Assembly: GCA_016858145.1 (NCBI GenBank)
Contig: JAEHOE010000061.1
Span: forward strand, 558,001 to 622,000
Source of the DNA: Edaphochlamys debaryana
Taxonomy: Eukaryota; Chlorophyta; Chlorophyceae; Chlamydomonadales
Reading direction: 5' to 3'
DNA: 64,000 nt
Shown here: piece by piece, positions 1 through 64,000 of the stretch
Layout: every line of letters begins with the position of its first letter
How positions within the stretch are numbered: the first letter of the stretch is position 1
Translations under genes and position numbers: made by a program
Notes under the pieces: generated by a model
Databases searched by the model: none
Told to the model about the DNA's origin: nothing
Seen by the model: only the letters and a program-made list of their open reading frames with translations

Positions 1-3000
1 GCGTGTACGGCTTGCGACGTGGGTGAGCCGGGCCCGCAATCCCTGGCGGAGGTAGGGCCGAGCAGCCTCGCACAGCTTCCGATCGCGCCCCTGGAGCCAT
101 GTGTTCCCTCGTCACGTGCGCCATCGTCGTACGCCAGCGCGTACGACGCTGGGCCGGCGTCATCAGGCGCCTCGTCGACCACGGTCAACGCAGTCAACGC
201 GGGAGCTGGCGGTCAACCGTTGAACGCGTTGACCGCTGACCAGATCGCGCAACAGCTGCAGGCCCGAGCTCAGGCCGAGGCCCAGGCCCAGGCCCAGGCT
301 CAGGACGCGGGCCCTTGGGTGGATGCGATGGAGGTATCAGAGGCGGGATCGGGTCCGGGGCAGGGCCGGGTTGTCAGCTCGGGGGTGGGGTCCTCTCAAC
401 CCGCCCACGCCATCTCAGCGAGCCAGGCCCAGGCCCAGGCCCCGTCGGGCTATGAACGGGCGCCATCGCAGGCGGAGGGCCCCGCGCAAGCCGCAACCGC
501 CGGCCAGTCGCTGCCCTCGCCGCCCGTCTCCGGCACGCCCTCACCCGAGGACCCACCCCAGTCCCAGCCCCGGTCTCATCCCCAGTCCTCACCCCAGCCG
601 TCACCTGCCGCGCCGCCGTCATTGCAGCCATCCGCCCAATCCCCGCGGGGGGCCCCGCCGCCGCCGCCGCCGCCGCCGACCGACCAGCGCTGGCCGCCGC
701 CCGTCGTAACGCACACGTCAGCACCGGGCTTAGTCACCCGATCGCTGCCGGCGGCCGACGGGGCGCTGTTCCTGTCCACGTCAGCGCCCCGGCGGTTGGA
801 GGTGACTCATGGCGAGTGGAGCATGCGGCGGTTCACGGTCGTACGGCAGCTGTACAAGGTGAGGGGGGTGCCCGTACTGGAGCGGGCATGGGTTTGGGCG
901 GTTGGGCAGTTGGTTGGCGGTGTCTGTTGATCGTTCTATCGACGCACTGCACCCAACGTTCCGTGCCTCGCCCTTCCCCGCCGCTCCCAGGGATACGCGA
1001 GCCGCGTTTACAAGGTAAGGGCCCTGGGCGGAGGGCTGCGGTTTGCGATCCAGGATCCGGGATCGGGGATCTGGGTCCGGAGGGGCCCGCATGGGTCCGC
1101 GGTGGCGCTGGGCCCAGGGCTGCGGCAGTTGCGCTGCGGCCGAAGCGGCATTCAACCGCCGCCATCTGGGCTGAGCCCGAGGGACTTGCTTTGCGCGGTG
1201 CCGCAAGAAGCCCCCTGTCCTCCTGTCACTATCCATACACCAGACCTTCCCTGCCCATCCCCTCCCTTCTTTCGCCCCTACCGCGCCTCCCCCAGCCCAC
1301 GTCCCCTTCCCTTCCCCTCCCCTCCCTCCCCTCTTTCCTCGTCAAGCCGCTCAAATGTATAAAACCCTCTTTCGCCTTCCCCACCCCCACCCCACCCTAA
1401 ACCCAGGCCGTCTACACCCGCTGCCCCAGCGCCGAGGTGGTCCTCAAGGCGTACGACATGGCCGCGCTGTCCAGCTTCCTGCGGCACCAGGTACGGCATG
1501 TACGACGTGTACGGCGCGCACGGGGCACGTGGTCACGTGTAGCCAGCATGGCCCCTGGACGCCCCCTCCCGCGGTCTGCTCATTCCTCACGCCTGCAGCG
1601 CCCATGCGTTGCGAAGCACACGCGGCTTGCCCCACCCTCCCCCTGCGGCTTGTCCCACCACCGCCTCTCCCCCTTCAACCCCCAGATCCTGCGCGAGCTG
1701 GACATCCACTCGCACCCATAGCCCCACGCGTCACGAAACACACACGTTCTCGCACCCCCCGTCTTGCTCACACCCCACCCCGGCCCCCCGCCCCCAGATC
1801 CTGCGCGAGCTGGACATTCACTCCCGCCTCAATCACCCGGGCGTGGTGCACCTCGCCGCCGCCTTCAAGGTACGGACACGTGTACCGAAATTGAATCAAT
1901 TCTTGAAGCCGTTGTCGGTACGGGCATGATCCCATGTGGATCTACAGGCAACCGAAGCAAGTGTTGTATGCCGTCTTCTAGCCCCGTCCTAACGCCTGCC
2001 ACCTACCAACTGCCAACTGCCTAACCAACCGCCGTTACCGTACCTGCCCGCCCCTTCTTTCACCCGCACCTGTCAGGACGGCAGCCTGCTCGTCCTGGTG
2101 GAGGAGTACGTAAGGGGCGGATCGCTGGATCACGTACGGCGGCGCATGGGCGGGCGCATGGCCGAGCCCTACGCCGTACGGCTCGTACTGGCGCCGCTGC
2201 TTCAGGTGCGGCGGCCGGGGTCGGGGGGGCAGTCAGGGGGGGTTGGGTTGGGGGGGATTGGAGGGGCGGGTTCGGGGGGCGGGTTGGGTGGGCGCCGGCT
2301 GGGATGACTACCGGTGCCCCGCTGATGCAGCTGGGCGGTCCCGGGTCAGTTGCAGCGTGCACGGTGCACGGGTGGAGGGTACCAGATTCACCGAACCACG
2401 GAGATACTTACAGCCAATGTTACCGACCCCTCTGTCCCCCTGCCCTCCCCACAGACGCTGGTGTACCTCCACGGCAAGGGCATCGTGCACCGAGACATCA
2501 AGCCGGTGGGGCCGTGGGGGGGAGAAGGAGAGGACGGGAAGCGAGAAAGGAGGACACCTCGCTTACGAGGGAAGGGGGAGGGGGAGGGGGAGCGGGCGTG
2601 TCCTCGGCCGGTGGGGCCATGGGGGACCTAGCGGCGAGGGCACGGATTCGTGCTCCTGACTGCAGAGGACGTCGATGTTGCGGGTGCTGGAGGTGGGGGC
2701 GTGTCGCCTGCTGAGGGCAGCGGGTTGGGGGCGCTGTTAGAGCAGCCGATCAGGCCAGGGTCGCAAGGGGAAGGCGAGGGTGCCTGTGGACGGGTGCCTG
2801 TGGACGTGTTGGTGCATGGGGTGTATGGGGTGCATGGGGTGCATGGGGGCCCTGCTTCTGACGGACAAGGACTGGAGGCCGCCTCCCGACACACCTTGAC
2901 GCGTACCCCAAGGGTTAAAAACACACACGCTTTCCCCCTCTAACCCCCCTCCGTTCCCCCCCCTTCAGGAGAACCTTCTCCTCACCGAGGACTGGGAGCT

Positions 3001-4250
3001 CAGGCTGGCGGACTTTGGTGTGTCCATCTGTCTGAGGGAGGAGCGGGCGGTCACCCGCACCGGCTCGCACGAGTACATGGCGCCCGTGAGTCCAGGGGGG
3101 GACGGAGGGGGAAAGGGACTAAGGGAGGGCAACAGGGTGTTTGGGGCTGCTCGTGTAAAGGCCGAGATAAACTTAGGCGCGGTGATTAGCCGGCCGGCCT
3201 TAGATACGGAACCGAAAGCAACAGGGTGTGTGTATGCCACGCGTGCGTGTGTGGTGGCCGGGGGCAGGAGCCGCCGTGACTCGCACTGTACATTGCGCCT
3301 GTGGGTCCCGGGGGGAAGGGCCGGGGTGTCAGGGTGTGTTTTGGACGGTACTTGCTCCGGAAACGAGTGCAGGCGGCCGCGCGCCGCGTGGGGAGGCGAT
3401 GGACACTGCACTGTGCTGCGGCTTGCGTGCTTCGAGCCGTGGCACCCGGCACTAAACAACCCCCTAGCCCTAGCCCACACCTCCGACCGCCCACACCACC
3501 ACCACCCTTGCCCCAACAGGAGGTGCGCTGCTGCCCGCTCAAGCACCACCCGCACGACCACAAGGCCGATGACTCACTGTCGTACACGCCCGCCGTGGAC
3601 GTGTGGTCGGTGGGCGCGCTCATGTACGAACTGCTGGTGGGCTTCCCGCCCTTCCCCGGCGGGCCGCCCCCGCGGCCCCGGCCCGACCGCCCCCCCTCCA
3701 ACCCTGGCACCGGCCCCAACCTGACCCCGGGCGCGGGCACGGGATCTGGATCTGGATCTGGATCGGCGGGGGTGAAGCTGGCGTTCCCGAGCAGTCTGGG
3801 CGACGACGCTCGTTCCTTCGTGCTGGCCTGTCTGGATCTGGATCCAGCAGATCGGCCCACGGCCCAGGATCTGCTGGCCCACCCCTGGGTGCGGCGGCTG
3901 GGCGCCGCGGTGAGTGGGCCTGGAGGGGCCTGAGCTGGAAGGCACGGGGCTGGGCCCGGGTGGGCCCAGAAAGGGCGGGCTCGGGTGGGCCCGGGCTGGG
4001 CGGGGAGGCTGGGTGTGGTCTTGAGCGGCTTGTGGGTGCTGAGCGGCGTGGAGCGGGGTTTGGGAGAATACATATACCGTATGTAGCAATGTATAGCAAG
4101 GTCGATCTGTCGCGTGTTAACTTGACTGTGAGCCTTTGGCAAGCCCATGCGTTTGCTTGGGCCCGTCAAGACCTGCCCTCGGCCCGTCTGCCCCGCCCCC
4201 AGGCACCTCCGGGGGCCGCCTCGCCCGGACAGCCCGGCCGCTCGGCCTAA
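1..4250 (+). CDS. Aurora/PLK-like Ser/Thr protein kinase, 5' partial
   Basis: The likely exons are 1-858, 991-1014, 1407-1490, 1798-1869, 2077-2205, 2455-2505, 2969-3085, 3520-3909 and 4203-4250 (TAA). The frame is open from base 1, so the start lies upstream of the window; 590 residues are visible. The first ~270 residues are Ala/Gln/Pro/Ser-rich with a QAQAQ run. The kinase domain then begins (FTVVRQLYKGYASRVYKA). Visible motifs are VVLKAY (ATP-binding Lys), HRDIKPENLLL (catalytic loop), ADFGVS (Mg-binding) and EYMAPEV. DVWSVGALMYELLVGFPPF and DRPTAQDLLAHPWV close the C-lobe, so the catalytic residues look intact. The glycine-rich loop is degenerate, and a 24-base microexon encodes its centre. 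A Gly/Ser/Pro insert with a GGATCT microsatellite sits late in the C-lobe. The layout, including TG/TGS before EYMAPEV, resembles chlorophyte Aurora-like kinases (family recall, not a search). The substrate is unknown. Confidence 0.85.
1681..1718 (+). repeat. Partial copy of kinase exon 4 edge, inside intron 3
   Basis: CCCAG|ATCCTGCGCGAGCTGG here repeats the acceptor and first codons of exon 4, which starts at 1798 (offset 113). The copy encodes ILRELDIHSHP and then a TAG stop. Two of its three codon differences from the true exon are synonymous. Use of this decoy acceptor would truncate the kinase. Confidence 0.85.
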
Positions 4251-7200
4251 AGCTGCGGCATTCGCAATTCGCAGCTCTGCGGCTTGCCTGGTAGATCGAC
4301 AGCTAGAGTGCAGCTAAGCGACGGGCGCCTTCAAGGCTTGGCAAAGGATGCAAAGTTAGCTCTGGGGACGGACGGACCGTTCGTGGGGACCCGGCTGCAG
4401 CGGGAAGGAGGCAGCAGGGGGACAGAGGCGGGCGGACAGCGGCACGGGTGGATGGGTGGGACCGGGGAAGGACCAGTGGGTGCGGAGGTGGGGGCCAGGG
4501 TGCGGGCAGCGGCAGGGAAGGGCGTCGTGGGTGCAGGTGTGGCAGGGGTGGAGGGAGCTGAGGGGCTCCGGCCAGGGAGTGGGCCGTGCCATTGGCTTTT
4601 TCTTGTGACGCACACGGCAGCCTCAGTTGCAGCTTGCGTGCAGGGGGGTGGCAGGCTGTGGTGCTCGAAAGCCGGGCGCAATGCGTGTGGTCAGGGGGGC
4701 GGGTAGAGGCAGGACGCAGGGGGAGTGTGGCCGAAGGAGATACGGCGAGCCAGTAGGCTTGGTAAGCAGACACTCTCGATGGCTGAGAAACCCTCTGTGG
4801 CTGGGGTTTGCCTCTCGATGCGCTCAGTGCTCGGCTCATTATGGTTGTTATGCAAACCGTGCCAAAGCCTGACCTTCATTCTAACTTTATCCAGGCAGTG
4901 CTTCATTCAGTTGAGTTGAGCGGGATCCAGGAAGATCCGTTAAGATCCTTCTGACCTAGTGAGCTGGCAGGCGGTCTAACGGTCTTACGAGTAGGCAGGC
5001 AGTCCATCGGTATTATGCGGGGGTTGGTTAGTGCTCGCAATCAAAGCAGGTTGCCGGAACGAATTGCGTTGGGGCTTGGGGGTTGGGGCATGTTTCCACT
5101 CAGCGTTTCATGCCGCGGTGTAGAACGAAAGGCTGCTCTTACGCTAATCATGGTGTGCCGGCGGTTGTGTTGGCAGGCGGTTGCGCCGTACTCGCCCTCC
5201 TTGCCTGGTGTTGGTATGCGGACCATTGATGTTGTGCCCTGATGTTGTGCCAAGGCCTAGACAGGAAGCCGCGCGTGGTGTGTCAGGGAAGAAAGCAGGG
5301 GTAGCAGCGTCGCTTGCAAGGGGACTCGGAGAACCGCTGAGCGCAGTTGTCATCTTTCGGCGAAGGGACGGAGCCGGCGGGCTTGCAGACCGGCGTACCC
5401 TCGGGAGGCACATTTAGAGGAGGGGATGCAATAATAGGCCAAAGTGTTACATCTATCAGGATGTACGGTGAAGCGAGCCATCGGCCCACGGTGGGCCTGC
5501 CTACTCCAGGCACCCTCTGTCGCTGACCAGCCTTCATGAAGCCTACCAACACCAGAGGCAGGCCCCTGGCGTATCAGGCCGTGCCCTCAAGGGCATGAGC
5601 TTGTGCGCTCAAGGCAGTCAAGGGCATGAGCTTGTGCATGAGCTTGCATCCCGCTATCAGCCCGCTGTCAGGACACACAATGGTTGGTGGATGCCGGCTG
5701 TGAAGACTACGTGCTCGGTCACCCCGCGCAGCACACGAGCGACAAGGCCGTCTAGCGCGGCACGGGGCCGTGTGCGGGGACTGTCACGACCTAGCGCCGA
5801 CTTGACACGACGCCGACGACGGCTGGCAGGCAGGCCATTTCGTCAGGCTGGGGTGCTGGGTGGGTGGCGCAGGGCCCTCTGGATGCGGTGCTGGTAGCAG
5901 GCCTGCAAGGCCAGGACCACCCCTCCTAGGGTTCCCCCTGAGAGGGACAGGGGTTAGTTCCCTCTCCCTCCTCCCCGACTGCGTCCTTGCGCAGTACTCG
6001 GAAGCGGAAGCGGAAGCGGAAGCACACCACAGGAACCGCTGCGTGGGGCAAAGCTGCAGCGGACAGGGCCCCAAGGATACGCGCAACGAACTGCAGCCGT
6101 CGGGAGGAAGCCTAGCCGCGCCTGCGACCGGCCTACCTCCGGTTTTCGCCCGGCGTCGTTGGGGGTCGGCGGCCGGGAGCAATGCGGTCCCTTACAACTT
6201 GCGGATTGACCGACGGGCCGTCCAACGGGCCGTCCCCTTGGTTCTTATGCCCCCAAGGAGCGCCATCGCTCCTATGCTCCCAAGCTACCACGCTACACAT
6301 ACGATCTGCTCAATCTGCTCAGACGCGCGCCAAAGGGCCCGCCACGCCACGGCGTGGCATGCAGCCCGTCGCCCGCAGGCCATGCAAAAGCACAGGCTCA
6401 GGCTCAACACATGCACATGTGAACTTGCGCAGGCTACGCTACATGCAATGAAGCACGTTGCTTCCAGCCCCATTCAGCCCTTTCAACCACTGCATACACT
6501 ACCGTACATCACACATGCAAGCCCGCTAAACGCGAAGCGCGTTGCTTTCAGACCTTTTAACCACTGCATAACACTACCGTATGTCACATGCGTATACCCT
6601 GTCCTCAATCGGATTCAGTTTTTACCAGTAGAGGGGCAAGTCAACCTGTTGCGACCGCCCAGCGCCCAGCACCTGGCCTACGCCTCGCTCGTACGGGCCA
6701 TTAACGCCCATCGTTCGGTTCATCAAAAGGTCTCCTGTGGCGTCAAGCAAATCATGGTGTGCTATGAGGAGTTCAGCAGTTAGCATGTGGGTGGCATCTC
6801 ACCTCGCCATCTCAAGCGCATGCCGTACTTGGGTTCAGCGTCCGTTCGGGCGTTACTGGACTCCCCAAGCCTTTTTCCTAAAGCCCCTTGCGCCGCCCCA
6901 CAGCCAACCCCCAAAATTGATACCCCGGTCCTCCCGAAACAGGCCCCCAACCCCCCCATCTCATGAACCTTCGCTCCCACATCGTTCCTGAACCTCATAA
7001 ACGCTTACCGGTATGCATCCGTTTAGACGCGCTGGGGTCTCTCGCTGGCTGTCCTTCAAACCCACTGGACTCCCCACCCCCCCTCTTCTGCAGCTCCTTG
7101 CCCCGCCTCGTCGTGGCACTGCCCCCCAAACTATAAGCCCGCTCCGCCCAAACAATCCCCATAAACACGCATGCCAATGTAATAAAGCTGGTGCATCCGT

Positions 7201-7580
7201 CTGGGCGTCCCTAGGCCCCTTGCTGACCTGCCTGTCCCTTCAAACCCACGGCCCCCGCCGTAGCAGCCGAGTACCGCCCTAGTCTATTTATTGCCCACAC
7301 CAACATGATTTATTGACCGCTTGTCGACCGCCCGCATCAATCCCTGCCAACAACCCTGGAGCAGCAAAGCAACGATCAAGTGATGTCCACCGCCACAAAT
7401 CAAGACGAGTTAGGGTTCCCACAGTCCCACGAAACTTTGTCCGCAAACTGCGCCGATGCCTCGCGCTTTTTATTTCGCAACCACCTGAACAAGTGCAAAT
7501 CAAATCAATCCCTGAGCCAAGTACAATTAGTCCCTGTGCCTCCCCTCCCTGCCAAAACCCGCGCTTTCAACGTCAGCGGC
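4251..7580. other. Convergent intergenic region: 3' ends of genes 1 and 2
   Basis: These 3.3 kb lie between the stop of the kinase (+) and the stop of the orphan membrane gene (-). They probably hold both 3' UTRs. I could build no spliced or conserved coding sequence. A TTACA at 6192-6196 (TGTAA on the minus strand, the usual green-algal polyadenylation word) could end gene 2, though about 1.4 kb past its stop. Short duplications are present: a 20-bp word at 5587 and 5618, GGAAGC units near 6000, and repeats near 7013 and 7193. Confidence 0.6.
6450..6591. repeat. Direct repeat, about 60 bp, two diverged copies
   Basis: 6450-6518 and 6534-6591 share GAAGC(A/G)CGTTGCTT, then CAACCACTGCATA, then CACTACCGTA and CACATGC in the same order, at an offset of 84. 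It lies in non-coding DNA. Confidence 0.8.
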
Positions 7581-9727
7581 CTACTCGAGGCCTTCCTTCA
7601 CGCCCTTCCCCCTGCCGCCACCAACCGCTGCCGCCGCCGCCTGTACGACACGCAGTACCATACGGCAGCCGCCAACCGCCACCGTCGTCACCAGGGCCAC
7701 TGGCGCCGCCGCCGACGCCAAAACACCGATGCCGCCGCCGGCGGCCCCTGCTGCCGCCGCCGCCGCCATGCCGCCAGCGGTCGCCGCCGCCACCCGCCGT
7801 AGCTGGAGCTGGAGCAGGACGCTGACGCTGATCTGAGTCACGCGTAACAAGAGCGATGGCCGTACGTCCAGGCAGATGTACATCAGGATCGGCAGTACGC
7901 CGAGGTGGAGGATGTCGTACGCCGCCGCCGCCTCAAGCACGGCCAGTTGCTCCCGCACCGCCGCTGTGACGAGTGTTCCCTCATCCAGCCGTCGCCAGCC
8001 CGCGACGGCTGCCGAGCTCCAAATGAGTAATGCCGCCGCCGCCAGCACGTGCGCCGCCGCCGCCATCATGGCCGCCGTACGGCGGAGGCGCCAGTACGAC
8101 GCGGGCGGCAGCAGGCGCAGCAGCAGGTACGGCCACACGCGAAGGCCGATGAGTAAGATGAGCGTGACGAGCAGCACCTCGTTCACGCCGTTGTACAAGA
8201 AACTGCGGCTGAAGAGGTACAGCTGTACAGCGGTGATGCCGGCCTGTTGAGCACGGGATGCGTTCCAAACAAGCGTTTAGCGGCTGCAGAGCATGGTACC
8301 GGTAAGGCAGCCCCCAGAGGTGCAGTGACCTGCCGGGGGATCCCATCCCATCTAAGGCCGTGATTCTCGCACCCCCTCGCGCCGATCATCCCCTGACCTA
8401 AGCCACAGCACCGCCAAACCCGGCGCTTGAAGCCTGGGCGAGCAGCTCCCCACACGGGCGGTAGGACCCCTCGCCCCTTGCCAGCTGCCGACCGCTGCCC
8501 TGGGCCACGCTTGTCAAGTCCCCCGGCTGGGCACCTCCCCACGCACAACGGGAGGCTTACACGTTACAGCCTCCTCGTATCGTATCCTGTGTCCCCCGTG
8601 TCACCCCACCCCCTGCCAATGCCGCTTGCTCTTCTCACCTGGGCGGGTAGGCCCAGGTGGTAGTCAAACCACAGCCGTCCGGCTGCGAATGGGTCCACCT
8701 CGCCTGCCGCCGCGGCGGCGGCGCTGCCGCCACCGGGCTCAGCGCCGACGGCGGCGGCGGCAGGGCCGGCGGCGGCAGAGCCCGCAGCCTCCAGCGGCGG
8801 CGGCAGCCCCGGCGCCGTCAGAGCCTCCGCCGACGGGGCCTTGAAGAGCCGCCGGCGCCAGCCATCGCCACCGCGAAGCCCGGCAGCGGCGCTGGCTGCG
8901 TCGACGGCCTCGGCCGCCGCCAGCCCGCCAGGGGAGCTGGCGGCGCCGCCAGCACCGCTGCCGTCGCCGCCGCCAGCAATGCGAGCCTCAGCACGGCTCA
9001 CGAGGCTAGAGTAGCTTAGGCCGCTGCTGCCGGCGCCGCTGCCCCGTGAGCTGCCGCCGCCGCTGGCGGCGCCGCTGAGGCCGCCGGTGCTGGAGCGGCA
9101 GGCGTAGGCGGCGCTCCCAGACTCGCCTGGCGGCAGGACGGCGTGTGACGGCATAACGGGTAAGGCATTGGCAACTCGGATGAGAACCGTGGTCCGACAC
9201 CGCACGCCGCACGCAGCACACCGCACGCCGTACAGTACGCATGCAAGCCGCACGCACGCCGCACGCAACAACATGCTCCTTCCTAACAACGCACAACTCG
9301 CCTGAGGACCACCGGTAGGGACCGCCGTCTTCTCTATCGCTTGACGCCGCCGCCAGTAATTCCAACAGCGTCTCACCGGCGGCGGTAGGATTGTTGGCGG
9401 CGGCGCGGTGGGTGGCGGTGACGGCGGCGCGGGCGGAGACGTGTGGCCGACTCCTAGGCTGTGCCGCTGGCACAGCGGTGGTGGCGGTTGGCCGTGACGG
9501 CGGCGGCAGCAGCGACGGCGGCGGCCCTGCCGGCAGGACCGGAATGTTTGACAGGGAGGAAAACGGCGACTCCACGGGTCGAGTCGCCGGCGCTGGCGGC
9601 GCCGTCGGGCCAGATCGCGCCGCCGCCACCCCTGCCGCCGCCACCGCCGCCGCCGTCGGCGCTGGCGGCGACAGCGGGTGTGGGCGGTCCGGCATGACGA
9701 ACGGCGACACCAGCGGCGGCGGCGGCA

Positions 9728-9759
<32 letters not shown>

Positions 9760-12700
9760 CGTTGTGGCGTGCGGCGGCGCGTAAGGCCGAAGCTTTGGGC
9801 GCCCGCCAGGCTGCTGTTGCCGGCGGCCATGGCGGCGGCGAGCGCGGTGGCGGTTGCGTGACTAAGCCTGGCGCTGCTGACGGTTGGCCGCAGGTTGGCG
9901 CCGGCGCCGCCGGCGGCGCTCGAGTCGGTTGCGCCGTACGTGTTGCTTGTGATGCCGAAGCCGGACGTCAGCCAGTCGCTGTCTGTCATGGTGACGTCAC
10001 CCCTGACGGCGGTGCTGCCGCCAGCGCCGCCGCCGGCCCACATCAGCGGCAGGTACCGCCGGCCGCCGCTGCCGTCGATGGCGGTCTCGCTGGCGGCGGC
10101 GAGCTCTTCATCTTCCGACGGCAGCAGCTCGTCGCCCGAGTCTGACTCAGCCAGGTCCGTAGCCACCTCCTCGATCGAGCCCAGCGCGCCCACCTCAATG
10201 ACGCCCTCGTGACTAATGCCGCTGTCGTACTCGTCCGCACTGGCGGCGCCGGCGACGTCGTGGGGGCCGGCGGCGGCGCCGGCCTCGGCAGCCTCCGTCA
10301 GCTCGTCCAGGGCGGCGTCAAGATCGGCCCTGAGGTCCTCCAGCTCCGCCACTGCATCCGCCTCCGTCAGATCTCGTCCCGCTGGGCGCCACGTCAGCAG
10401 CCGCCGCCGCACTGCCGCCGTCACGCTCTCGCCTGCCGCCGCCGCTGCAGCGGCGCCGCCACCGCCGCCGCCGAGCAGCGCAGTCTCCTGCGCCGCCAGC
10501 ACGTGGTCGCAGAGCAGGTGTACGGCACCCTGACTAAGCAGGAAGTGTGAGAGGGCGACGAGGGTCTCCCGCCAGACCGGTAGCGGCACGCATGGGTCGC
10601 TGGCCAGGACCATCGGCCCCGCCGCCTCGCCGGCTGGCGGCGCCGCCAGCATGCCGCCGCCGCCAGCCACGTGTGGCGGCCCCGGCGCTGGCGGCGGCGA
10701 CGGCAGCGGCAGGGGTGGCGGCGGCGGCGGTGGCAGCGGTGTGCCTGTCGCCGCCGCCACTGGGCCCAGCGGCGCCATGTCGCCGCCGTCAACGGCGTTC
10801 GCCCACTCCGCCGCCGCCGCCGCCAAGTCCATGCCCGGGGATACCGGCGGCGGCGGCGGCGGCGGCAGGGGCCGCCGCGTCAGACACAGATCCAGATCTA
10901 GCAGGAATGGCACCCAGTGCGAATCAGCGACGGCCCTCTCCGCCGCCAGCCGCGTCGCCGCCGCAACGCCGGCGGTGTCATCGCTTCCGCTTCCGCTGAC
11001 GCGGCCGCCGCCGCCACCGCCGCCGCTGCGGGCCTCCGGCGGCGGCGATCCAGCGTACAGCTGCGCCAGTTGCTCATCCACCATTCTGTCGTACACGCCT
11101 GCGGGAGGCAGGGAAGGGGTTGGGGGAGGCGGCCACAAGGGTTGGTCGCCACCATAGGGTCCACGAGATCCACCCGGCCCCCGTCGGATCCAATCTCTCG
11201 CGGGATCCAATCTTAAACGCGCTCTGCCGGCCATAATGCTATTTCATTTTACGTGCTACAGCAGCAGACCAGCTCCCCAGAACTGCACACATCCAATGCC
11301 CGCAGAGCCCCTAAGCGCGACGCCCGCAAGCCCAACTGCCCGGTGCCCGGTGCCCAGCAGCTCACCATGCAGCTCGAGCGTGCTCGCAGCGTCGAAAAGC
11401 GCCAACGGGGCCATGGCGATAAAGCTGCACGTCGGCGGCGGCGGCGCCGCCGCCGTCGGCACCTCCGTCGGAGCAACCGTCTCCGCCGCCGATGCCGCCG
11501 CCGCGGAGGCCAAGAGCCGAGAGCTGGCGGCAGCGGGCTGAGGGCTGGCGGCGGCCGCACGTTGCGCTGGCGGCGGCGGCGGCAGGCCGAGCATGTGAAC
11601 GGAAGCGACGCCGGGTACGGCGCCGCGCAGGGATAGGTTGTACGACCGGGCGTTGGCGGCGGCGGTTGTCGTACAGCCGCCGGCTGAGGCGCTGCTGGTA
11701 CTCACGCTGGCGTTGCCGCCGCCGGAGGTCCGCGCACTGCCGCTCGTACTGCTGACGGCATGATCAACCGCTGGTACGGCAGGAAGCTCAAAGGCCGCGG
11801 CTGCGGCGGCGGCAATGGCGGCGGGCGTCCCGCTAACAGCGTGGCGACGCGAGCGGGGCCGCACAGGGGACGTCGGCGGCGGCGGTACCTCGCAGGCCTC
11901 GACCGTACTGTCGTACAGCACACGCCGGCCTTGCGTGACCACGATTCGTACACGCTGCTCTGGAAGGCGCAGGGTCGAGTGCGGAGCGTACTGCACGGCG
12001 GCGGCGTACGGGTCCAGGCGTGGGCCGCCATGCGAGCCGCTTGGCATGAGGAGGACCATCGCATCCAACGCTGCGCCGTCACCTCCTGCCGCCGCCGCCG
12101 CCGCCGCCGCCGCCGTTGCATGCGGCAGTACGGCAGATGGCGGCCGAAAGAGCATGGATACGGGCGACAGCATGGGGCCATGGGGGTGTACGGCTGGATC
12201 CAGCATCAGCACCGTGCTGCCCACGCGCGCCGCCGCCACGGCGGCAAGGGCCTCGAGCCGCGCCGCAGCGTCGGCCGGGTCAGCGGCAGCCGGTGGGGGC
12301 GGTACGGCAGCCGCCGCCACCTCGTCAGTGCCGCCGCCGAGCTCGGTGCTGCCGGCGCTGCCCCAGTAGCTGCCGGAGTCCTGCCGCGACGGCGGCGACT
12401 GCGGCGGCGGCGGCGGCGGCGGCGGCAGGAGTGGCGGCGGCGGCGGTGGTGGCGGCGGCGGCGGAGACGGCAGGGTGCTCAACTCATGCCCAGCCTCGCC
12501 GCCGTCGTCGCTTGCGCCGCCTCGGAGCCTCGCAACACGCGCTGTCGGTGCCGTCGGCGGCGGCCGCGATCCGGATCGCGTTCGGATCTGGATCTGCCGA
12601 TCTGGATCTGGGCGCCGCCACCACAGCTGGCCGAGCAGCTGGACGCAGCCGGGCAGCGCTAGCCAGTTGCTGACGTGGGGGGCCTGCCGGCCGGTAGCCT

Positions 12701-15429
12701 CAATGCCCTCCTGCAAGGGCAGGACATGCCTCGGTTACGCAACATAATAAATAGGATGCGTTTGGTTACATCGGGTGTGGCATAAATAGGGGGCTAAAGG
12801 AGGGGCATTGCAATGAAGACGGCGAGAGTGGGAGGTTGCGGGCTACAAAGGGGTGGGGAGTAACTCGAGGGGCTCGAGGCGGCGGCCTAGGCACGGCTAG
12901 CCGTAGCGAGCCCGAACGGCCAGGACCGCCCAAGTGAGAAGCGTCCACAGGCTCCCTGAAAGGCTCGGCACCTTGTCTTGGCTAGGCAAGTTAGCTTGGC
13001 CTGCCCCTGACGCCTGACGCGTGACATGGCCATGGCCTGCCGCCCGTCTTCTCCCGAGACTCCTGGCTTGCCCTGCCGCTAATAACCTAGGCCCAGCCCT
13101 CCCCGACCTCTCTCACCTGAGCCTGGGCTAAGGCCACCTCAGTTGCTCGGACCGCCGCCATCGCCGCCGCCTTAAAGCTGACGCGGCCGCCGCCGCGGCC
13201 ACCGCTGCCACCGCCGCCACTGGTGATGGGGCCGGCGGCGCCGCCGGGGCCGCTGCCGGCAGCGCCGCTGGCGGCGGCGGAGCCGCTGCCACACGAGGAG
13301 CTGCCGGCGCCGCTGCCGCCGGAACCATCGCCGCCGCCGCTGCCGGCCCTACCGGGGTCGCTGCCGCCGCCGCTTGCAGCGCGGGCCGGGTCCTGTGCAC
13401 CGCTGCCGCTGCCGCCAGCCTCGCCGTCAGTGCCGGCGCCGCCAGCGCCACGGCCGCCGCCGCCGCCGCCGGGCATTGTCAGGCGGTGGACGAAGATGGG
13501 GCTGGGCGGGGCGCTGGCGCCGCCCGTGAGGGCGCAACGCATGGCGGCGGCGGCGAGGCGGCGAACGGGCGCAGCGGCGGGGTGGGAGGAGCGGAGCTTA
13601 AGGGACATGTAGGCGTGACGTCGGGGGCTCTGGTACAGGCAGCCGGCGCCGCCAGGCATGCTGCCGCCGCTGCGGCACAACGGCGGCGGGGCCGCCGCCG
13701 GGGCGGCGGCGCCACCCGCATCGGCGGCCGGGGTGACGGGCGCGGAGGACGACGGCCCAGCGGCGGAGGGGGCGGCGGCACTGAAGGGGCTCGTGCGGCC
13801 GCGGCGCAGGCTTGCGGAGGCGCGTGACGGCGGGGACGTCGGCGGCGGCGGCGGCAGGGCTGCCGCCATCACCAGCGGCGGTACAGGCGCCGTCAGCGCC
13901 GCCGGCAAGGCCACGGCGGGGCCCGCTTGCAGATCCTCGGCTCCTGCCAAGACACGCTGCGCCGCCGTCGCCGCCGCCGCCGCTGCCGTCGAGCCCGCCG
14001 CCAGCTGGACCCGCGCCGCCCCCGGCCCGACGGGCGGCGTGCGCGCTCCCTCGGCACGGGTCCGAACGCGCGCCGCCGTTGGCGTCAGCCGGGGCGGCGA
14101 GCGGGCGAGCGCCGTCGCCAGCCAGGGTGACGGCGCTTCAATGAGAGGCACCGGCGGCGGCGGCGGCATCAGCGGCAGCGGCGGCGGCAGAAAGTCGCTG
14201 TCTGAGCGGCTCGGCGGCAGGTCGTCATCGTCAGAGTCGCTGGCGTCGTCAGTGCCGCCGCCGACGGCGGCCGAGGCGCTCGGCAGCGACGCTGACGGCG
14301 CTGCCGCCTCCGTCAGCTCGTCGACGCCGCCGCCGCCGGCGGTGGAGCACGTTCGAGCCTCCATGCTCCAGAGCGTCTCCCTGCCGACGCTGCTGCGCCG
14401 GCCGACGGCGCCGCTGGCGGCGCCGTCATCATCTGACACGCTGCCGCCGCCCCCGAAATCAGCGCCGCCGCTGACGTCACTGGCGGCGTCCGCCGCAGCC
14501 ATGGCCCGCCAGAGCGACGCCAGCGGCGGCGGCGGCGGAGGCGCCAGCGGCGTTTGGTCGCTGCCGCCGCTGCCAACATCCGCGTCAGATGCCTCCGCCG
14601 CCGTCGGCGCCTCCGCCTCCGCCGGGGCGGCGGCGACGGTTGGGCTTCCACGATCACGCGGCGAGTGCTCCTTGGACGAGCGGCCGGCGGAGCTGGGGCC
14701 GCGGGTCAGACCCTCCTCAACCCTAATTGACGCCATCGACGCCGCCGCCACAGCTGGCGGCGGCGGCGGGGCCACAACGACAGCCGCCGCCGCCGCCGCC
14801 GCCGGGGAGGCCGGCTCGCCACCGAGGTGTCGACGGGTGCGGGGCGAGGGCGGCGGGGAGATGGAGTGGCGCGGTTTGCAGGGCGCTTCCTGTGTCGGCG
14901 GCTCTGGCGGCTCCGGCGAAGGAGAAAGCTCTTGCAATCTAGTCACCTCCACCAGGCGCACAGCCGGTCCGGGCTTGACGGCATCGATGGCGTTGCCGCC
15001 GGCGGCGGCTTGGCCGGCGGCGGCGGCCGGCGGCCGGAAACTCGCCCTTAGCCCTCCGACGCCGCCGTGCATCCTCACCGCCGCCACCGCCACCGCCGCC
15101 GCCGTCGCCACCGCCGCCGCCAGCGTCCGCACGGCCGCCGTCGACGGCGCGCGCGCCGCCGCCGCCGCCAGCAGCAGGCCCAGGACCGCGACGGCGGCGA
15201 CGGCCAGCGGCACCGCCGCCGCCAGGGCGCCTTTCAGAACCATCCGACGCGCCGCAACCCAAATGGAACGTCGCCGCATTGCGGGCGCTGCAACCAAAGC
15301 TGGGGGGAGCGTGGGGCGAGTGCCGGTGCCGAGCCCGCAAACCGCTGACGCACCGCCTGCGGTCGGCCCGGGCTCGCTCCTATCTTCACTGCCCCCGCCT
15401 GCCGCTGCTGCTGCGCTGTCTGTGCTCAT
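7581..15429 (-). CDS. Large orphan multi-pass membrane protein, 2201 aa
   Basis: The exons on the minus strand are 15429-13117, 12710-11366, 11098-9302, 9126-8639 and 8243-7581 (TAG). All phases agree. Translation starts at the first ATG (MSTDSAAAAA). Two hydrophobic stretches lie at about residues 66-88 and 95-118. The last exon holds several more, including EVLLVTLILLIGLRVWPYLL at about 2000 and DILHLGVLPILMYICLDV at about 2088. The ~1850 residues between are rich in Ala, Gly, Pro and acidic residues, with ordered islands such as HVSNWLALPGCVQLLGQLWW, GVYDRMVDEQLAQLYAG and WRETLVALSHFLLSQGAVHL. Intron 3 is a GC-AG intron. I recognise no family. The ends look membrane-anchored and the middle may be a cytosolic loop. 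Exon joins are supported only by phase and splice consensus. Confidence 0.7.
9127..9301 (-). other. GC-AG intron flanked by a 9-bp direct repeat
   Basis: The donor reads CTCAG|GCGAGTT and the next exon begins CCAG|GCGAGTC, so CAGGCGAGT occurs at both borders. Of the donors I tried here, only the GC donor keeps the frame (WSSG|ESGSAAYACRSS). GTGCGT nearby gives the wrong phase and reaches a stop. Confidence 0.65.
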
Positions 15430-16249
15430 GGCCCCGCGCCAAATTGCGGGGCCTGGGAGGCCGCGGCGCGGCGGGCTTCAGCGCGCGAGTGCAACGTTGT
15501 CTGCGGACCGGCTTGTCTGTGCTTGCCCTGAGCTGACCTGCTACTTCATTCGTTGTATGCAATGCTAGCTAGCGTGTAGGCCCGTGCGCCGGATCATCAA
15601 AAGCATAAGCAAGAAACAGTACTTTTCAAACCTCGAAGCGCCCTTGCGGCTCTCCGCGGGGCCCCCGACAGCCCCTTGGGTCGCGCGGCGGCGCCGCCTC
15701 AAATCCAGCTCGTTGCTGCAAGCCGAGGAAACGCCGTTCCAGCGCCCTGCTACCCTGGGCGTCCTCGCTTGCCGCAATGCGCGAACTCAGCGGGGTGGGG
15801 ATGCTGGGGTTGGACGGCCGGTCCACGCCGTTCCTAGCTAGGTGCGCTCGACCGTCTGGCCGCCCGACCCTGCCAGTCCGCCCCCTTCCACCCCCCTTGC
15901 CGTGTCGCCACTCTTCCGGGGTAGGCGCCCCTGCCTTGCTGCCCGACCCAGCTAGTCTGCCCCCTCCTGCCGCCCTCTTGCCCGACCCAGCCGCGCAAGC
16001 GATGATCCTCCTAGTGGGTCCTCTGCCCGACCCAGTTAGTCTGCTCATCCCAACCCAGCCGCACCCAAGCCCGTCAATGCCGTGTCTTGCGCGCCGCACC
16101 TTCCACCAAACCCCTACCCTCTGACCCTGCCCCCCCTGCCCCTCTGCCAGACCGCCCGTCCTGAACCCGTGCTTCCCTCACGCTCCCGCGCTCTTCCTGC
16201 TCCCCCTCCCTCTCCCCACTCTTTTCCTCTCTCACACTCTCACTCTTTC
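15430..16249. other. Intergenic: promoter of gene 2 and 3' UTR of gene 3
   Basis: Both flanking genes run on the minus strand. No further gene is supported. The phrase TGCCCGACCCAG recurs at 15940, 15979 and 16024, the first and third copies extended by (C/T)TAGTCTGC. Confidence 0.5.
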
Positions 16250-18813
16250 TCACTTTAACAACAGCTCGTACGCGATGCCCGCCGCCGCCATGAGTGAGAC
16301 GCCCACCACCAGGGGATTAGTCACCAGCCGCATCAGGCTTGGGCCGCCGCCTGCGCAAAGGTTCAGGGAGGAGGGCGTGCAGAGGAGGAGGTGGGCTCAA
16401 GGGCTGGAGGGAGTGGGAGGGGGAAATGGGCTGGAGGAGACTAAGAGAGAGAGAGAGGTACACAGGCTGAGACTCAAGGGAGAAGAGTGGAGGGAGGAGA
16501 CCCTCGGCTGCTGCCCTTCCCTCCAGAACATCGTGGGAGCAATCTTTGGCAAAGCCGCTTCCAGCAGCCCCCCGCTGCACAGCAAGCCATTCCTCCGCCG
16601 CCCTCTAGGGCCAGCCCCTTGCACGCACACCTTTCCACCCCGTCCACCTGCCCTCCCCCCTTGGACCCAGCCGAACCCAACCAGCCACACACAAGCACTG
16701 CACCCACACCGCACCTGCCCGGCCTCCGCCCTCCGCGGCCCCATCCTCCAGGTCTTCAGCGTCGAGCTGCACCTTCCTGGGGGGGGATGGAAGCGGGGCA
16801 GCGGGCAGCGCACTTGAATGAGGTAGGGGAGGGCACAAGGGCAGGCAGATCGGCAAGGCGAAAAGCGAGCTCAAGCGCAGTTCATCCCTGCAGAAGTGCG
16901 CGTCAAAGTGATGCGTGCCCGGTCAGCTCCCGCTGGCGCCCTTGCCCCCGCTCCCCAGCCCCACCCTCCCCGCTGCCATCCTGCAGCCGCCCCCCCACCC
17001 CCCTCCTCACCGGCCATACGGACCCGGCTTGGGCTCCCCTAGCGTCGTGGTGACTCCTGAGGGGATGCGGCAGATGCAGATTCAGATCCGGATAACATGT
17101 TGGGCACTCGCGCAAATGGCATCTGCCGATCCCAAAGGAACACCCCGCCTCCCGTCCCTCCCTCGTGCCACGGTACACCCATAGCACGTTCCCCGCTCCC
17201 TCACCTGCTCACTGCTCACTCCCTGTTTCTCTCTCCACATCTACCGCACCCTCCCAAGGCCTCCACCTGTCCGCTTGCACCGACAGTAGATGAGCCCCCC
17301 CCCTGTCCCCCTGCCTCAGCCATCTCTCTGCCTCCTTGCCCAGACCACCCCCATCCTCCTCCCACTCCCTCTCCCTACCCCCTGAGCCCCACCTGTCCGC
17401 TTGCACCAGTAATAGATGAGACCCGTCTTCTTGTCCACCACCTGATGGGGGGTGGGGCGTGAGGAGGGAGAGAGGAGAGCGCGAGGGTTGAGGTCTATAA
17501 GGATGGGGGGTGGAGGGGTTGAGGGCTAAGGGTCCTCTGTCGACGACAGGGTTCAGGGGTTCGAAGGGATGCTGGAGGAGGCGTTGTGATCTGGGGGACC
17601 TGTGTGTGCATGACTGTCAGGGGCTGGGAACAGGCGCCCTCCCCCTCCGCTCCCCGCCCCCTCCCCCCCCTGAAGTCCCCTTCCCTTGCCCACGGCGGCC
17701 AGACCCCCACCTCGATCCACGTGTCCGGTTTGGGCGCTCCGGGCACAGTCGTCTCTCCTGCAAGCGGAGGGGATGGAGCGGTGAACCGAGGGGAACTAGC
17801 TGGCTGTGGACCAACCGCAGCCCCCGGCCTTGCCCCTGCCCGGGCCCCAGAGGGGCCCGGACGGAGCCCACACGGGCCCCAGGTCTTACACAGGCCGTGT
17901 CACACGAGCCCTGAACACAGGCCATGTCTCGCTCGGGGTCCTCACCCCATGATGAACACGAAAGCCCCCTTGGCTGCAAGATACGGCACCGGTAGTTGGC
18001 CCTGTGGCCTCCACGCCCACGGAACCACCCCAGAGTCTTGGCCCCGCGGCTGCCGAGACAGACCTGGCCTTCACCCGGTATCCCCAGGGAGCTGTGCTCC
18101 GGGTGGGAGGGTATGGTATAGCCCGGCCCGCCCGTCTCCAACACACCAGATCGCAGCTTGCGCAAGGCTGGCCAGACCACGACAGATCCGAGTCCGTCAA
18201 GCTGCCACCCACGGTCCACGTTGACTTTGACGTGGTCAAACCCGAGCTTGCGGTCGGCAGTCAACGTTGACTGGATCGCCCCAACGTTGACCAGGTCTGC
18301 AAGTGCCTCTCCTCCCACCCCAGCCCCCCGCCACCGGGGGCCCCTGCCCCCGGCCAACGTTGCTCACCCGTCAGCACGCTGCGCCAGCGCACGCCCCCGT
18401 CACCGTCCTTGACCTCCTCCCACTCGTCCTCGAGCGACTTGTTCGGCTTGTTCAGGGCTGCGGGCGAGGGGGGAGTCAATCCAACCATGAGGCAGCAGCA
18501 GCAGCAGCGGCATCCCGAGGATGAGGTTGGACCAACGTCGCTACCCTTCGCGCAGCCCCGGGCCCTAGCGGCTCCCCCTTGAGGCCACAAAGCAAAGGAA
18601 GGCGAACTTGGGCTCAGCCTCCGGTCGCGCACCTGGCCCCTTGAGCCATCCCGGCAGCGACGCCTCCGAGCCGCTGGTGCTGGGGGCATCGTCATCTGAA
18701 GCATCTGACGGTTTGGTCGCAAAGCGTGCTATACTGCAGGCCGGCGAGAGAGCTGCTAGAAGCGCGGATGGCCGATGTGCCAGTACCCGGCGGGCGTGCT
18801 GGGCTAGGGACAT
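16250..18813 (-). CDS. Organelle-targeted tandem WW-like protein with C-terminal membrane helix, 191 aa
   Basis: The exons are 18813-18633, 18457-18368, 17757-17711, 17441-17393, 17056-17011, 16776-16715 and 16350-16250 (TGA). The N-terminus, MSLAQHARRVLAHRPSALL, is Arg/Ala-rich without acidic residues, as in mitochondrial presequences. Two WW-like motifs follow: DEWEEVKDGDGG...VLTGETTVPGAPKP and DTWIEVVDKKTGLIYYWCKR...GEPKP. Both keep the first Trp and a GxPKP end but lack the usual second Trp. An acidic linker (LDAEDLEDG) leads to one helix, LVTNPLVVGVSLMAAAGIAY, four residues from the stop region, so the protein may be tail-anchored in an organelle membrane. WW motifs bind proline-rich ligands; no partner is evident. 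The gene is divergent from the NTF2-like gene. Confidence 0.8.
17264..17294 (-). repeat. Partial copy of WW exon 4 donor edge
   Basis: CACCTGTCCGCTTGCACC here repeats 17390-17420 at an offset of 126. On the minus strand it carries the end of exon 4 (LIY..CKRT) plus a GTGGAG donor. It lies downstream of the true exon, inside the following intron. Confidence 0.85.
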
Positions 18814-19007
18814 GGTTGCAATTGAGTGCCTTGGTGTAACAATAAGCCAACAGTGATCAGCAAGTTGTTTGGTACACTGAGTGCCTTCGCGGGAATCCCG
18901 CATGCTCCATGCACGCTTGTGCACGCTCGGCTGCGACGCCACAGCACACACGGAGCCTGCACAAGTATAACACTGAACCACTCACCTCAAAACGCGAAAG
19001 AATACAC
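18814..19007. promoter_or_regulatory. Bidirectional promoter region, 194 bp
   Basis: Only 194 bp separate the start codons of the WW protein (-) and the NTF2-like protein (+), so both promoters and 5' UTRs must overlap or abut here. I see no clear TATA box. A further in-frame ATG at 18909 could lengthen the + strand protein by 33 residues. Confidence 0.6.
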
Positions 19008-20645
19008 ATGCGGGCTTCCACGCTCCGCCCACCCCGGAGCATCGCGACCCCCACATTCACTCGCACGCTGAGAACAACCCAGCCCTTCTCATTCACAAGC
19101 CTGCGCGGGCTGCTAGGAACTGGTGGCGACTCGGGCGCACGCCTGGCCGGGGGTCTCAGGTGGGGACTGGGGCGACGCGGGCGCGGTGAGGGGGCCACTG
19201 CCACGCCACCCTCCCAGCCAAGCCGAACTCCACGCACCCTCTCCGCTGAGCAGGACGACCCGCCAGAATCCACGCCAGACCCAGCCCCCCTCTCTGCCCC
19301 CCCTCCATTTCCCCCCCACAGTACAAACAGCTCCCAAAGCTCACGAGCCCCTCGCGCCGGCAGCCCCACCACCACCACCGCCACGGCAGCCGCTACCGGA
19401 GGGGCGGGGGCGCGGACCCCCCCGCCCCTACCCCCGCCCCCGCCCCCACCTCAGCACGCCGCAGCGCTGCGGGCCGCGGAGGACTACATGCTGCTGTCCC
19501 GAACGGAGACGCTAGAGCAGGTGCGAGCCTGCGGGTCCGCTAAGACACGTGAGGGCCGGGCAGGACAGGGCCGGGCTCAAAGGCAGGGTGAAGCGACGTC
19601 TTTCACCAGGGTAGCGCCACTCTCGATCGGAAACGCGAGAGCAGGTGCGTGCCTGCAGGTCCGCTGATAATCCTTAGGGCCAGGGCCGATGTGCCACGCA
19701 AGCCCCTCTGGCCAGGGCCAGGGTCTCGGCACCCCTCGGGGGCAGGGTGAAGCGCCGCCTTAAACCAGGGTTGCGCCGCTCTTCAACAGCCCAACGGCCC
19801 ACGCCTGAGCCCGCCTGACCCACGCGGCCCTGTCAGCGCCATGCTCGCGCCACCTATCCCCAGTTCCCCACTCCTTGTTGTTCTCGGGCCCCCAGGGCCC
19901 CGAGCATGGGCCCCGACCCTGCCCCCTACCGGTATGCTGACCATTTCCAACCCTGCCGTTCCCTGCCCCCGCCCAGGTGCTCCCCGCTGTCGCCAGCGTC
20001 CTACTGCTGACCCCCCCCGCCCCCCCTCCAATGCCCTGCTGCGCTTAACAACACCTTGTAACATCACGCCACGTCAGTACCCGAACCCCTACCCTAACCC
20101 GAGACCCCTGCCGCTCCCGCTTCCGCGCCCCCCACCCCCCCGGCCCCCAGGTGTTTCCGCTGCTTGCCCCCGATGCGAGCTACCGCTCCGATGCGCTGGG
20201 CAGCTCCTGGGAGGGGCGGGAGGCCATCCGCGGCATGATGGAGGGCTTCTTCGCCAAGTGAGTGCCGTACGCCGTACACCGCTGTACATGTGGATGCCGT
20301 ACTTACCAAGCGGGGCGAGCGTTGCTTACCACAATCGCGCAGGCCGCGCACCCGGACCATTGCCATTACCGCCATTGCCGCCATCATCACCTCCCGTCTC
20401 CCCTCAGCACCGTTAGCATTCCATGCTCGTTCCCAGCTTTCCAGGTTTGTGACCTCGTTGCGTTGCGTACCACCTCCCGTGCCCCCGCACCCTGGCACGT
20501 GGCAGGCTCCCGGACGTGCGGTGGGAGGTGCGGTCGCTGGCGGTGGAGCCAAGCAGCGCCCCCCAGGGGGTGCAGGGGGTGCAGGGGGTGCGGGTGGCGG
20601 TGGAGTTCACGCGGTGAGCGGCCTCGGGGAGGGGGGGGGGGGGGG

Positions 20646-20728
<83 letters not shown>

Positions 20729-21357
20729 GGGGGGGGGGGGGGGGGGGGGGGGGGGTGTTTGAAGCTGATAAGCGGGAGAGCGTCGAATGGTTAGTGGGAT
20801 TGCCGGAGAAGGTACATACCGCCACAGTGTCCATGATAGGTTCGGGTGTCCCGGGGGAGGGGGGGAGGGGGGGAGGGGGGGAGGGGCACGCTGACGGGCG
20901 GGCGCTGTCGGGGGAGGGCGGGGGAGGGCACACGGTGAGGGGCCCAGCAGGGGTTGGAGGCGGAGGGCGGGGGCAGGGGAAAGGGACAGGGCAGGGCAGG
21001 GTGGGGGCGAGAGGCTTGTCTGGGCTGGTGGCTCCAGGGTGCAGGGCCGAGGGAGCCAGTGTGTTGGGGAGGCCTGGGGTTGTGGCTTCGGCGGCTGCTG
21101 GTGGGCCAAGCTTGCAGATGGCCAGGTGTCAGGGACTAGCAACCAGGCCAAACAGAGCAGGCAGCTTAGCACCAGGGCATGGTCAGGCCCTTTCCGCCGC
21201 CCCACCCTCTTGACCCCTCCCTCCCCCCCCTGACAGGTACTGGACCAACGAGGAAGGGCAGGCGGTGGTGGCGACCGGGCGGGAGTGGATCTACGTGGAT
21301 CCTGCCGGCGGACCGGGATCCATCCAGCACGTCCACGTGGCCAAGCTGGATCCGTAA
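19008..21357 (+). CDS. NTF2/SnoaL-like domain protein with organelle presequence, 282 aa
   Basis: The exons are 19008-19520, 20151-20257, 20506-20613 and 21237-21357 (TAA). The chosen start gives MRASTLRPPRSIATPTFTRT, an Arg/Ser/Thr-rich transit-type N-terminus. About 110 Ser/Pro/Thr-rich residues follow. The C-terminal ~120 residues read as one NTF2-like fold: helix AALRAAEDYMLLSRTETLEQ, then APDASYRSDALG, SWEGREAIRGMMEGFF, PDVRWEVRSLAVEP, RVAVEFTRYW, GQAVVATGREWIYV and IQHVHVAKLDP. GREAI followed by alternating strands is typical of SnoaL/NTF2-like proteins. Some of these are enzymes and others scaffolds, so no reaction can be assigned. A GVQGVQGV triplet shows a 9-bp repeat inside the domain. 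Intron 3 contains a huge poly-G tract. Confidence 0.8.
19511..19790 (+). repeat. Tandem duplication spanning the exon 1 donor
   Basis: AGAGCAGGTGCG(A/T)GCCTGC at 19514 recurs at 19638, and GGCAGGGTGAAGCG at 19582 recurs at 19741. The second copy has about 34 extra bases. The first copy is the exon end plus the true donor. The second is a decoy donor in the intron. Confidence 0.8.
20631..20755 (+). repeat. Poly-G tract in intron 3, 125 bp
   Basis: Runs of 17, 79 and 27 G are separated by single A at 20648 and 20728. It lies 18 bases after the donor of intron 3 of the NTF2-like gene. Shorter G-rich repeats continue near 20855-20885. The exact length may be an assembly estimate. Confidence 0.9.
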
Positions 21358-22335
21358 GGGTTCTGGAACGGACCGGATCGGACGGAGAGCGTCGTCGTGC
21401 TGAGTCGCGATCGGGCTGTTGAGGCAATGCAAGCACTGATCATAGGGGGTGGGGTGAGAGAGTTTGGGAGTTGGGACTGAAACGCGCTGAGGGGGCTGCA
21501 GATGGCGGGTGGCGTGGCTGGAGTCTGCATGAATTTACCCCAGGCTGGACCCGGTTAAAGCGCTGTGACAGACAGGAGGGCAGGCTACACCCTCGCTATA
21601 GAGGCTATGGTGCCCTGGTCTCCTCCGCGGCTCTGGTCTCCTCCGAGGCTCTGGTGCTCTGGTCTCCTCCGCGGGAAGTCGCGCCGAGCAGCGGGTGTAC
21701 GCATGCGTCTGGACGCAGCTTGCCCGCGATCACTTCCACCTCGTCGCGACCATCCTTGCCAGGCCTCAGGCGGACCGCAAATCCGGTTGAGCTAATGTTG
21801 TAGCTGAAGCATGGTGGCATTGCACCAAGAAAACGGCGCGTAGGACCTCAAGTCGGCTCAAGGAACATGCACATGCATGAGCGCGGCCAAGTACACAGAC
21901 GTTGCAGTGATCAAAGTAACAGTATAGCTATATCATGGGGAGAGTATGTATGGATGCCTGGCCCTGGGCTGCGGACCTGAATTGCGATCCCGCCCTTTCG
22001 TACGGGGTTACGGCGTCACCGAACAACCCGAGCCGGTGTCGATGCAGCGCCAGAGACCCAGACTGCACCCGCTTAGTCTGCCATCGTCTTCAACGTCCCT
22101 TGCTACCTCTGTTGCGCCCTGTAGGGCATCTGTCCCCGGAGAGCGTCTGGGCTCTCCTTGGGCCCAGGCGTCATCCGTCTCCGCCCAGTCCCCTCCCTCA
22201 CGGTCCACAGTCCCCTCAGCCCTACGCACACCACAAGGCGCTTCGCGCAACGTTGGTGTCATCTATCCCCTCAGCTCTCCTTGCCCACCCTCGCCTATCA
22301 TCATGCGGTCCCCTCCTCAGCACATACCACCTCCA
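21358..22335. other. Convergent intergenic region between genes 4 and 5
   Basis: This holds the 3' UTRs of the NTF2-like gene (+) and of the two-helix membrane gene (-). No coding sequence is supported. CTGGTCTCCTCCG(C/A)GG recurs three times at 21609-21674. Confidence 0.55.
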
Positions 22336-25300
22336 TCAGTCCTGCCACTCGTCACCGCTGCTCTTGCCGCCCGCACCCCCCGCGCGCGCCCGCCTGCCCC
22401 CGGCTGCGGCCGCCCCCGGTCCCCCCAGCCTGCCCCGCGCCCAGGCCAGAAGCCGCGGCGCCGCGAAGGCCCCCACGGCAATGGCCAGGACCAAGGACAG
22501 GAAGCACATGGCCAGACCTGGGGGACGGAGGGAGGAAAGGGGGAGGCGGGTGTAGTCCAAGCGATAGAGAGAACAGGTGGCGGACGTACAGTGCTGTACA
22601 GTGCTGTACGAATATGCCAGACACAGGCACACGGTCAGAGAGGCTTGGAGTAGAGCTACGGGAGGCTCTGTGCTGAGGATGGTCAGGGGCAGAAAGCAAG
22701 CAGTGGTCCAAGATGGTGTGCAATTGCGCAAGCGATTGTCCAACCGCTATCCCACCGATGGCGTGCAGCAGGATCTGCTGCTCCATGTGTGGCGCCAACC
22801 GCCGTACGGCATCTCGCTCAAGAATGGCGGGGTCCGCGGTGTGCCTGCAGGTACGGCAGTGTGCATGTAGCACACGAATCCACTCACGCATCCGTCCAGC
22901 GCTCAGGGTACGCGCGTGCCGCATGGGGGCATGGAGCTGACCGACCCCCCCGGCACTTTACGCCTCAGCCCACCTACCCCTACCCCTACCCCTGCCCAAG
23001 CCCATGCCCCTGCCCCTGGAGCCCCGCACCTGACGCTGATGCTGGTGGCGTTGCGGGCGGATGCGGGCAGGTAGACGCGGCCGTGCACCTGCGGGGGAGG
23101 GGCAGGGTTGGTTGCGGGGATCCTGATCCGGGTCTCAACCGTCAGGAAAAGACCGAGAGCTGCGACGCAGAGGGTGGGCAGTAAACTTGAAGAACGGTTT
23201 CCTCCGGACCCCTGCCCTTCCCCGCCCCTGGACCACGGGGGGAAGCGGGAGCGAGTCGTTGAGCAGCAGTCAGGGCCGGAACACACATGTTCTCATCAGA
23301 ACCAGCGAGCTGGTAATCAGGCGTGTAATCAGGGGCGCCCAGACTCCGCCCCCTCGTCCAGCCGCTTCCACGCCACCGCCTCCCATCACGCAAACCCCAG
23401 GACCGACGCGTCACAAAACACACACGCTTTACCCCCCATACCCCCGCTCCCCACCCACCCACCGTGCTGGCCCCCTCGTCCAGCCGCTTCCACGCCACCG
23501 CCTCCCACCGGCTGTCGGGGCTGCAGCCGGGGCCCCCGCCCGGCTCCTGGGAGAGGCGGTACTGTCCCGTCAGAGGGTCCCGCGCGACCTGGGGCATTCG
23601 GTGGGGAAAGCGCGAGGGGGGCAACAGAGGGCCAAGGACTGCAGATTGGGAGAGCGAGATCGTCCGGGACTGTCAGAGGTACCAGTAACGCGACTAGGAA
23701 AAGACCCTATCGTTCGTGCCCCCTTCATGCTTCCACTCGCTCCGAGCCCATTGCCAGGTTTGGGGCGCCGTGATGGAACCATCAAACCATGCCCCCAGCT
23801 CCCAGCCCTGCTCCCCACCTTGACGCACAGCGCCCAGAAGTACTCGTGTACGAGGCACGTGGAGTCGGGCTGCCACACGCCGTACTGGCCGTACCGGCAG
23901 CGCGCCTCGCCGCCTGCGGGCAGCGGCCCGCGGGGAAGGGGATGTCCGAGATTCAACACTCGTATGCATGTATGCACGTGGACGCATTAGCCAGACTGCT
24001 TCCAGTTTGCCGAGTGTCATGCACGGTGTGGGGACGTGGGGTCACTCTCATGAGCGCGAAAACTGGGGTCGCAGATCAGCTAGGGGTCAGAGCCCGGCGG
24101 AGCTGGGGGGTGCCGCGGAACGGCAGCCCCGCTGGGGCCGACCCGGGCCCGTCCCAGCAGCCCCAGCTCGCCTGCGGCCACGGTGCGGTGGCGGCTGAAG
24201 GCGAGCGGCCCCAGCTCTATCTGCGTGAGGGTGCCCGTGGCATCCTCGGCCAAGAGGGTGGCGGACCGCCCGCGCCGCAGCTCGGGCACGATCTGGTGTC
24301 AGACGGGCGCATGGATGGGTGGATGGGAAGGAGGGGGGGGTGTTATAATGGGATAGTCCGAACAGAGGATCGACAGGAGTGGGGGTGTGTTGTGTGCGAA
24401 GGGGCCTAGGAAGGCAGACGGGCGCATGGATGGGTGGAGGGTTGAGCGGACGGGGGATCAGAGGGAGCCATGCGGACGGCATGGGGTGACGGGCATGGGC
24501 GGGGGGGGGGGCGAGGGAGAGCGAAAGGGGTGGGTTGGGCAGCAAAGCGGTGGCAGGGAAAGAGGTGTGCTGTGTGCGGTGGGGCCCCATAGGACTGCAG
24601 TCACGAAGGCAGGTATGAGGTGCCCGGCCAACGCAGCGCGGCCCGCTCACCGGCGTCCACAGCTTGCTATGCTTGACCGTCTCCTTGTCCATAAAGGGCA
24701 CGTCCCTGCATAGAGTTGGTTGCAGGTTACGTAGTTGCACGTCTGTATGGAACCAAGGGTCTGAACACGGCAGCAACCCCGCTCGGGACCTCAAGCCCCT
24801 GCCCTGTGGGGCCTGCTATCGCACGCCCAGTCGTTGTCGCCGTTCCCCACCCCGCCACCCGCCCACCCGATCTTCCCCGTCCTCACCCGGCGTGGGCCCC
24901 TAGCAAAGCCTCCAGGACTCCCTCGGCCCTGAGGAGGGGATTAGGAGTACGGTAAGGGGCAGAAGCTGAACGCAGTCTAGGAAGGGGGCGGATCACAGGT
25001 GCGCGGCAAGGGTGAGCAGTCCGGGGCACACGGTGAGTCCAGCTGGGGATGTTCGGAGCACAGCCGCTCACCTGAACTCCACGAGGCTTGACTGCGCGAT
25101 CTGGCGTGTACGGGCGTTCGATCCGGGTCGTACGGCATCCTCCTCACCCTCGTACTCTGACCCCGCCGCCGCCTTGGGCTCTGACCTGCGAGGGACCGCA
25201 GCCACACGGTCACCCATTTGCCGTACACCAACCGTACGGCCGCCGGCATAGTTTCGGTACGTCGGTCAAGAGCTCAGCTAGCAGTAACCGCTCTGGTTGC

Positions 25301-27457
25301 CCCATGACGGTTGTTGAAGAGCCACATGAAGTCAAAGATTGCGCCGCCGCAAACTCACGTGGATTCGTACTCCCGTGCCGAGCGCTGCTGGGCCGGGTAG
25401 AGCGGCTTGACGGCCCGCTTGGACGCAGTCACCTAAGGCCGCAGGGGGGGGAGGGGCAGGGGGGTTAAGGCCATGTGCAAACGGGTCTGGCCCACCAGCC
25501 GGCCGGACAGTGGGTCGGTTCCTGTTGCTGGGTGCTGGCATACGCTAGTCAAGTCGAGCCGTGATGCCGGCGGAGAGCCCATGCGGCCCTTGCTGTTTCC
25601 TGCCCCATCCCCAAGCTCGGTCGCGGTTACCTTGGCGCGCAGGGGTATGGGCGCCGCCAGCCCCTCCACGCGGAGGGACCAGGAGGTGGACACGAAGGAC
25701 GCGCGGTGCTGGTCCCACCCTTGCAGGTCTGCAGGGCGAGGCGGGCAGGCGGTGTGAGTCTCGCCAGGGTCTCGCAAGAGGTGGCTTCATGAGCCTGCAA
25801 GGCTGCCGTACACAACGCGTGCACCATTCCGACGTCGTGCACGCAAGTGGCGGCCCCACACGGTCAGGATGGAAAGGCCCATACTACGGAACAAAGCGGG
25901 TAGTACGGCAGTCGGCAGTGCGGTTACTCACATGTGTAGTACTCGTCCTGAATACGGCGGTGCAGGGGGGCGTAGTGGTTTCCGCGGACCAGGTACGCTC
26001 CTGAAGTGGGTTGGGTGCGGGCGCAGAGTAAAAGGCACGCCCGTGTGAATGCGAGCAGGCCGACTGCTCGAGTCGCTCATTCAGTTGGGTTTGGCTTGAC
26101 TTGATTCGGTTTTCGGTCGGCCCCATGTCTGTTACCTGGCCAGACCCTAGGTTGGCTTCGGATTGTTTCGGTCCCTGTCGATCGCGAGGTCTGTCACCCT
26201 GCCAGAACCCACATGCCATGACCTCCTGCCCCCCATAACCCTTCATAACCCTCCATAACCCTTCATAACCCGCACAGGCAGCGCCCCCCCCCCCCCCCCC
26301 CCTCGCCCCCTGCTCGGGCCCCGATGTGGGTTGGGTCCAACTCCCCACCAGGCTCGGCACCCTGCCCCCCCGCGCACTGGCGACCTCACCCCCTGCCAAC
26401 CAGGCCCATGTCTGTTACCCCATGCACCATGGCAGCCTCAAGCCCTCAGCGCCTCACCCCCTGCCACGACGGACAGGGCCAGGCCCACTTGCCTTGCACC
26501 CCTGTCTCAAACCCCATGTCACCTCGCCAGACCCTACACCCTACACCCTACTAGCTGCAAATGATAGCTGCTGTTGCTGAGGTCTACTCATCCTTTGGCT
26601 CGTTTGGGCCTCACAGCCATGAAGCTGTGTAACAATCATCATACCCCCTACCCTGTACCCCATGCCCCAACGCCTCACCCCCTGCCAGCAGGGCCAGAGC
26701 CAGGCCCAGAAGCGCCAATGCCCGCACCGGCGTCAGTTCCTGCGGGTTGGGGCCAGGCAGGGGCTCGCCTGATGCACAGCTGTGCGACTGCCGTGTAGCC
26801 CTTGGGTCCAGGCAGTGGAAAGACGGATGCGCCTTGGGAGTGCACTGTGTGGTGGCCCACCCCACCCACCCCACCCGGCGGGAACAGGGGCCGGGCCGGG
26901 TGCAAACCAATGGGGAACTCCAAACAGCGCATCGCCCAGCCGTGCTCCAGTCGCGGGCTGATCTAAGGATTCTGGCACAGTCTGGCTGGGTCTGGCGGAG
27001 ACTGCAGGAGGCGGAGACTGCAGGAGGCATCGCCCTCGTCTGCCCCATCGCCCTTGTCGCACCCCCAAGCCTTGCTCCTTACACCGCTGATTCAAGGACG
27101 CTGAGACGGCATGAGGTATCGTCGTCGTCCCCCGCCCCACGGCTGAGTCCCACCTGGGATGGGCCGGCCACGCCCGCCGGCGTCGGCATACCAGAGCCCC
27201 AGCTGGAGTGGTGGCCATGAGCCTGCAGGAGCATGCAGCAGCGTGTCGCGGGCCGGTAGACATGGGATTACAGCCAGAGTCGGTTCCGGCTTCGTCGGGC
27301 GTGGGGATGGATGGGGATTCCCCAAACCCGCAACACCCCCACGAGGCTCCGAGAGGCTCGCCTTGACGGGGCGTCCAGCTGCATCTCGCTTTACTGGCCG
27401 CGGCTGTGTGTCCACGAAGATTGTTGCGGAATTCACGTCAACTGGTCGCTGCCGCAT
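22336..27457 (-). CDS. Two-helix membrane protein of unknown family, 435 aa
   Basis: There are fourteen exons: 27457-27362, 27222-27154, 26739-26679, 26000-25932, 25728-25631, 25432-25359, 25185-25072, 24705-24651, 24292-24172, 23913-23819, 23588-23463, 23088-23030, 22844-22756 and 22517-22336 (TGA). All phases agree. One membrane helix lies at about residues 59-80 (PVRALALLGLALALLAGG) and one at about 377-399 (GLAMCFLSLVLAIAVGAF). Between them is a ~300-residue, ordered, non-repetitive domain with aromatic-rich segments such as GNHYAPLHRRIQDEYYTYLQ, SLVEFRDVPFMDKETV, GQYGVWQPDSTCLVHEYFW and WEAVAWKRLDEGAST. This looks like a lumenal or periplasm-side domain held by two helices. The tail is Gly/Ala/Arg-rich. 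I do not recognise the family. Two introns are GC-AG. The first exon (27457-27362) is the least certain. Confidence 0.78.
23348..23385 (-). repeat. Partial copy of an exon's 3' edge (gene 5)
   Basis: The 38 bases match 23469-23506 (offset 121) with a single visible difference, which is synonymous (GCC/GCG). The copied part encodes WEAVAWKRLDEGA. It sits downstream of the true exon in the next intron. Confidence 0.85.
23914..24171 (-). other. GC-AG intron in gene 5
   Basis: The donor GCCGCAG|GCGAGC and acceptor CCCGCAG|GCGGCG share CGCAGGCG. No GT donor in the correct phase exists before the in-frame stop, and the GC donor gives TVAAG|GEARCRYG. The gene's first intron (27223-27361, AAG|GCGAGC) appears to be a third case. 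Confidence 0.6.
26381..26490 (-). repeat. Two decayed copies of the TM1 exon's 3' edge
   Basis: CCTCACCCCCTGCCA at 26384 and again at 26452 repeats the end and donor of the exon at 26679-26739 (CCTCACCCCCTGCCAGCAGG at 26673). The second copy also keeps GGGCCAGGCCCA. The phrase CCATGTCTGTTACC is likewise doubled at 26123 and 26406, so this intron has been duplicated more than once. Confidence 0.7.
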
Positions 27458-28408
27458 GGCCGCGACAGGTTCTCAAGATAGATCTACAAGTAGTGCTGCG
27501 TTTGCAGTAGCACAAGCCGGGAAGAGGTGCGAAGCCGTTCAGCGCGCGAATGGGAACATGCGTCGATGACCCAACGCAGTGCTTCAAAGACTTTGTTAAC
27601 TAATCTAGGCCGTGATATCAAGAGGTATGCGGTCTGTCAAGTGTGGAGTCTCGGGCGGTGTCGGACTTGGCACTCGGGCGGCACGGCACTCTGATGGCAG
27701 AAGGCCGCGCGGGAGAGGGGAGATGAGGCGGCAGCACACTTGCTCTCGCAGCGGCTACATATGGGTCGGGTACATGGGTTGAGCTGTCGGGGGGGGGGGC
27801 AAGGGGAACAGAGCGGGGGTGGGGTTGACACAGGCCCATGGCACGCTGGCATTTTGTAAAGACGCGTCGTTAGGCCTGACCATCGCTCTGCAGTCCCCAC
27901 GTCATTCGTTGCGACTTAGTCCTTAACTCGGGCGGCGGGTTGGACAGGCACAGGAGGGGAAGGCCGGCGCGTGTCCCCGCCGTGCCTGGCAGCCCCCGCG
28001 ATCCCATCGGCTTCCCCACAGGCGCTGTCAGTCCTACGCACGGACTCCTGTTCTCTAGTCGCTCCTTCAGCTCCACACACGCATGCCCTCAACCGCTCTC
28101 ATCACCATTCCATACTACCGCGCTCGCTAGGCAATCTCTGCGCCCGCGTCTTCAGCGCGTCGCGCGCTCCTGAGCAGGCTGCGAGCCGCAATGCTCAATT
28201 GGCAACCTAGGTTGCAGCTGCAATTCCAACATGCAAGCTAGGGCCGCCTGGCGCTGTGGACGCCTGGCGAATTGAGGAAGAATGGCCCTCGTGCCTTTCT
28301 CGTCCGGACCACACGAAGAGGTGCTTTAGCAGCGAGCGCTCTCTCTCCTGTGTATAGTCATTCCAAAACTCGCCCGGACCGACGTGCCGACCTGGCGAGG
28401 ACTCGGCC
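27458..28408. promoter_or_regulatory. Divergent promoter region between genes 5 and 6
   Basis: These 951 bp separate the start codons of the two-helix membrane gene (-) and the eIF2-alpha-kinase-type gene (+). They must hold both promoters and 5' UTRs. I see no recognisable coding sequence, TATA box or repeat array. Confidence 0.5.
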
Positions 28409-31400
28409 ATGGCACGGCCCCCGGGTGCCCCAGAAAGTTCCACCCCACCCCCCGCGAAGCGCCGCGACCGCCTATTCTCTCCGCGATATACACAGCCCCC
28501 CAGCTCTCGAGAGTCGTGCTTCGATTCTGGTGTTACGTCGCAGGGGGTGCTGGATGTGCTGGCGAAAGCCGGCCTGCCATGGAGCCAGGCGGTCGCAACA
28601 GCCGTCCGCGGGGCCCTGGGAGGCCGCGGCCCCAAGTTTGACCAGGTCAAACGCAGGGGCGCCCTGGATCCAGCGCTGGAAGATGACACGGAGGAGGACG
28701 AAGAAGAAGAGGAGGAGGACGAGGAGGAGGACGGGGCAGAGTGGATCGGAGGCCGGGGCGGTCGCCTGGTCGTGAGAGGCCGCCGCACGAGTGGAGGGGG
28801 TGGGGCCATCCAACCCGTCAGGGTGGGTGGATGCCAGGACTTGGGGCGGGGCTTGAGGATGTGTCGTTGACAGTCACACTATCTCAGATGCATCAGGGGA
28901 GATCGCCAAGGGCTCGGAGCCCAGGGGGCATCCGTGCGGGTCCGTTCGTGCGCCACTGGGGGGCTGCAGCCTTCGTGCTGCGTGCTGTGATGCTGTGATG
29001 CAGTGTGCCTTGCGCTTTGACCAACTTGCTATGAGCCTCGGCCCACACATGATCTGCACTGCTTGCCCCGGTCCCAACAGGTTAAAGTAGGCAGGCGACG
29101 CTCCGGACGCAAGCGCGCCAGCGCCAGCGGGAGTGGCGGCGGCGGCGATGGCGGCGGCTTCGGGGCCGGGGCGGCGGCGGAGGCGGCGGTGGCGGGCGGC
29201 CACGGCGGCGGCGCTGCGGCTCTGCAGCCGGGGGCCTGGGGCGGGGCGCTGGGGGGCGCAGTGCCCTTCCACCTCGTGGGTGCGTGGGGGGTGGCGGGTG
29301 CAGGGGTTGGGGAGGGTGTGGGGCGGGGGGCCGGGGGCGGTGGGTGTTGCAACTGTATGGGGGTTATCGTGGCCCACACCTGCAAAACCGAGGGTGTGTG
29401 GGTGCCTTGGGCCCACGGTGTGCCAGGTGTGAAGTTGCTCGGGCGCTTGTGGGATGGGTGGGATGCGCGTGCCCAGTTGCACACCGGTGCACCGGTTGGA
29501 TGTTGGGAGGCTTGGGCGGTGCGAGGTGCGGCGGGGCTTCCCACCCTGCGTCCCGGTCGCGCGGGATTATCAGTGCTTTGGCAGCGGGCGTCCAGGGCAT
29601 GGGGCGACAGGCATGGACAGGCTGTCAGGCACCCATTTCGTTGGGACCTCAAAGCCGGCCTCACGAGGCTCACGCCTGGGGGTTGGGACTGGGGCGGGAA
29701 CGCCAAATGTGCACAGCTGTCCCGGCTCACGCTTTGGGTGGGAGGCTGGGGTGGGAAGGCCACCAGCCTCCTTCGGGCGTCTTCTTCAGCTCCTGTTTCG
29801 CCCCTGGATGGCCCGCTGCCACCACACTGCCCTCCTACGGCGTCTTCATGACTTGGGCCGTCTTCGTCTTCGTCAGGTCCTTCTCCTCTCCATTCCTGAT
29901 CCGCTGCCACACACACACACCCACTCTCCCCACTGCCCCCACCACCACCAGGATCCGCCGAGGGCCCCATCCCCCCTTGAGCCCTCAGCTCCCCGTCTTA
30001 CAGCACACGGCCCCTTCTTCTCATCCCCGCCCTGCCCCGCTGCCCCCGCCCCCGCCAGGCTCCGCCGAGGACCAGTGCTCCGCGGCCGCCCTGGAGCCCT
30101 CACCTCCCTGCCTTGCGCCTCACACGGCCCCTCCTCCTCAACGCCCTGACCCACGGCCCCAGGATCCGCCGAGGGCCAGTGCTCCGCCGCCGCCCTGACG
30201 CTCTCCGTGGCGGCGGCCGCCACAGCCACTGGGTCGGTGCCGCCCGCGCTGCTGCACCTGGTCTCCCCTTACAGGTGGGGTGGGGGCCTCAAGGGAGGAG
30301 GGAGGGATGGAGAGGGACAGGGGGGGAGAGGGATGGGATGGGATGGCCCTTACCGGTGGAGGGGGGGTGGGGTTGGGAGGAGGGGGAGGGCGTAACGCCA
30401 GCGGTGGTGACACGGTATGGGAAGGATGTGCCGAGGGCCGGCAGCGCGAGGCTGTACCGGCATCCTCCCAAGGGTCAACGAGGGCGAGACCGGTCCTCCC
30501 TGCCTTCTTTACCTGACGCATAAGGCCGCCACCCTCCCCCCCCCCGTCAGGTCCCGGCTGGACACGCTGGGGCCCTTGGGCAAGGGCGGATTCGGATCCG
30601 TGGTTGCCGCACGAAGGTACGGCAGGATTGGGGCCTTGGCTTTGGGGCGGGCGGGGTAGGTCGGACAGGGGTTGTATGGACGGCGGTCCGCCCTGCGCTG
30701 CATGCGGCGCCCGTCAGGCAAAACCGTCCGGCAAAACACACACACGCTTCTTCCCCCCGGCCCTCTGTGCTCTGCCCCCCTCTGCCGCCCCTGCGTGTAC
30801 GATCCTTAGGGTGCTCGTCGCTCCGACTCCCCTGCCCACGCGTGTCAGCAAAACACACGCACGCCTCCCTTCTTCCCCTTCTTACCTCTAAATCGTCAAA
30901 GATCACCCCCTTCTTACCCCCCCGCCCCCCGCCCACAGTCGCCTCGACGGCCGCCTGCAGGCCCTCAAGGCGGTGCCCTTCCGCTCCGCGCTGCCGCCCT
31001 GGGCGCCCCCGCAGCGACTGGAGGAGGCGCACTCCCGGCTGCTGAGAGAGGTGTGTGGGGGGGGGAGGGGGAGGAGGGGGGGGGAAAGCAAGCCGGCGGG
31101 GCGGCAAGCAAGCTGGCGGGCGCGTGTGTTTCGGCACGGGGAGGGGGGCATGGCGGTGACCCAGGCACAGGCCCATTGTCAACCCGACGACGAGGTCGTT
31201 TTGTTTTTGCTTCGTTCACCACCACAACCCACCCCTCCCGTTTCCTATGACTCACAGGCCCAGGCCCTGGCCAGTCTGGACGGCTGCGCCCACGTGGTGC
31301 GCCCTACCCCCCCTGCCCCCTGCCCCTACCTATCCCCCTTACCCTCCCTCCCTCCCCCCCTGTCAGGCCCAGGCCCTGGCCAGTCTGGACGGCTGCGCCC

Positions 31401-34400
31401 ACGTGGTGCGCCCCACCCCCCCTGCCCCCTGCCCCTACCTATCCCCCTTACCCTCCCTCCCTCCCCCCCTGTCAGGCCCAGGCCCTGGCCAGTCTGGACG
31501 GCTGCGCCCACGTGGTGCGCCCTACCCCCCCTGCCCCCTGCCCTTACCTATCCCCCTACCCTCCCTCCCTCCCCCCCCTGTCAGGCCCAGGCCCTGGCCA
31601 GTCTGGACGGCTGCGCCCACGTGGTGCGCTACTTCGGAGCCTGGATCGAGCCCGACTGGGGCAAGCTGGGGCAGCAGCTGGTGGGTGGTCGCGTTGGGAA
31701 GGGGGCCTCAAGGCGTCCAGTAAGTCTAGTAACATTTAACGCTAGTAATATCAGCGCTGCAAAAAGGCGTCCAACATTAGGTCTTCGATGCGCTTGTCAG
31801 CTAGATCTTGCACCGGCATGCGGGACGTGGAGGGGGGCAAGCGGGTGGTGGGTGGGGTTAGGCGGGGGTGGAGACGTCACGTGTTCGCTAGGGATTCGCA
31901 GGAGCCATGATCCCTTAGAGGGGGAGGCTGAGACCTGAACAGGCGGCCCCGGGTGTCCATCCCCGCCCCTACATCCAATTGTGCATGCGTCGTCCCACCC
32001 TTTCCCTGCGTCGCCCGCAGGCCCGCGGCGGCGGCGGGCAGGGGCTGTGGGCGGCGCTGGCGGCGCAGGCGCAGGCGCAGGCACAGGGGGGCGGCGGCGG
32101 CGGCGGCGGCGCAGGTAAGCGCAGATGGGGTGGCACTTGTACGGCAACGCAGATGGCCTTCGCTTAGCAAGTATTGCACTTGTGGCATGCAAGATGTTAG
32201 TAGACATCGTCGTGGAGTGTTGAGTTCCGCAGACGCCGATTAGGGTTGCTGTACCAGTACTGTACTGCGGTTGTGGGCATCTGCAGCCGTGCTTGTTAGT
32301 ATATTCCTGAGATGATACGTACCATCGCGTCGTGTGACTCAAACCTCAAGAGGCTGAGTGTTTTCGGCCTCGGATGATTACAACCCATGTGGCAGGTGGC
32401 GACAAAGCCGGCGAGGCAGCGGCGGTGGCCGCCGCCGCCGCGGCGGCGGCGATGGCGGGCCGGCGGGCTGGCAACGCCAACGCCGCCGCTGCGGCTGCCG
32501 TCGCCGCCGTCACCGCCCCCCGCCGCGGCCTGGCTTTCCCTCTGGCCTCTCGCCATAGCTACGGCCGTAGCGGTGGCGGCGCCAGCGGCGGCGGCGGCGG
32601 GGGCAGCAGGAGCGGGCCCAACGGCTCCGCCGCCGTCTCTCGCTCCCCTTCTAGCCGCGGCGGCGGCGTGCATCAGTGCCGTATCCGAGAGGTCTGTACG
32701 GACGAATCCGACGGAGGCGGCGGCGGCGGCGGCTCCGGGGATGAGTCATCCTGGCCTGGCGCCGGCCGTGCTGGCGGCGGCGGCGGGCGCCGTAGCAGCT
32801 CCGGGGCGGGACCTGCAGGGCTGGCGGCGGCGCCGACGCCGGCGGCGGCGGCGGCGGCACGACTGTCGCCATTTTGCGACGCCTCCGTCGCCGCCGCCGC
32901 CGCCGTCGCTGGGGTTCCTGAGAGTGTGGGGAGCTGTAGCCTCAGCAACGCCGTCGACGGCGGCGGCGGAGGCGGAGGTGGCGGCGGAGGTGGCAGCACG
33001 GGCTGGAGCAGTGGCGCTGCCGCGGCGGCGGCGCCGTCCGTGCCGTCGCCAGCCCAGCCCCTCATCACGCTTCCCTCCACCACCACAGAGGCGTCGACTA
33101 TGACTCGTACCAATACGAATTCGAATACGCAATCCTGCTCCCGAGCCTCCCAAACCTGCTACGATCCAAGCTTGGATCCCAGCGCAGACGGCCCCAGCGT
33201 CAGCCAGATCTGGATACCGGGCCCGGCTGGGCCCGACCGGTCCCGCGCGTCCTCGCTGGGCCCCGGCGGGGGGGACCCAGACCCCGGTGCTCCTGGCACT
33301 CCGCGCGCCGCCGCAGCCTCAACTCTCGGCGCTGCCGCGCCGGAGGAACGCTCGTCCAGTGTCGTACACATGCCGCCGCCGCCGGGGGCTGGCGGCAGCG
33401 GCGGGGACCCACCTGGCGGCGCCGCCAGCTCCGTCGCAACCGTCACAACCGCCGCGCGAGCGCATACGAACAGCTCGATGTCGGGTTCGGAGGAGGACGA
33501 AGACGAGGAGTCGGCCACCCAGGCAGGGGAGCTTACGCGGACGCACGCCCAGAGCTTCACGCACACTTTCACGCACACGAGGGGCGTCGAGAGCACCGCA
33601 GGCGAGCACAGCTGGACCTTTGACCGCGGCTCCGGCGGCGGCGGCGGCGGCGGCGGCGGGATCGGGGGCGCTGGAGGTGGCTGGGGCGGCGATGGTGATT
33701 ACAGAGACAGCGGAAGGAGGAGCGGTGGCGGGGCTTCTTCCTCCTCCTCTCACTCGTCGTCGTCCTCATCAAGTTCAGAATCAAGCTCAGGATCTGGATT
33801 TGGATCTGGGTCTGCAGGGGAGGAGGCGACGGCGGATGCGACCCACACCGCCACACGGTTTGGGCCTCGTGACGTCAGCAGCACGGGGCGGGAGCACAGC
33901 TGGACGTTCGACCGAGGCGGTACGACAGGCCCGGCAGTGGGTGCCGTACAGCAGGCGGTACAGTACGGCAATGACACCGCCGCCAAGTCCACCGCGACCG
34001 CCAAGGCGAAGGGCAAGGCGAAGGCCAAGGCGGCGGTTGACATCACGGCGGATACTACGACATCTGGCCCTGGCGGCGGCATCTTTGAGATCGACAGTGT
34101 CACGGAGGGGTTGGACGAGTCAGAATCCGGTGGATCTGGATTCGAGTCCGGGCGAGATACCGAAGACGAAGCGTCGGGCACCAGCGCTTCTAGGAGCAGC
34201 AGCAGCAGCGGCGGCGGCAGCAGCAACTCCGACGGGCACGTGACCCCCGCTCGTCCCGCCGGCGCCCATCGCCGCCGCCACCGCGAATCCAGCTCCGGCG
34301 GTGGCGGTGCCCGCGGCGGCGCCGCCGTCGGGAGCAGCGGCGGCAGCGGCCGCCGCCAGCTGATCCTCTACCCCCGCCAGCAACCCATGCCGGCGCCCCG

Positions 34401-37400
34401 CCACCCCCGCCGCCACCCCGCCGCCCAGCCCATCGTCTTCAGCCCGCCAAGCGACCTCGACGGTTCTCCTGGCGCCGCCGCCGCCGCCGTCATCACCCCC
34501 GGCACCACCCCGGGGACCTCCTACCCTCCCCGCGCCCGCCGCCAGCGTCGCGGCCAACCGCCGCCGGCAACCGCCAACGGCCGCCGCCCAACCGCCGCCG
34601 CCGCCGGCGTGGCCTGCACCGAGGTCGCCGTACTGTCCGGCATCACTAAGTGGCCGTACAATCTGTACATCAGCATGGAGCTGGTGGTGGGCCCGACGCT
34701 GAGCACGTGGCTCCAGCGGAGGGCCGCCCGCGTGCCGGCAGGCCTGGTGCACCCTTCACAGCCCTCCCTGGAGCGCAGCATCTTCCATCAGGTGGGTTTG
34801 AGTCTTTGAGATTTCGATCTGGATCGAGTAGAAATCTGGATCCAGGTTCCCGCCGGACCAGATCGGACCAGAGACTAGGTTGAGACGGTCCCTCGGGTTG
34901 GCTCGCCCCTTCAGGGGCAAGACAGGGCTTTTGGGGTCAAAGGCACCCCCCGGCTCTTGATTTAATTCGCCCCAAAGCGAGATGAACGGAGCAAATGGGA
35001 CGAGATGGGGGAGCGAGAATAGAGTTCTCCGCTCTAGGAATAGGCGCTGGACGGCGGCGCAGGCGTGACGCTGGGGGTAGTGCAAGAGCCACGATTTCCG
35101 GTAGTAAACCGCCGATTCGGTTGGGCGCCGCGCGCAACTTCTTTCAAAGCGAACTGCCTCGCAAGAGGCCACCGGTTGTATTCGATGTGTCCACCCGATA
35201 GCGTTATCCTCTTTGCCTGGATGGGCGCATGTCCGTCGCGCGCGACCATACTTTGCGAACGGGGCCGACGACGCTAGAGCAGCATAGCAGGGTCAATGTC
35301 AAGACAGCGAAGCGTCCTCACATAACGACGCAACAGAGGAAATCGCCGGAACGTGCTGACGCGTGTTCATCCCGAGACGTGAACGAGCCGGAAACGTACC
35401 AGCCACCCAGCTTCTCCTGGGCTGCCTCTGCAGTGAGCGCCTCTCGGTCCCTCCCCTTCCTCAGCAACGCTCAGCACGCCTGTAGGACTGCAGCCATCGC
35501 CCCCCGCAGCCTTCCCATCCCATTACGCCACGTGACATACAGGACTGAGGGGAAGGCGGCACGCTCATCACGTCTCACGCGGGTGTGTTTATTTCTTGGG
35601 GGGGCGAGCCCGCCTCGCTGTGCAGCAGGACGTTTGACTACCGTACGCTCGGGCTTTCCCGCCCCCTGCCCCATCCCCCATCCCACGCACCGCAGCAAAC
35701 GAAGCGATTGAGAGCTGACCCCTGCACCGGACTTGCACAGACCTGCGCAGAATTCAAAAACCGCTTGAGAGCTGACCCCTGCCGCTCCCGCCCCCGCCTC
35801 TTCCCCTGGTTGACCGCGGATGAATGCGGGGCGTGGTCCAAATCCTCACCAGGAGCCATTGCAATTGCAGATCGTGCGGGGCCCCATACCCCAAGTAACC
35901 TGCAATAGGCCGCACCGCACTGTACGTAGCGCTCCAGAGCTGTCCTCGACCGCCTCCCCGCCCCGCCCGCTCCAAACCCACCACAGATCGTGCGGGGCCT
36001 GGTCCACATCCACGCCGCCGGCCTGATCCACCGGGATCTCAAGCCGGCCAACATCTTCCTCACGCCCATCGTGCAGGGGCCCAGCCCGGGCCCGCACGGG
36101 CCCGGGTCGGGCCCACACGGGCCCGCGCCGTCGCCCCGACACGCCTGGGAGACGGAGCTCGCCAGCAGCTCGGGCGGTGAGCACCTCTGCCGTGTTTGCA
36201 AGGAGCCATGAAACTTCTGCTTTCCGCGCTTCCCAACGCCGTTCCACCCCCACATCATCCCATATGCACCGCACCTGTCTCTCCACGGCCTCCTGACGGC
36301 CTGTGTCATCATTCTCTCTCTCTCTGACCTCCATACCCCCCCCCCTCCCTCCCTCCCTCCCGCCATGCCCCCTCGCAGAGGCGTACCTAGTCAAGATCGG
36401 TGACTTTGGCCTCGCGTCCGACCATTCGGTGAGGGGCCGGGAACTGGGCGAATGGGCGGGCTGTTTTGTATCTACCTAATTCCCTCCAGAGGGCGGGGAA
36501 CTGGGCGGTGAGGTCGGGCAGGCTGGAGCACATTGTGAGGGGCTCAAGCATGTGATCCAGATTGGAATCCATGTACCTCAATCCCGGGAACCCCGGGAAT
36601 TGGGCAATGGCGTGGCATCGATGGGTGATGTGTCCCTCCGCCGTCGTGTTGATCCGGCAGGACGCGTCTGTGCTCAACTCCGCCTCCTCCGCCTCTTCAT
36701 CTTCCCTGGACCTGGACCGGGCCCTGTCGGGCCCCAGGCCCGGCGCAGGCCCAGTGTTCGGGCCCGCGAGGCCCCCAGGCCCGACCGGCCTCCGCCGCCC
36801 TCCCTCCCTGCCCTGGCTCTCCGCCGCCGCCACCTCGGATACAGCCGCCGCCGCCAATACTTATAACGCTAGCGGTTACAACGGCAGCTACATGTCACGG
36901 GTGCCGTCCAGTGGATCCGGATCCGCATCTGCCCGTACAAGCGGCATCGGCACGGCGTCGTACAGCGCCCCGGAGCAGCTGGCGGTCGGCGGCAGCAACG
37001 AGCATGGCAACGGCGACCGGTACGATCCCAACCGCAACCCCAACGGCGATCGGTCTAACGGTCTGTCGTACTACGGGCCCGAGGTGGACATCTTCCCGCT
37101 GGGCCTGATCCTGATGGAGCTCTTCTGCGTCCACCGTACGGGTACGGCAGGGTACAGCGCGGGCCCGATTGCTTGGGAGGGGCCAGCAGGCAGCAGGCAC
37201 GTTTTGGAAGCGTTAGTGCGGCGCCTTGGCCAATTGCACCCTTGGGGTCTCAGGTGCCACTGGGGCGCTACGGAGAACACCCCCCCCCCCTCCACCCTGG
37301 TTTCTCCCCTCCCTGTCCTGTCAGGGATGGGGAGGTCAAGGCAGCCATGCGATACACAAGGGCCGGGGCCGCCTTGCCCTCACACCTCTTCCCTCCCTTC

Positions 37401-38616
37401 CCTCTCCCTCTCACCTTGGCCTCCCTCCCTCCCCTCTGCCCCCCCCTGCTCTGATCCTCCCCCCCCTGTCAGGGATGGAGAGGGCAATGGCCATGCGGGA
37501 CGCCAGGGCCGGCCGCCTGCCCCCCTCCCTGGCGGCCGCATTCCCGGGGGAGGCCAGACTGGCGGCGCAGTGCTTGCAGGTGGGGGTCTCGGGGCGACGA
37601 AAAGATCTCACAAAGTGCCGCATGATCCAGGGAATTCAGATTCGTGGGTGGGCTGATCCAATTGCCCGTGCTCCATCAAGGGTAGCAGGCGTAAGTTTGT
37701 CCAGTGCTGCTACTTAAGGTTGTTTAACCCGAACCCCAACCCTTCGGTTTCACAACAATTCCAGGCCCAGCCGGCGCTTAGACCCACGGCGACCCAAGTG
37801 CTGAGCTGGCTCGACCTGCTGTGGGGGAGCAGCGGCGGCGGCGGCCTCGGCGGCGGCGGCGGCGGCGGGACCGCAGCGGACGCTGGCGGCGGACGCGGCG
37901 GCGGCGGGCTTTGGACGGCCTGGAGCCAGGGCGGCCCCATCGGCGCCGCCGCCGACGCCGGCGGCGGCGGCGGCGTTATGACACAACTCTCCGCCTTCGC
38001 CAGCCCTGAGCACAGCCCCCGTGACGGCGGCTTTGGCGACGCTGGCGGCACTGGCGGCGGCGGCGGCGGCGGCGGCAGTGCGATCCCGAGGTCGATCTCC
38101 GCGCCGCTGGCGCTGCCCTGGCGGCCGGGCCAGCCGCCGCCGCTCCTGATGATCCTGCCGACGACGGTGGAGGAGCCGACGCCGTCGCCGCCGACGTCAC
38201 TGGGATCCAGCCCAGCCCTGTCCCGGGGCATCCATTCCGCCGCCGCCGCCGCCGCCGCCAGTGTAACGCTCGGGCCCGATTACGCAGCTGGGCCCAAGAC
38301 AGGCGGCACGGCGACGGCGGCGCCGACGGCGGCGGCGGCGGCGGCGGCCGCTGCCAGCAAGGACGCTGTGGACGCGGGCTGCCAGACGGACCTGACCTGG
38401 CTGGGCCCGACGGGGCCCACGGCCTTAGTCATGCAGGCGTCGCCGCCACCCTGCGGATACACCGGCGGCGATGCAGGCGGCGGCGGCGGCAGTGAGGAGC
38501 TCTCTGCGCTCCGCGCTCGGCTCGCGGCGGCGGAGGCAGAGGTGGCGGCGCTCCGGGCGCAGCTGGCGGCGCGCGGTGGCGGCGGCGATGGCGGCGGCGG
38601 AGGCGGCGGGGTGTAG
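28409..38616 (+). CDS. eIF2-alpha-kinase-type (GCN2/PEK-like) protein kinase with giant insert, 1722 aa
   Basis: The exons are 28409-28822, 29081-29279, 30163-30274, 30551-30616, 30939-31050, 31585-31680, 32021-32114, 32396-34791, 35987-36176, 36379-36428, 36661-37141, 37473-37579 and 37765-38616 (TAG). Kinase motifs in order are LGPLGKGGFGSVVAAR (~250), RLQALKAVPF (ATP Lys, ~274), HVVRYFGAWIE, LYISMELVVGPTLSTWL (~1119), IHRDLKPANIFL (~1176), VKIGDFGLAS (~1235), GTASYSAPEQ (~1343), DIFPLGLILMEL and LRPTATQVLSW. HRDLKP.NIFL, KIGDFGLA.D and the large insert between beta-4 and beta-5 are hallmarks of eIF2-alpha kinases, which phosphorylate eIF2-alpha to slow translation under stress. The insert (~780 residues) is Gly/Ala/Ser-rich. 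A second insert separates DFG from APE. No RWD or HisRS-like domain is visible. A short Ala/Leu coiled coil (EELSALRARLAAAEAEVAAL) ends the protein. Confidence 0.85.
29949..30160 (+). repeat. Two upstream copies of exon 3's 5' edge (gene 6)
   Basis: CAGGATCCGCCGAGGGCC at 29949 and CAGGCTCCGCCGAGGACC at 30056 precede the true exon edge at 30160 (CAGGATCCGCCGAGGGCC), offsets 107 and 104. Each keeps an AG acceptor. The second keeps the reading SAEDQCSAAAL, close to the true SAEGQCSAAAL. Downstream CTCACACGGCCCCT-type sequence is copied too. Confidence 0.85.
31258..31584 (+). repeat. 109-bp tandem repeat x3 of exon 6 edge (gene 6)
   Basis: Units start at 31258, 31367 and 31476, and the true exon 6 starts at 31585. 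Each unit is 109 bp. It holds the exon's first 45 bases (AQALASLDGCAHVVR), then a C-rich tract ending in CTGTCAG. I see almost no differences between units, so the array is recent or gene-converted. Exon copies 1-3 are followed by CC and a pyrimidine tract instead of the rest of the exon. Confidence 0.95.
35826..35890 (+). repeat. Decayed copies of exon 9's 5' edge (gene 6)
   Basis: CAGATCGTGCGGGGCC at 35868 matches the true acceptor and exon start at 35984 (offset 116). GCGGGGCGTGGTCCAAATCC at 35826 matches GCGGGGCCTGGTCCACATCC at 35992, at a different offset (166), so two duplication events are likely. Confidence 0.7.
37315..37377 (+). repeat. Decayed copy of exon 12's 5' edge (gene 6)
   Basis: CTGTCAGGGATGGGGAGG at 37318 matches CTGTCAGGGATGGAGAGG at 37466, an offset of about 148. 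The copy drifts with small indels. Its shifted frame still reads AAMRYTRAGAALP beside the true AMAMRDARAGRLP. Confidence 0.75.
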
Positions 38617-39484
38617 GGGCGCGGTCAGCGGTCAGCTGCCCCATCCCCCGAGGCGCCTGTCTGGAGGCATGGGACGCCACCGTTAGGTATGGCGCGTTAC
38701 AGGTTTGCGGCATGCATCGTAAGCATGTGGAGTGTCTCTCGGTGTGTGGGTTGCGGTGGTGGCGGGGCATGGGGCAGCGAGCAGCGCTCTGCTTCTCCTG
38801 TGGGCGTGACCAGGGTCGTGGAGTGGGCTTTTCGTAAAGGCTATCGCTTGTGTTTGAGAGCAGGGAAACTTATCGACCACGCTCCAACATGCCGGCGACA
38901 TGTCTGGGAGCTCAACCTCCACGCGCGTACTCCGTCAGGGTGCTTGGGTTTGTGCGCGAGGTGTGCTGTGTGTGACTGTGGCGACTGCTGTGTGCCCGGG
39001 GAGCCGTGCTGGAGGGTCACAAGTGAGCTGGGGTGGGAGTGGGGGTGGGGCTGGGGGGTATCCGTAATTGTCCATGTGACCATGCGGTATGTATCTATTG
39101 CTGGGCACGCCGGTCCCTAGGCACGTACGCTGGTGTCAAGCAAGGCGCCCCTATGGCATTGCACCTGCGCTTTGCCCCGCGATTGGTGGGTCCTGGTTGG
39201 GTTGGTCTGAATGTGATTGGTGATAGCTTGGGGTCTAAGGGCACAGACTTTACCCTTGCCCAAGCTTCACCCAACCTTAACGCTACCTTGGCGTCTCAAG
39301 GGCACAGACTTAGCAGTCTTACCTGCAACAAAGGTGATTGACTGGCATTTGACCATGTGCTCACAAGTACTGTTGGGGCTCCAAAGGCCTGAGACTTGCA
39401 ATGCAGGGCGGGCCTACGACTGCTTACTAATACTAGCTAGGCGTTTGCTTTGTGTGGAGGGACGTGCGGGCGGTGGGCATGGAA

Positions 39485-39675
39485 ACGCGGGGCCCACGCA
39501 CTGGACCGCGGCACAGCATGAGTGCGAGAGAACACGGGAAGAGTGCGTGAGGGGCTGGGCGGGGCCAAGGCCCTGAGTGGGTTGTAGCGGTGTCCACGCG
39601 GGGCCAACAGACAGCATGAGTGCGAGAGAAGAAGGGGAACGGTGCATGAGGGGCTTGGGCAAGGCACTGACTGGC
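39485..39675. repeat. Non-coding tandem duplication, unit about 110 bp
   Basis: ACGCGGGGCC(CA), CAGCATGAGTGCGAGAGAA, then GGAA(G/C)(A/G)GTGC(G/A)TGAGGGGCT recur in the same order from 39485 and from 39596. No gene is present, so the duplication is independent of splice sites. Confidence 0.85.
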
Positions 39676-42600
39676 TCCTAGCCGCGTCCTCGCTCCAGCT
39701 CTGCCGCCCACCTGTGCAGCTATCTTGGGTCTTGGCCCCCAGCCGGCATTCCCGGCAGTGCGACGAGTTGTGCAGAGGGTTGGACGAGCGCGAGGCAGGG
39801 CACACAGATCCGACGGCAGGGGTGGGTTCGGCGGGGAAGGGTGGCAGAGGTGGCTGTTGGGCTCGCAGGGCGGTGTACCGGTGTGCGGTCGTATGTCTGC
39901 ATCCTGCAAGGAGACCGATCATGTACTGCAGGCTTGCTGCCAGCAGGGCGGGAATGTGTGCAGGGTGCATACATGGCGGGACGCTGGCGGGCATGTGGTG
40001 GTTCCGGCAGCTGGCCCCAAAAGGATCTCACGTCGCGTCAGTGACCTGGGGTGGGAGCGTGGGACATGGGAGCTTGAAAGGTCGCCACCTTCACAGCCGC
40101 GCCCCCCGGATCCAGGCAACGGGGGGGGGAGGCGGGCAGGCAGGGGCGCGGGGGCGCGACGCCTGCGGCAATCGAAGGGAGCAGCGCAAGAACGGGGACC
40201 GCATGTCCGCAGGCGGATGCAGCTGAGGCGGCGGCGAAGCTGCAGGCGTGCTTGGGGGACGCGCACGGTCAGCCCGCTCCAGCGCACGGTCAGCCCGCTC
40301 GGAGGAACGTGCAGCTCCATTGCACCACTGCAAAAGCCCGCCCTGCTGTAAGCACGGAGGCAGAAAGATTGCGGCTTGCGGGGGCCGGAGCAGCGAAGAC
40401 ACCGGAACAGCTCCAGGTAACGCTGAAGCAGGACGGAGCCGAGTTGAGTTCAGCTTCATCCCCCTTCGTCGTCGTCCGGACTGCGCTGCACGGCCCCGCC
40501 CTGCGAGCATAGACCCCCCGGAAGCAGGAGGAAAGTCACGAAACCGACGGCTACGGTCGCCGCCCGATCGGTCTGATGGACACAGTGGGCTAACTTACAT
40601 TTCACGTCCTCGCAACAGAACACCACGTGCATCTGCCCACGCCCACTCCAGCCCAGGCAGCTGACCAGATCCGCCTCCGGGCCTTCACAGCAGGGGCCGG
40701 GATAGCATTACCCGAAGACACCCGACTCGCACAACTCCCCCGGATACGACTATCGTAACACTGGGTCAGCTCACACATTTCCCTGGCGTACACGAGCAGC
40801 CCTGCACACACAACCGCAACCGCGCAGCCGTACAGGCACCAAAGCACATCCGAGCACTGCTAAACAAACACACACACCCGCCTGAACACACACGCACGTG
40901 AACAAGCCGAGCTCGACTATGACAAACTATTGACACCGACATCGTAGAGGGTTCATGCATGCGTGCGTGGATTGGAGGGAGGGGGGGATACTAGGGAACC
41001 GAGGGGGAGACAGGATTGGATGCAGCCCTCCGCCTCCCATAAAGCCACATGCATGTACTCTATACCCAACACCGCCTCCAAATCTCGCCTCACGCCTCCT
41101 CACGCACGTAACGTATTGAGCGGAGCTGTCGAATGCTCCCCCTGTGTTTATATTCCACACGACATGCTCGATTGTAGCCCTCTGTTTCCATGCGGCCGCC
41201 ATCTACCGCCCAAGTATCTGCAAACGTGCCCCCATCACCAGAGAGTCTTAACCTCCAACTCCGAGTATCATAAGCGACCGTTGCGACAACCGCCAACCGT
41301 CACCACGAAGGGTAGCAGCAGCACACCGCTAACAGCGATGAACAACCTCAAAAGCCAAAGGCAGCACGTCAAGAGGGCAAGCGTACGCCCCGGGTGAAGG
41401 TCAGAGGAGAGAGTGGATATTTTGCGGCAGCGTGCGCAAACAGCTCAACCAAATAGCTGTGCACACAAAGCATGCGGTAAAGGCGTGAGAGAAGCATACG
41501 TTTGCAGAGCCTTGGCTCCCTGGGAAGCGCGTAACGCGCGCGCAGTGCCCAGCCCGCCTGCACATTCCAGGCATGCTCCCAGCGGTACGGCAAAGAGCAG
41601 TACGGCAGAGAGATCTGCCGTACATCCACGCAGACAGAACCCCCTTCTTCGACCCGCCAGTAAGATGATCCCGTCTCGCACTCGAGGCGCCCCCCAGCCT
41701 TCCGTCCATTCTTCTCTGCGACCTGTGCCCCACTGGACCCATCTTCCATCAGCGAGGGCGCCCCCTCCAACAGCCAGGCACCACCAGCCCACATCGCCAG
41801 ACACGATATGGTTGCGTGCCGGTCCCGCGCGCCCCGCCCTCACCCAACCTCTCTAGGGCCCGCGGCTACAACCAGGTCGACAGTCCTTGCCTCCGTTGCA
41901 GTTGTGATGCTACCCACGCGGGGGCGCCTCGAAGTGGGTGCGTCGGGAGGAATGCCGCAGTCTCAATCTCCATACGTGCGTGGTTGCGTAACGCGAAAAT
42001 GCAGGATGCGAACCCACATGCGGCCATGCCATGCTAGGGACCATCACGCTCATCCACAGAACCCCCTCATCACCCCCGATTCCAATCTGTCAAATTCGCT
42101 CCACAAACCCTAGCCGCAGGGCGCAGCACGGTTTGCGCCCCCCCCGGGCAAAAAGGGCAGAGCCCCGGCCAGCACTCTAATTGCTCTGAAACCCTACGCC
42201 CCACACCCACACCCCAACAGAGCAGTACGGCAAGGGGATAGCTGGCCCGGACGAAAGCCGAGCTGGCAAACCCTCGAACCGGACCACATTAGCGCGGCCT
42301 GGCATGCCGCTCTGCCCCGCCTCTGCCGACCCTTACCCACGACCATTTACTTGCAAGTAACCAAGGCCCCTTGAACCAATGTAAGCCGGCTGAACGACAA
42401 GGAAAGCCCCGGGAAAACAGAACCCCGCATGCGAAGCCAGGCTGGTTCGCGATCCCTAGCACCCTTCGCCAAGTACTCTAGCAGCGGTCTGGCACAACCG
42501 CCGCAACCGCAGGCTGTCACCTCTCACGCTGCCAACACCGTTCCATGCGCCCGCCGTTATAGCCCCACGACACTCCTCTCCCGCTTTGCTGGCCTCAAGC

Positions 42601-43346
42601 CGATTGTAAATGCATGAAACCCTTTGAGGCCACAACCCGCTGCCGCGCCAACCCGGAAACTGCCACAGATGCGCTAACCCCCGCCCGCCTTGTTACTCCG
42701 CGTGCACCCGCCACAGCTCCAGCATCCAACGCCCGTGCCTTAGGTCCAGTTTCGCCGTCGTCTAGAGATAAAAACGTGCATCGCACCGCACCGCGCCGCA
42801 TCGCATAGCAGTGCACAGTTACTGCTTGGTTGGTTCCAGCGCGCCCTAAAACCCAACCGCCAACCGCCGCGGGGCGCTGCTGCATGCAGCCACGCAACCC
42901 TCCACCTGGTGTCTACCTGGCGCCCTCCCTCCCTCCCTCCCTCTCACCCGCCCTGCCCCCCGTGCACAAGGCTCCCACCACCGACCCCCGCGGCGCATGG
43001 CAGGCTGCCCGCGCAAAGCTGGGAGAGTAGGCCCTTCACCAGCCGCCGTACTTTGACGGTGGGACCCCCACGTGGGCAAGGTCGCCACCGCCTCGGCAAA
43101 GTGCCGTACAGGGAACGCAAAGCGCACGGGCAGCCTCCACCACCCGACACCCCCCTCCACCCCCCAACCCTCAGCAGTGCCTAGCATCCAGAGCCCAGTA
43201 CGGCAAGACAACGCCCAGTACGTCACTAACCAAATCACTATCGCGTGTGTGTGTGTGTTGACAAAAGGAGCGCGGTTGCAGTGCTCGTCTACGTCCGTAT
43301 GTTTTGGAAGGGCATCCAAGCCCTGCCTGGAATCTTGCCACGCCAC

Positions 43347-43460
43347 TAAGCCCGTCTTGGGCCCCAACTTAAGCCCGGCTTGGGCCCCAGCTTAGGCCCA
43401 TCTTGGGCCCTAACTTAGGCCCGTCGTGGGCCCCAACGTAGGCCCGGCTGGGGCCCAACG
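43347..43460. repeat. 23-bp x 5 tandem hairpin repeat
   Basis: Units start at 43347, 43370, 43393, 43416 and 43439 (last one 22 bp), typified by TAAGCCCGTCTTGGGCCCCA. In every unit GCCC and GGGC are kept and the five bases between vary (GTCTT, GGCTT, ATCTT, GTCGT, GGCTG). Each unit can therefore form a GCCC-loop-GGGC hairpin. The array begins 31 bases after the stop codon of gene 7, in its 3' UTR. Confidence 0.9.
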
Positions 43461-43491
43461 AGAGCGCATGGGCGCCGTAAGCAAGCACGCC

Positions 43492-46400
43492 TCAGACGAA
43501 GCCTTCGTCGTCGTCCCAGAGTCCGTCCGGGGAGCCCGCCGGCGCGCCCGCCCGCCCAGCCTTGGCCCCCTCCTCCTCCTCCGCCGCCGGCCCCGGGCCC
43601 TGCCCCTGCCCGACCTCCGCATCCGCCGCCGCCGCCGCCGCCACGGCTTCGTCCTGGGGCGCCGCCACCGCCGCTTCGTCCGCGACAGCGTCGGCAGCGG
43701 GCCCGGGCGGGCCCGGCGGTTGGGGCGCCTGCGCCGCCGCTGGATCTGGATCTGGATCCCGCTCTCGCTCCGCCACCTCGGCGTCGCCCGCAGGCCCCCG
43801 GTCCGGCCCGTCCCAAGCCGCTCTGTCCGCGCCAGGCTGTACGATCTGTACGTCCAGGTCAGACCATTCGTCCTCCTCCTCGTCCTCCACCCGACAATCC
43901 GCCCCGTCGATCTGCATGGGGTCCGGCGCCTCCGGCGCTTCAGCTTCCGCCGGGTGCCCCGCCGCCGCCGCTTCAGCTTCCGGCCCTTCAGCTTCCGCAG
44001 CGTCCTCCGCCGGTTCGGCTTCCGGGTGCTCCGCCGGGCCTGCTGCTGGGGGGCTGCCCGCCAGGCCCTGACCCTCCGTTGCCTCCGGCTCGGCCTCGGC
44101 CGGCCCCGTCATCTCAACCTCTGCGGTCTCGATATCTGGATCCGTCTCCGTCTCAGGATCCGCCCCTGGATCTGGATCCTGGGCAAGGTCAATGGCCACG
44201 TCAGCGTCGGCCTCTGGATCCGCCGCCGCAGGGGCCTGGCCCTCCTCCGCCTCCGCCCCAGCGGCCGTCTCCGCGCCCTCCGCCTCCATCTCCTGCACCT
44301 CCGGATCTGGATCTGGTTCCGCATTGGGACTGGGATTGGGATTGGGATTGGGATCCGCCTGACCGGCCTCCGCCTCGGCCGCCGGCGCTGCCTCCATGTC
44401 TGCATCAACCGCCTTGGGCCCGGCATCTGCCTCCGCCTCCGCCCCGTCCGCTTGCCCCTGGGAAGCCGCGGGCCGCGGCGCTGCTCCCGGGCCGTCCCCG
44501 GCCTGGGGCCTCGCCTCTGCGGCTGGGCCCAGCGGCGGCGGCGGGCGGCGAGGGTCCGACGGGGCAGCGGCCGTCGGCGGGCCCTTCTGGGCCCCGGCTG
44601 GGCCTGGGCCGGGGCCGGGCCCGCCCGAGGCCCGCTTGCCGCCCTGGGCCATGGTCGAGGCCAGGGCCATGAGCAGGCCCAACGCATCGTCGTAACCCGG
44701 CGGCCGCTTGGACCCGGCTGGGCCCGGAGTGGGCCCGGCGGCACCTGCGGAGCCGGTTGGTTTCTTACCGGCCCCGGCGCCGGGTTCGGAGTGTTGGGTG
44801 GTGGCGACGGCTGCGGGGGGGCGTGTGGGCTCCGATGGAGCCACAAGGGGCACAGCGTAGGACCCCGACGCTAAGGCGCCCGCCCCCGCCCCCGCGCCCC
44901 GTGCCCCCACGCCTGCGGTTGCAGGTCCGGCTCCAGCGCCGTCCTTTTGCTCCCGGGTGATGTTAGTAACGGGGTTCTGGGGCGGTTGGAAGCGAGCGGT
45001 TGAGTACATGGAGGCGGTTGTGGAGGCGGTTGCGGCTGCGGCCGCCTTGCCAGCGGCGGTTGCCAGGTCGGCGAGGTTCGGGGTCTCGACTCGGGCGGTT
45101 GGCGCGCCGCGGGCCGCCGCGGGCCCGGGCTGGGCCTCGGCGGGCCTCTTGCGGCCCGCCGATGGGCCCGAGTTGACGGACCCGCCGGACCCGTCCAGGG
45201 TCGGAACGCTGGGGAGCTCGGGGGGCAGGGCCCCGGCGGGCGCCGCCAGGGCGGCGGCGGACTTGGCGCCGGACCGGCCCTGCACCTGGCCGCCGCCGCC
45301 GCCGTTCGTACGGCGGATCACGGCGCCCACCACCAGCAGTATGCCGCTCATCTCCTGCGGTACAAAGGTGGGATGGGTGTTCAGGAGTGGGGTTCGGCCA
45401 GGAGCTAGAGCAGGAGGATCAAGTAGCCAGGGCTGGCAGTGGACATCGTTCGCGCTTTTAGCATGGGCGGCCAAGCCCGACCACCCGTCGCGTGCGTCAC
45501 CGGCCAGGGCCAGCGCGGGAGCCTTTCGCCATCCGGGCCCGCCCCGGGCCCAGCCGGGCCCACTGCGCACCTGCGGGCAGATCACGAGATCGCACCGCTC
45601 GTCGAGTCGGGCCACGAGGGCGATCCGGGCCAGGCCCAGGCGGGAGAAGGCGGCCAGCTGCGGGGCGTGGGCCTCAGGGGAGGGCCACATGAGGAGGGGG
45701 GAGCCCTGGGGGGAGGGGAGGGGAGGGGAGGGAGGGAGGCATGGCACCACGAGGTGAGGAGGGCACACGGCTTTGAGCGGAAACCCTGGTCAGAAAAAAC
45801 AGTTGGCAGTGACAACCTGGGGGCCGATAGCGAGCCCCAAAGGGCAAAGAAACACGTGCTCTTGGGGGGGTCCCAGCTCCCAGCCCAGCGGTACTGCTGA
45901 AAGAAGGTGCCTCAGCAGCGTCACAGGAAACCTGAGACTACCGGTATGAGAAGGCAGCCCCCAGGCCGAAGTCCACATCTGGCCACTCCCGATCGCGTCT
46001 CGAGTTTTACCTGCAGGCCGGTCACCGGGAGCTCCTTGCGCGGCCGCAGATCGGTGACCGCGATGGCGGCCGGCAGCTTGACGCCGGTCTGTACGATGTC
46101 GGTTGGTACGTCGCAGCACAGCGTGATGAGATCGCTGTCGTACACGGCGGAGCTGAAGAGCCCGGCCACCGCCGCCGGGCCGGCGGCGGCGACGGAGCGG
46201 GCGCCTCGGAGCACGAGGCGAGTCGACCAGGGGCGGGCTCCGGGAGGGTCAAACTGCAGATAACAATTTGCACAAAGCATAGGACAAGAACAGAGTTACA
46301 GCACTTGCAGGTTCACGTTTCACCGCCGGAGCGATGCGCGACATGGGTGCTAACCCTATGTTGGTAGCAAGTAAAGCGAAGCCGAAGTGCACGGCACACG

Positions 46401-49400
46401 TGTACCAGTAGCAGCTGGGGAGAGCGAGGGCACCAAGACACCACCAGAACAATTTGGCGAGGTGAACGCGGATGGCTCACAAATGCCGTCACGTGGTAAG
46501 CGCGGCACGCACTCACCTGCATTGCGCGCAGCAGAAAGCCCGGCCGTACGCCGTACGCGGGGCGCGGTACGGCATCGTACGGCAGATCCTGGGGCAGTTG
46601 AAGCGCCGCAACCTCCAGCAGCGATCCGATGTATGCCTGAGGTAACCAACGGCAGCGACCCAATGTGTCAAGCCAGGTGCATGTAAGGCGGGTGGGGCCG
46701 CAGGAAGAGGGCCCGGCCCACACGGTGATACCGTTCGTTAGGGGAGTGGGAATGGGACACATGACAGAGCCGGACGCGTGAGGTTGGACGACGCTCTTGT
46801 GTTAGACAAGTGCATGACGGGTGGGTGGAGCGCGCGGCCGCAAGGCCGTAATCTAAACTGTAATCTTCTTCACGCAACCGAGCGAGCGACACACGCACCT
46901 GCCAGTCCTCCGGGGCGGCCTGCGCCAGCTCCTCCTCCGTCAGTAACGGCAGCTGCGGTACGGCATCACGTGACGAGCGCCGGTGTACGGCACTGTGGGC
47001 GTGGCTGAGGCCGTGGCCGGACCGGTCCGTACCCGCGCCCGTACCCGGCCCCACGTGCATCGATGCCGCCGCCTGCTGCACCTGCTGTGCCGCCGCTAGC
47101 GCCGCCTGCTGCTGCTGCCGCAAGGCACGTTGCAGCTGCTGCTGCTGCTGCTGTTGCTGCTGCTGCCGCGCTGTCGCCAGCTGTTGCTCGCGATCGCGCT
47201 GCTGCTGTAGCAGTAGCAGCTGGGCCTGGGCCTGTTGGACGAGCGCCGCCTGCTGCTGCTGCTGTTGCAGCTGCTGCAGCTGTTGCAGTTGCAGCTGTTG
47301 CAGCTGCTGCCGTTGCGCGCGTTGGAGCGCGTCACGATACGCGGCGGACGTGGTCGTGATTGCATCCTGTGGATCCAGCATGACTACGTCATCGTCGCCA
47401 GCGGCATCATCGGCGGCGGCCCTGGCGGCGGCGTTGGCAGCCCTCGCGGCGGCGCTGGCGGCGGCGGCTGCATTGGCGGCGGCGGCGGCGTGGGGCCGGC
47501 CGCCCGGGGGCGCGGCGCCCTCAGATCGCAGCGGTTTCATCAGGAGCTGCTCGATCAGCTGCTGCTGTTGCGCCTGGCGATCTGGCTGTTGCGCCTGGCG
47601 ATCTGGCTGTTGCACCTGCGCCTGCGCGTTCGCGGCGCGCCGCGGCGGCGGCGGCTCCGGCGGCAGGTCGCGCGCGGAAGTGATGACGTCACCATCGCCG
47701 CCGCCGCCATCGTCGTCGTCGGCTCCGTCGACGGCAGCGTCTGCCATGGCGGCGGCGGCGGCGGCGCGGCCCGCCGCCGGCTGTAGGTCCACGACCGGCC
47801 CCATGTGGACGAGCGGCAGCTCCCCGGGATCCACGCCGATCTCCTCGGGCGAGAAGCTGAGCGGCTGTAGCAGCAGCCGCCGTACGACAACGGTACGGCG
47901 GTTGGACCCGTCGGGGGCCCCAACCGTCGCGACGGGCACCATGCCGAGCACCGCGGTCGCGAGGCGGGAGCCGGAGGAGGTGGTTGAGGTCGTTGCACCG
48001 CCCTTGGCGGCGGCGGCGGTGGCGGCGGCGGCAGGCCGCTCCCCGCTGCCGAGGCTGCCCTCGCTCCCCGCCGGCGTTGCACGGCCGAGCGGCCGCGGCG
48101 GCGGCGGCAGCGGCGGCGAACGCGGGCCGCCGCCGGAACCCCGCCGCACGCCGCCCTCCTGGCCGCCGCCGCTGCCGTCAGCATCGCCGCCGTCACCGTC
48201 GCCGTCGTCGCCAGTGGCGGCGGCGGCGGCGGCGGCGTCCTGCGGCAGAGGGTCGAGTAGGAAAACTCGGCCGTCGGGCAAGCGCACGACGCGCGGCTGT
48301 GGCAGCGGCGGCGGTGGCGCTGGGCTCACCTCCGTCGCCGCCGTCAGCGCCGTCGCCCCGGCCGTGATGGTTGTCGTGGCGCCGGGCGTTGGCGACAGAA
48401 CGGTGCTCGTCGACGGGACCATATTGAGCTGGCTACCGCCGCCGCCGCTGCCACCAGCACGGCCGCCGCGGCCGGCCGGCCGAGTGCTGCGGTGGTGCCA
48501 GGTCGGCCCGTCGTCGCCGCCATCCTCCGCCTCCGCTGCCGCGTCCGCCGCTGCGCTCTGCCCGCCGCCGCCGCCCCCTTCCTCGCCATCGTCCTCGCCC
48601 GCCGCCAGGCGGCCTTCATGGGCAGTCGAACCGTCGCGACCCGAGCCGGCGGCGGCGGCAGCCGCGGCTCGTGGCGCCGCCGGCTTGTCCGGAAGGATGC
48701 GGGCCTTACGTCCGTCGGGCAGGGTTATAATCTCGTACTCCTCATCCTCCTCGTCCTGTACGGCAGTGCAGCATGGAGAGCAGTACGGCCTCGTAAACAC
48801 AACCGCGACCCGCCTAACTAGTTGTGTTTGCCCCTGTATTGCGAAGGGGTTTTACAGTTGTGCGAGAGAGTCTAACCCAGCCCCTTGACTCACCTGCGGC
48901 ACGGCGGGCGGTTTGCTGCGCGGCTGCTGCGCCTGCTTCCGCTGGGCGGTTGGCGGTTGGGTCGGTTGCGGCGGCGGTTGCTGGCGGAAGGCTGACTCAG
49001 GGGGGTAGGCGAATGCGGTGGGCATGGGGAAGGACTGTGGGGGCGGGGCGACGCGGGGAGGACAGGGCGGGTGGATGATTGCCGGCGAATGGAGTGGAGC
49101 AGAAGCGGGAGTAGCTAGCGTGAGGGAAGGGGGCCGCGCGACGACGGGGTCCGCAGCAAGTGCTGACCGCACCGCACGCAGTACACCGCACCTGACAGCC
49201 CGGCCATACCAGGCCACCGAGTCACCCGTCGGATGTTGAGATAACTTTGAGGCCGGGCGTGCACCCACTCACGGCATTACCCTATCCGACTGACATCCAG
49301 AACCACAACCAGAACCACAAAAGACTGCAGGCTGGACGAGCGTGCACCCACTGAAGACACTATCCACTTCGGTACAGAACCATACACCGACATTGCCCCG

Positions 49401-52400
49401 TGACCGCACACCCGACCCACCTGCACGGGCTGCAGCCGGGGCTTGTTGGTGGTTGCAAAGGGGCCGGGGGCGCCCTGGGGGTCGGCATGCCGCTCCTCCG
49501 ACTGCAAGGAGGGCGGAGGGAGGGCCGGGCCGGGGTGATTAGCCGCTCAAGGAGGGCAGAGGAAGGGGCCGGCAAAGGAACAGACAGGGGCAGGGGCTGG
49601 CTACGGAGCGCCGCCAAGGTCAGGGCTGTGCCGTACAAGCAAGGGACCCCTAGAGGCAGGAAGGACAGATAAAGGGGCAGGCCGAGAAGCGGACAATGCC
49701 ATGTTGAAGGCGGCTGAACGGGACCGCCCTGCGCGTGCTAAGTCTTGCCCAAGCTGTGCACACGACAAGCCCCCCTCCCGCTCACGTGGCGGTGGGCGAG
49801 GCCGGGCCCAGGCAGGTCCTCCCCGTCCCCGACGGGGCCCAGCACAGCCGCCAGCTGGCCGTCGGGCAGCCGTACGATCCTGCGGGGACGTGTGTGGACG
49901 ATCACTTGATCCCATGTCGACTCCAAGATCCCAAATCCCTGGACTATGCACGCCGCGACGCATGCGCACGCTGCGAGTCCAAACACATCCATCTGGTTCC
50001 CTGGCTTTATGGATTGTGGGTTGTTATCTGGTTCCCCGCTTTGCCTGGGGCACCAGCCCCGGCCGTGGAAAAGCCCTCCAAGCTGGTCTGATCCCAGCTC
50101 CAGCCCGGCCCATGCAAGCCCACTACGTATCTGATCTCGGCTCCCTGTGCTCACTGGTACACGTGCCGTACACGTAGAGACGTACGCTGACGTACCTGGT
50201 CGCATCGCTACGGTCTGGCCGGTTGCCATGACTAAGGTCCCCCCAGGTCCGACCTTGGCCCACCCCGGCGACGTCCTACCTCAGCCCCCCCCCCACACAC
50301 ACGCTCACCGGGTCCCCGGCGGCAGACCAGCCAGAGCGCGAGCCTGCTGCACCCCGGCGTCCTGCGACAGCCGCGACTGCAGCTGTTGCTGCAGTTGCCG
50401 CAACAGCTGCAGCTGTTGCTGCTGCTGCTGGATCTGGTGCTGGATCTGGATCTGGGGCAGCTGTTGCGCGCCGTGCATTCCCAACCGCCCGTCGTCCGGC
50501 AGCAGCCCCACATCCAGTACGTTCCGCACGTGCTGATGCTGGTGTTGGTGCGTGGGCCCCATCGCCATCGCGGTGGGCCCGCCCGGGCCCAGCCGTACGA
50601 GCTGGGGCCCAGCCATACGAGCCGCCGCGCGGTACGGGTCGCCATCGCCCCGGTCGGCGCCCGCCTGATCGATCGGGATCAGGAGATTGCCGTCCGGCAG
50701 TAGTACGACGCCGGCGTGCCTCGCCACGTGGGCGCCGGTGCCGTACACTCCCATGCCGTCGACGTTGGGGCGGATGACTAAGCCCGGCGGGTAGGCTGCG
50801 TGCGCCGCCGGGGCGACGCGGCGGGGTGGCAGGGGTTCGTCTTCGAACCCCGGCACGTAGATGGGTCCCTCTGCGGGGGGGCGGGGGCGCAAACGAGGGC
50901 GGGTCAGTACGCGGGTTGATGAGTGGTGATTACTTGGTGGTATACAGTTTGCCGGGACCAGACCTCACCCATGCCCAGATGACAGGACCGCCGCCTCATC
51001 CCACCCGCACACCCGCACGCCCAACCACCAACCGCAACCCACAACCACCAACTGCCCAACCGCCCGACCCACCGGGCGTCATGATGCGCCGCACGATGTT
51101 GGGCTTGCCGCTGTAGCTGTCGCGCCCGCCCCTGAAGCCGCCGCCGCCGCCGCCGCCGCCCGCCTGGCCGTACCCGCCGTACACCGCCCCTGCGCCGCCC
51201 TCGGCGCCATCCATCCCGTCGCCCTCCACGTCATCGCCCGGTCCGTAGCCCTGACTCATGCCAAGAGAGAAGGCCGAGACGTTGGACTCGGGTCGAGATC
51301 CGCTCAGCCAGGGGGCCACGTCCTGGCCTCCGCTGCCGCCCGCGCCGCCGGAAGCGGCGGAGCCCTGCCGGGCGCCCGCGCCGCCCGACCCCTGGCCCTG
51401 CGTGGGAGGGAAGTGGGAGAGGAACCGAAGCGGTAAGGTGGGAGGGTGAGGATACCAGGGGATGGGGGTGGGTGGGAAGGCGGAGGGGCGGGCGCCTGGA
51501 CCATGAAGACAGGGTCCCAGCGGCTGGGCCTGGCTGGGCCTCCGACGGGCCCCCCATTGGACCCGCTCAGGGCCTGCCCGGCCTCACCGGGAGCTCAGCA
51601 GGGGGCGCATCGTCCTGCAGCCAGGGAGGTGGAGGAGGAAGGCGTCAGGGGCGGTGCAACCAGTGAGAAGCGATCGGCATCGGTCAGGGACGGCATCACA
51701 TCACCAAACTGGGCCCCGGCTTTCAGACCATGCAGACAACAGGGCCTGCGGCCCATCCACACACATTTTCATTCCTACGCATCCCTACGCATCCTAAACA
51801 CACTTTCATTCCTGGCAACCGCAACCTCTGCACGCCCTCACCTCATCCTCCCGCCCCCGCCGCCGCTGAACAGAGGCTGGCTGCGCAGCCGCGGCGGCCT
51901 CACGAAGGATGGAAGGGAACAGGTGGTCCCAATCTTCCGCCTCGTCCCAACCGCCGGGCTTGCACGACCGAACGGGGAACACGCAGCACGCGTGCCCGCA
52001 CGTGAAGCGGTTGGCGGGCGGCACGGGGTTCTGGCGTACCAACCGCCGCGCGTTGCAGTTGGTGCAGGTGCGGAAGAGCGGCTGTACGAACTCCAGTACG
52101 AAGGCCCGCACCGCCTCCTGCAGAGTGGGGTAGAGCGAGGGCGTGGGCTTGAGACAGGGCAGTACAAGTCCGGGCCTTGATCCGGGGCGAACAAAACCAG
52201 CTGTAGCTAGAGCCCCCTCGCTGTCCCTAAAGCATGCGCAACCTTGAGCCTATGATTGTCTTTTCGGCTTCAGTTTGTGAGAAGCCCCAGCCCTCCGGCC
52301 CCCTGCCCCGAGGCACCTCCTCCCGCAGTGCCCCATACCCGTGCGCTGCGCCCTCCGACTGGATGCCATGCAACCGCCCTGCGGGAAGCCCACCCAAGCC

Positions 52401-53130
52401 CACCTATGCCTAGCCTATCTACGCCTACCTAAGCCTAGCCTAAGCCTACCTGCAGCTGCGCGCTGCTCCGGGCGCCGTCCAGCAGCCGCTGCAGCTCCAG
52501 CGGAATGATGGTCGACCGCGCCAGCACGTTCTGTTGCGCCATGCGCAACGCGTACGACAGCTTCTGCCGCAGGCGGTGCACGTCGTTCTTAGGATACACC
52601 AGGATCTCGCAGAGCTTGCCCTGCCAGTCGAGGAGCTTGATGCCGCCCGACCCGACCGCGTTGATGCCATCCAATCCTCCCGCGCCGAGATCTGGCCCCG
52701 GGTCGGCATCTGGGTCGGCGTCCTCGCCCTCCGCCCCGGCCCTCGCCACGTCAGCGCCCGCGCCTCGCCCCGGTCCCCCGTCATCCCCATCGCTGTCACG
52801 GCCGCCGGGGGGGCTGTTGCGAAAGGCGTTCGGCCCCACTTCCTGGGCAGCTCCCGCCGCGGGCCCCGCCCCGCCCGCGGCGCCGGGTTGGGCTAGGAAG
52901 CTCCGCAGGGCTCGGTTGTTGTGGAGCTTGTCCAAGAGCCGTTGCGCTGCAGCAATGTCGGCTGGTGACGCCATGTCGCGCACTTGCCGGAGCGCGCGAA
53001 GCAGGCCGTGTTCATGGTCAACCGCTGGATTGACCGCATTTCGATCGGGCCCCAGCGCCCCGACGGGGGCTGGCCCGACGCCCCCCGCCTCGTTGTTGCC
53101 TATGTCGGGGGACCCGCCAGTGCTGGCCAT
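43492..53130 (-). CDS. Large Gln-rich, probably nuclear protein with CW-like cysteines and LPDG repeats, 2125 aa
   Basis: The exons are 53130-52450, 52117-51842, 51397-51073, 50870-50309, 49879-49786, 49501-49421, 49034-48894, 48755-46899, 46636-46517, 46253-46011, 45705-45571 and 45354-43492 (TGA). Phases agree throughout. The N-terminal region has helical stretches (PADIAAAQRLLDKLHNNRAL, DVHRLRQKLSYALRMAQQNV). A cysteine cluster at about residues 245-279 (TCTNCNARRL...FTCGHACC...SCKPGG...EDW) resembles a CW-type zinc finger but is not a clean match. LPDG-type motifs recur. A poly-Gln block spans about 1199-1275. A folded region at about 1340-1530 (SLLEVAALQLPQDLPYDAVP, VYDSDLITLCCDVPTDIVQT, RLGLARIALVARLDERCDLV) follows, then ~600 acidic, Pro/Ala/Asp-rich residues. 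A chromatin or transcription co-factor is a guess. A SPOC-like fold was considered for 1380-1505 but is unproven. Confidence 0.72.
44318..44363 (-). repeat. Coding GGGATT microsatellite
   Basis: GGGATTGGGATTGGGATT on the + strand is part of the last exon of gene 7 and encodes DPNPNPNPSPN on the minus strand. It resembles some telomeric repeats but is in frame and flanked by DPDP-coding GGATCT units. Confidence 0.8.
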
Positions 53131-56100
53131 GCGACCCGGCGCCCGTTGCCGTGTCGTCTACGACCTGACACGGGAGTTGGGGAGGGCGGGCCGCACGGTT
53201 TCAGCGCACTGGGATGCGTCCAGCTGACCGACGTGATTCGCTGTCACGCGAAAGGAGTCACACCACCGAGGCAGACGGGGAAAGGGGGAGTTCTCGCAAA
53301 GCCGATTCTTCATGACAAGGCGGACCGCCTGTCGCGCGCTGAGCAATCCTGGCGCCCAGCGTGGGGCGACTGGGCGCTATTCAGTCCACGCTATTCGTTG
53401 CATCTGCTCCTGCCGCTGCTAGCCCACGCAGGATAGTTGGGAGCGGCGAACTCGGTGCGGTGAGGCTCAACCGAAGCGCCCACGGTGTCTGCAAGCATTT
53501 AGCCAAGCTGCACAGGCTCTCGGCTCACCGTTACAAGCCGGCCGGACGCGGCTTGTCAGCCAAGCATTCGTCGGTCGCCGGCTCCTTCCCCACAACCACG
53601 AAGGCAGCAGTGATGGTGAGAGAAGCAAGGATGCTAAAAATTATAGCTCCGGGCGCAACACGTGGGGAGCAGCGCTCTGGACGAAACGAAGTCCAGGACC
53701 GGTACGCCGTCACGTCATGGGTTGGAAGCTGAGAACTTATTGCTGCGGGCTGTGGCACTTCTGAAGTCAGAACGCGACTGGGGCGTTTAGCCGAGCCATG
53801 ACACGCACACACCCAGTAGGCCGCCCCGTTTTCCGCAGGTATAATAATGAAGCGATATTAATCGCTCTAATCGCGATCAGACGAGAGACAGGCGGTTTCA
53901 GGCCCGTCCTGTGCTCGACGTCACCGCTCACGGCGCCCTCGCCGCGCGATGCATTTGCATGATGACATTCATCTGGTATATTAGCAATACCACAAGAGCT
54001 CCATGGCGGTGGTGCGCGCGGTACGCTGAGGAAGACGAGGACCCCCCGCCGTTGACACGCGGTCGCCTGGGTGCAAATCAATAGAACTTGCACTTACTGT
54101 ACAACGTTGACCTCGTGGGAAATACATTGCACCCGGCCTGCAGTTCGCTCGAGGCCCTGTATTGCTTTGCCCGACCCACCCGCACGCGGCGGCTCGCAAC
54201 ATTTCTGACTGCTGTCGCTGCAGCCGCATCGTGTGCAATATAGCACGATAGTTTACACCCCCAAAAGTTGCGGGAACTGAACCCTTGGCGGCCGCCCAGC
54301 TTCCGCGATCGATGAGAGTTCGGTGCTGTCACGACGCGACACTTCGCTGCCGTGCTCGCAATACAGCTCGCTTCGTCTTCGCCTCGCATTGTCGGCGTCG
54401 TCCGCTCTTACGCCCCTATTCCTTGGGAACACGGCGGGGCGCGCAGTTGGAGCTGTGCAAGTGGGTGCGAGAGGGTGCGAGCGGCGGCGACGTCGTCCCC
54501 CACACTTACCCTCCCCTGTCCCACCCCCACGCTCGCTCGCAAGGGTCGGGCTGAGCTCACGCCAGCGTGCAGCCTTAGCCTCCCGAACAACAGCTGGTTG
54601 GGGCGTTGGGGAGGTTGACCTGCACCACCACCACACGAACCCACCACCTTCGCGCCCCCTCCGTGGCGACCCCCACGCCCCCAGCGCCGAGAACATGCAT
54701 GCCCTGCTCCAGCTCCTTCATCAACCATCATGACCTTGCCCGGCACCTGCTTCCATACCGCACGCCCCAATTGCAACACCAGCAGTCGCCCCCGTCGAGT
54801 CAGGGGCGCGCCGACAGGCTTCACGCCCGTGCAAGGCCCCGGTCAGTTTCCGCACGGGCACGGGGCACGGGCACGGGGGCATGCGGTTGCTGCCCTTTCC
54901 TCTTAAGTTCGCAGGCCCCCAACTCGTGGTTATGAAGGCGGGTCCATTCTTGTGCCGCAGGTGGACTGGTGCGGGATGACGTACTAAGCGCGGGGGCAGA
55001 GGTAGGGCGGGGGCCCTGAGCCCGGGGCCCCCAGTCACCACTCACCAAGCGGCCATGGAATCGAGTGAGGGTGTGGGGAGCGTGCGCGCGCGTTACAGCT
55101 TACAGGCAAGGTCTTGGGCGGTTGTCGGCGGCACAACCAGCAGCTCTCCAGCGGCTCGCAAGGCATGGGGTGCGGGGTGGATGGGGAACTCAGCAGGCTC
55201 CGTCGTGTGGCGGTGCGGGGCAGGGCCCTGGCAGGGCCGAGAGTAAACGGCCCCCATTGCTTTCCAAAAGCCGCGTCATCAGCAGGGAGAAGGGTTTAGC
55301 GAGATAAGAGCGCGACCACGGATGGATCAGGCCAGCTTAGTTACACGCCCGTATGCAAAGGTCCGTCCCTCTAAACCGCCCCCGCCCCACACACTCTCGC
55401 AACCAGCTTTTGGACGTCCGGCACGCCTTCAAGATCAACATTCACTGGGTCTGACACGCACAGCGGGCGGCCATTGCGACGGCCAACTAAGCGATTCGGC
55501 TATCAACCGCTGCCCCCGTGCGCTGCCCCCCGCCCACAATCAGCCCGCCTCATCAAGTCTTACACACGAGGAATGACTAAAGAGCCTCGGGATGCCTCCG
55601 TCGCTCCTCACCAATCTCCAGGACCGGGGGAACGTATGGAGGTAACATCCCATGAGGCGCGGTGCAGAAAGAAGCAGAGAGAGAAAGAAGAGCGCATCTG
55701 GTAGCATTGATCGGCGAGGGGTGCGGCTGGGCCCCGTCCCTCTTTGCCCAGGTGTGATCATCCAGCTGCAAAATCGGGGCCACCCCTCCCACAGTCCACA
55801 GACCGATCACGTCCGGGCCTCCGCTGTTGCCTGTGGCCGTTGCCTAGTCCGAATTTCTCTCTGCTCTGCCGTACAAGCCGTATACGCGATGCCGTACAAC
55901 TGCATCGGGTGACACGCTTAAACCCCAACGTCCCTGTGCTCTTATCCAAGCTACCGCCCTGTCGCCTGCTCTCAAAGACACAATGTGCGCCACACACGCC
56001 CCGAGCACACCCCGGCGCTGACCCTCTTCAGAGATTATCGTACAAATGAGCTACACTCGCTCCCGTACACATACTTACACATCAGCAAGACGCTACACAG

Positions 56101-56406
56101 CGCAGCTGCCCTCTCTGAACCCTAGTACAGACCCTCCTAGTGTACAAACACCTCCGGCAACTGCCGTCGGCTCCCTGCGTTGCCCCTTCCTGCTTGCCTC
56201 CTTCAACCGCGCTCTCCTTTTTGTCACACATTCAGTGAGCACAGCCGCCACTTCCCCGTGTGGCCAGACACATGCTTATGTAAGGGTGTCGGTGCCACCG
56301 CTGCATACGCAGAGCGCCGTGCCGGGCAGGGCCGGCGCCGTGCCGTGCCGGGCGGCGTGCAGGTAGGATGGAATTGGTGCCGTACACGTCCCGTAGACGC
56401 CGGCGC
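53131..56406. other. Intergenic: promoter of gene 7 and 3' UTR of ATG2
   Basis: Both flanking genes are on the minus strand. About 3.3 kb hold the upstream region of the Gln-rich gene and the end of the ATG2 transcript. I found no reading frame with conserved features, no repeat array and no RNA gene. The stretch 53600-54250 is noticeably more A+T-rich than the rest of the window. Confidence 0.5.
56075..56079 (-). terminator. Possible polyadenylation signal of ATG2 (TGTAA)
   Basis: TTACA on the + strand is TGTAA on the minus strand, the usual chlorophycean polyadenylation word. It lies about 330 bases after the ATG2 stop codon, a plausible 3' UTR length. The word is short, so chance is possible. 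Confidence 0.4.
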
Positions 56407-59400
56407 TCAGTCTGCCTTGGGGTGAGGCTCCCGAGCCGATGGGCCGCCGCCGCCGCCGCCGCCAACCGCCGCGCCCGACAGTTGGGACTTGATGGCGCGC
56501 CGTACGTCCCGCAGCGTACCGCTCAGCTGGCCGCCAAGCGCCGCCGCCGAGGGCGCCGCCGCCGCAGCCGCCGCCGCGCCGCCGGCGGCTGCCGTACTGA
56601 GCGTCCGTACGACGCTGCTGACGTGGCGTTGCAGCCCGCCCGACTGCAGGCCCGCTGCGACGGACTGGGAGGCGTGGCCCAGGCTGCGTGCGGCTCGGAG
56701 GAGGCCTTTTTGGAGGGCCGCCCCAGCGCTCTTGCTCCGCCTCATCCGGCCCTGGTCGCTCCCCGCGCCAACGCCGCCGCCGCCACTGATGGATGAGTCA
56801 TCCATCGCGTGGCCGTACGTCATGTCGTACTCGTCATCGGCGGCGCCCATCTCATCGTCGTCGTCGCCATCGAAGTCATCGCCGTCACACGCCGCGTGTC
56901 CGGCCGCCCCGGCGCCGTACACGGTGCCGTACATGCCGCCGCCGGCCGCGGCGGCGGACGACAGTGCCCGGCCCGCGCCGTTGGCCGCCTGCCGGCCAAC
57001 CACCAGTGCCTCCCGTACCAGCCTTACCGCGAAGTCGGCGCTGGCCCGCCGGAGCTGGTTAGCCAACTGCCGCCCGCCGGCGCCGTCGCGGCGGGCGAGA
57101 TGTCGGGCGGGCGCCGCCAGGATCGTGGCTACGGCAGATCCCACGCGGACGACGGCCTGGACTGGGGCGAGGCCCGTTATGAACTTGTGGGCCTGTGTGG
57201 AGAGGAGGGGACGCGATGCAGGCAAGGGTGTAAGCGAGCAGCGGGTCGGGACATGACGTCACGGGAGGCGAATTGAGATTTGCGTAATTTGCGACATTTG
57301 CGACAGCATGCATGAGCCAAGGGCAACTGGAGGGTAGAGGTCTGGCACCGCACGAGCAAAGTACAGGGGCACCAGTACCTGCTGACTTCTCTCCGCACCG
57401 CAATCCCCGACCCCGGCTAACCTCGCCAAGGACGGCGCTCCCTCCTGTCCCCTCCCCCAGCCCCCCCCCCCCCCCCGTGCCGTACGCGACGCCCCGCACC
57501 GTACCTGCGTACGGGCGATGTCCTGCAGCCACTCCCGCAGTACGGCGGCGCCCAGTCCGTCCCAGCCTGCCACCCCCGCCAGCCTCAGCTCCTTGGCCGC
57601 CAGCTCCACCCCCCCCAGGGGCACGAGGTTGATCAGCTCGGAGAGGCGACCCTCGGCCAGAGCCGCGATGTCCACACGGCGGGGCCTGTGGGGGGGGGGG
57701 GGGAAGGGGGAAGGCAAGAGGCAAGATGGGGGGAGACAGGGGAAGGTTAAGAGGCAGAGGGGCACCAAGTTGATCAGTTCCGAGAGGCGACCCTCGGCCA
57801 GAGCCGCGATGTCGACGCGGCGGGGCCTGTGAGGGGGGGGGGGTAGAGGGGGAGTTTTTGTTGATGGGCAGAGGGGGAGGAGGCAAGACTGGGGGGGGAG
57901 AGGGGGTTAAGAGGCAGCTGGGCACCAGGTTGATCAGCTCGGAGAGACGGCCCTCGACGAGGGCAGCGATATCACCACCGTGCAGCCTGCGAATGAGTTG
58001 GGAGGAAGCCATGTGTGGAGCTACAGGGAGCTGACGTGGGCGAGGCAAGTCGGGGGGAGCGGCCCCAAGAGGCGCAGGTAGGAGCTGGGAGACTGGGGCG
58101 CCGAGTCAGGGATCATGCGTGCCACGCTTCGCCCCCCACCCCACCTGTCCTCCAGCACAACCGTGAAGCCCCGCCCCCCCCCTCCCCCGCCGCACCCCCT
58201 AAGCACACACGCAAAACACACACGTCCTGCCCTCCCTCCCCCAGCCCTTACCCGCCCGCCCCCACCCCACCTGTAGTCCAGCATGACCGTGAAGCCCCCC
58301 ACCGCCGCCCGCTGGAAGAAGGGCGGGGGCAGCGGCTCGCAGCCGCCCAGCTCGGACAGAGCGGCCTGGGGTGGGGTGGGGGGGAGGTTGGGTGGGGCGA
58401 GGATGGTGGAGGGATGGAAGGGAGGGGGGTGAGCGATGGGGGTGGGGGGCAAAGAGGAAGGGTTGCAAAACGTGGAAGGCTGTGGTGCGAGGCGCGTGGG
58501 CGTCTGGGAAGGGCTAGGCCGAGTGCGTGTCGAGGGACCACCCCGGTCGACAACTCAGCAACACCCCGGCTGTCTGATTAGCCCCCCCCCGCCCCCCCGC
58601 CCCCCGAACGCCCCGCAGCCCCGCCATCCCACCTGCATGGCTGACAGTACGGCAGCTGCCGGCCGCAGCGCCGCCGACACAGCACTGCCGTACCATGACA
58701 GGTACGACATGACGTCCTGGTTTAGCTTGAGCCTGCGGATGTGCGGAGGTACGGCGGTATGGAGGTGGGGTGGCGCCTAATTGTCTATTCCCCAAAACCC
58801 AGATCCGACCCGCGACCCTTGAAGCCCCCACCTCTGCTCCCTTGTGCGCAAACAGGGCTAGCGGGTCCCGCTGAGGCCCAATCTCTCCCTGTACACTCTT
58901 TTCCAAACACAGCCGGCGTCCTGCAACCCCTATCATCCCTTGGCTTACACTTAACACACTGGCACCGGGAGATCGTGCACTCACCCCCAGCAACCCCTCA
59001 CCCCTCACCTCAGGGGCAGAAGCTGCACCGACAGACGAAACTCCTCATCCCTCGGGTCGGTGGCGGCGGGGTTGGGCCGCACCGCCGTCAAAGCTACCGC
59101 CACGAGAGGCGCGCGGGAGTCCCGGGGCCGTCCCCGCACGGAGCGGTACCCAAGCACCCGCACCCAGCCGCCGCCGCCGCCGCCGCTGCCCCCGCCGCCG
59201 CCGCCGCCGCGGCCGACGGCGCCCAGGCCCAGGCCGGCGGCGGCGGCGGCGGCCGCGGCGGAGGCTGCCGAGGCGGCGGCGGCCCGCTGCCGAGCGTCGA
59301 GGGCGCAGTCCCGAATCTGTGAGCGGTGAAGTGAGGTGAGGGGGGGGGTCAGGGTCACGTTTGAAGCGCAGCGTGGACACGCGCGGATCCCGGGAGGGGT

Positions 59401-62400
59401 GTTGGGGGCTCGGTGGTGCACGGCCATCCGAAAGACGTGCGTCGCACGGAGCCCCAGACATGGCCCAAACGGGCTCCGGCTCAAGCACGTATTTTAGCCC
59501 CCTCGCCTGCCCCCCTTCGTCCTCCCGCCTGGCCCCCCTCCCCCCTCCCACCTCCAGGTCGTGTACGGTGAGCCGCATGCCAGGTGCCCAACTCCCTCCT
59601 CCCCTAAACCCCTCCGCCCTTTCCCCTCCGCCCTTTCCCCTCCGCCCCCCTGCCCCTCCTCTCAGGACCCCTCTGCCCCTCCCCCCCCACCTCCAGGTCG
59701 TGCACCGTCAGCCTCATGTGCCTCGCCAGGTGCCCCCCGGGGCCGTAGCTCTCCATGGCCAGACCCAGGCCCTCCACCACCAGCTCCACACGGCCCTCCT
59801 GAGGGGGGCGGGGGTGGAGGCAAAGGGGAGGGGGTGGAGGCAAAGGGGGGAGTGAGATGAGGGGAGGGGTGAGACTGGGGGGAAAGGGGGGGGGAGATGA
59901 GGTGAGGTGAGGTGGTGACACCAGCTCCACGCGAACGGTACGGCACGGTATGGTACGGCAGCCGCGATAAGCTGAGTTTGCTCACCTGGTGGGAGGCCGC
60001 CGCGCCGTCGGCTCCGCCCGCTCCCGCCGCCGCGCCGCCCGCTGCCGAGGTGGTGGAGGTGGGGCCGCTGGCGGGTCCCGCGGCGTTGGGGGCTCCGGGC
60101 GCCGAGGGGCGCGTGGTGGTGTGCATGACCCAGATGCCTGGTGGTGGTGGTGGTGGTGGTCGTTAAAGGGGGGCAGGGGGGAAAGAAGGGACGGGGCCAA
60201 CGTCGGTCAGTCGGTCAGTCGGTTGCGACCGCGACAGGAGCAACGCGCAAACGAAGGTCCGCTGAAATGCCCGAGCGTAAGCCCCCACCTTCGTGACCCA
60301 TCCCTTCCCTACGGCTGGGAGGTTTTTACACCTCTCCATTGGTCAGTGACAGGTGCCTCCCCATCCCCCCGACTCAGTAGGTCTCAACACCCCCCCCCCC
60401 CCCACCTGACAGGTCCTTGAACGTAATCCGCAGGAGCGCCGGCGGCTGATCGACGCCCCCAACCGCCCCGCCGCCGCCGCCACCGCCGCCGCCGCCAGCT
60501 CCGGCGGCGCCCGCCTCTGCGCCCGGCGGCGGCGGGCCCATGGCGGCGGCCGCCCCCGAGCCGTCATCGTCCGACTTGCGGGGGACACGGACGTAGTTCT
60601 CCTGAGGGCGAGGGAATGTGGGATGAGGGTGTTGCGTACTGATACATCGGCAGACCCCACCGGCTGTACACGAACACGTGCGCGGTACCTGCAGCCCTCC
60701 CCGGCGTGCTAGACAGACGACCGTTATCCGCCGTACCTGCAGCTTCCACGTGGGTGCCGTACTCGCCGTCGTAACGGCCGAGGACGAAGCAACCGACGCC
60801 ACGGAGGCGGGCGCCGCCGGCCGCCGCTCCGCGGCCCGCCCACCGGCCGCCGCCGTAGACGCGGCGCCGCCGCGGCCGGCGGCGGTTGGAACCAAGTGTG
60901 ATGTCGAGGCGGGCGGCGGCACGTCCGACAGGGCGAGCAGATCGTCAATGTCCTCCGGCTCCTCAGATTCCGCTGGCTCTTCGTCTTCCGCGTCGTCCTC
61001 TTCCGTACGGCCTGCTGACTCAGCGCCGCCCGAGCGCAGCTGGCCAGCCCTTGGGCCCACCATGGGCCCCGTAGCAACGGCGGCCGCCGCCAGGAGGGCG
61101 GCGGCGGCGGTCGGGCGGCGGTCGGGCCCCTCGTCGGGTCCGTACCACGTGCCTACGGCAGTACGGCAACCGGATGGAATGTGGGTGGTACGTTGGGTCA
61201 CTTGCGTGGCAGCACGTGCAACCCATCCTAGCTGCTGCTGTAGTAGTCATCTCTGCCCAACCGTTCCGCCTTTGGCGTGCATGCGGGCTATATCCAACCA
61301 GCAACCCGTCCTTGCTGTTGAGACTCGTGTCGCGTCCGGCACCCGCGTATCCGTCCACATCCTGCAAACGCCGGTCCTGCCTCGGCCCCTCCCGCTGCAA
61401 TCCACACCCTTGAATCCTCACCCTTCCAACCCCCACCCCCGCCTCCAACACACAAACCCCTCACCCTCCATCTCCGCGTCTCCGTTGCGCCAACGCGCCG
61501 CCGCCTCGCGCGCTCCATAGGACGGGTGCTGAGGGGAAGGGAGGGGTTGGGGCACGGGTGAGGGGTTGGGTGAGTGTGAGGGTGGTGGGTGGGTGCTGCG
61601 CGAGGAGGTGGGGGGTCGGGGGCCGGGCAGCGCGCAGGTGCGACGCGCACGGGCGGTACGGCGGTACGGACACACCTGTACGAGTACGGCAAGATCTTCG
61701 TCGTACTCGCCCCGGTGGTTGACCGGGAAGAAGTCGTCGATGAGGATGAGGCCGGGGGGGGAGGAGCCGGGGGGGGCGGGGGCCTCGGGGGCGGCGTACC
61801 TGGGGGGAATTAGGGGGGGAGTTAGGGGAGCGAGCAAGGTAAGCGAGGGCCCAGGCGATGTCGTACACGTGCGGACAGTATCCGGCTAGCGCTAGCAAGC
61901 AATGGATAGCACTACTCACCAGCCACCGCCCTGCGCCCCAATCATGCTAGACGCATACAGCGCCGAGCCGCCGCCGCCACCCGCCGTCGCCGCCGCCGCC
62001 GGATGCGGCCGGCCCGCCAGGGCCTGCGACGGCGGCGGCGGCGGCGGCGGCGTGCGCCGGAATGCGTTCTCCTCCACCTCCTCCAGCAGCAGCGCCGTCA
62101 GCAGGGTGCCGCCGGCGTCGCCGCCAGCCTCCGACGCCGCCACCGTCGACGCGGCGGCGCCGCCAGGGCCGCCGCCGCCGCCGGCGGTGCCGTCGGAGGC
62201 TGCCTCCCAGTAGGAGTCGACGCGGGAGCAGCTCGAGGGCCTGCCGCCGCCGCCGTCGCGCCGCGGCGGCAGGCCGGCGGCGGCGGCGGCCGCAGCCACT
62301 GCCGCCGCCTGGCGGGCCGTCATCAGCGTCCCCGTCTGCGGGCGGGTGGGAAAACGACGGGACGGGGCTCGGGGGGGGGGGATCGCAGCGTATTGGAGGC

Positions 62401-64000
62401 CCCCACACACTGGGCCATGACGAAACAGGCTCGGGCTCAGCGCTCTGACGACCGCCGTACGCCAAACCGCACGAAGAACGACACCGCTCTGCACTCTAGC
62501 GGCAACCGTGCTCAGCATTGCACTGAAGAAGGCACTGCCGTACACCGTGGTGGTACGCTGCCGTACACTGCCGTACCTGCATGGCGAAATGCGCCAGCAG
62601 GGTGGCCGACTCAACGGTCAACATGCCCAGCAGGTGCTGGTTCGTGATCTCCACGTCCACCTGCGTGCCGTACAGATGCCGTACGCAGGATCAGGGCGGG
62701 AGGGTTAAGCTTCGGCAAGCAAGATGGAGTGAGTAAAACGCTCTCGCCAACGTAGGAGGACTCCAAGTCAGCCCATCCCGCCCGGCCCAACCAAGCCCCC
62801 GTACCGCACTGCACCTCTGTCGACCTCAAGCGCCCCAAACCCGAACACCAAGCGCACAAGGAACCCCCGAGCACGAGCCTCTCCCCTTCTTGCTACCACC
62901 GTACTCCCCTTGCTGTGTGGCCACCCCCCAACAGGGGCCCGAACCGAACCCGCCCCCTCCCCCACCCCCCCACCCCCGCTCAGCAACAAACACCCCCCCA
63001 CCCCCCACCTGCGTGTGGAAGGGCGTCCAGGGGCCCAAGCACGCGCCCGACACGCCCCGACACGCCGGAACCCAAACCCGCCCCTTATACCCCTGCTACC
63101 CCCACCCCCCCACACCCCACCTGCGTGTGGAAGGGCGCCTGCTCCGACACGGCCGCCGCGCCCCGCGCCGCCGCCGCCAGCGCCGCATCCGAGGGGGGCA
63201 CGGGCGCGGGGCCGCAGGCGGGGCCGCGGCGGGGGATGTGGCGCTTCTTGGCAACCACACGGATGTGGGCCTCCTGCGGGGGCGGGGGCGAGATGGGATA
63301 GGCAGAAGGTGAGAAGTAGGGGAAGCGCGGGTGGAGCTTGGGTAAGGAACAGTGAGGCAGGTGGGCTCTGACGGCGGGGTGAGGGGGGCATGCGTTTCCG
63401 CCATCGCCTCCGCCTGGAGGAACCGTTGAAGCAAACCTTCTTCTTTCCTTCTCCAACCGCCCCCCTTCCCCTTCGAAACTCCGAACTCCGTCCTCCCTTG
63501 CCGCCCTCTCTTCCCCTCCTCCCCCACGATCACACCGGCAGCACCCTCACCGTCTCCCGCGCCTCGTCTTTCCCCTTCAACCACCCCCCTCCTCCCTTGC
63601 CCCCCCCCCCCTCAGGCCCCTCCTGTCCCCTCCTCCCCCCCAGTCGCACCTGGAGCACACGGTGGTATCCCGCCGCCGCCAGGACGGGGCCCCGCAGGGC
63701 CCTCGGGTCCGCAGCGGCCCACCCCGGGCCCCGCGCGTCCGCCGCCGCCAGATGAAGAGTCAGACTGTGCAGCGAGACCACCTGCGGCGGGCCCGGCGGC
63801 GGCACCGCTGGCGTCGCCGCCGCCTCGTCCGTCGCGCCGCCACAATCGTCGGCGGTTGGGGCGGTTGGCGGTTGAGGTGGTGGCGGCGGCGGCGGGCCCA
63901 GCGGCAGGCCGAAGTGTACGGCCTCGACGAGCAGGGCCAGCGCCACGGGGCTCACGTTAGGCGGCGGCGGTTGTGCGGCGCAGGCTGCCGCACCGTGCGG
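56407..64000 (-). CDS. ATG2: Autophagy-related protein 2, C-terminal part (5' partial)
   Basis: The visible exons are 64000-63650 (partial), 63273-63121, 62660-62577, 62335-61920, 61799-61676, 61528-61465, 61152-60737, 60601-60406, 60137-59986, 59798-59691, 59316-59009, 58732-58633, 58365-58271, 57685-57505 and 57192-56407 (TGA), about 1177 residues. ATG2 is a rod-shaped lipid-transfer protein that feeds the growing autophagosome from the ER with ATG9 and WIPI/ATG18. The C-terminal ATG2 signature is clear: GGFTVMLDYR, RRVDIAALAEGRLSELINLV, GGVELAAKELRLAGVAGWDG, REWLQDIARTQ and ITGLAPVQAVVRVGSAVATI, followed by RRASADFAVRLVREALVVG. Upstream, PPGLILIDDFFPVNHRGEYD and GHLARHMRLTVHDLE fit the beta-rich groove. 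The N-terminal chorein domain lies beyond the window. Ala/Gly-rich inserts and an acidic Asp/Glu run (~DDFDGDDDDEMG) near the end are lineage additions. Several introns carry copies of exon edges. Confidence 0.88.
57752..57992 (-). repeat. Two coding-like copies of an ATG2 exon's 5' edge
   Basis: The true exon begins at 57685. Copies of its first ~70 bases, with their acceptor, begin at 57826 and 57986 (offsets 141 and 160). The nearer copy still encodes DIAALAEGRLSELINLVP exactly, with only synonymous changes. The farther copy reads DIAALVEGRLSELINLVP after a diverged start (LHGG). Both run into C-rich intron sequence after the copied part. Confidence 0.9.
58139..58172 (-). repeat. Copy of an ATG2 exon's donor edge
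   Basis: CCACCTGTCCTCCAGCACAA here corresponds to CCACCTGTAGTCCAGCATGA at 58267 (offset 126). The copy encodes GFTVVLED plus a GTGGGG donor, against the true GFTVMLDY. It lies downstream of the true exon (58365-58271). Confidence 0.8.
59547..59580 (-). repeat. Copy of an ATG2 exon's donor edge, synonymous divergence only
   Basis: The copy encodes MRLTVHDLE plus a GTGGGA donor, exactly the end of the exon at 59798-59691 (offset 139). The visible codon differences are AGG/CGG, CTG/CTC, ACG/ACC and GTG/GTA, all silent. Confidence 0.85.
63000..63029 (-). repeat. Copy of an ATG2 exon's donor edge
   Basis: CACCTGCGTGTGGAAGGGCG at 63006 repeats 63118 (offset 112), the end of exon 63273-63121 (PFHTQ) with its GTGGGG donor. 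Confidence 0.8.

Follow-up and report, generated by a model that had tools for sequence, protein, structure and literature searches.

The 64-kb window (the whole stretch of 64,000 nucleotides that was analysed) is overlapped by seven genes in ab initio models made in this analysis, among them a kinase gene, a GCN2-like kinase gene and ATG2. Introns of six of the seven contain copies of the edge of an adjacent exon, while a scan of the exon edges of the gene at 43.5-53.0 kb against its own introns gave none at z>=4. A preliminary description had listed such copies in at least twelve introns of six of eight genes; the six genes are upheld, the total in our models being seven. All 13 places listed hold copies of adjacent exon edges, although weakly at 26381, and they fall in 12 introns, 57826/57986 and 58139 being the two ends of one intron (57686-58270). 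The copied piece corresponds to the first or last 20-60 bases of the neighbouring exon, often with its splice signal, and is mostly decaying (Table 1). As described before, the copies are of mixed age, from near-identical to decayed. They lie on the same strand. Those at 26381, 35826, 35868, 37315 and 63000 are outside the direct repeats detected by an ungapped scan and are seen in the sequence itself; z values of 6.0, 8.2 and 5.9 were obtained for the introns of 35826, 37315 and 63000, respectively. No match to Rfam was found in the window at gathering thresholds.

Table 1. Copies of exon edges and associated sequences in the window
Feature	Position	Strand	Details	Direct repeat in ungapped scan
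Kinase gene, acceptor and first 26 nt of exon 1798-1869	1679-1711	+	25/26 exon nt identical, AG kept	1679/1791
Real border for the 1679 copy	1791-1823	+	offset 112	
Exact core motif GCGTCACGAAACACACACG between the two	1728-1746	+	51 nt before real acceptor	
Degenerate motif relative near the kinase-gene copy	1606-1624		4 mismatches	
Donor and tail of exon 17393-17441	17263-17298	-	real border 17389-17424, offset 126	17263/17389
Donor-type copy, border of exon 19455-19520	19624-19665	+	real border 19500-19541, offset 124	19500/19624
Tail of exon 23463-23588	23348-23385	-	38-bp identical copy, offset 122	23348/23470
84-bp segment between the 23348 copies	23386-23469	-	motif inside at 23408-23426, antisense to gene	
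Weak copy, donor border of exon 26679-26739	26384-26410	-	17 aligned exon nt, 3 differences	
Second copy, donor border of exon 26679-26739	26450-26487	-	real border 26671-26708, offset 221	26450/26671
Outer copy, acceptor border of exon 30163-30274	29948-29966	+	offset 211	29948+30055/30159
Inner copy, acceptor border of exon 30163-30274	30055-30093	+	real border 30159-30197, offset 104	29948+30055/30159
109-bp array, GCN2-like kinase gene	31255-31629	+	acceptor edge of 48 bp (CAG + 45 nt), present four times without differences	31255-31629 (109-bp unit x 3.4)
Decayed copy, start of exon 35987-36176	35820-35850	+	offset 166	
Second copy, acceptor border of exon 35987-36176	35867-35883	+	GCAG / ATCGTGCGGGGCC; 13 exon bases common with real border, 0 differences; offset 116	
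Decayed gapped copy, acceptor border of exon 37473-37579	37318-37375	+	43/55, offset 148	
ATG2, copy of start of exon 57505-57685	57745-57830	-	5 changed codons, all synonymous; acceptor score 97th percentile	57619/57745/57905
ATG2, third copy of start of exon 57505-57685	57905-57986	-		57619/57745/57905
ATG2, donor-type copy of exon 58271-58365	58133-58172	-	real border 58259-58298, offset 126	58133/58259
ATG2, motif-like sequence between the 58133/58259 copies	58206-58224		5 mismatches	
ATG2, donor-type copy of exon 59691-59798	59542-59579	-	offset 139	59542/59681
ATG2, donor-type copy of exon 63121-63273	63000-63036	-	offset 112	

The sample comprised the window and 290 kb of the same genome (354 kb and 482 modelled introns in total). 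Each exon edge was scored against its own intron, with unrelated introns of similar length as background and a cut-off of z>=4, and edges with a low-complexity score >=1.3 were removed, which reduced the edges from 940 to 904 and the matches from 31 to 26. The comparison with shuffled introns suggested in the preliminary description came out in its favour, with 26 of 904 edges matching versus a mean of 3.4 in dinucleotide-shuffled introns (range 0-7, 20 sets), and far ends of the same exons, taken as a control, matched in 4 of 648 cases. About 3.4 of the 26 matches are thus expected by chance, introns are G-rich at their start and C-rich at their end, and some of the weak matches are low-complexity; however, the strong cases are complex sequence with 38/38 and 40/40 identical positions, and copies of differing age with independent changes would be unlike read errors or misassembly. 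Chance or low-complexity similarity, or an assembly artefact, is therefore a very improbable source of the pattern. The unusual frequency reported earlier holds for the window, where 11 of 82 introns bear copies, whereas in the other stretches the figure is about four times lower (13 of 400). For matching edges the values are 12/155 in the window, which had been chosen for this trait, and 14/749 in the rest (p=4.6e-4), so that the window is a hot spot, albeit one picked for the trait itself. Copy-bearing introns are longer (median of 382 versus 207 bp), as had been anticipated.

When measured without a cap, the copied stretch of exon exceeds 60 nt in only two of the 26 events, one of 63 nt, which is a whole modelled exon, and one of 155 nt, which is C-rich sequence. 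Because the exonic end lies so close to the border in the other 24 events, the breakpoints are non-random. Offsets of 101-166 bp were found in 20/26 events, close to the 100-160 bp initially noted. Copies of exon heads occur upstream in 9/368 and downstream in 0/368 cases, and copies of exon tails downstream in 11/394 and upstream in 3/394, with 7 copies for 3626 tile sides of exon interiors. The earlier rule that acceptor-type copies lie upstream and donor-type copies downstream is thus observed, but it follows largely from the definition, since only one copy adjoins the remainder of the exon. Local same-strand copies also occur within introns and between genes (1.3% and 1.2% per side, respectively, versus 2.4-2.8% for exon edges); with copies away from borders at about half the rate, general local duplication accounts for part of the pattern, and the exon-intron border may not be special in this respect. 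The verdict on border enrichment varies with the null chosen: when compared to intron-intron pairs, p is 0.22 under random pairs, 4e-7 with edges placed at random and 2e-4 when border events are taken to be twice as visible. Of 53 direct-repeat pairs, 4 from a low-complexity coding stretch of C10 were left out.

Short pieces copied from within ca. 100-200 bp might also represent filler DNA, copied from nearby during end-joining. Such templated repair copies in both orientations, whereas no inverted copy was detected among 4608 genic tiles (z>=5) or 940 edges (z>=4), and an exact scan gave a single inverted repeat for exons and none for introns. Templated insertion is thus highly unlikely.

The preliminary description had proposed tandem duplication of a short segment across the border. 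In the 20 of 27 events in which the segment between the copies could be compared with the far flank (the other seven having too short a segment or flank, or too poor an ungapped exon match), plain tandem duplication is compatible with 16 if the 90% upper bound is taken for the exon-part divergence, and with 11, nine being rejected, if the point estimate is taken. It is excluded in four events, namely the 31255 array, 23348, 66173 and C1:15401, the last two located outside the window. These four are all the tested events having a perfect exon part and take the form edge-insert-edge, with an insert unrelated to the sequence past the far copy. The opposite is seen in six events, where duplication of the intron side is backed by segment-flank similarity (29280, 1491, 37855, 47015, 62661 and 19521; p 0.003-0.012), and intron-side identity at 6-30 nt is 0.45-0.51 at copied borders versus 0.36-0.39 at unrelated borders. 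The clearest plain tandem duplication is the 19624 event, in which the intron following the border is likewise duplicated (19582-19623 / 19741-19782; segment-flank z 3.2, p 0.007).

The edge-insert-edge form would be explained by an insertion with long target duplication, in which a 60-100 bp segment enters beside a splice site, either as a short mobile element or where a break is staggered; the bases separating the nicks (29-48 bp) would be doubled, and arrays would arise by later exchange. In addition to the unrelated far flank of the four perfect-edge events, this is supported by the segment at 23386-23469, which belongs to a dispersed repeat with the core GCGTCACRAAACACACACG: an 84-nt query (23379-23462) has 23 other genome matches with 79-97% identity over up to 76/84 nt. 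With at most 2 mismatches allowed, the core motif matches the genome 469 times and its reversed control 9 times, and 17 of the 18 same-strand spacings below 300 bp among the matches listed (100 of 469) are of 107-132 bp. Against it, the 66173 segment is unmatched elsewhere in the genome and that of 1679/1791 has a single match of 42 bp, so that a single element cannot explain all events; the intron side is duplicated in the six events named above; and the repeats reported for Daphnia, of 4-12 bp, are shorter than the copied edges (PMC4202315). Overall, insertion appears a rather doubtful general explanation. The motif is in sense orientation near acceptors and antisense near donors. An introner with terminal inverted repeats was considered from this orientation but appears unlikely, as the close opposite-strand pairs among the matches listed are convergent in three cases and divergent in none within 400 bp.

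Three or more head-to-tail units are found at 31255-31629 and in the C20 cluster, the latter a 119-bp array composed of a coding-like edge and a motif segment, while most other events have one or two extra copies. In the former, three 61-bp C-rich segments separate the edges, the last of which, at 31582-31629, forms the true start of the exon in the GCN2-like kinase gene, and the inserted segment is unlike the upstream flank. All 6 pairwise comparisons of the edges give 0 differences, whereas the intervening segments vary.

Dinucleotide counts cover the 21 events in which the copy extends to the border. A usable-looking splice site, scoring above the 10th percentile of real sites, is kept in 15 of 21 copies, in agreement with the suggestion that decoy sites are seeded; the broader statement that each copy carries its AG or GT fails at 23348, where the copy ends 7 nt before the exon end and the donor is missing. 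If used, the decoy site would shift the frame in 17/21 events. Decoys also mislead gene prediction, at least four copies having been called exons by our own model (three in the 31255 array and one in ATG2).

The codon changes of the copies bear on whether they serve as alternative exons or splice sites under selection. Apart from an exception in ATG2, 23 of 81 changed codons are synonymous (27% expected, p=0.80), and because these changes fit neutrality the copies look non-coding. For the ATG2 copies, 14 of 15 changed codons are synonymous (p=1.2e-7, from two comparisons with one copy in common), the acceptor of the second copy is strong, and all 4 changes of the 59542 copy are synonymous; the identity of the four 31255-array edges likewise favours function. 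However, the third ATG2 copy differs from the real exon by 7 synonymous and 2 non-synonymous changes (9 and 1 when compared to the second copy), the donor candidates ending these copies score poorly (-0.1 and 1.3 at best, the 10th percentile being 3.0), GCN2 relatives have a single copy of the segment, and the Pfam kinase score drops from 25.1 to 16.7 bits once the three array copies are included in the protein. Selection for functional copies is thus improbable as an account of the events. Frame-keeping by selection was rejected, the offset being divisible by 3 in 4/21 events only. With the second ATG2 copy in the protein, the Pfam total rises from 131.6 to 141.1 bits, which is non-discriminating.

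We favour, with modest confidence, recurrent local duplication combined with exchange within arrays and use of the exon-side splice site. Same-strand duplication would extend from ca. 60-115 bp inside the intron to ca. 20-60 bp inside the exon, and for most events plain tandem duplication across the border would suffice. Unequal exchange between exon-edge repeats would then multiply the edge-segment-edge unit into arrays with units of ca. 105-160 bp, refreshing the edge copies while intronic parts drift apart; none of the junctions inspected displays this step directly. Splicing would stay with the site touching the rest of the exon, so that the intron merely becomes longer while the extra edge turns non-coding and decays. 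We infer the duplication mechanism, the exchange step and this site choice, which would be the reason why the duplication is tolerated.

Several known systems resemble these events, as far as the parts of the reports considered here describe them. Introns gained when an exon piece bearing AGGT is duplicated in tandem (PMC2891723) likewise involve short tandem duplication with exon sequence and splice signals, but there a new intron of the size of the duplication is created, whereas here existing introns are lengthened and one border is copied. The pattern expected from such gain, in which a single duplicated exon piece supplies both ends of an intron as long as the unit, was not seen: offsets are 100-166 bp in 20/26 events, introns have a median of 382 bp, and the single copied border lies inside the intron. 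New Daphnia introns, with direct repeats attributed to staggered double-strand-break repair (PMC4202315), share the lengthening of introns and a copy of the end bases of the exon on the far side of an insert; their repeats are much shorter than those observed here, which are mostly of 18-53 bp and occur in established introns and arrays, and an insert flanked by direct repeats with an unrelated flank was found in 4 of the 20 testable events. Introners, some families of which have target duplications of 3-9 bp (PMC9860276), also place dispersed similar sequence beside splice sites, as do the motif-bearing segments, but they make whole introns, while here a segment of at most 84 bp lies beside one border; instead of many introns near-identical over their whole length, one segment has 23 relatives and another none. 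In Chlamydomonas and Volvox, intronic tandem repeats are also concentrated near intron-exon junctions (PMC3887541); these are short motifs, GT/AC dinucleotides being abundant in algal introns, whereas the units here are exon-derived. Finally, 213 introns with direct repeats of 4-30 bp at or near their borders have been read as insertion scars (PMC11782384), with pairs at opposite intron ends, while here both members concern one border and are mostly 100-166 bp apart.

A further reading, which we hold to be unlikely, is that exon edge and neighbouring intron segment form a composite "border satellite", in which breaks occurring a set distance away from splice sites, and linked in some cases to the intronic motif GCGTCACRAAACACACACG, would repeatedly make and multiply units of ca. 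120 bp, a genome-wide engine of intron lengthening that might occasionally yield new exons as in ATG2. If the frequency of 13/400 holds genome-wide, crudely 5,000-6,000 introns would carry copies. Introns of volvocine algae are long and numerous, and the cause is unsettled; recurrent duplication spanning splice sites would make introns grow step by step without altering the protein. Such duplications would also provide natural tests of the choice between the exon-side site and a similar decoy ca. 120 bp away, and the motif-bearing arrays give a handle on the mechanism that can be tested genome-wide.

Extra same-strand copies of exon ends were found in the sequence at all thirteen sites named in the preliminary description, which correspond to 12 introns in six of the seven modelled genes; the copy at 26381 is present but weak, with 17 exon bases aligned and 3 differences. 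Gene models were produced with our own ab initio two-strand hidden Markov gene finder, trained on the window and a further 290 kb of this genome (contigs C61, C1, C2, C10 and C25), which converged on 471 introns with a median of 215 bp, a CAG|GTGAG donor and a C-rich acceptor. The final decoding of this 354-kb sample gave 54 gene models and 482 introns. Window genes with Pfam support encode ATG2, a SnoaL-like protein and two protein kinases; one of the kinases is at the left end, and the second has GCN2 kinases as its best hits among solved structures. An intron of the SnoaL-like gene also contains a near-pure G tract of 130 bp (see the table). The assembly comprises 141.9 Mb in 502 contigs, that of the window being 703 kb long, with a GC content of ca. 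67% in the sampled stretches; the values published for Edaphochlamys debaryana are 142.14 Mb in 527 contigs, 67.1% GC, an N50 of 0.73 Mb at contig 56, and 9.3 introns per gene with a median of 198 bp (PMC8226300).

Frequency was assessed by aligning each intron with the 45-nt edges of its neighbouring exons, with similar-length introns of other genes as the null. After removal of low-complexity edges (940 reduced to 904), 26 edges reached z>=4 (31/940 before filtering) and 13 reached z>=6. The reported recurrence held against dinucleotide-shuffled introns (mean 3.4, range 0-7 in 20 sets), reverse-complement edges gave 0/940 at z>=4 in the sample, and far exon ends reached the threshold in 4/648 cases, so that about 22 of the 26 events are genuine. 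Events occur in 11/82 introns of the window versus 13/400 in the rest of the sample; a twelfth window intron, holding the array at 31255, is absent from this count because the gene finder called the array copies as exons.

On the exon side, identity between copy and real border is 0.90 in the first 12 nt, falls to 0.63 at 20-30 nt and reaches background past 30-40 nt; on the intron side it is modestly higher than between unrelated borders out to about 30 nt. By an uncapped measure the copied exon part spans 18-53 nt in 24 of the 26 events (63 and 155 in the other two; overall median 31.5 nt). The copy lies 100-166 bp from the real border in 20/26 events, and in 19 of these 20 the exonic part is at most 60 nt, the chance of all 20 falling within 60 nt under a uniform exonic breakpoint being about 2e-6. 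Copy-bearing introns are longer than others (382 vs 207 bp), with more G at their start and more C at their end.

The preliminary description attributed the copies to tandem duplication of a short segment across the border, in which case the segment between the copies must match the flank beyond the far copy. Such a match was detected in six events (p 0.003-0.012). When decay was simulated from the divergence of each exon part, tandem duplication was compatible with 16 of the 20 testable events if divergence was set to its 90% upper bound, and with 11 at the point estimate. The proposal is tenable for most events but fails for four, all with a perfect exon part, which were rejected at both settings and look like edge-insert-edge structures, or old duplications in which exchange renewed the edges.

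Location of the features discussed (events by their number; other features by window position unless a contig or stretch is named)
Feature	Location	Detail
Events with segment resembling far flank	1491, 19521, 29280, 37855, 47015, 62661	
Event rejected as tandem duplication	31255	array 31255-31629, GCN2-like kinase; 109-bp unit, four identical 48-bp acceptor edges
Event rejected as tandem duplication	23348	38-bp identical exon-tail copy
Event rejected as tandem duplication	66173	outside the window
Event rejected as tandem duplication	C1:15401	outside the window
Motif-bearing segment	23386-23469	84-nt query 23379-23462
Motif in kinase paralog (C118)	L003:1441-1504	compared with window 1728-1797
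Facing motif pairs	C2:3473075/3473289; C90:436203/436418; C134:21584/21772	188-215 bp apart
ATG2 exon-start copies	57619-57986	
G tract	20626-20755	intron, SnoaL-like gene
Minisatellite	43350-43456	23 bp x 4.7
Intergenic tandem array	L018 (C1:140001-150000), ~394-1274	units ~185-195 bp

A dispersed segment is associated with some of the events. For the 84-nt query taken from the segment at 23386-23469, 23 further genomic matches were found (79-97% identity), and the segment core, GCGTCACRAAACACACACG, occurs at 469 genome sites with up to 2 mismatches versus 9 for the reversed control. Among the 100 matches listed of these 469, 17 of 18 same-strand spacings below 300 bp are 107-132 bp, the other being 238, and in a cluster on contig C20 the unit combines a coding-like edge with a motif-carrying G/C-rich segment. 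In the sample, the core (up to 4 mismatches) is found in 3/25 copy-bearing introns versus 1/454 others (p=4.9e-4). Its exact copies are positioned, in sense orientation, 51 nt upstream of an acceptor and, in antisense orientation, 36 nt downstream of a donor; weaker ones are antisense at 46 and 70 nt downstream of donors or, in two introns, farther from the borders. In two other events the segment has no relative or one relative, so the motif does not account for the whole set. In a paralogous kinase gene the core is located some 45 nt upstream of the corresponding acceptor, next to which no edge copy was seen; inspection by eye found no clear motif in a third paralog (L002). In the window kinase gene, the motif near the used acceptor is exact and the relative upstream of it carries 4 mismatches, a hint that the motif may be functional. 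Among the matches listed, three motif pairs face each other at a spacing that would suit motifs placed on either side of a short exon.

Whether the border itself is special was addressed by a tile scan for same-strand copies within about 400 bp over all sequence classes. Exon heads had copies on the left in 9/368 cases and none on the right, and exon tails had 11/394 on the right and 3 on the left. Copies were also found on 53/4066 intron sides, part of them reciprocals of edge matches, and on 46/3986 intergenic sides, which indicates that local duplication is general; exon interiors are depleted (7/3626 sides). In a direct-repeat scan, offsets of 100-166 bp characterized 13/16 border pairs versus 5/14 intron pairs (p=0.024) and 1/10 intergenic pairs (p=8e-4). 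The evidence for an excess of border pairs relative to intron pairs varies with the null: p is 0.22 for pairs taken at random, 4e-7 for edges placed randomly, and 2e-4 if border events are assumed twice as visible. The same tile scan showed an intergenic tandem array, and inverted local repeats were seen on 25 intergenic tile sides and in 0/4608 genic tiles of the sample. A minisatellite lies just outside the 43.5-53.0 kb gene, on the side of its stop codon; no edge copies were found in this gene.

The suggestion that the copies seed decoy splice sites was borne out, 15/21 outscoring the 10th percentile for real sites and 7/21 at least as high as their own real site. Splice dinucleotides are kept in 15/21, decoy use would cause a frameshift in 17/21, and 23/81 changed codons are synonymous for a neutral expectation of 27%. 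Most copies therefore look like non-coding decoys, and splicing presumably uses the exon-side site. Unlike the other events pooled, the ATG2 exon-start copies have 14/15 synonymous changes over two comparisons: 5/5 for the second copy against the real exon and 9/10 for the third against the second, with 7/9 for the third against the real exon, the three comparisons not being mutually independent. This pattern of codon changes suggests past or present coding use, and a tandem alternative exon is possible.

The literature searches brought up intron gain by tandem duplication, scars of break repair in Daphnia, introners, and tandem repeats close to intron junctions in algae; the passages found contain no description of exon-edge copies about 120 bp away in established introns. 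General local duplication accounts in part for the edge-copy pattern, which is real and somewhat unusual.
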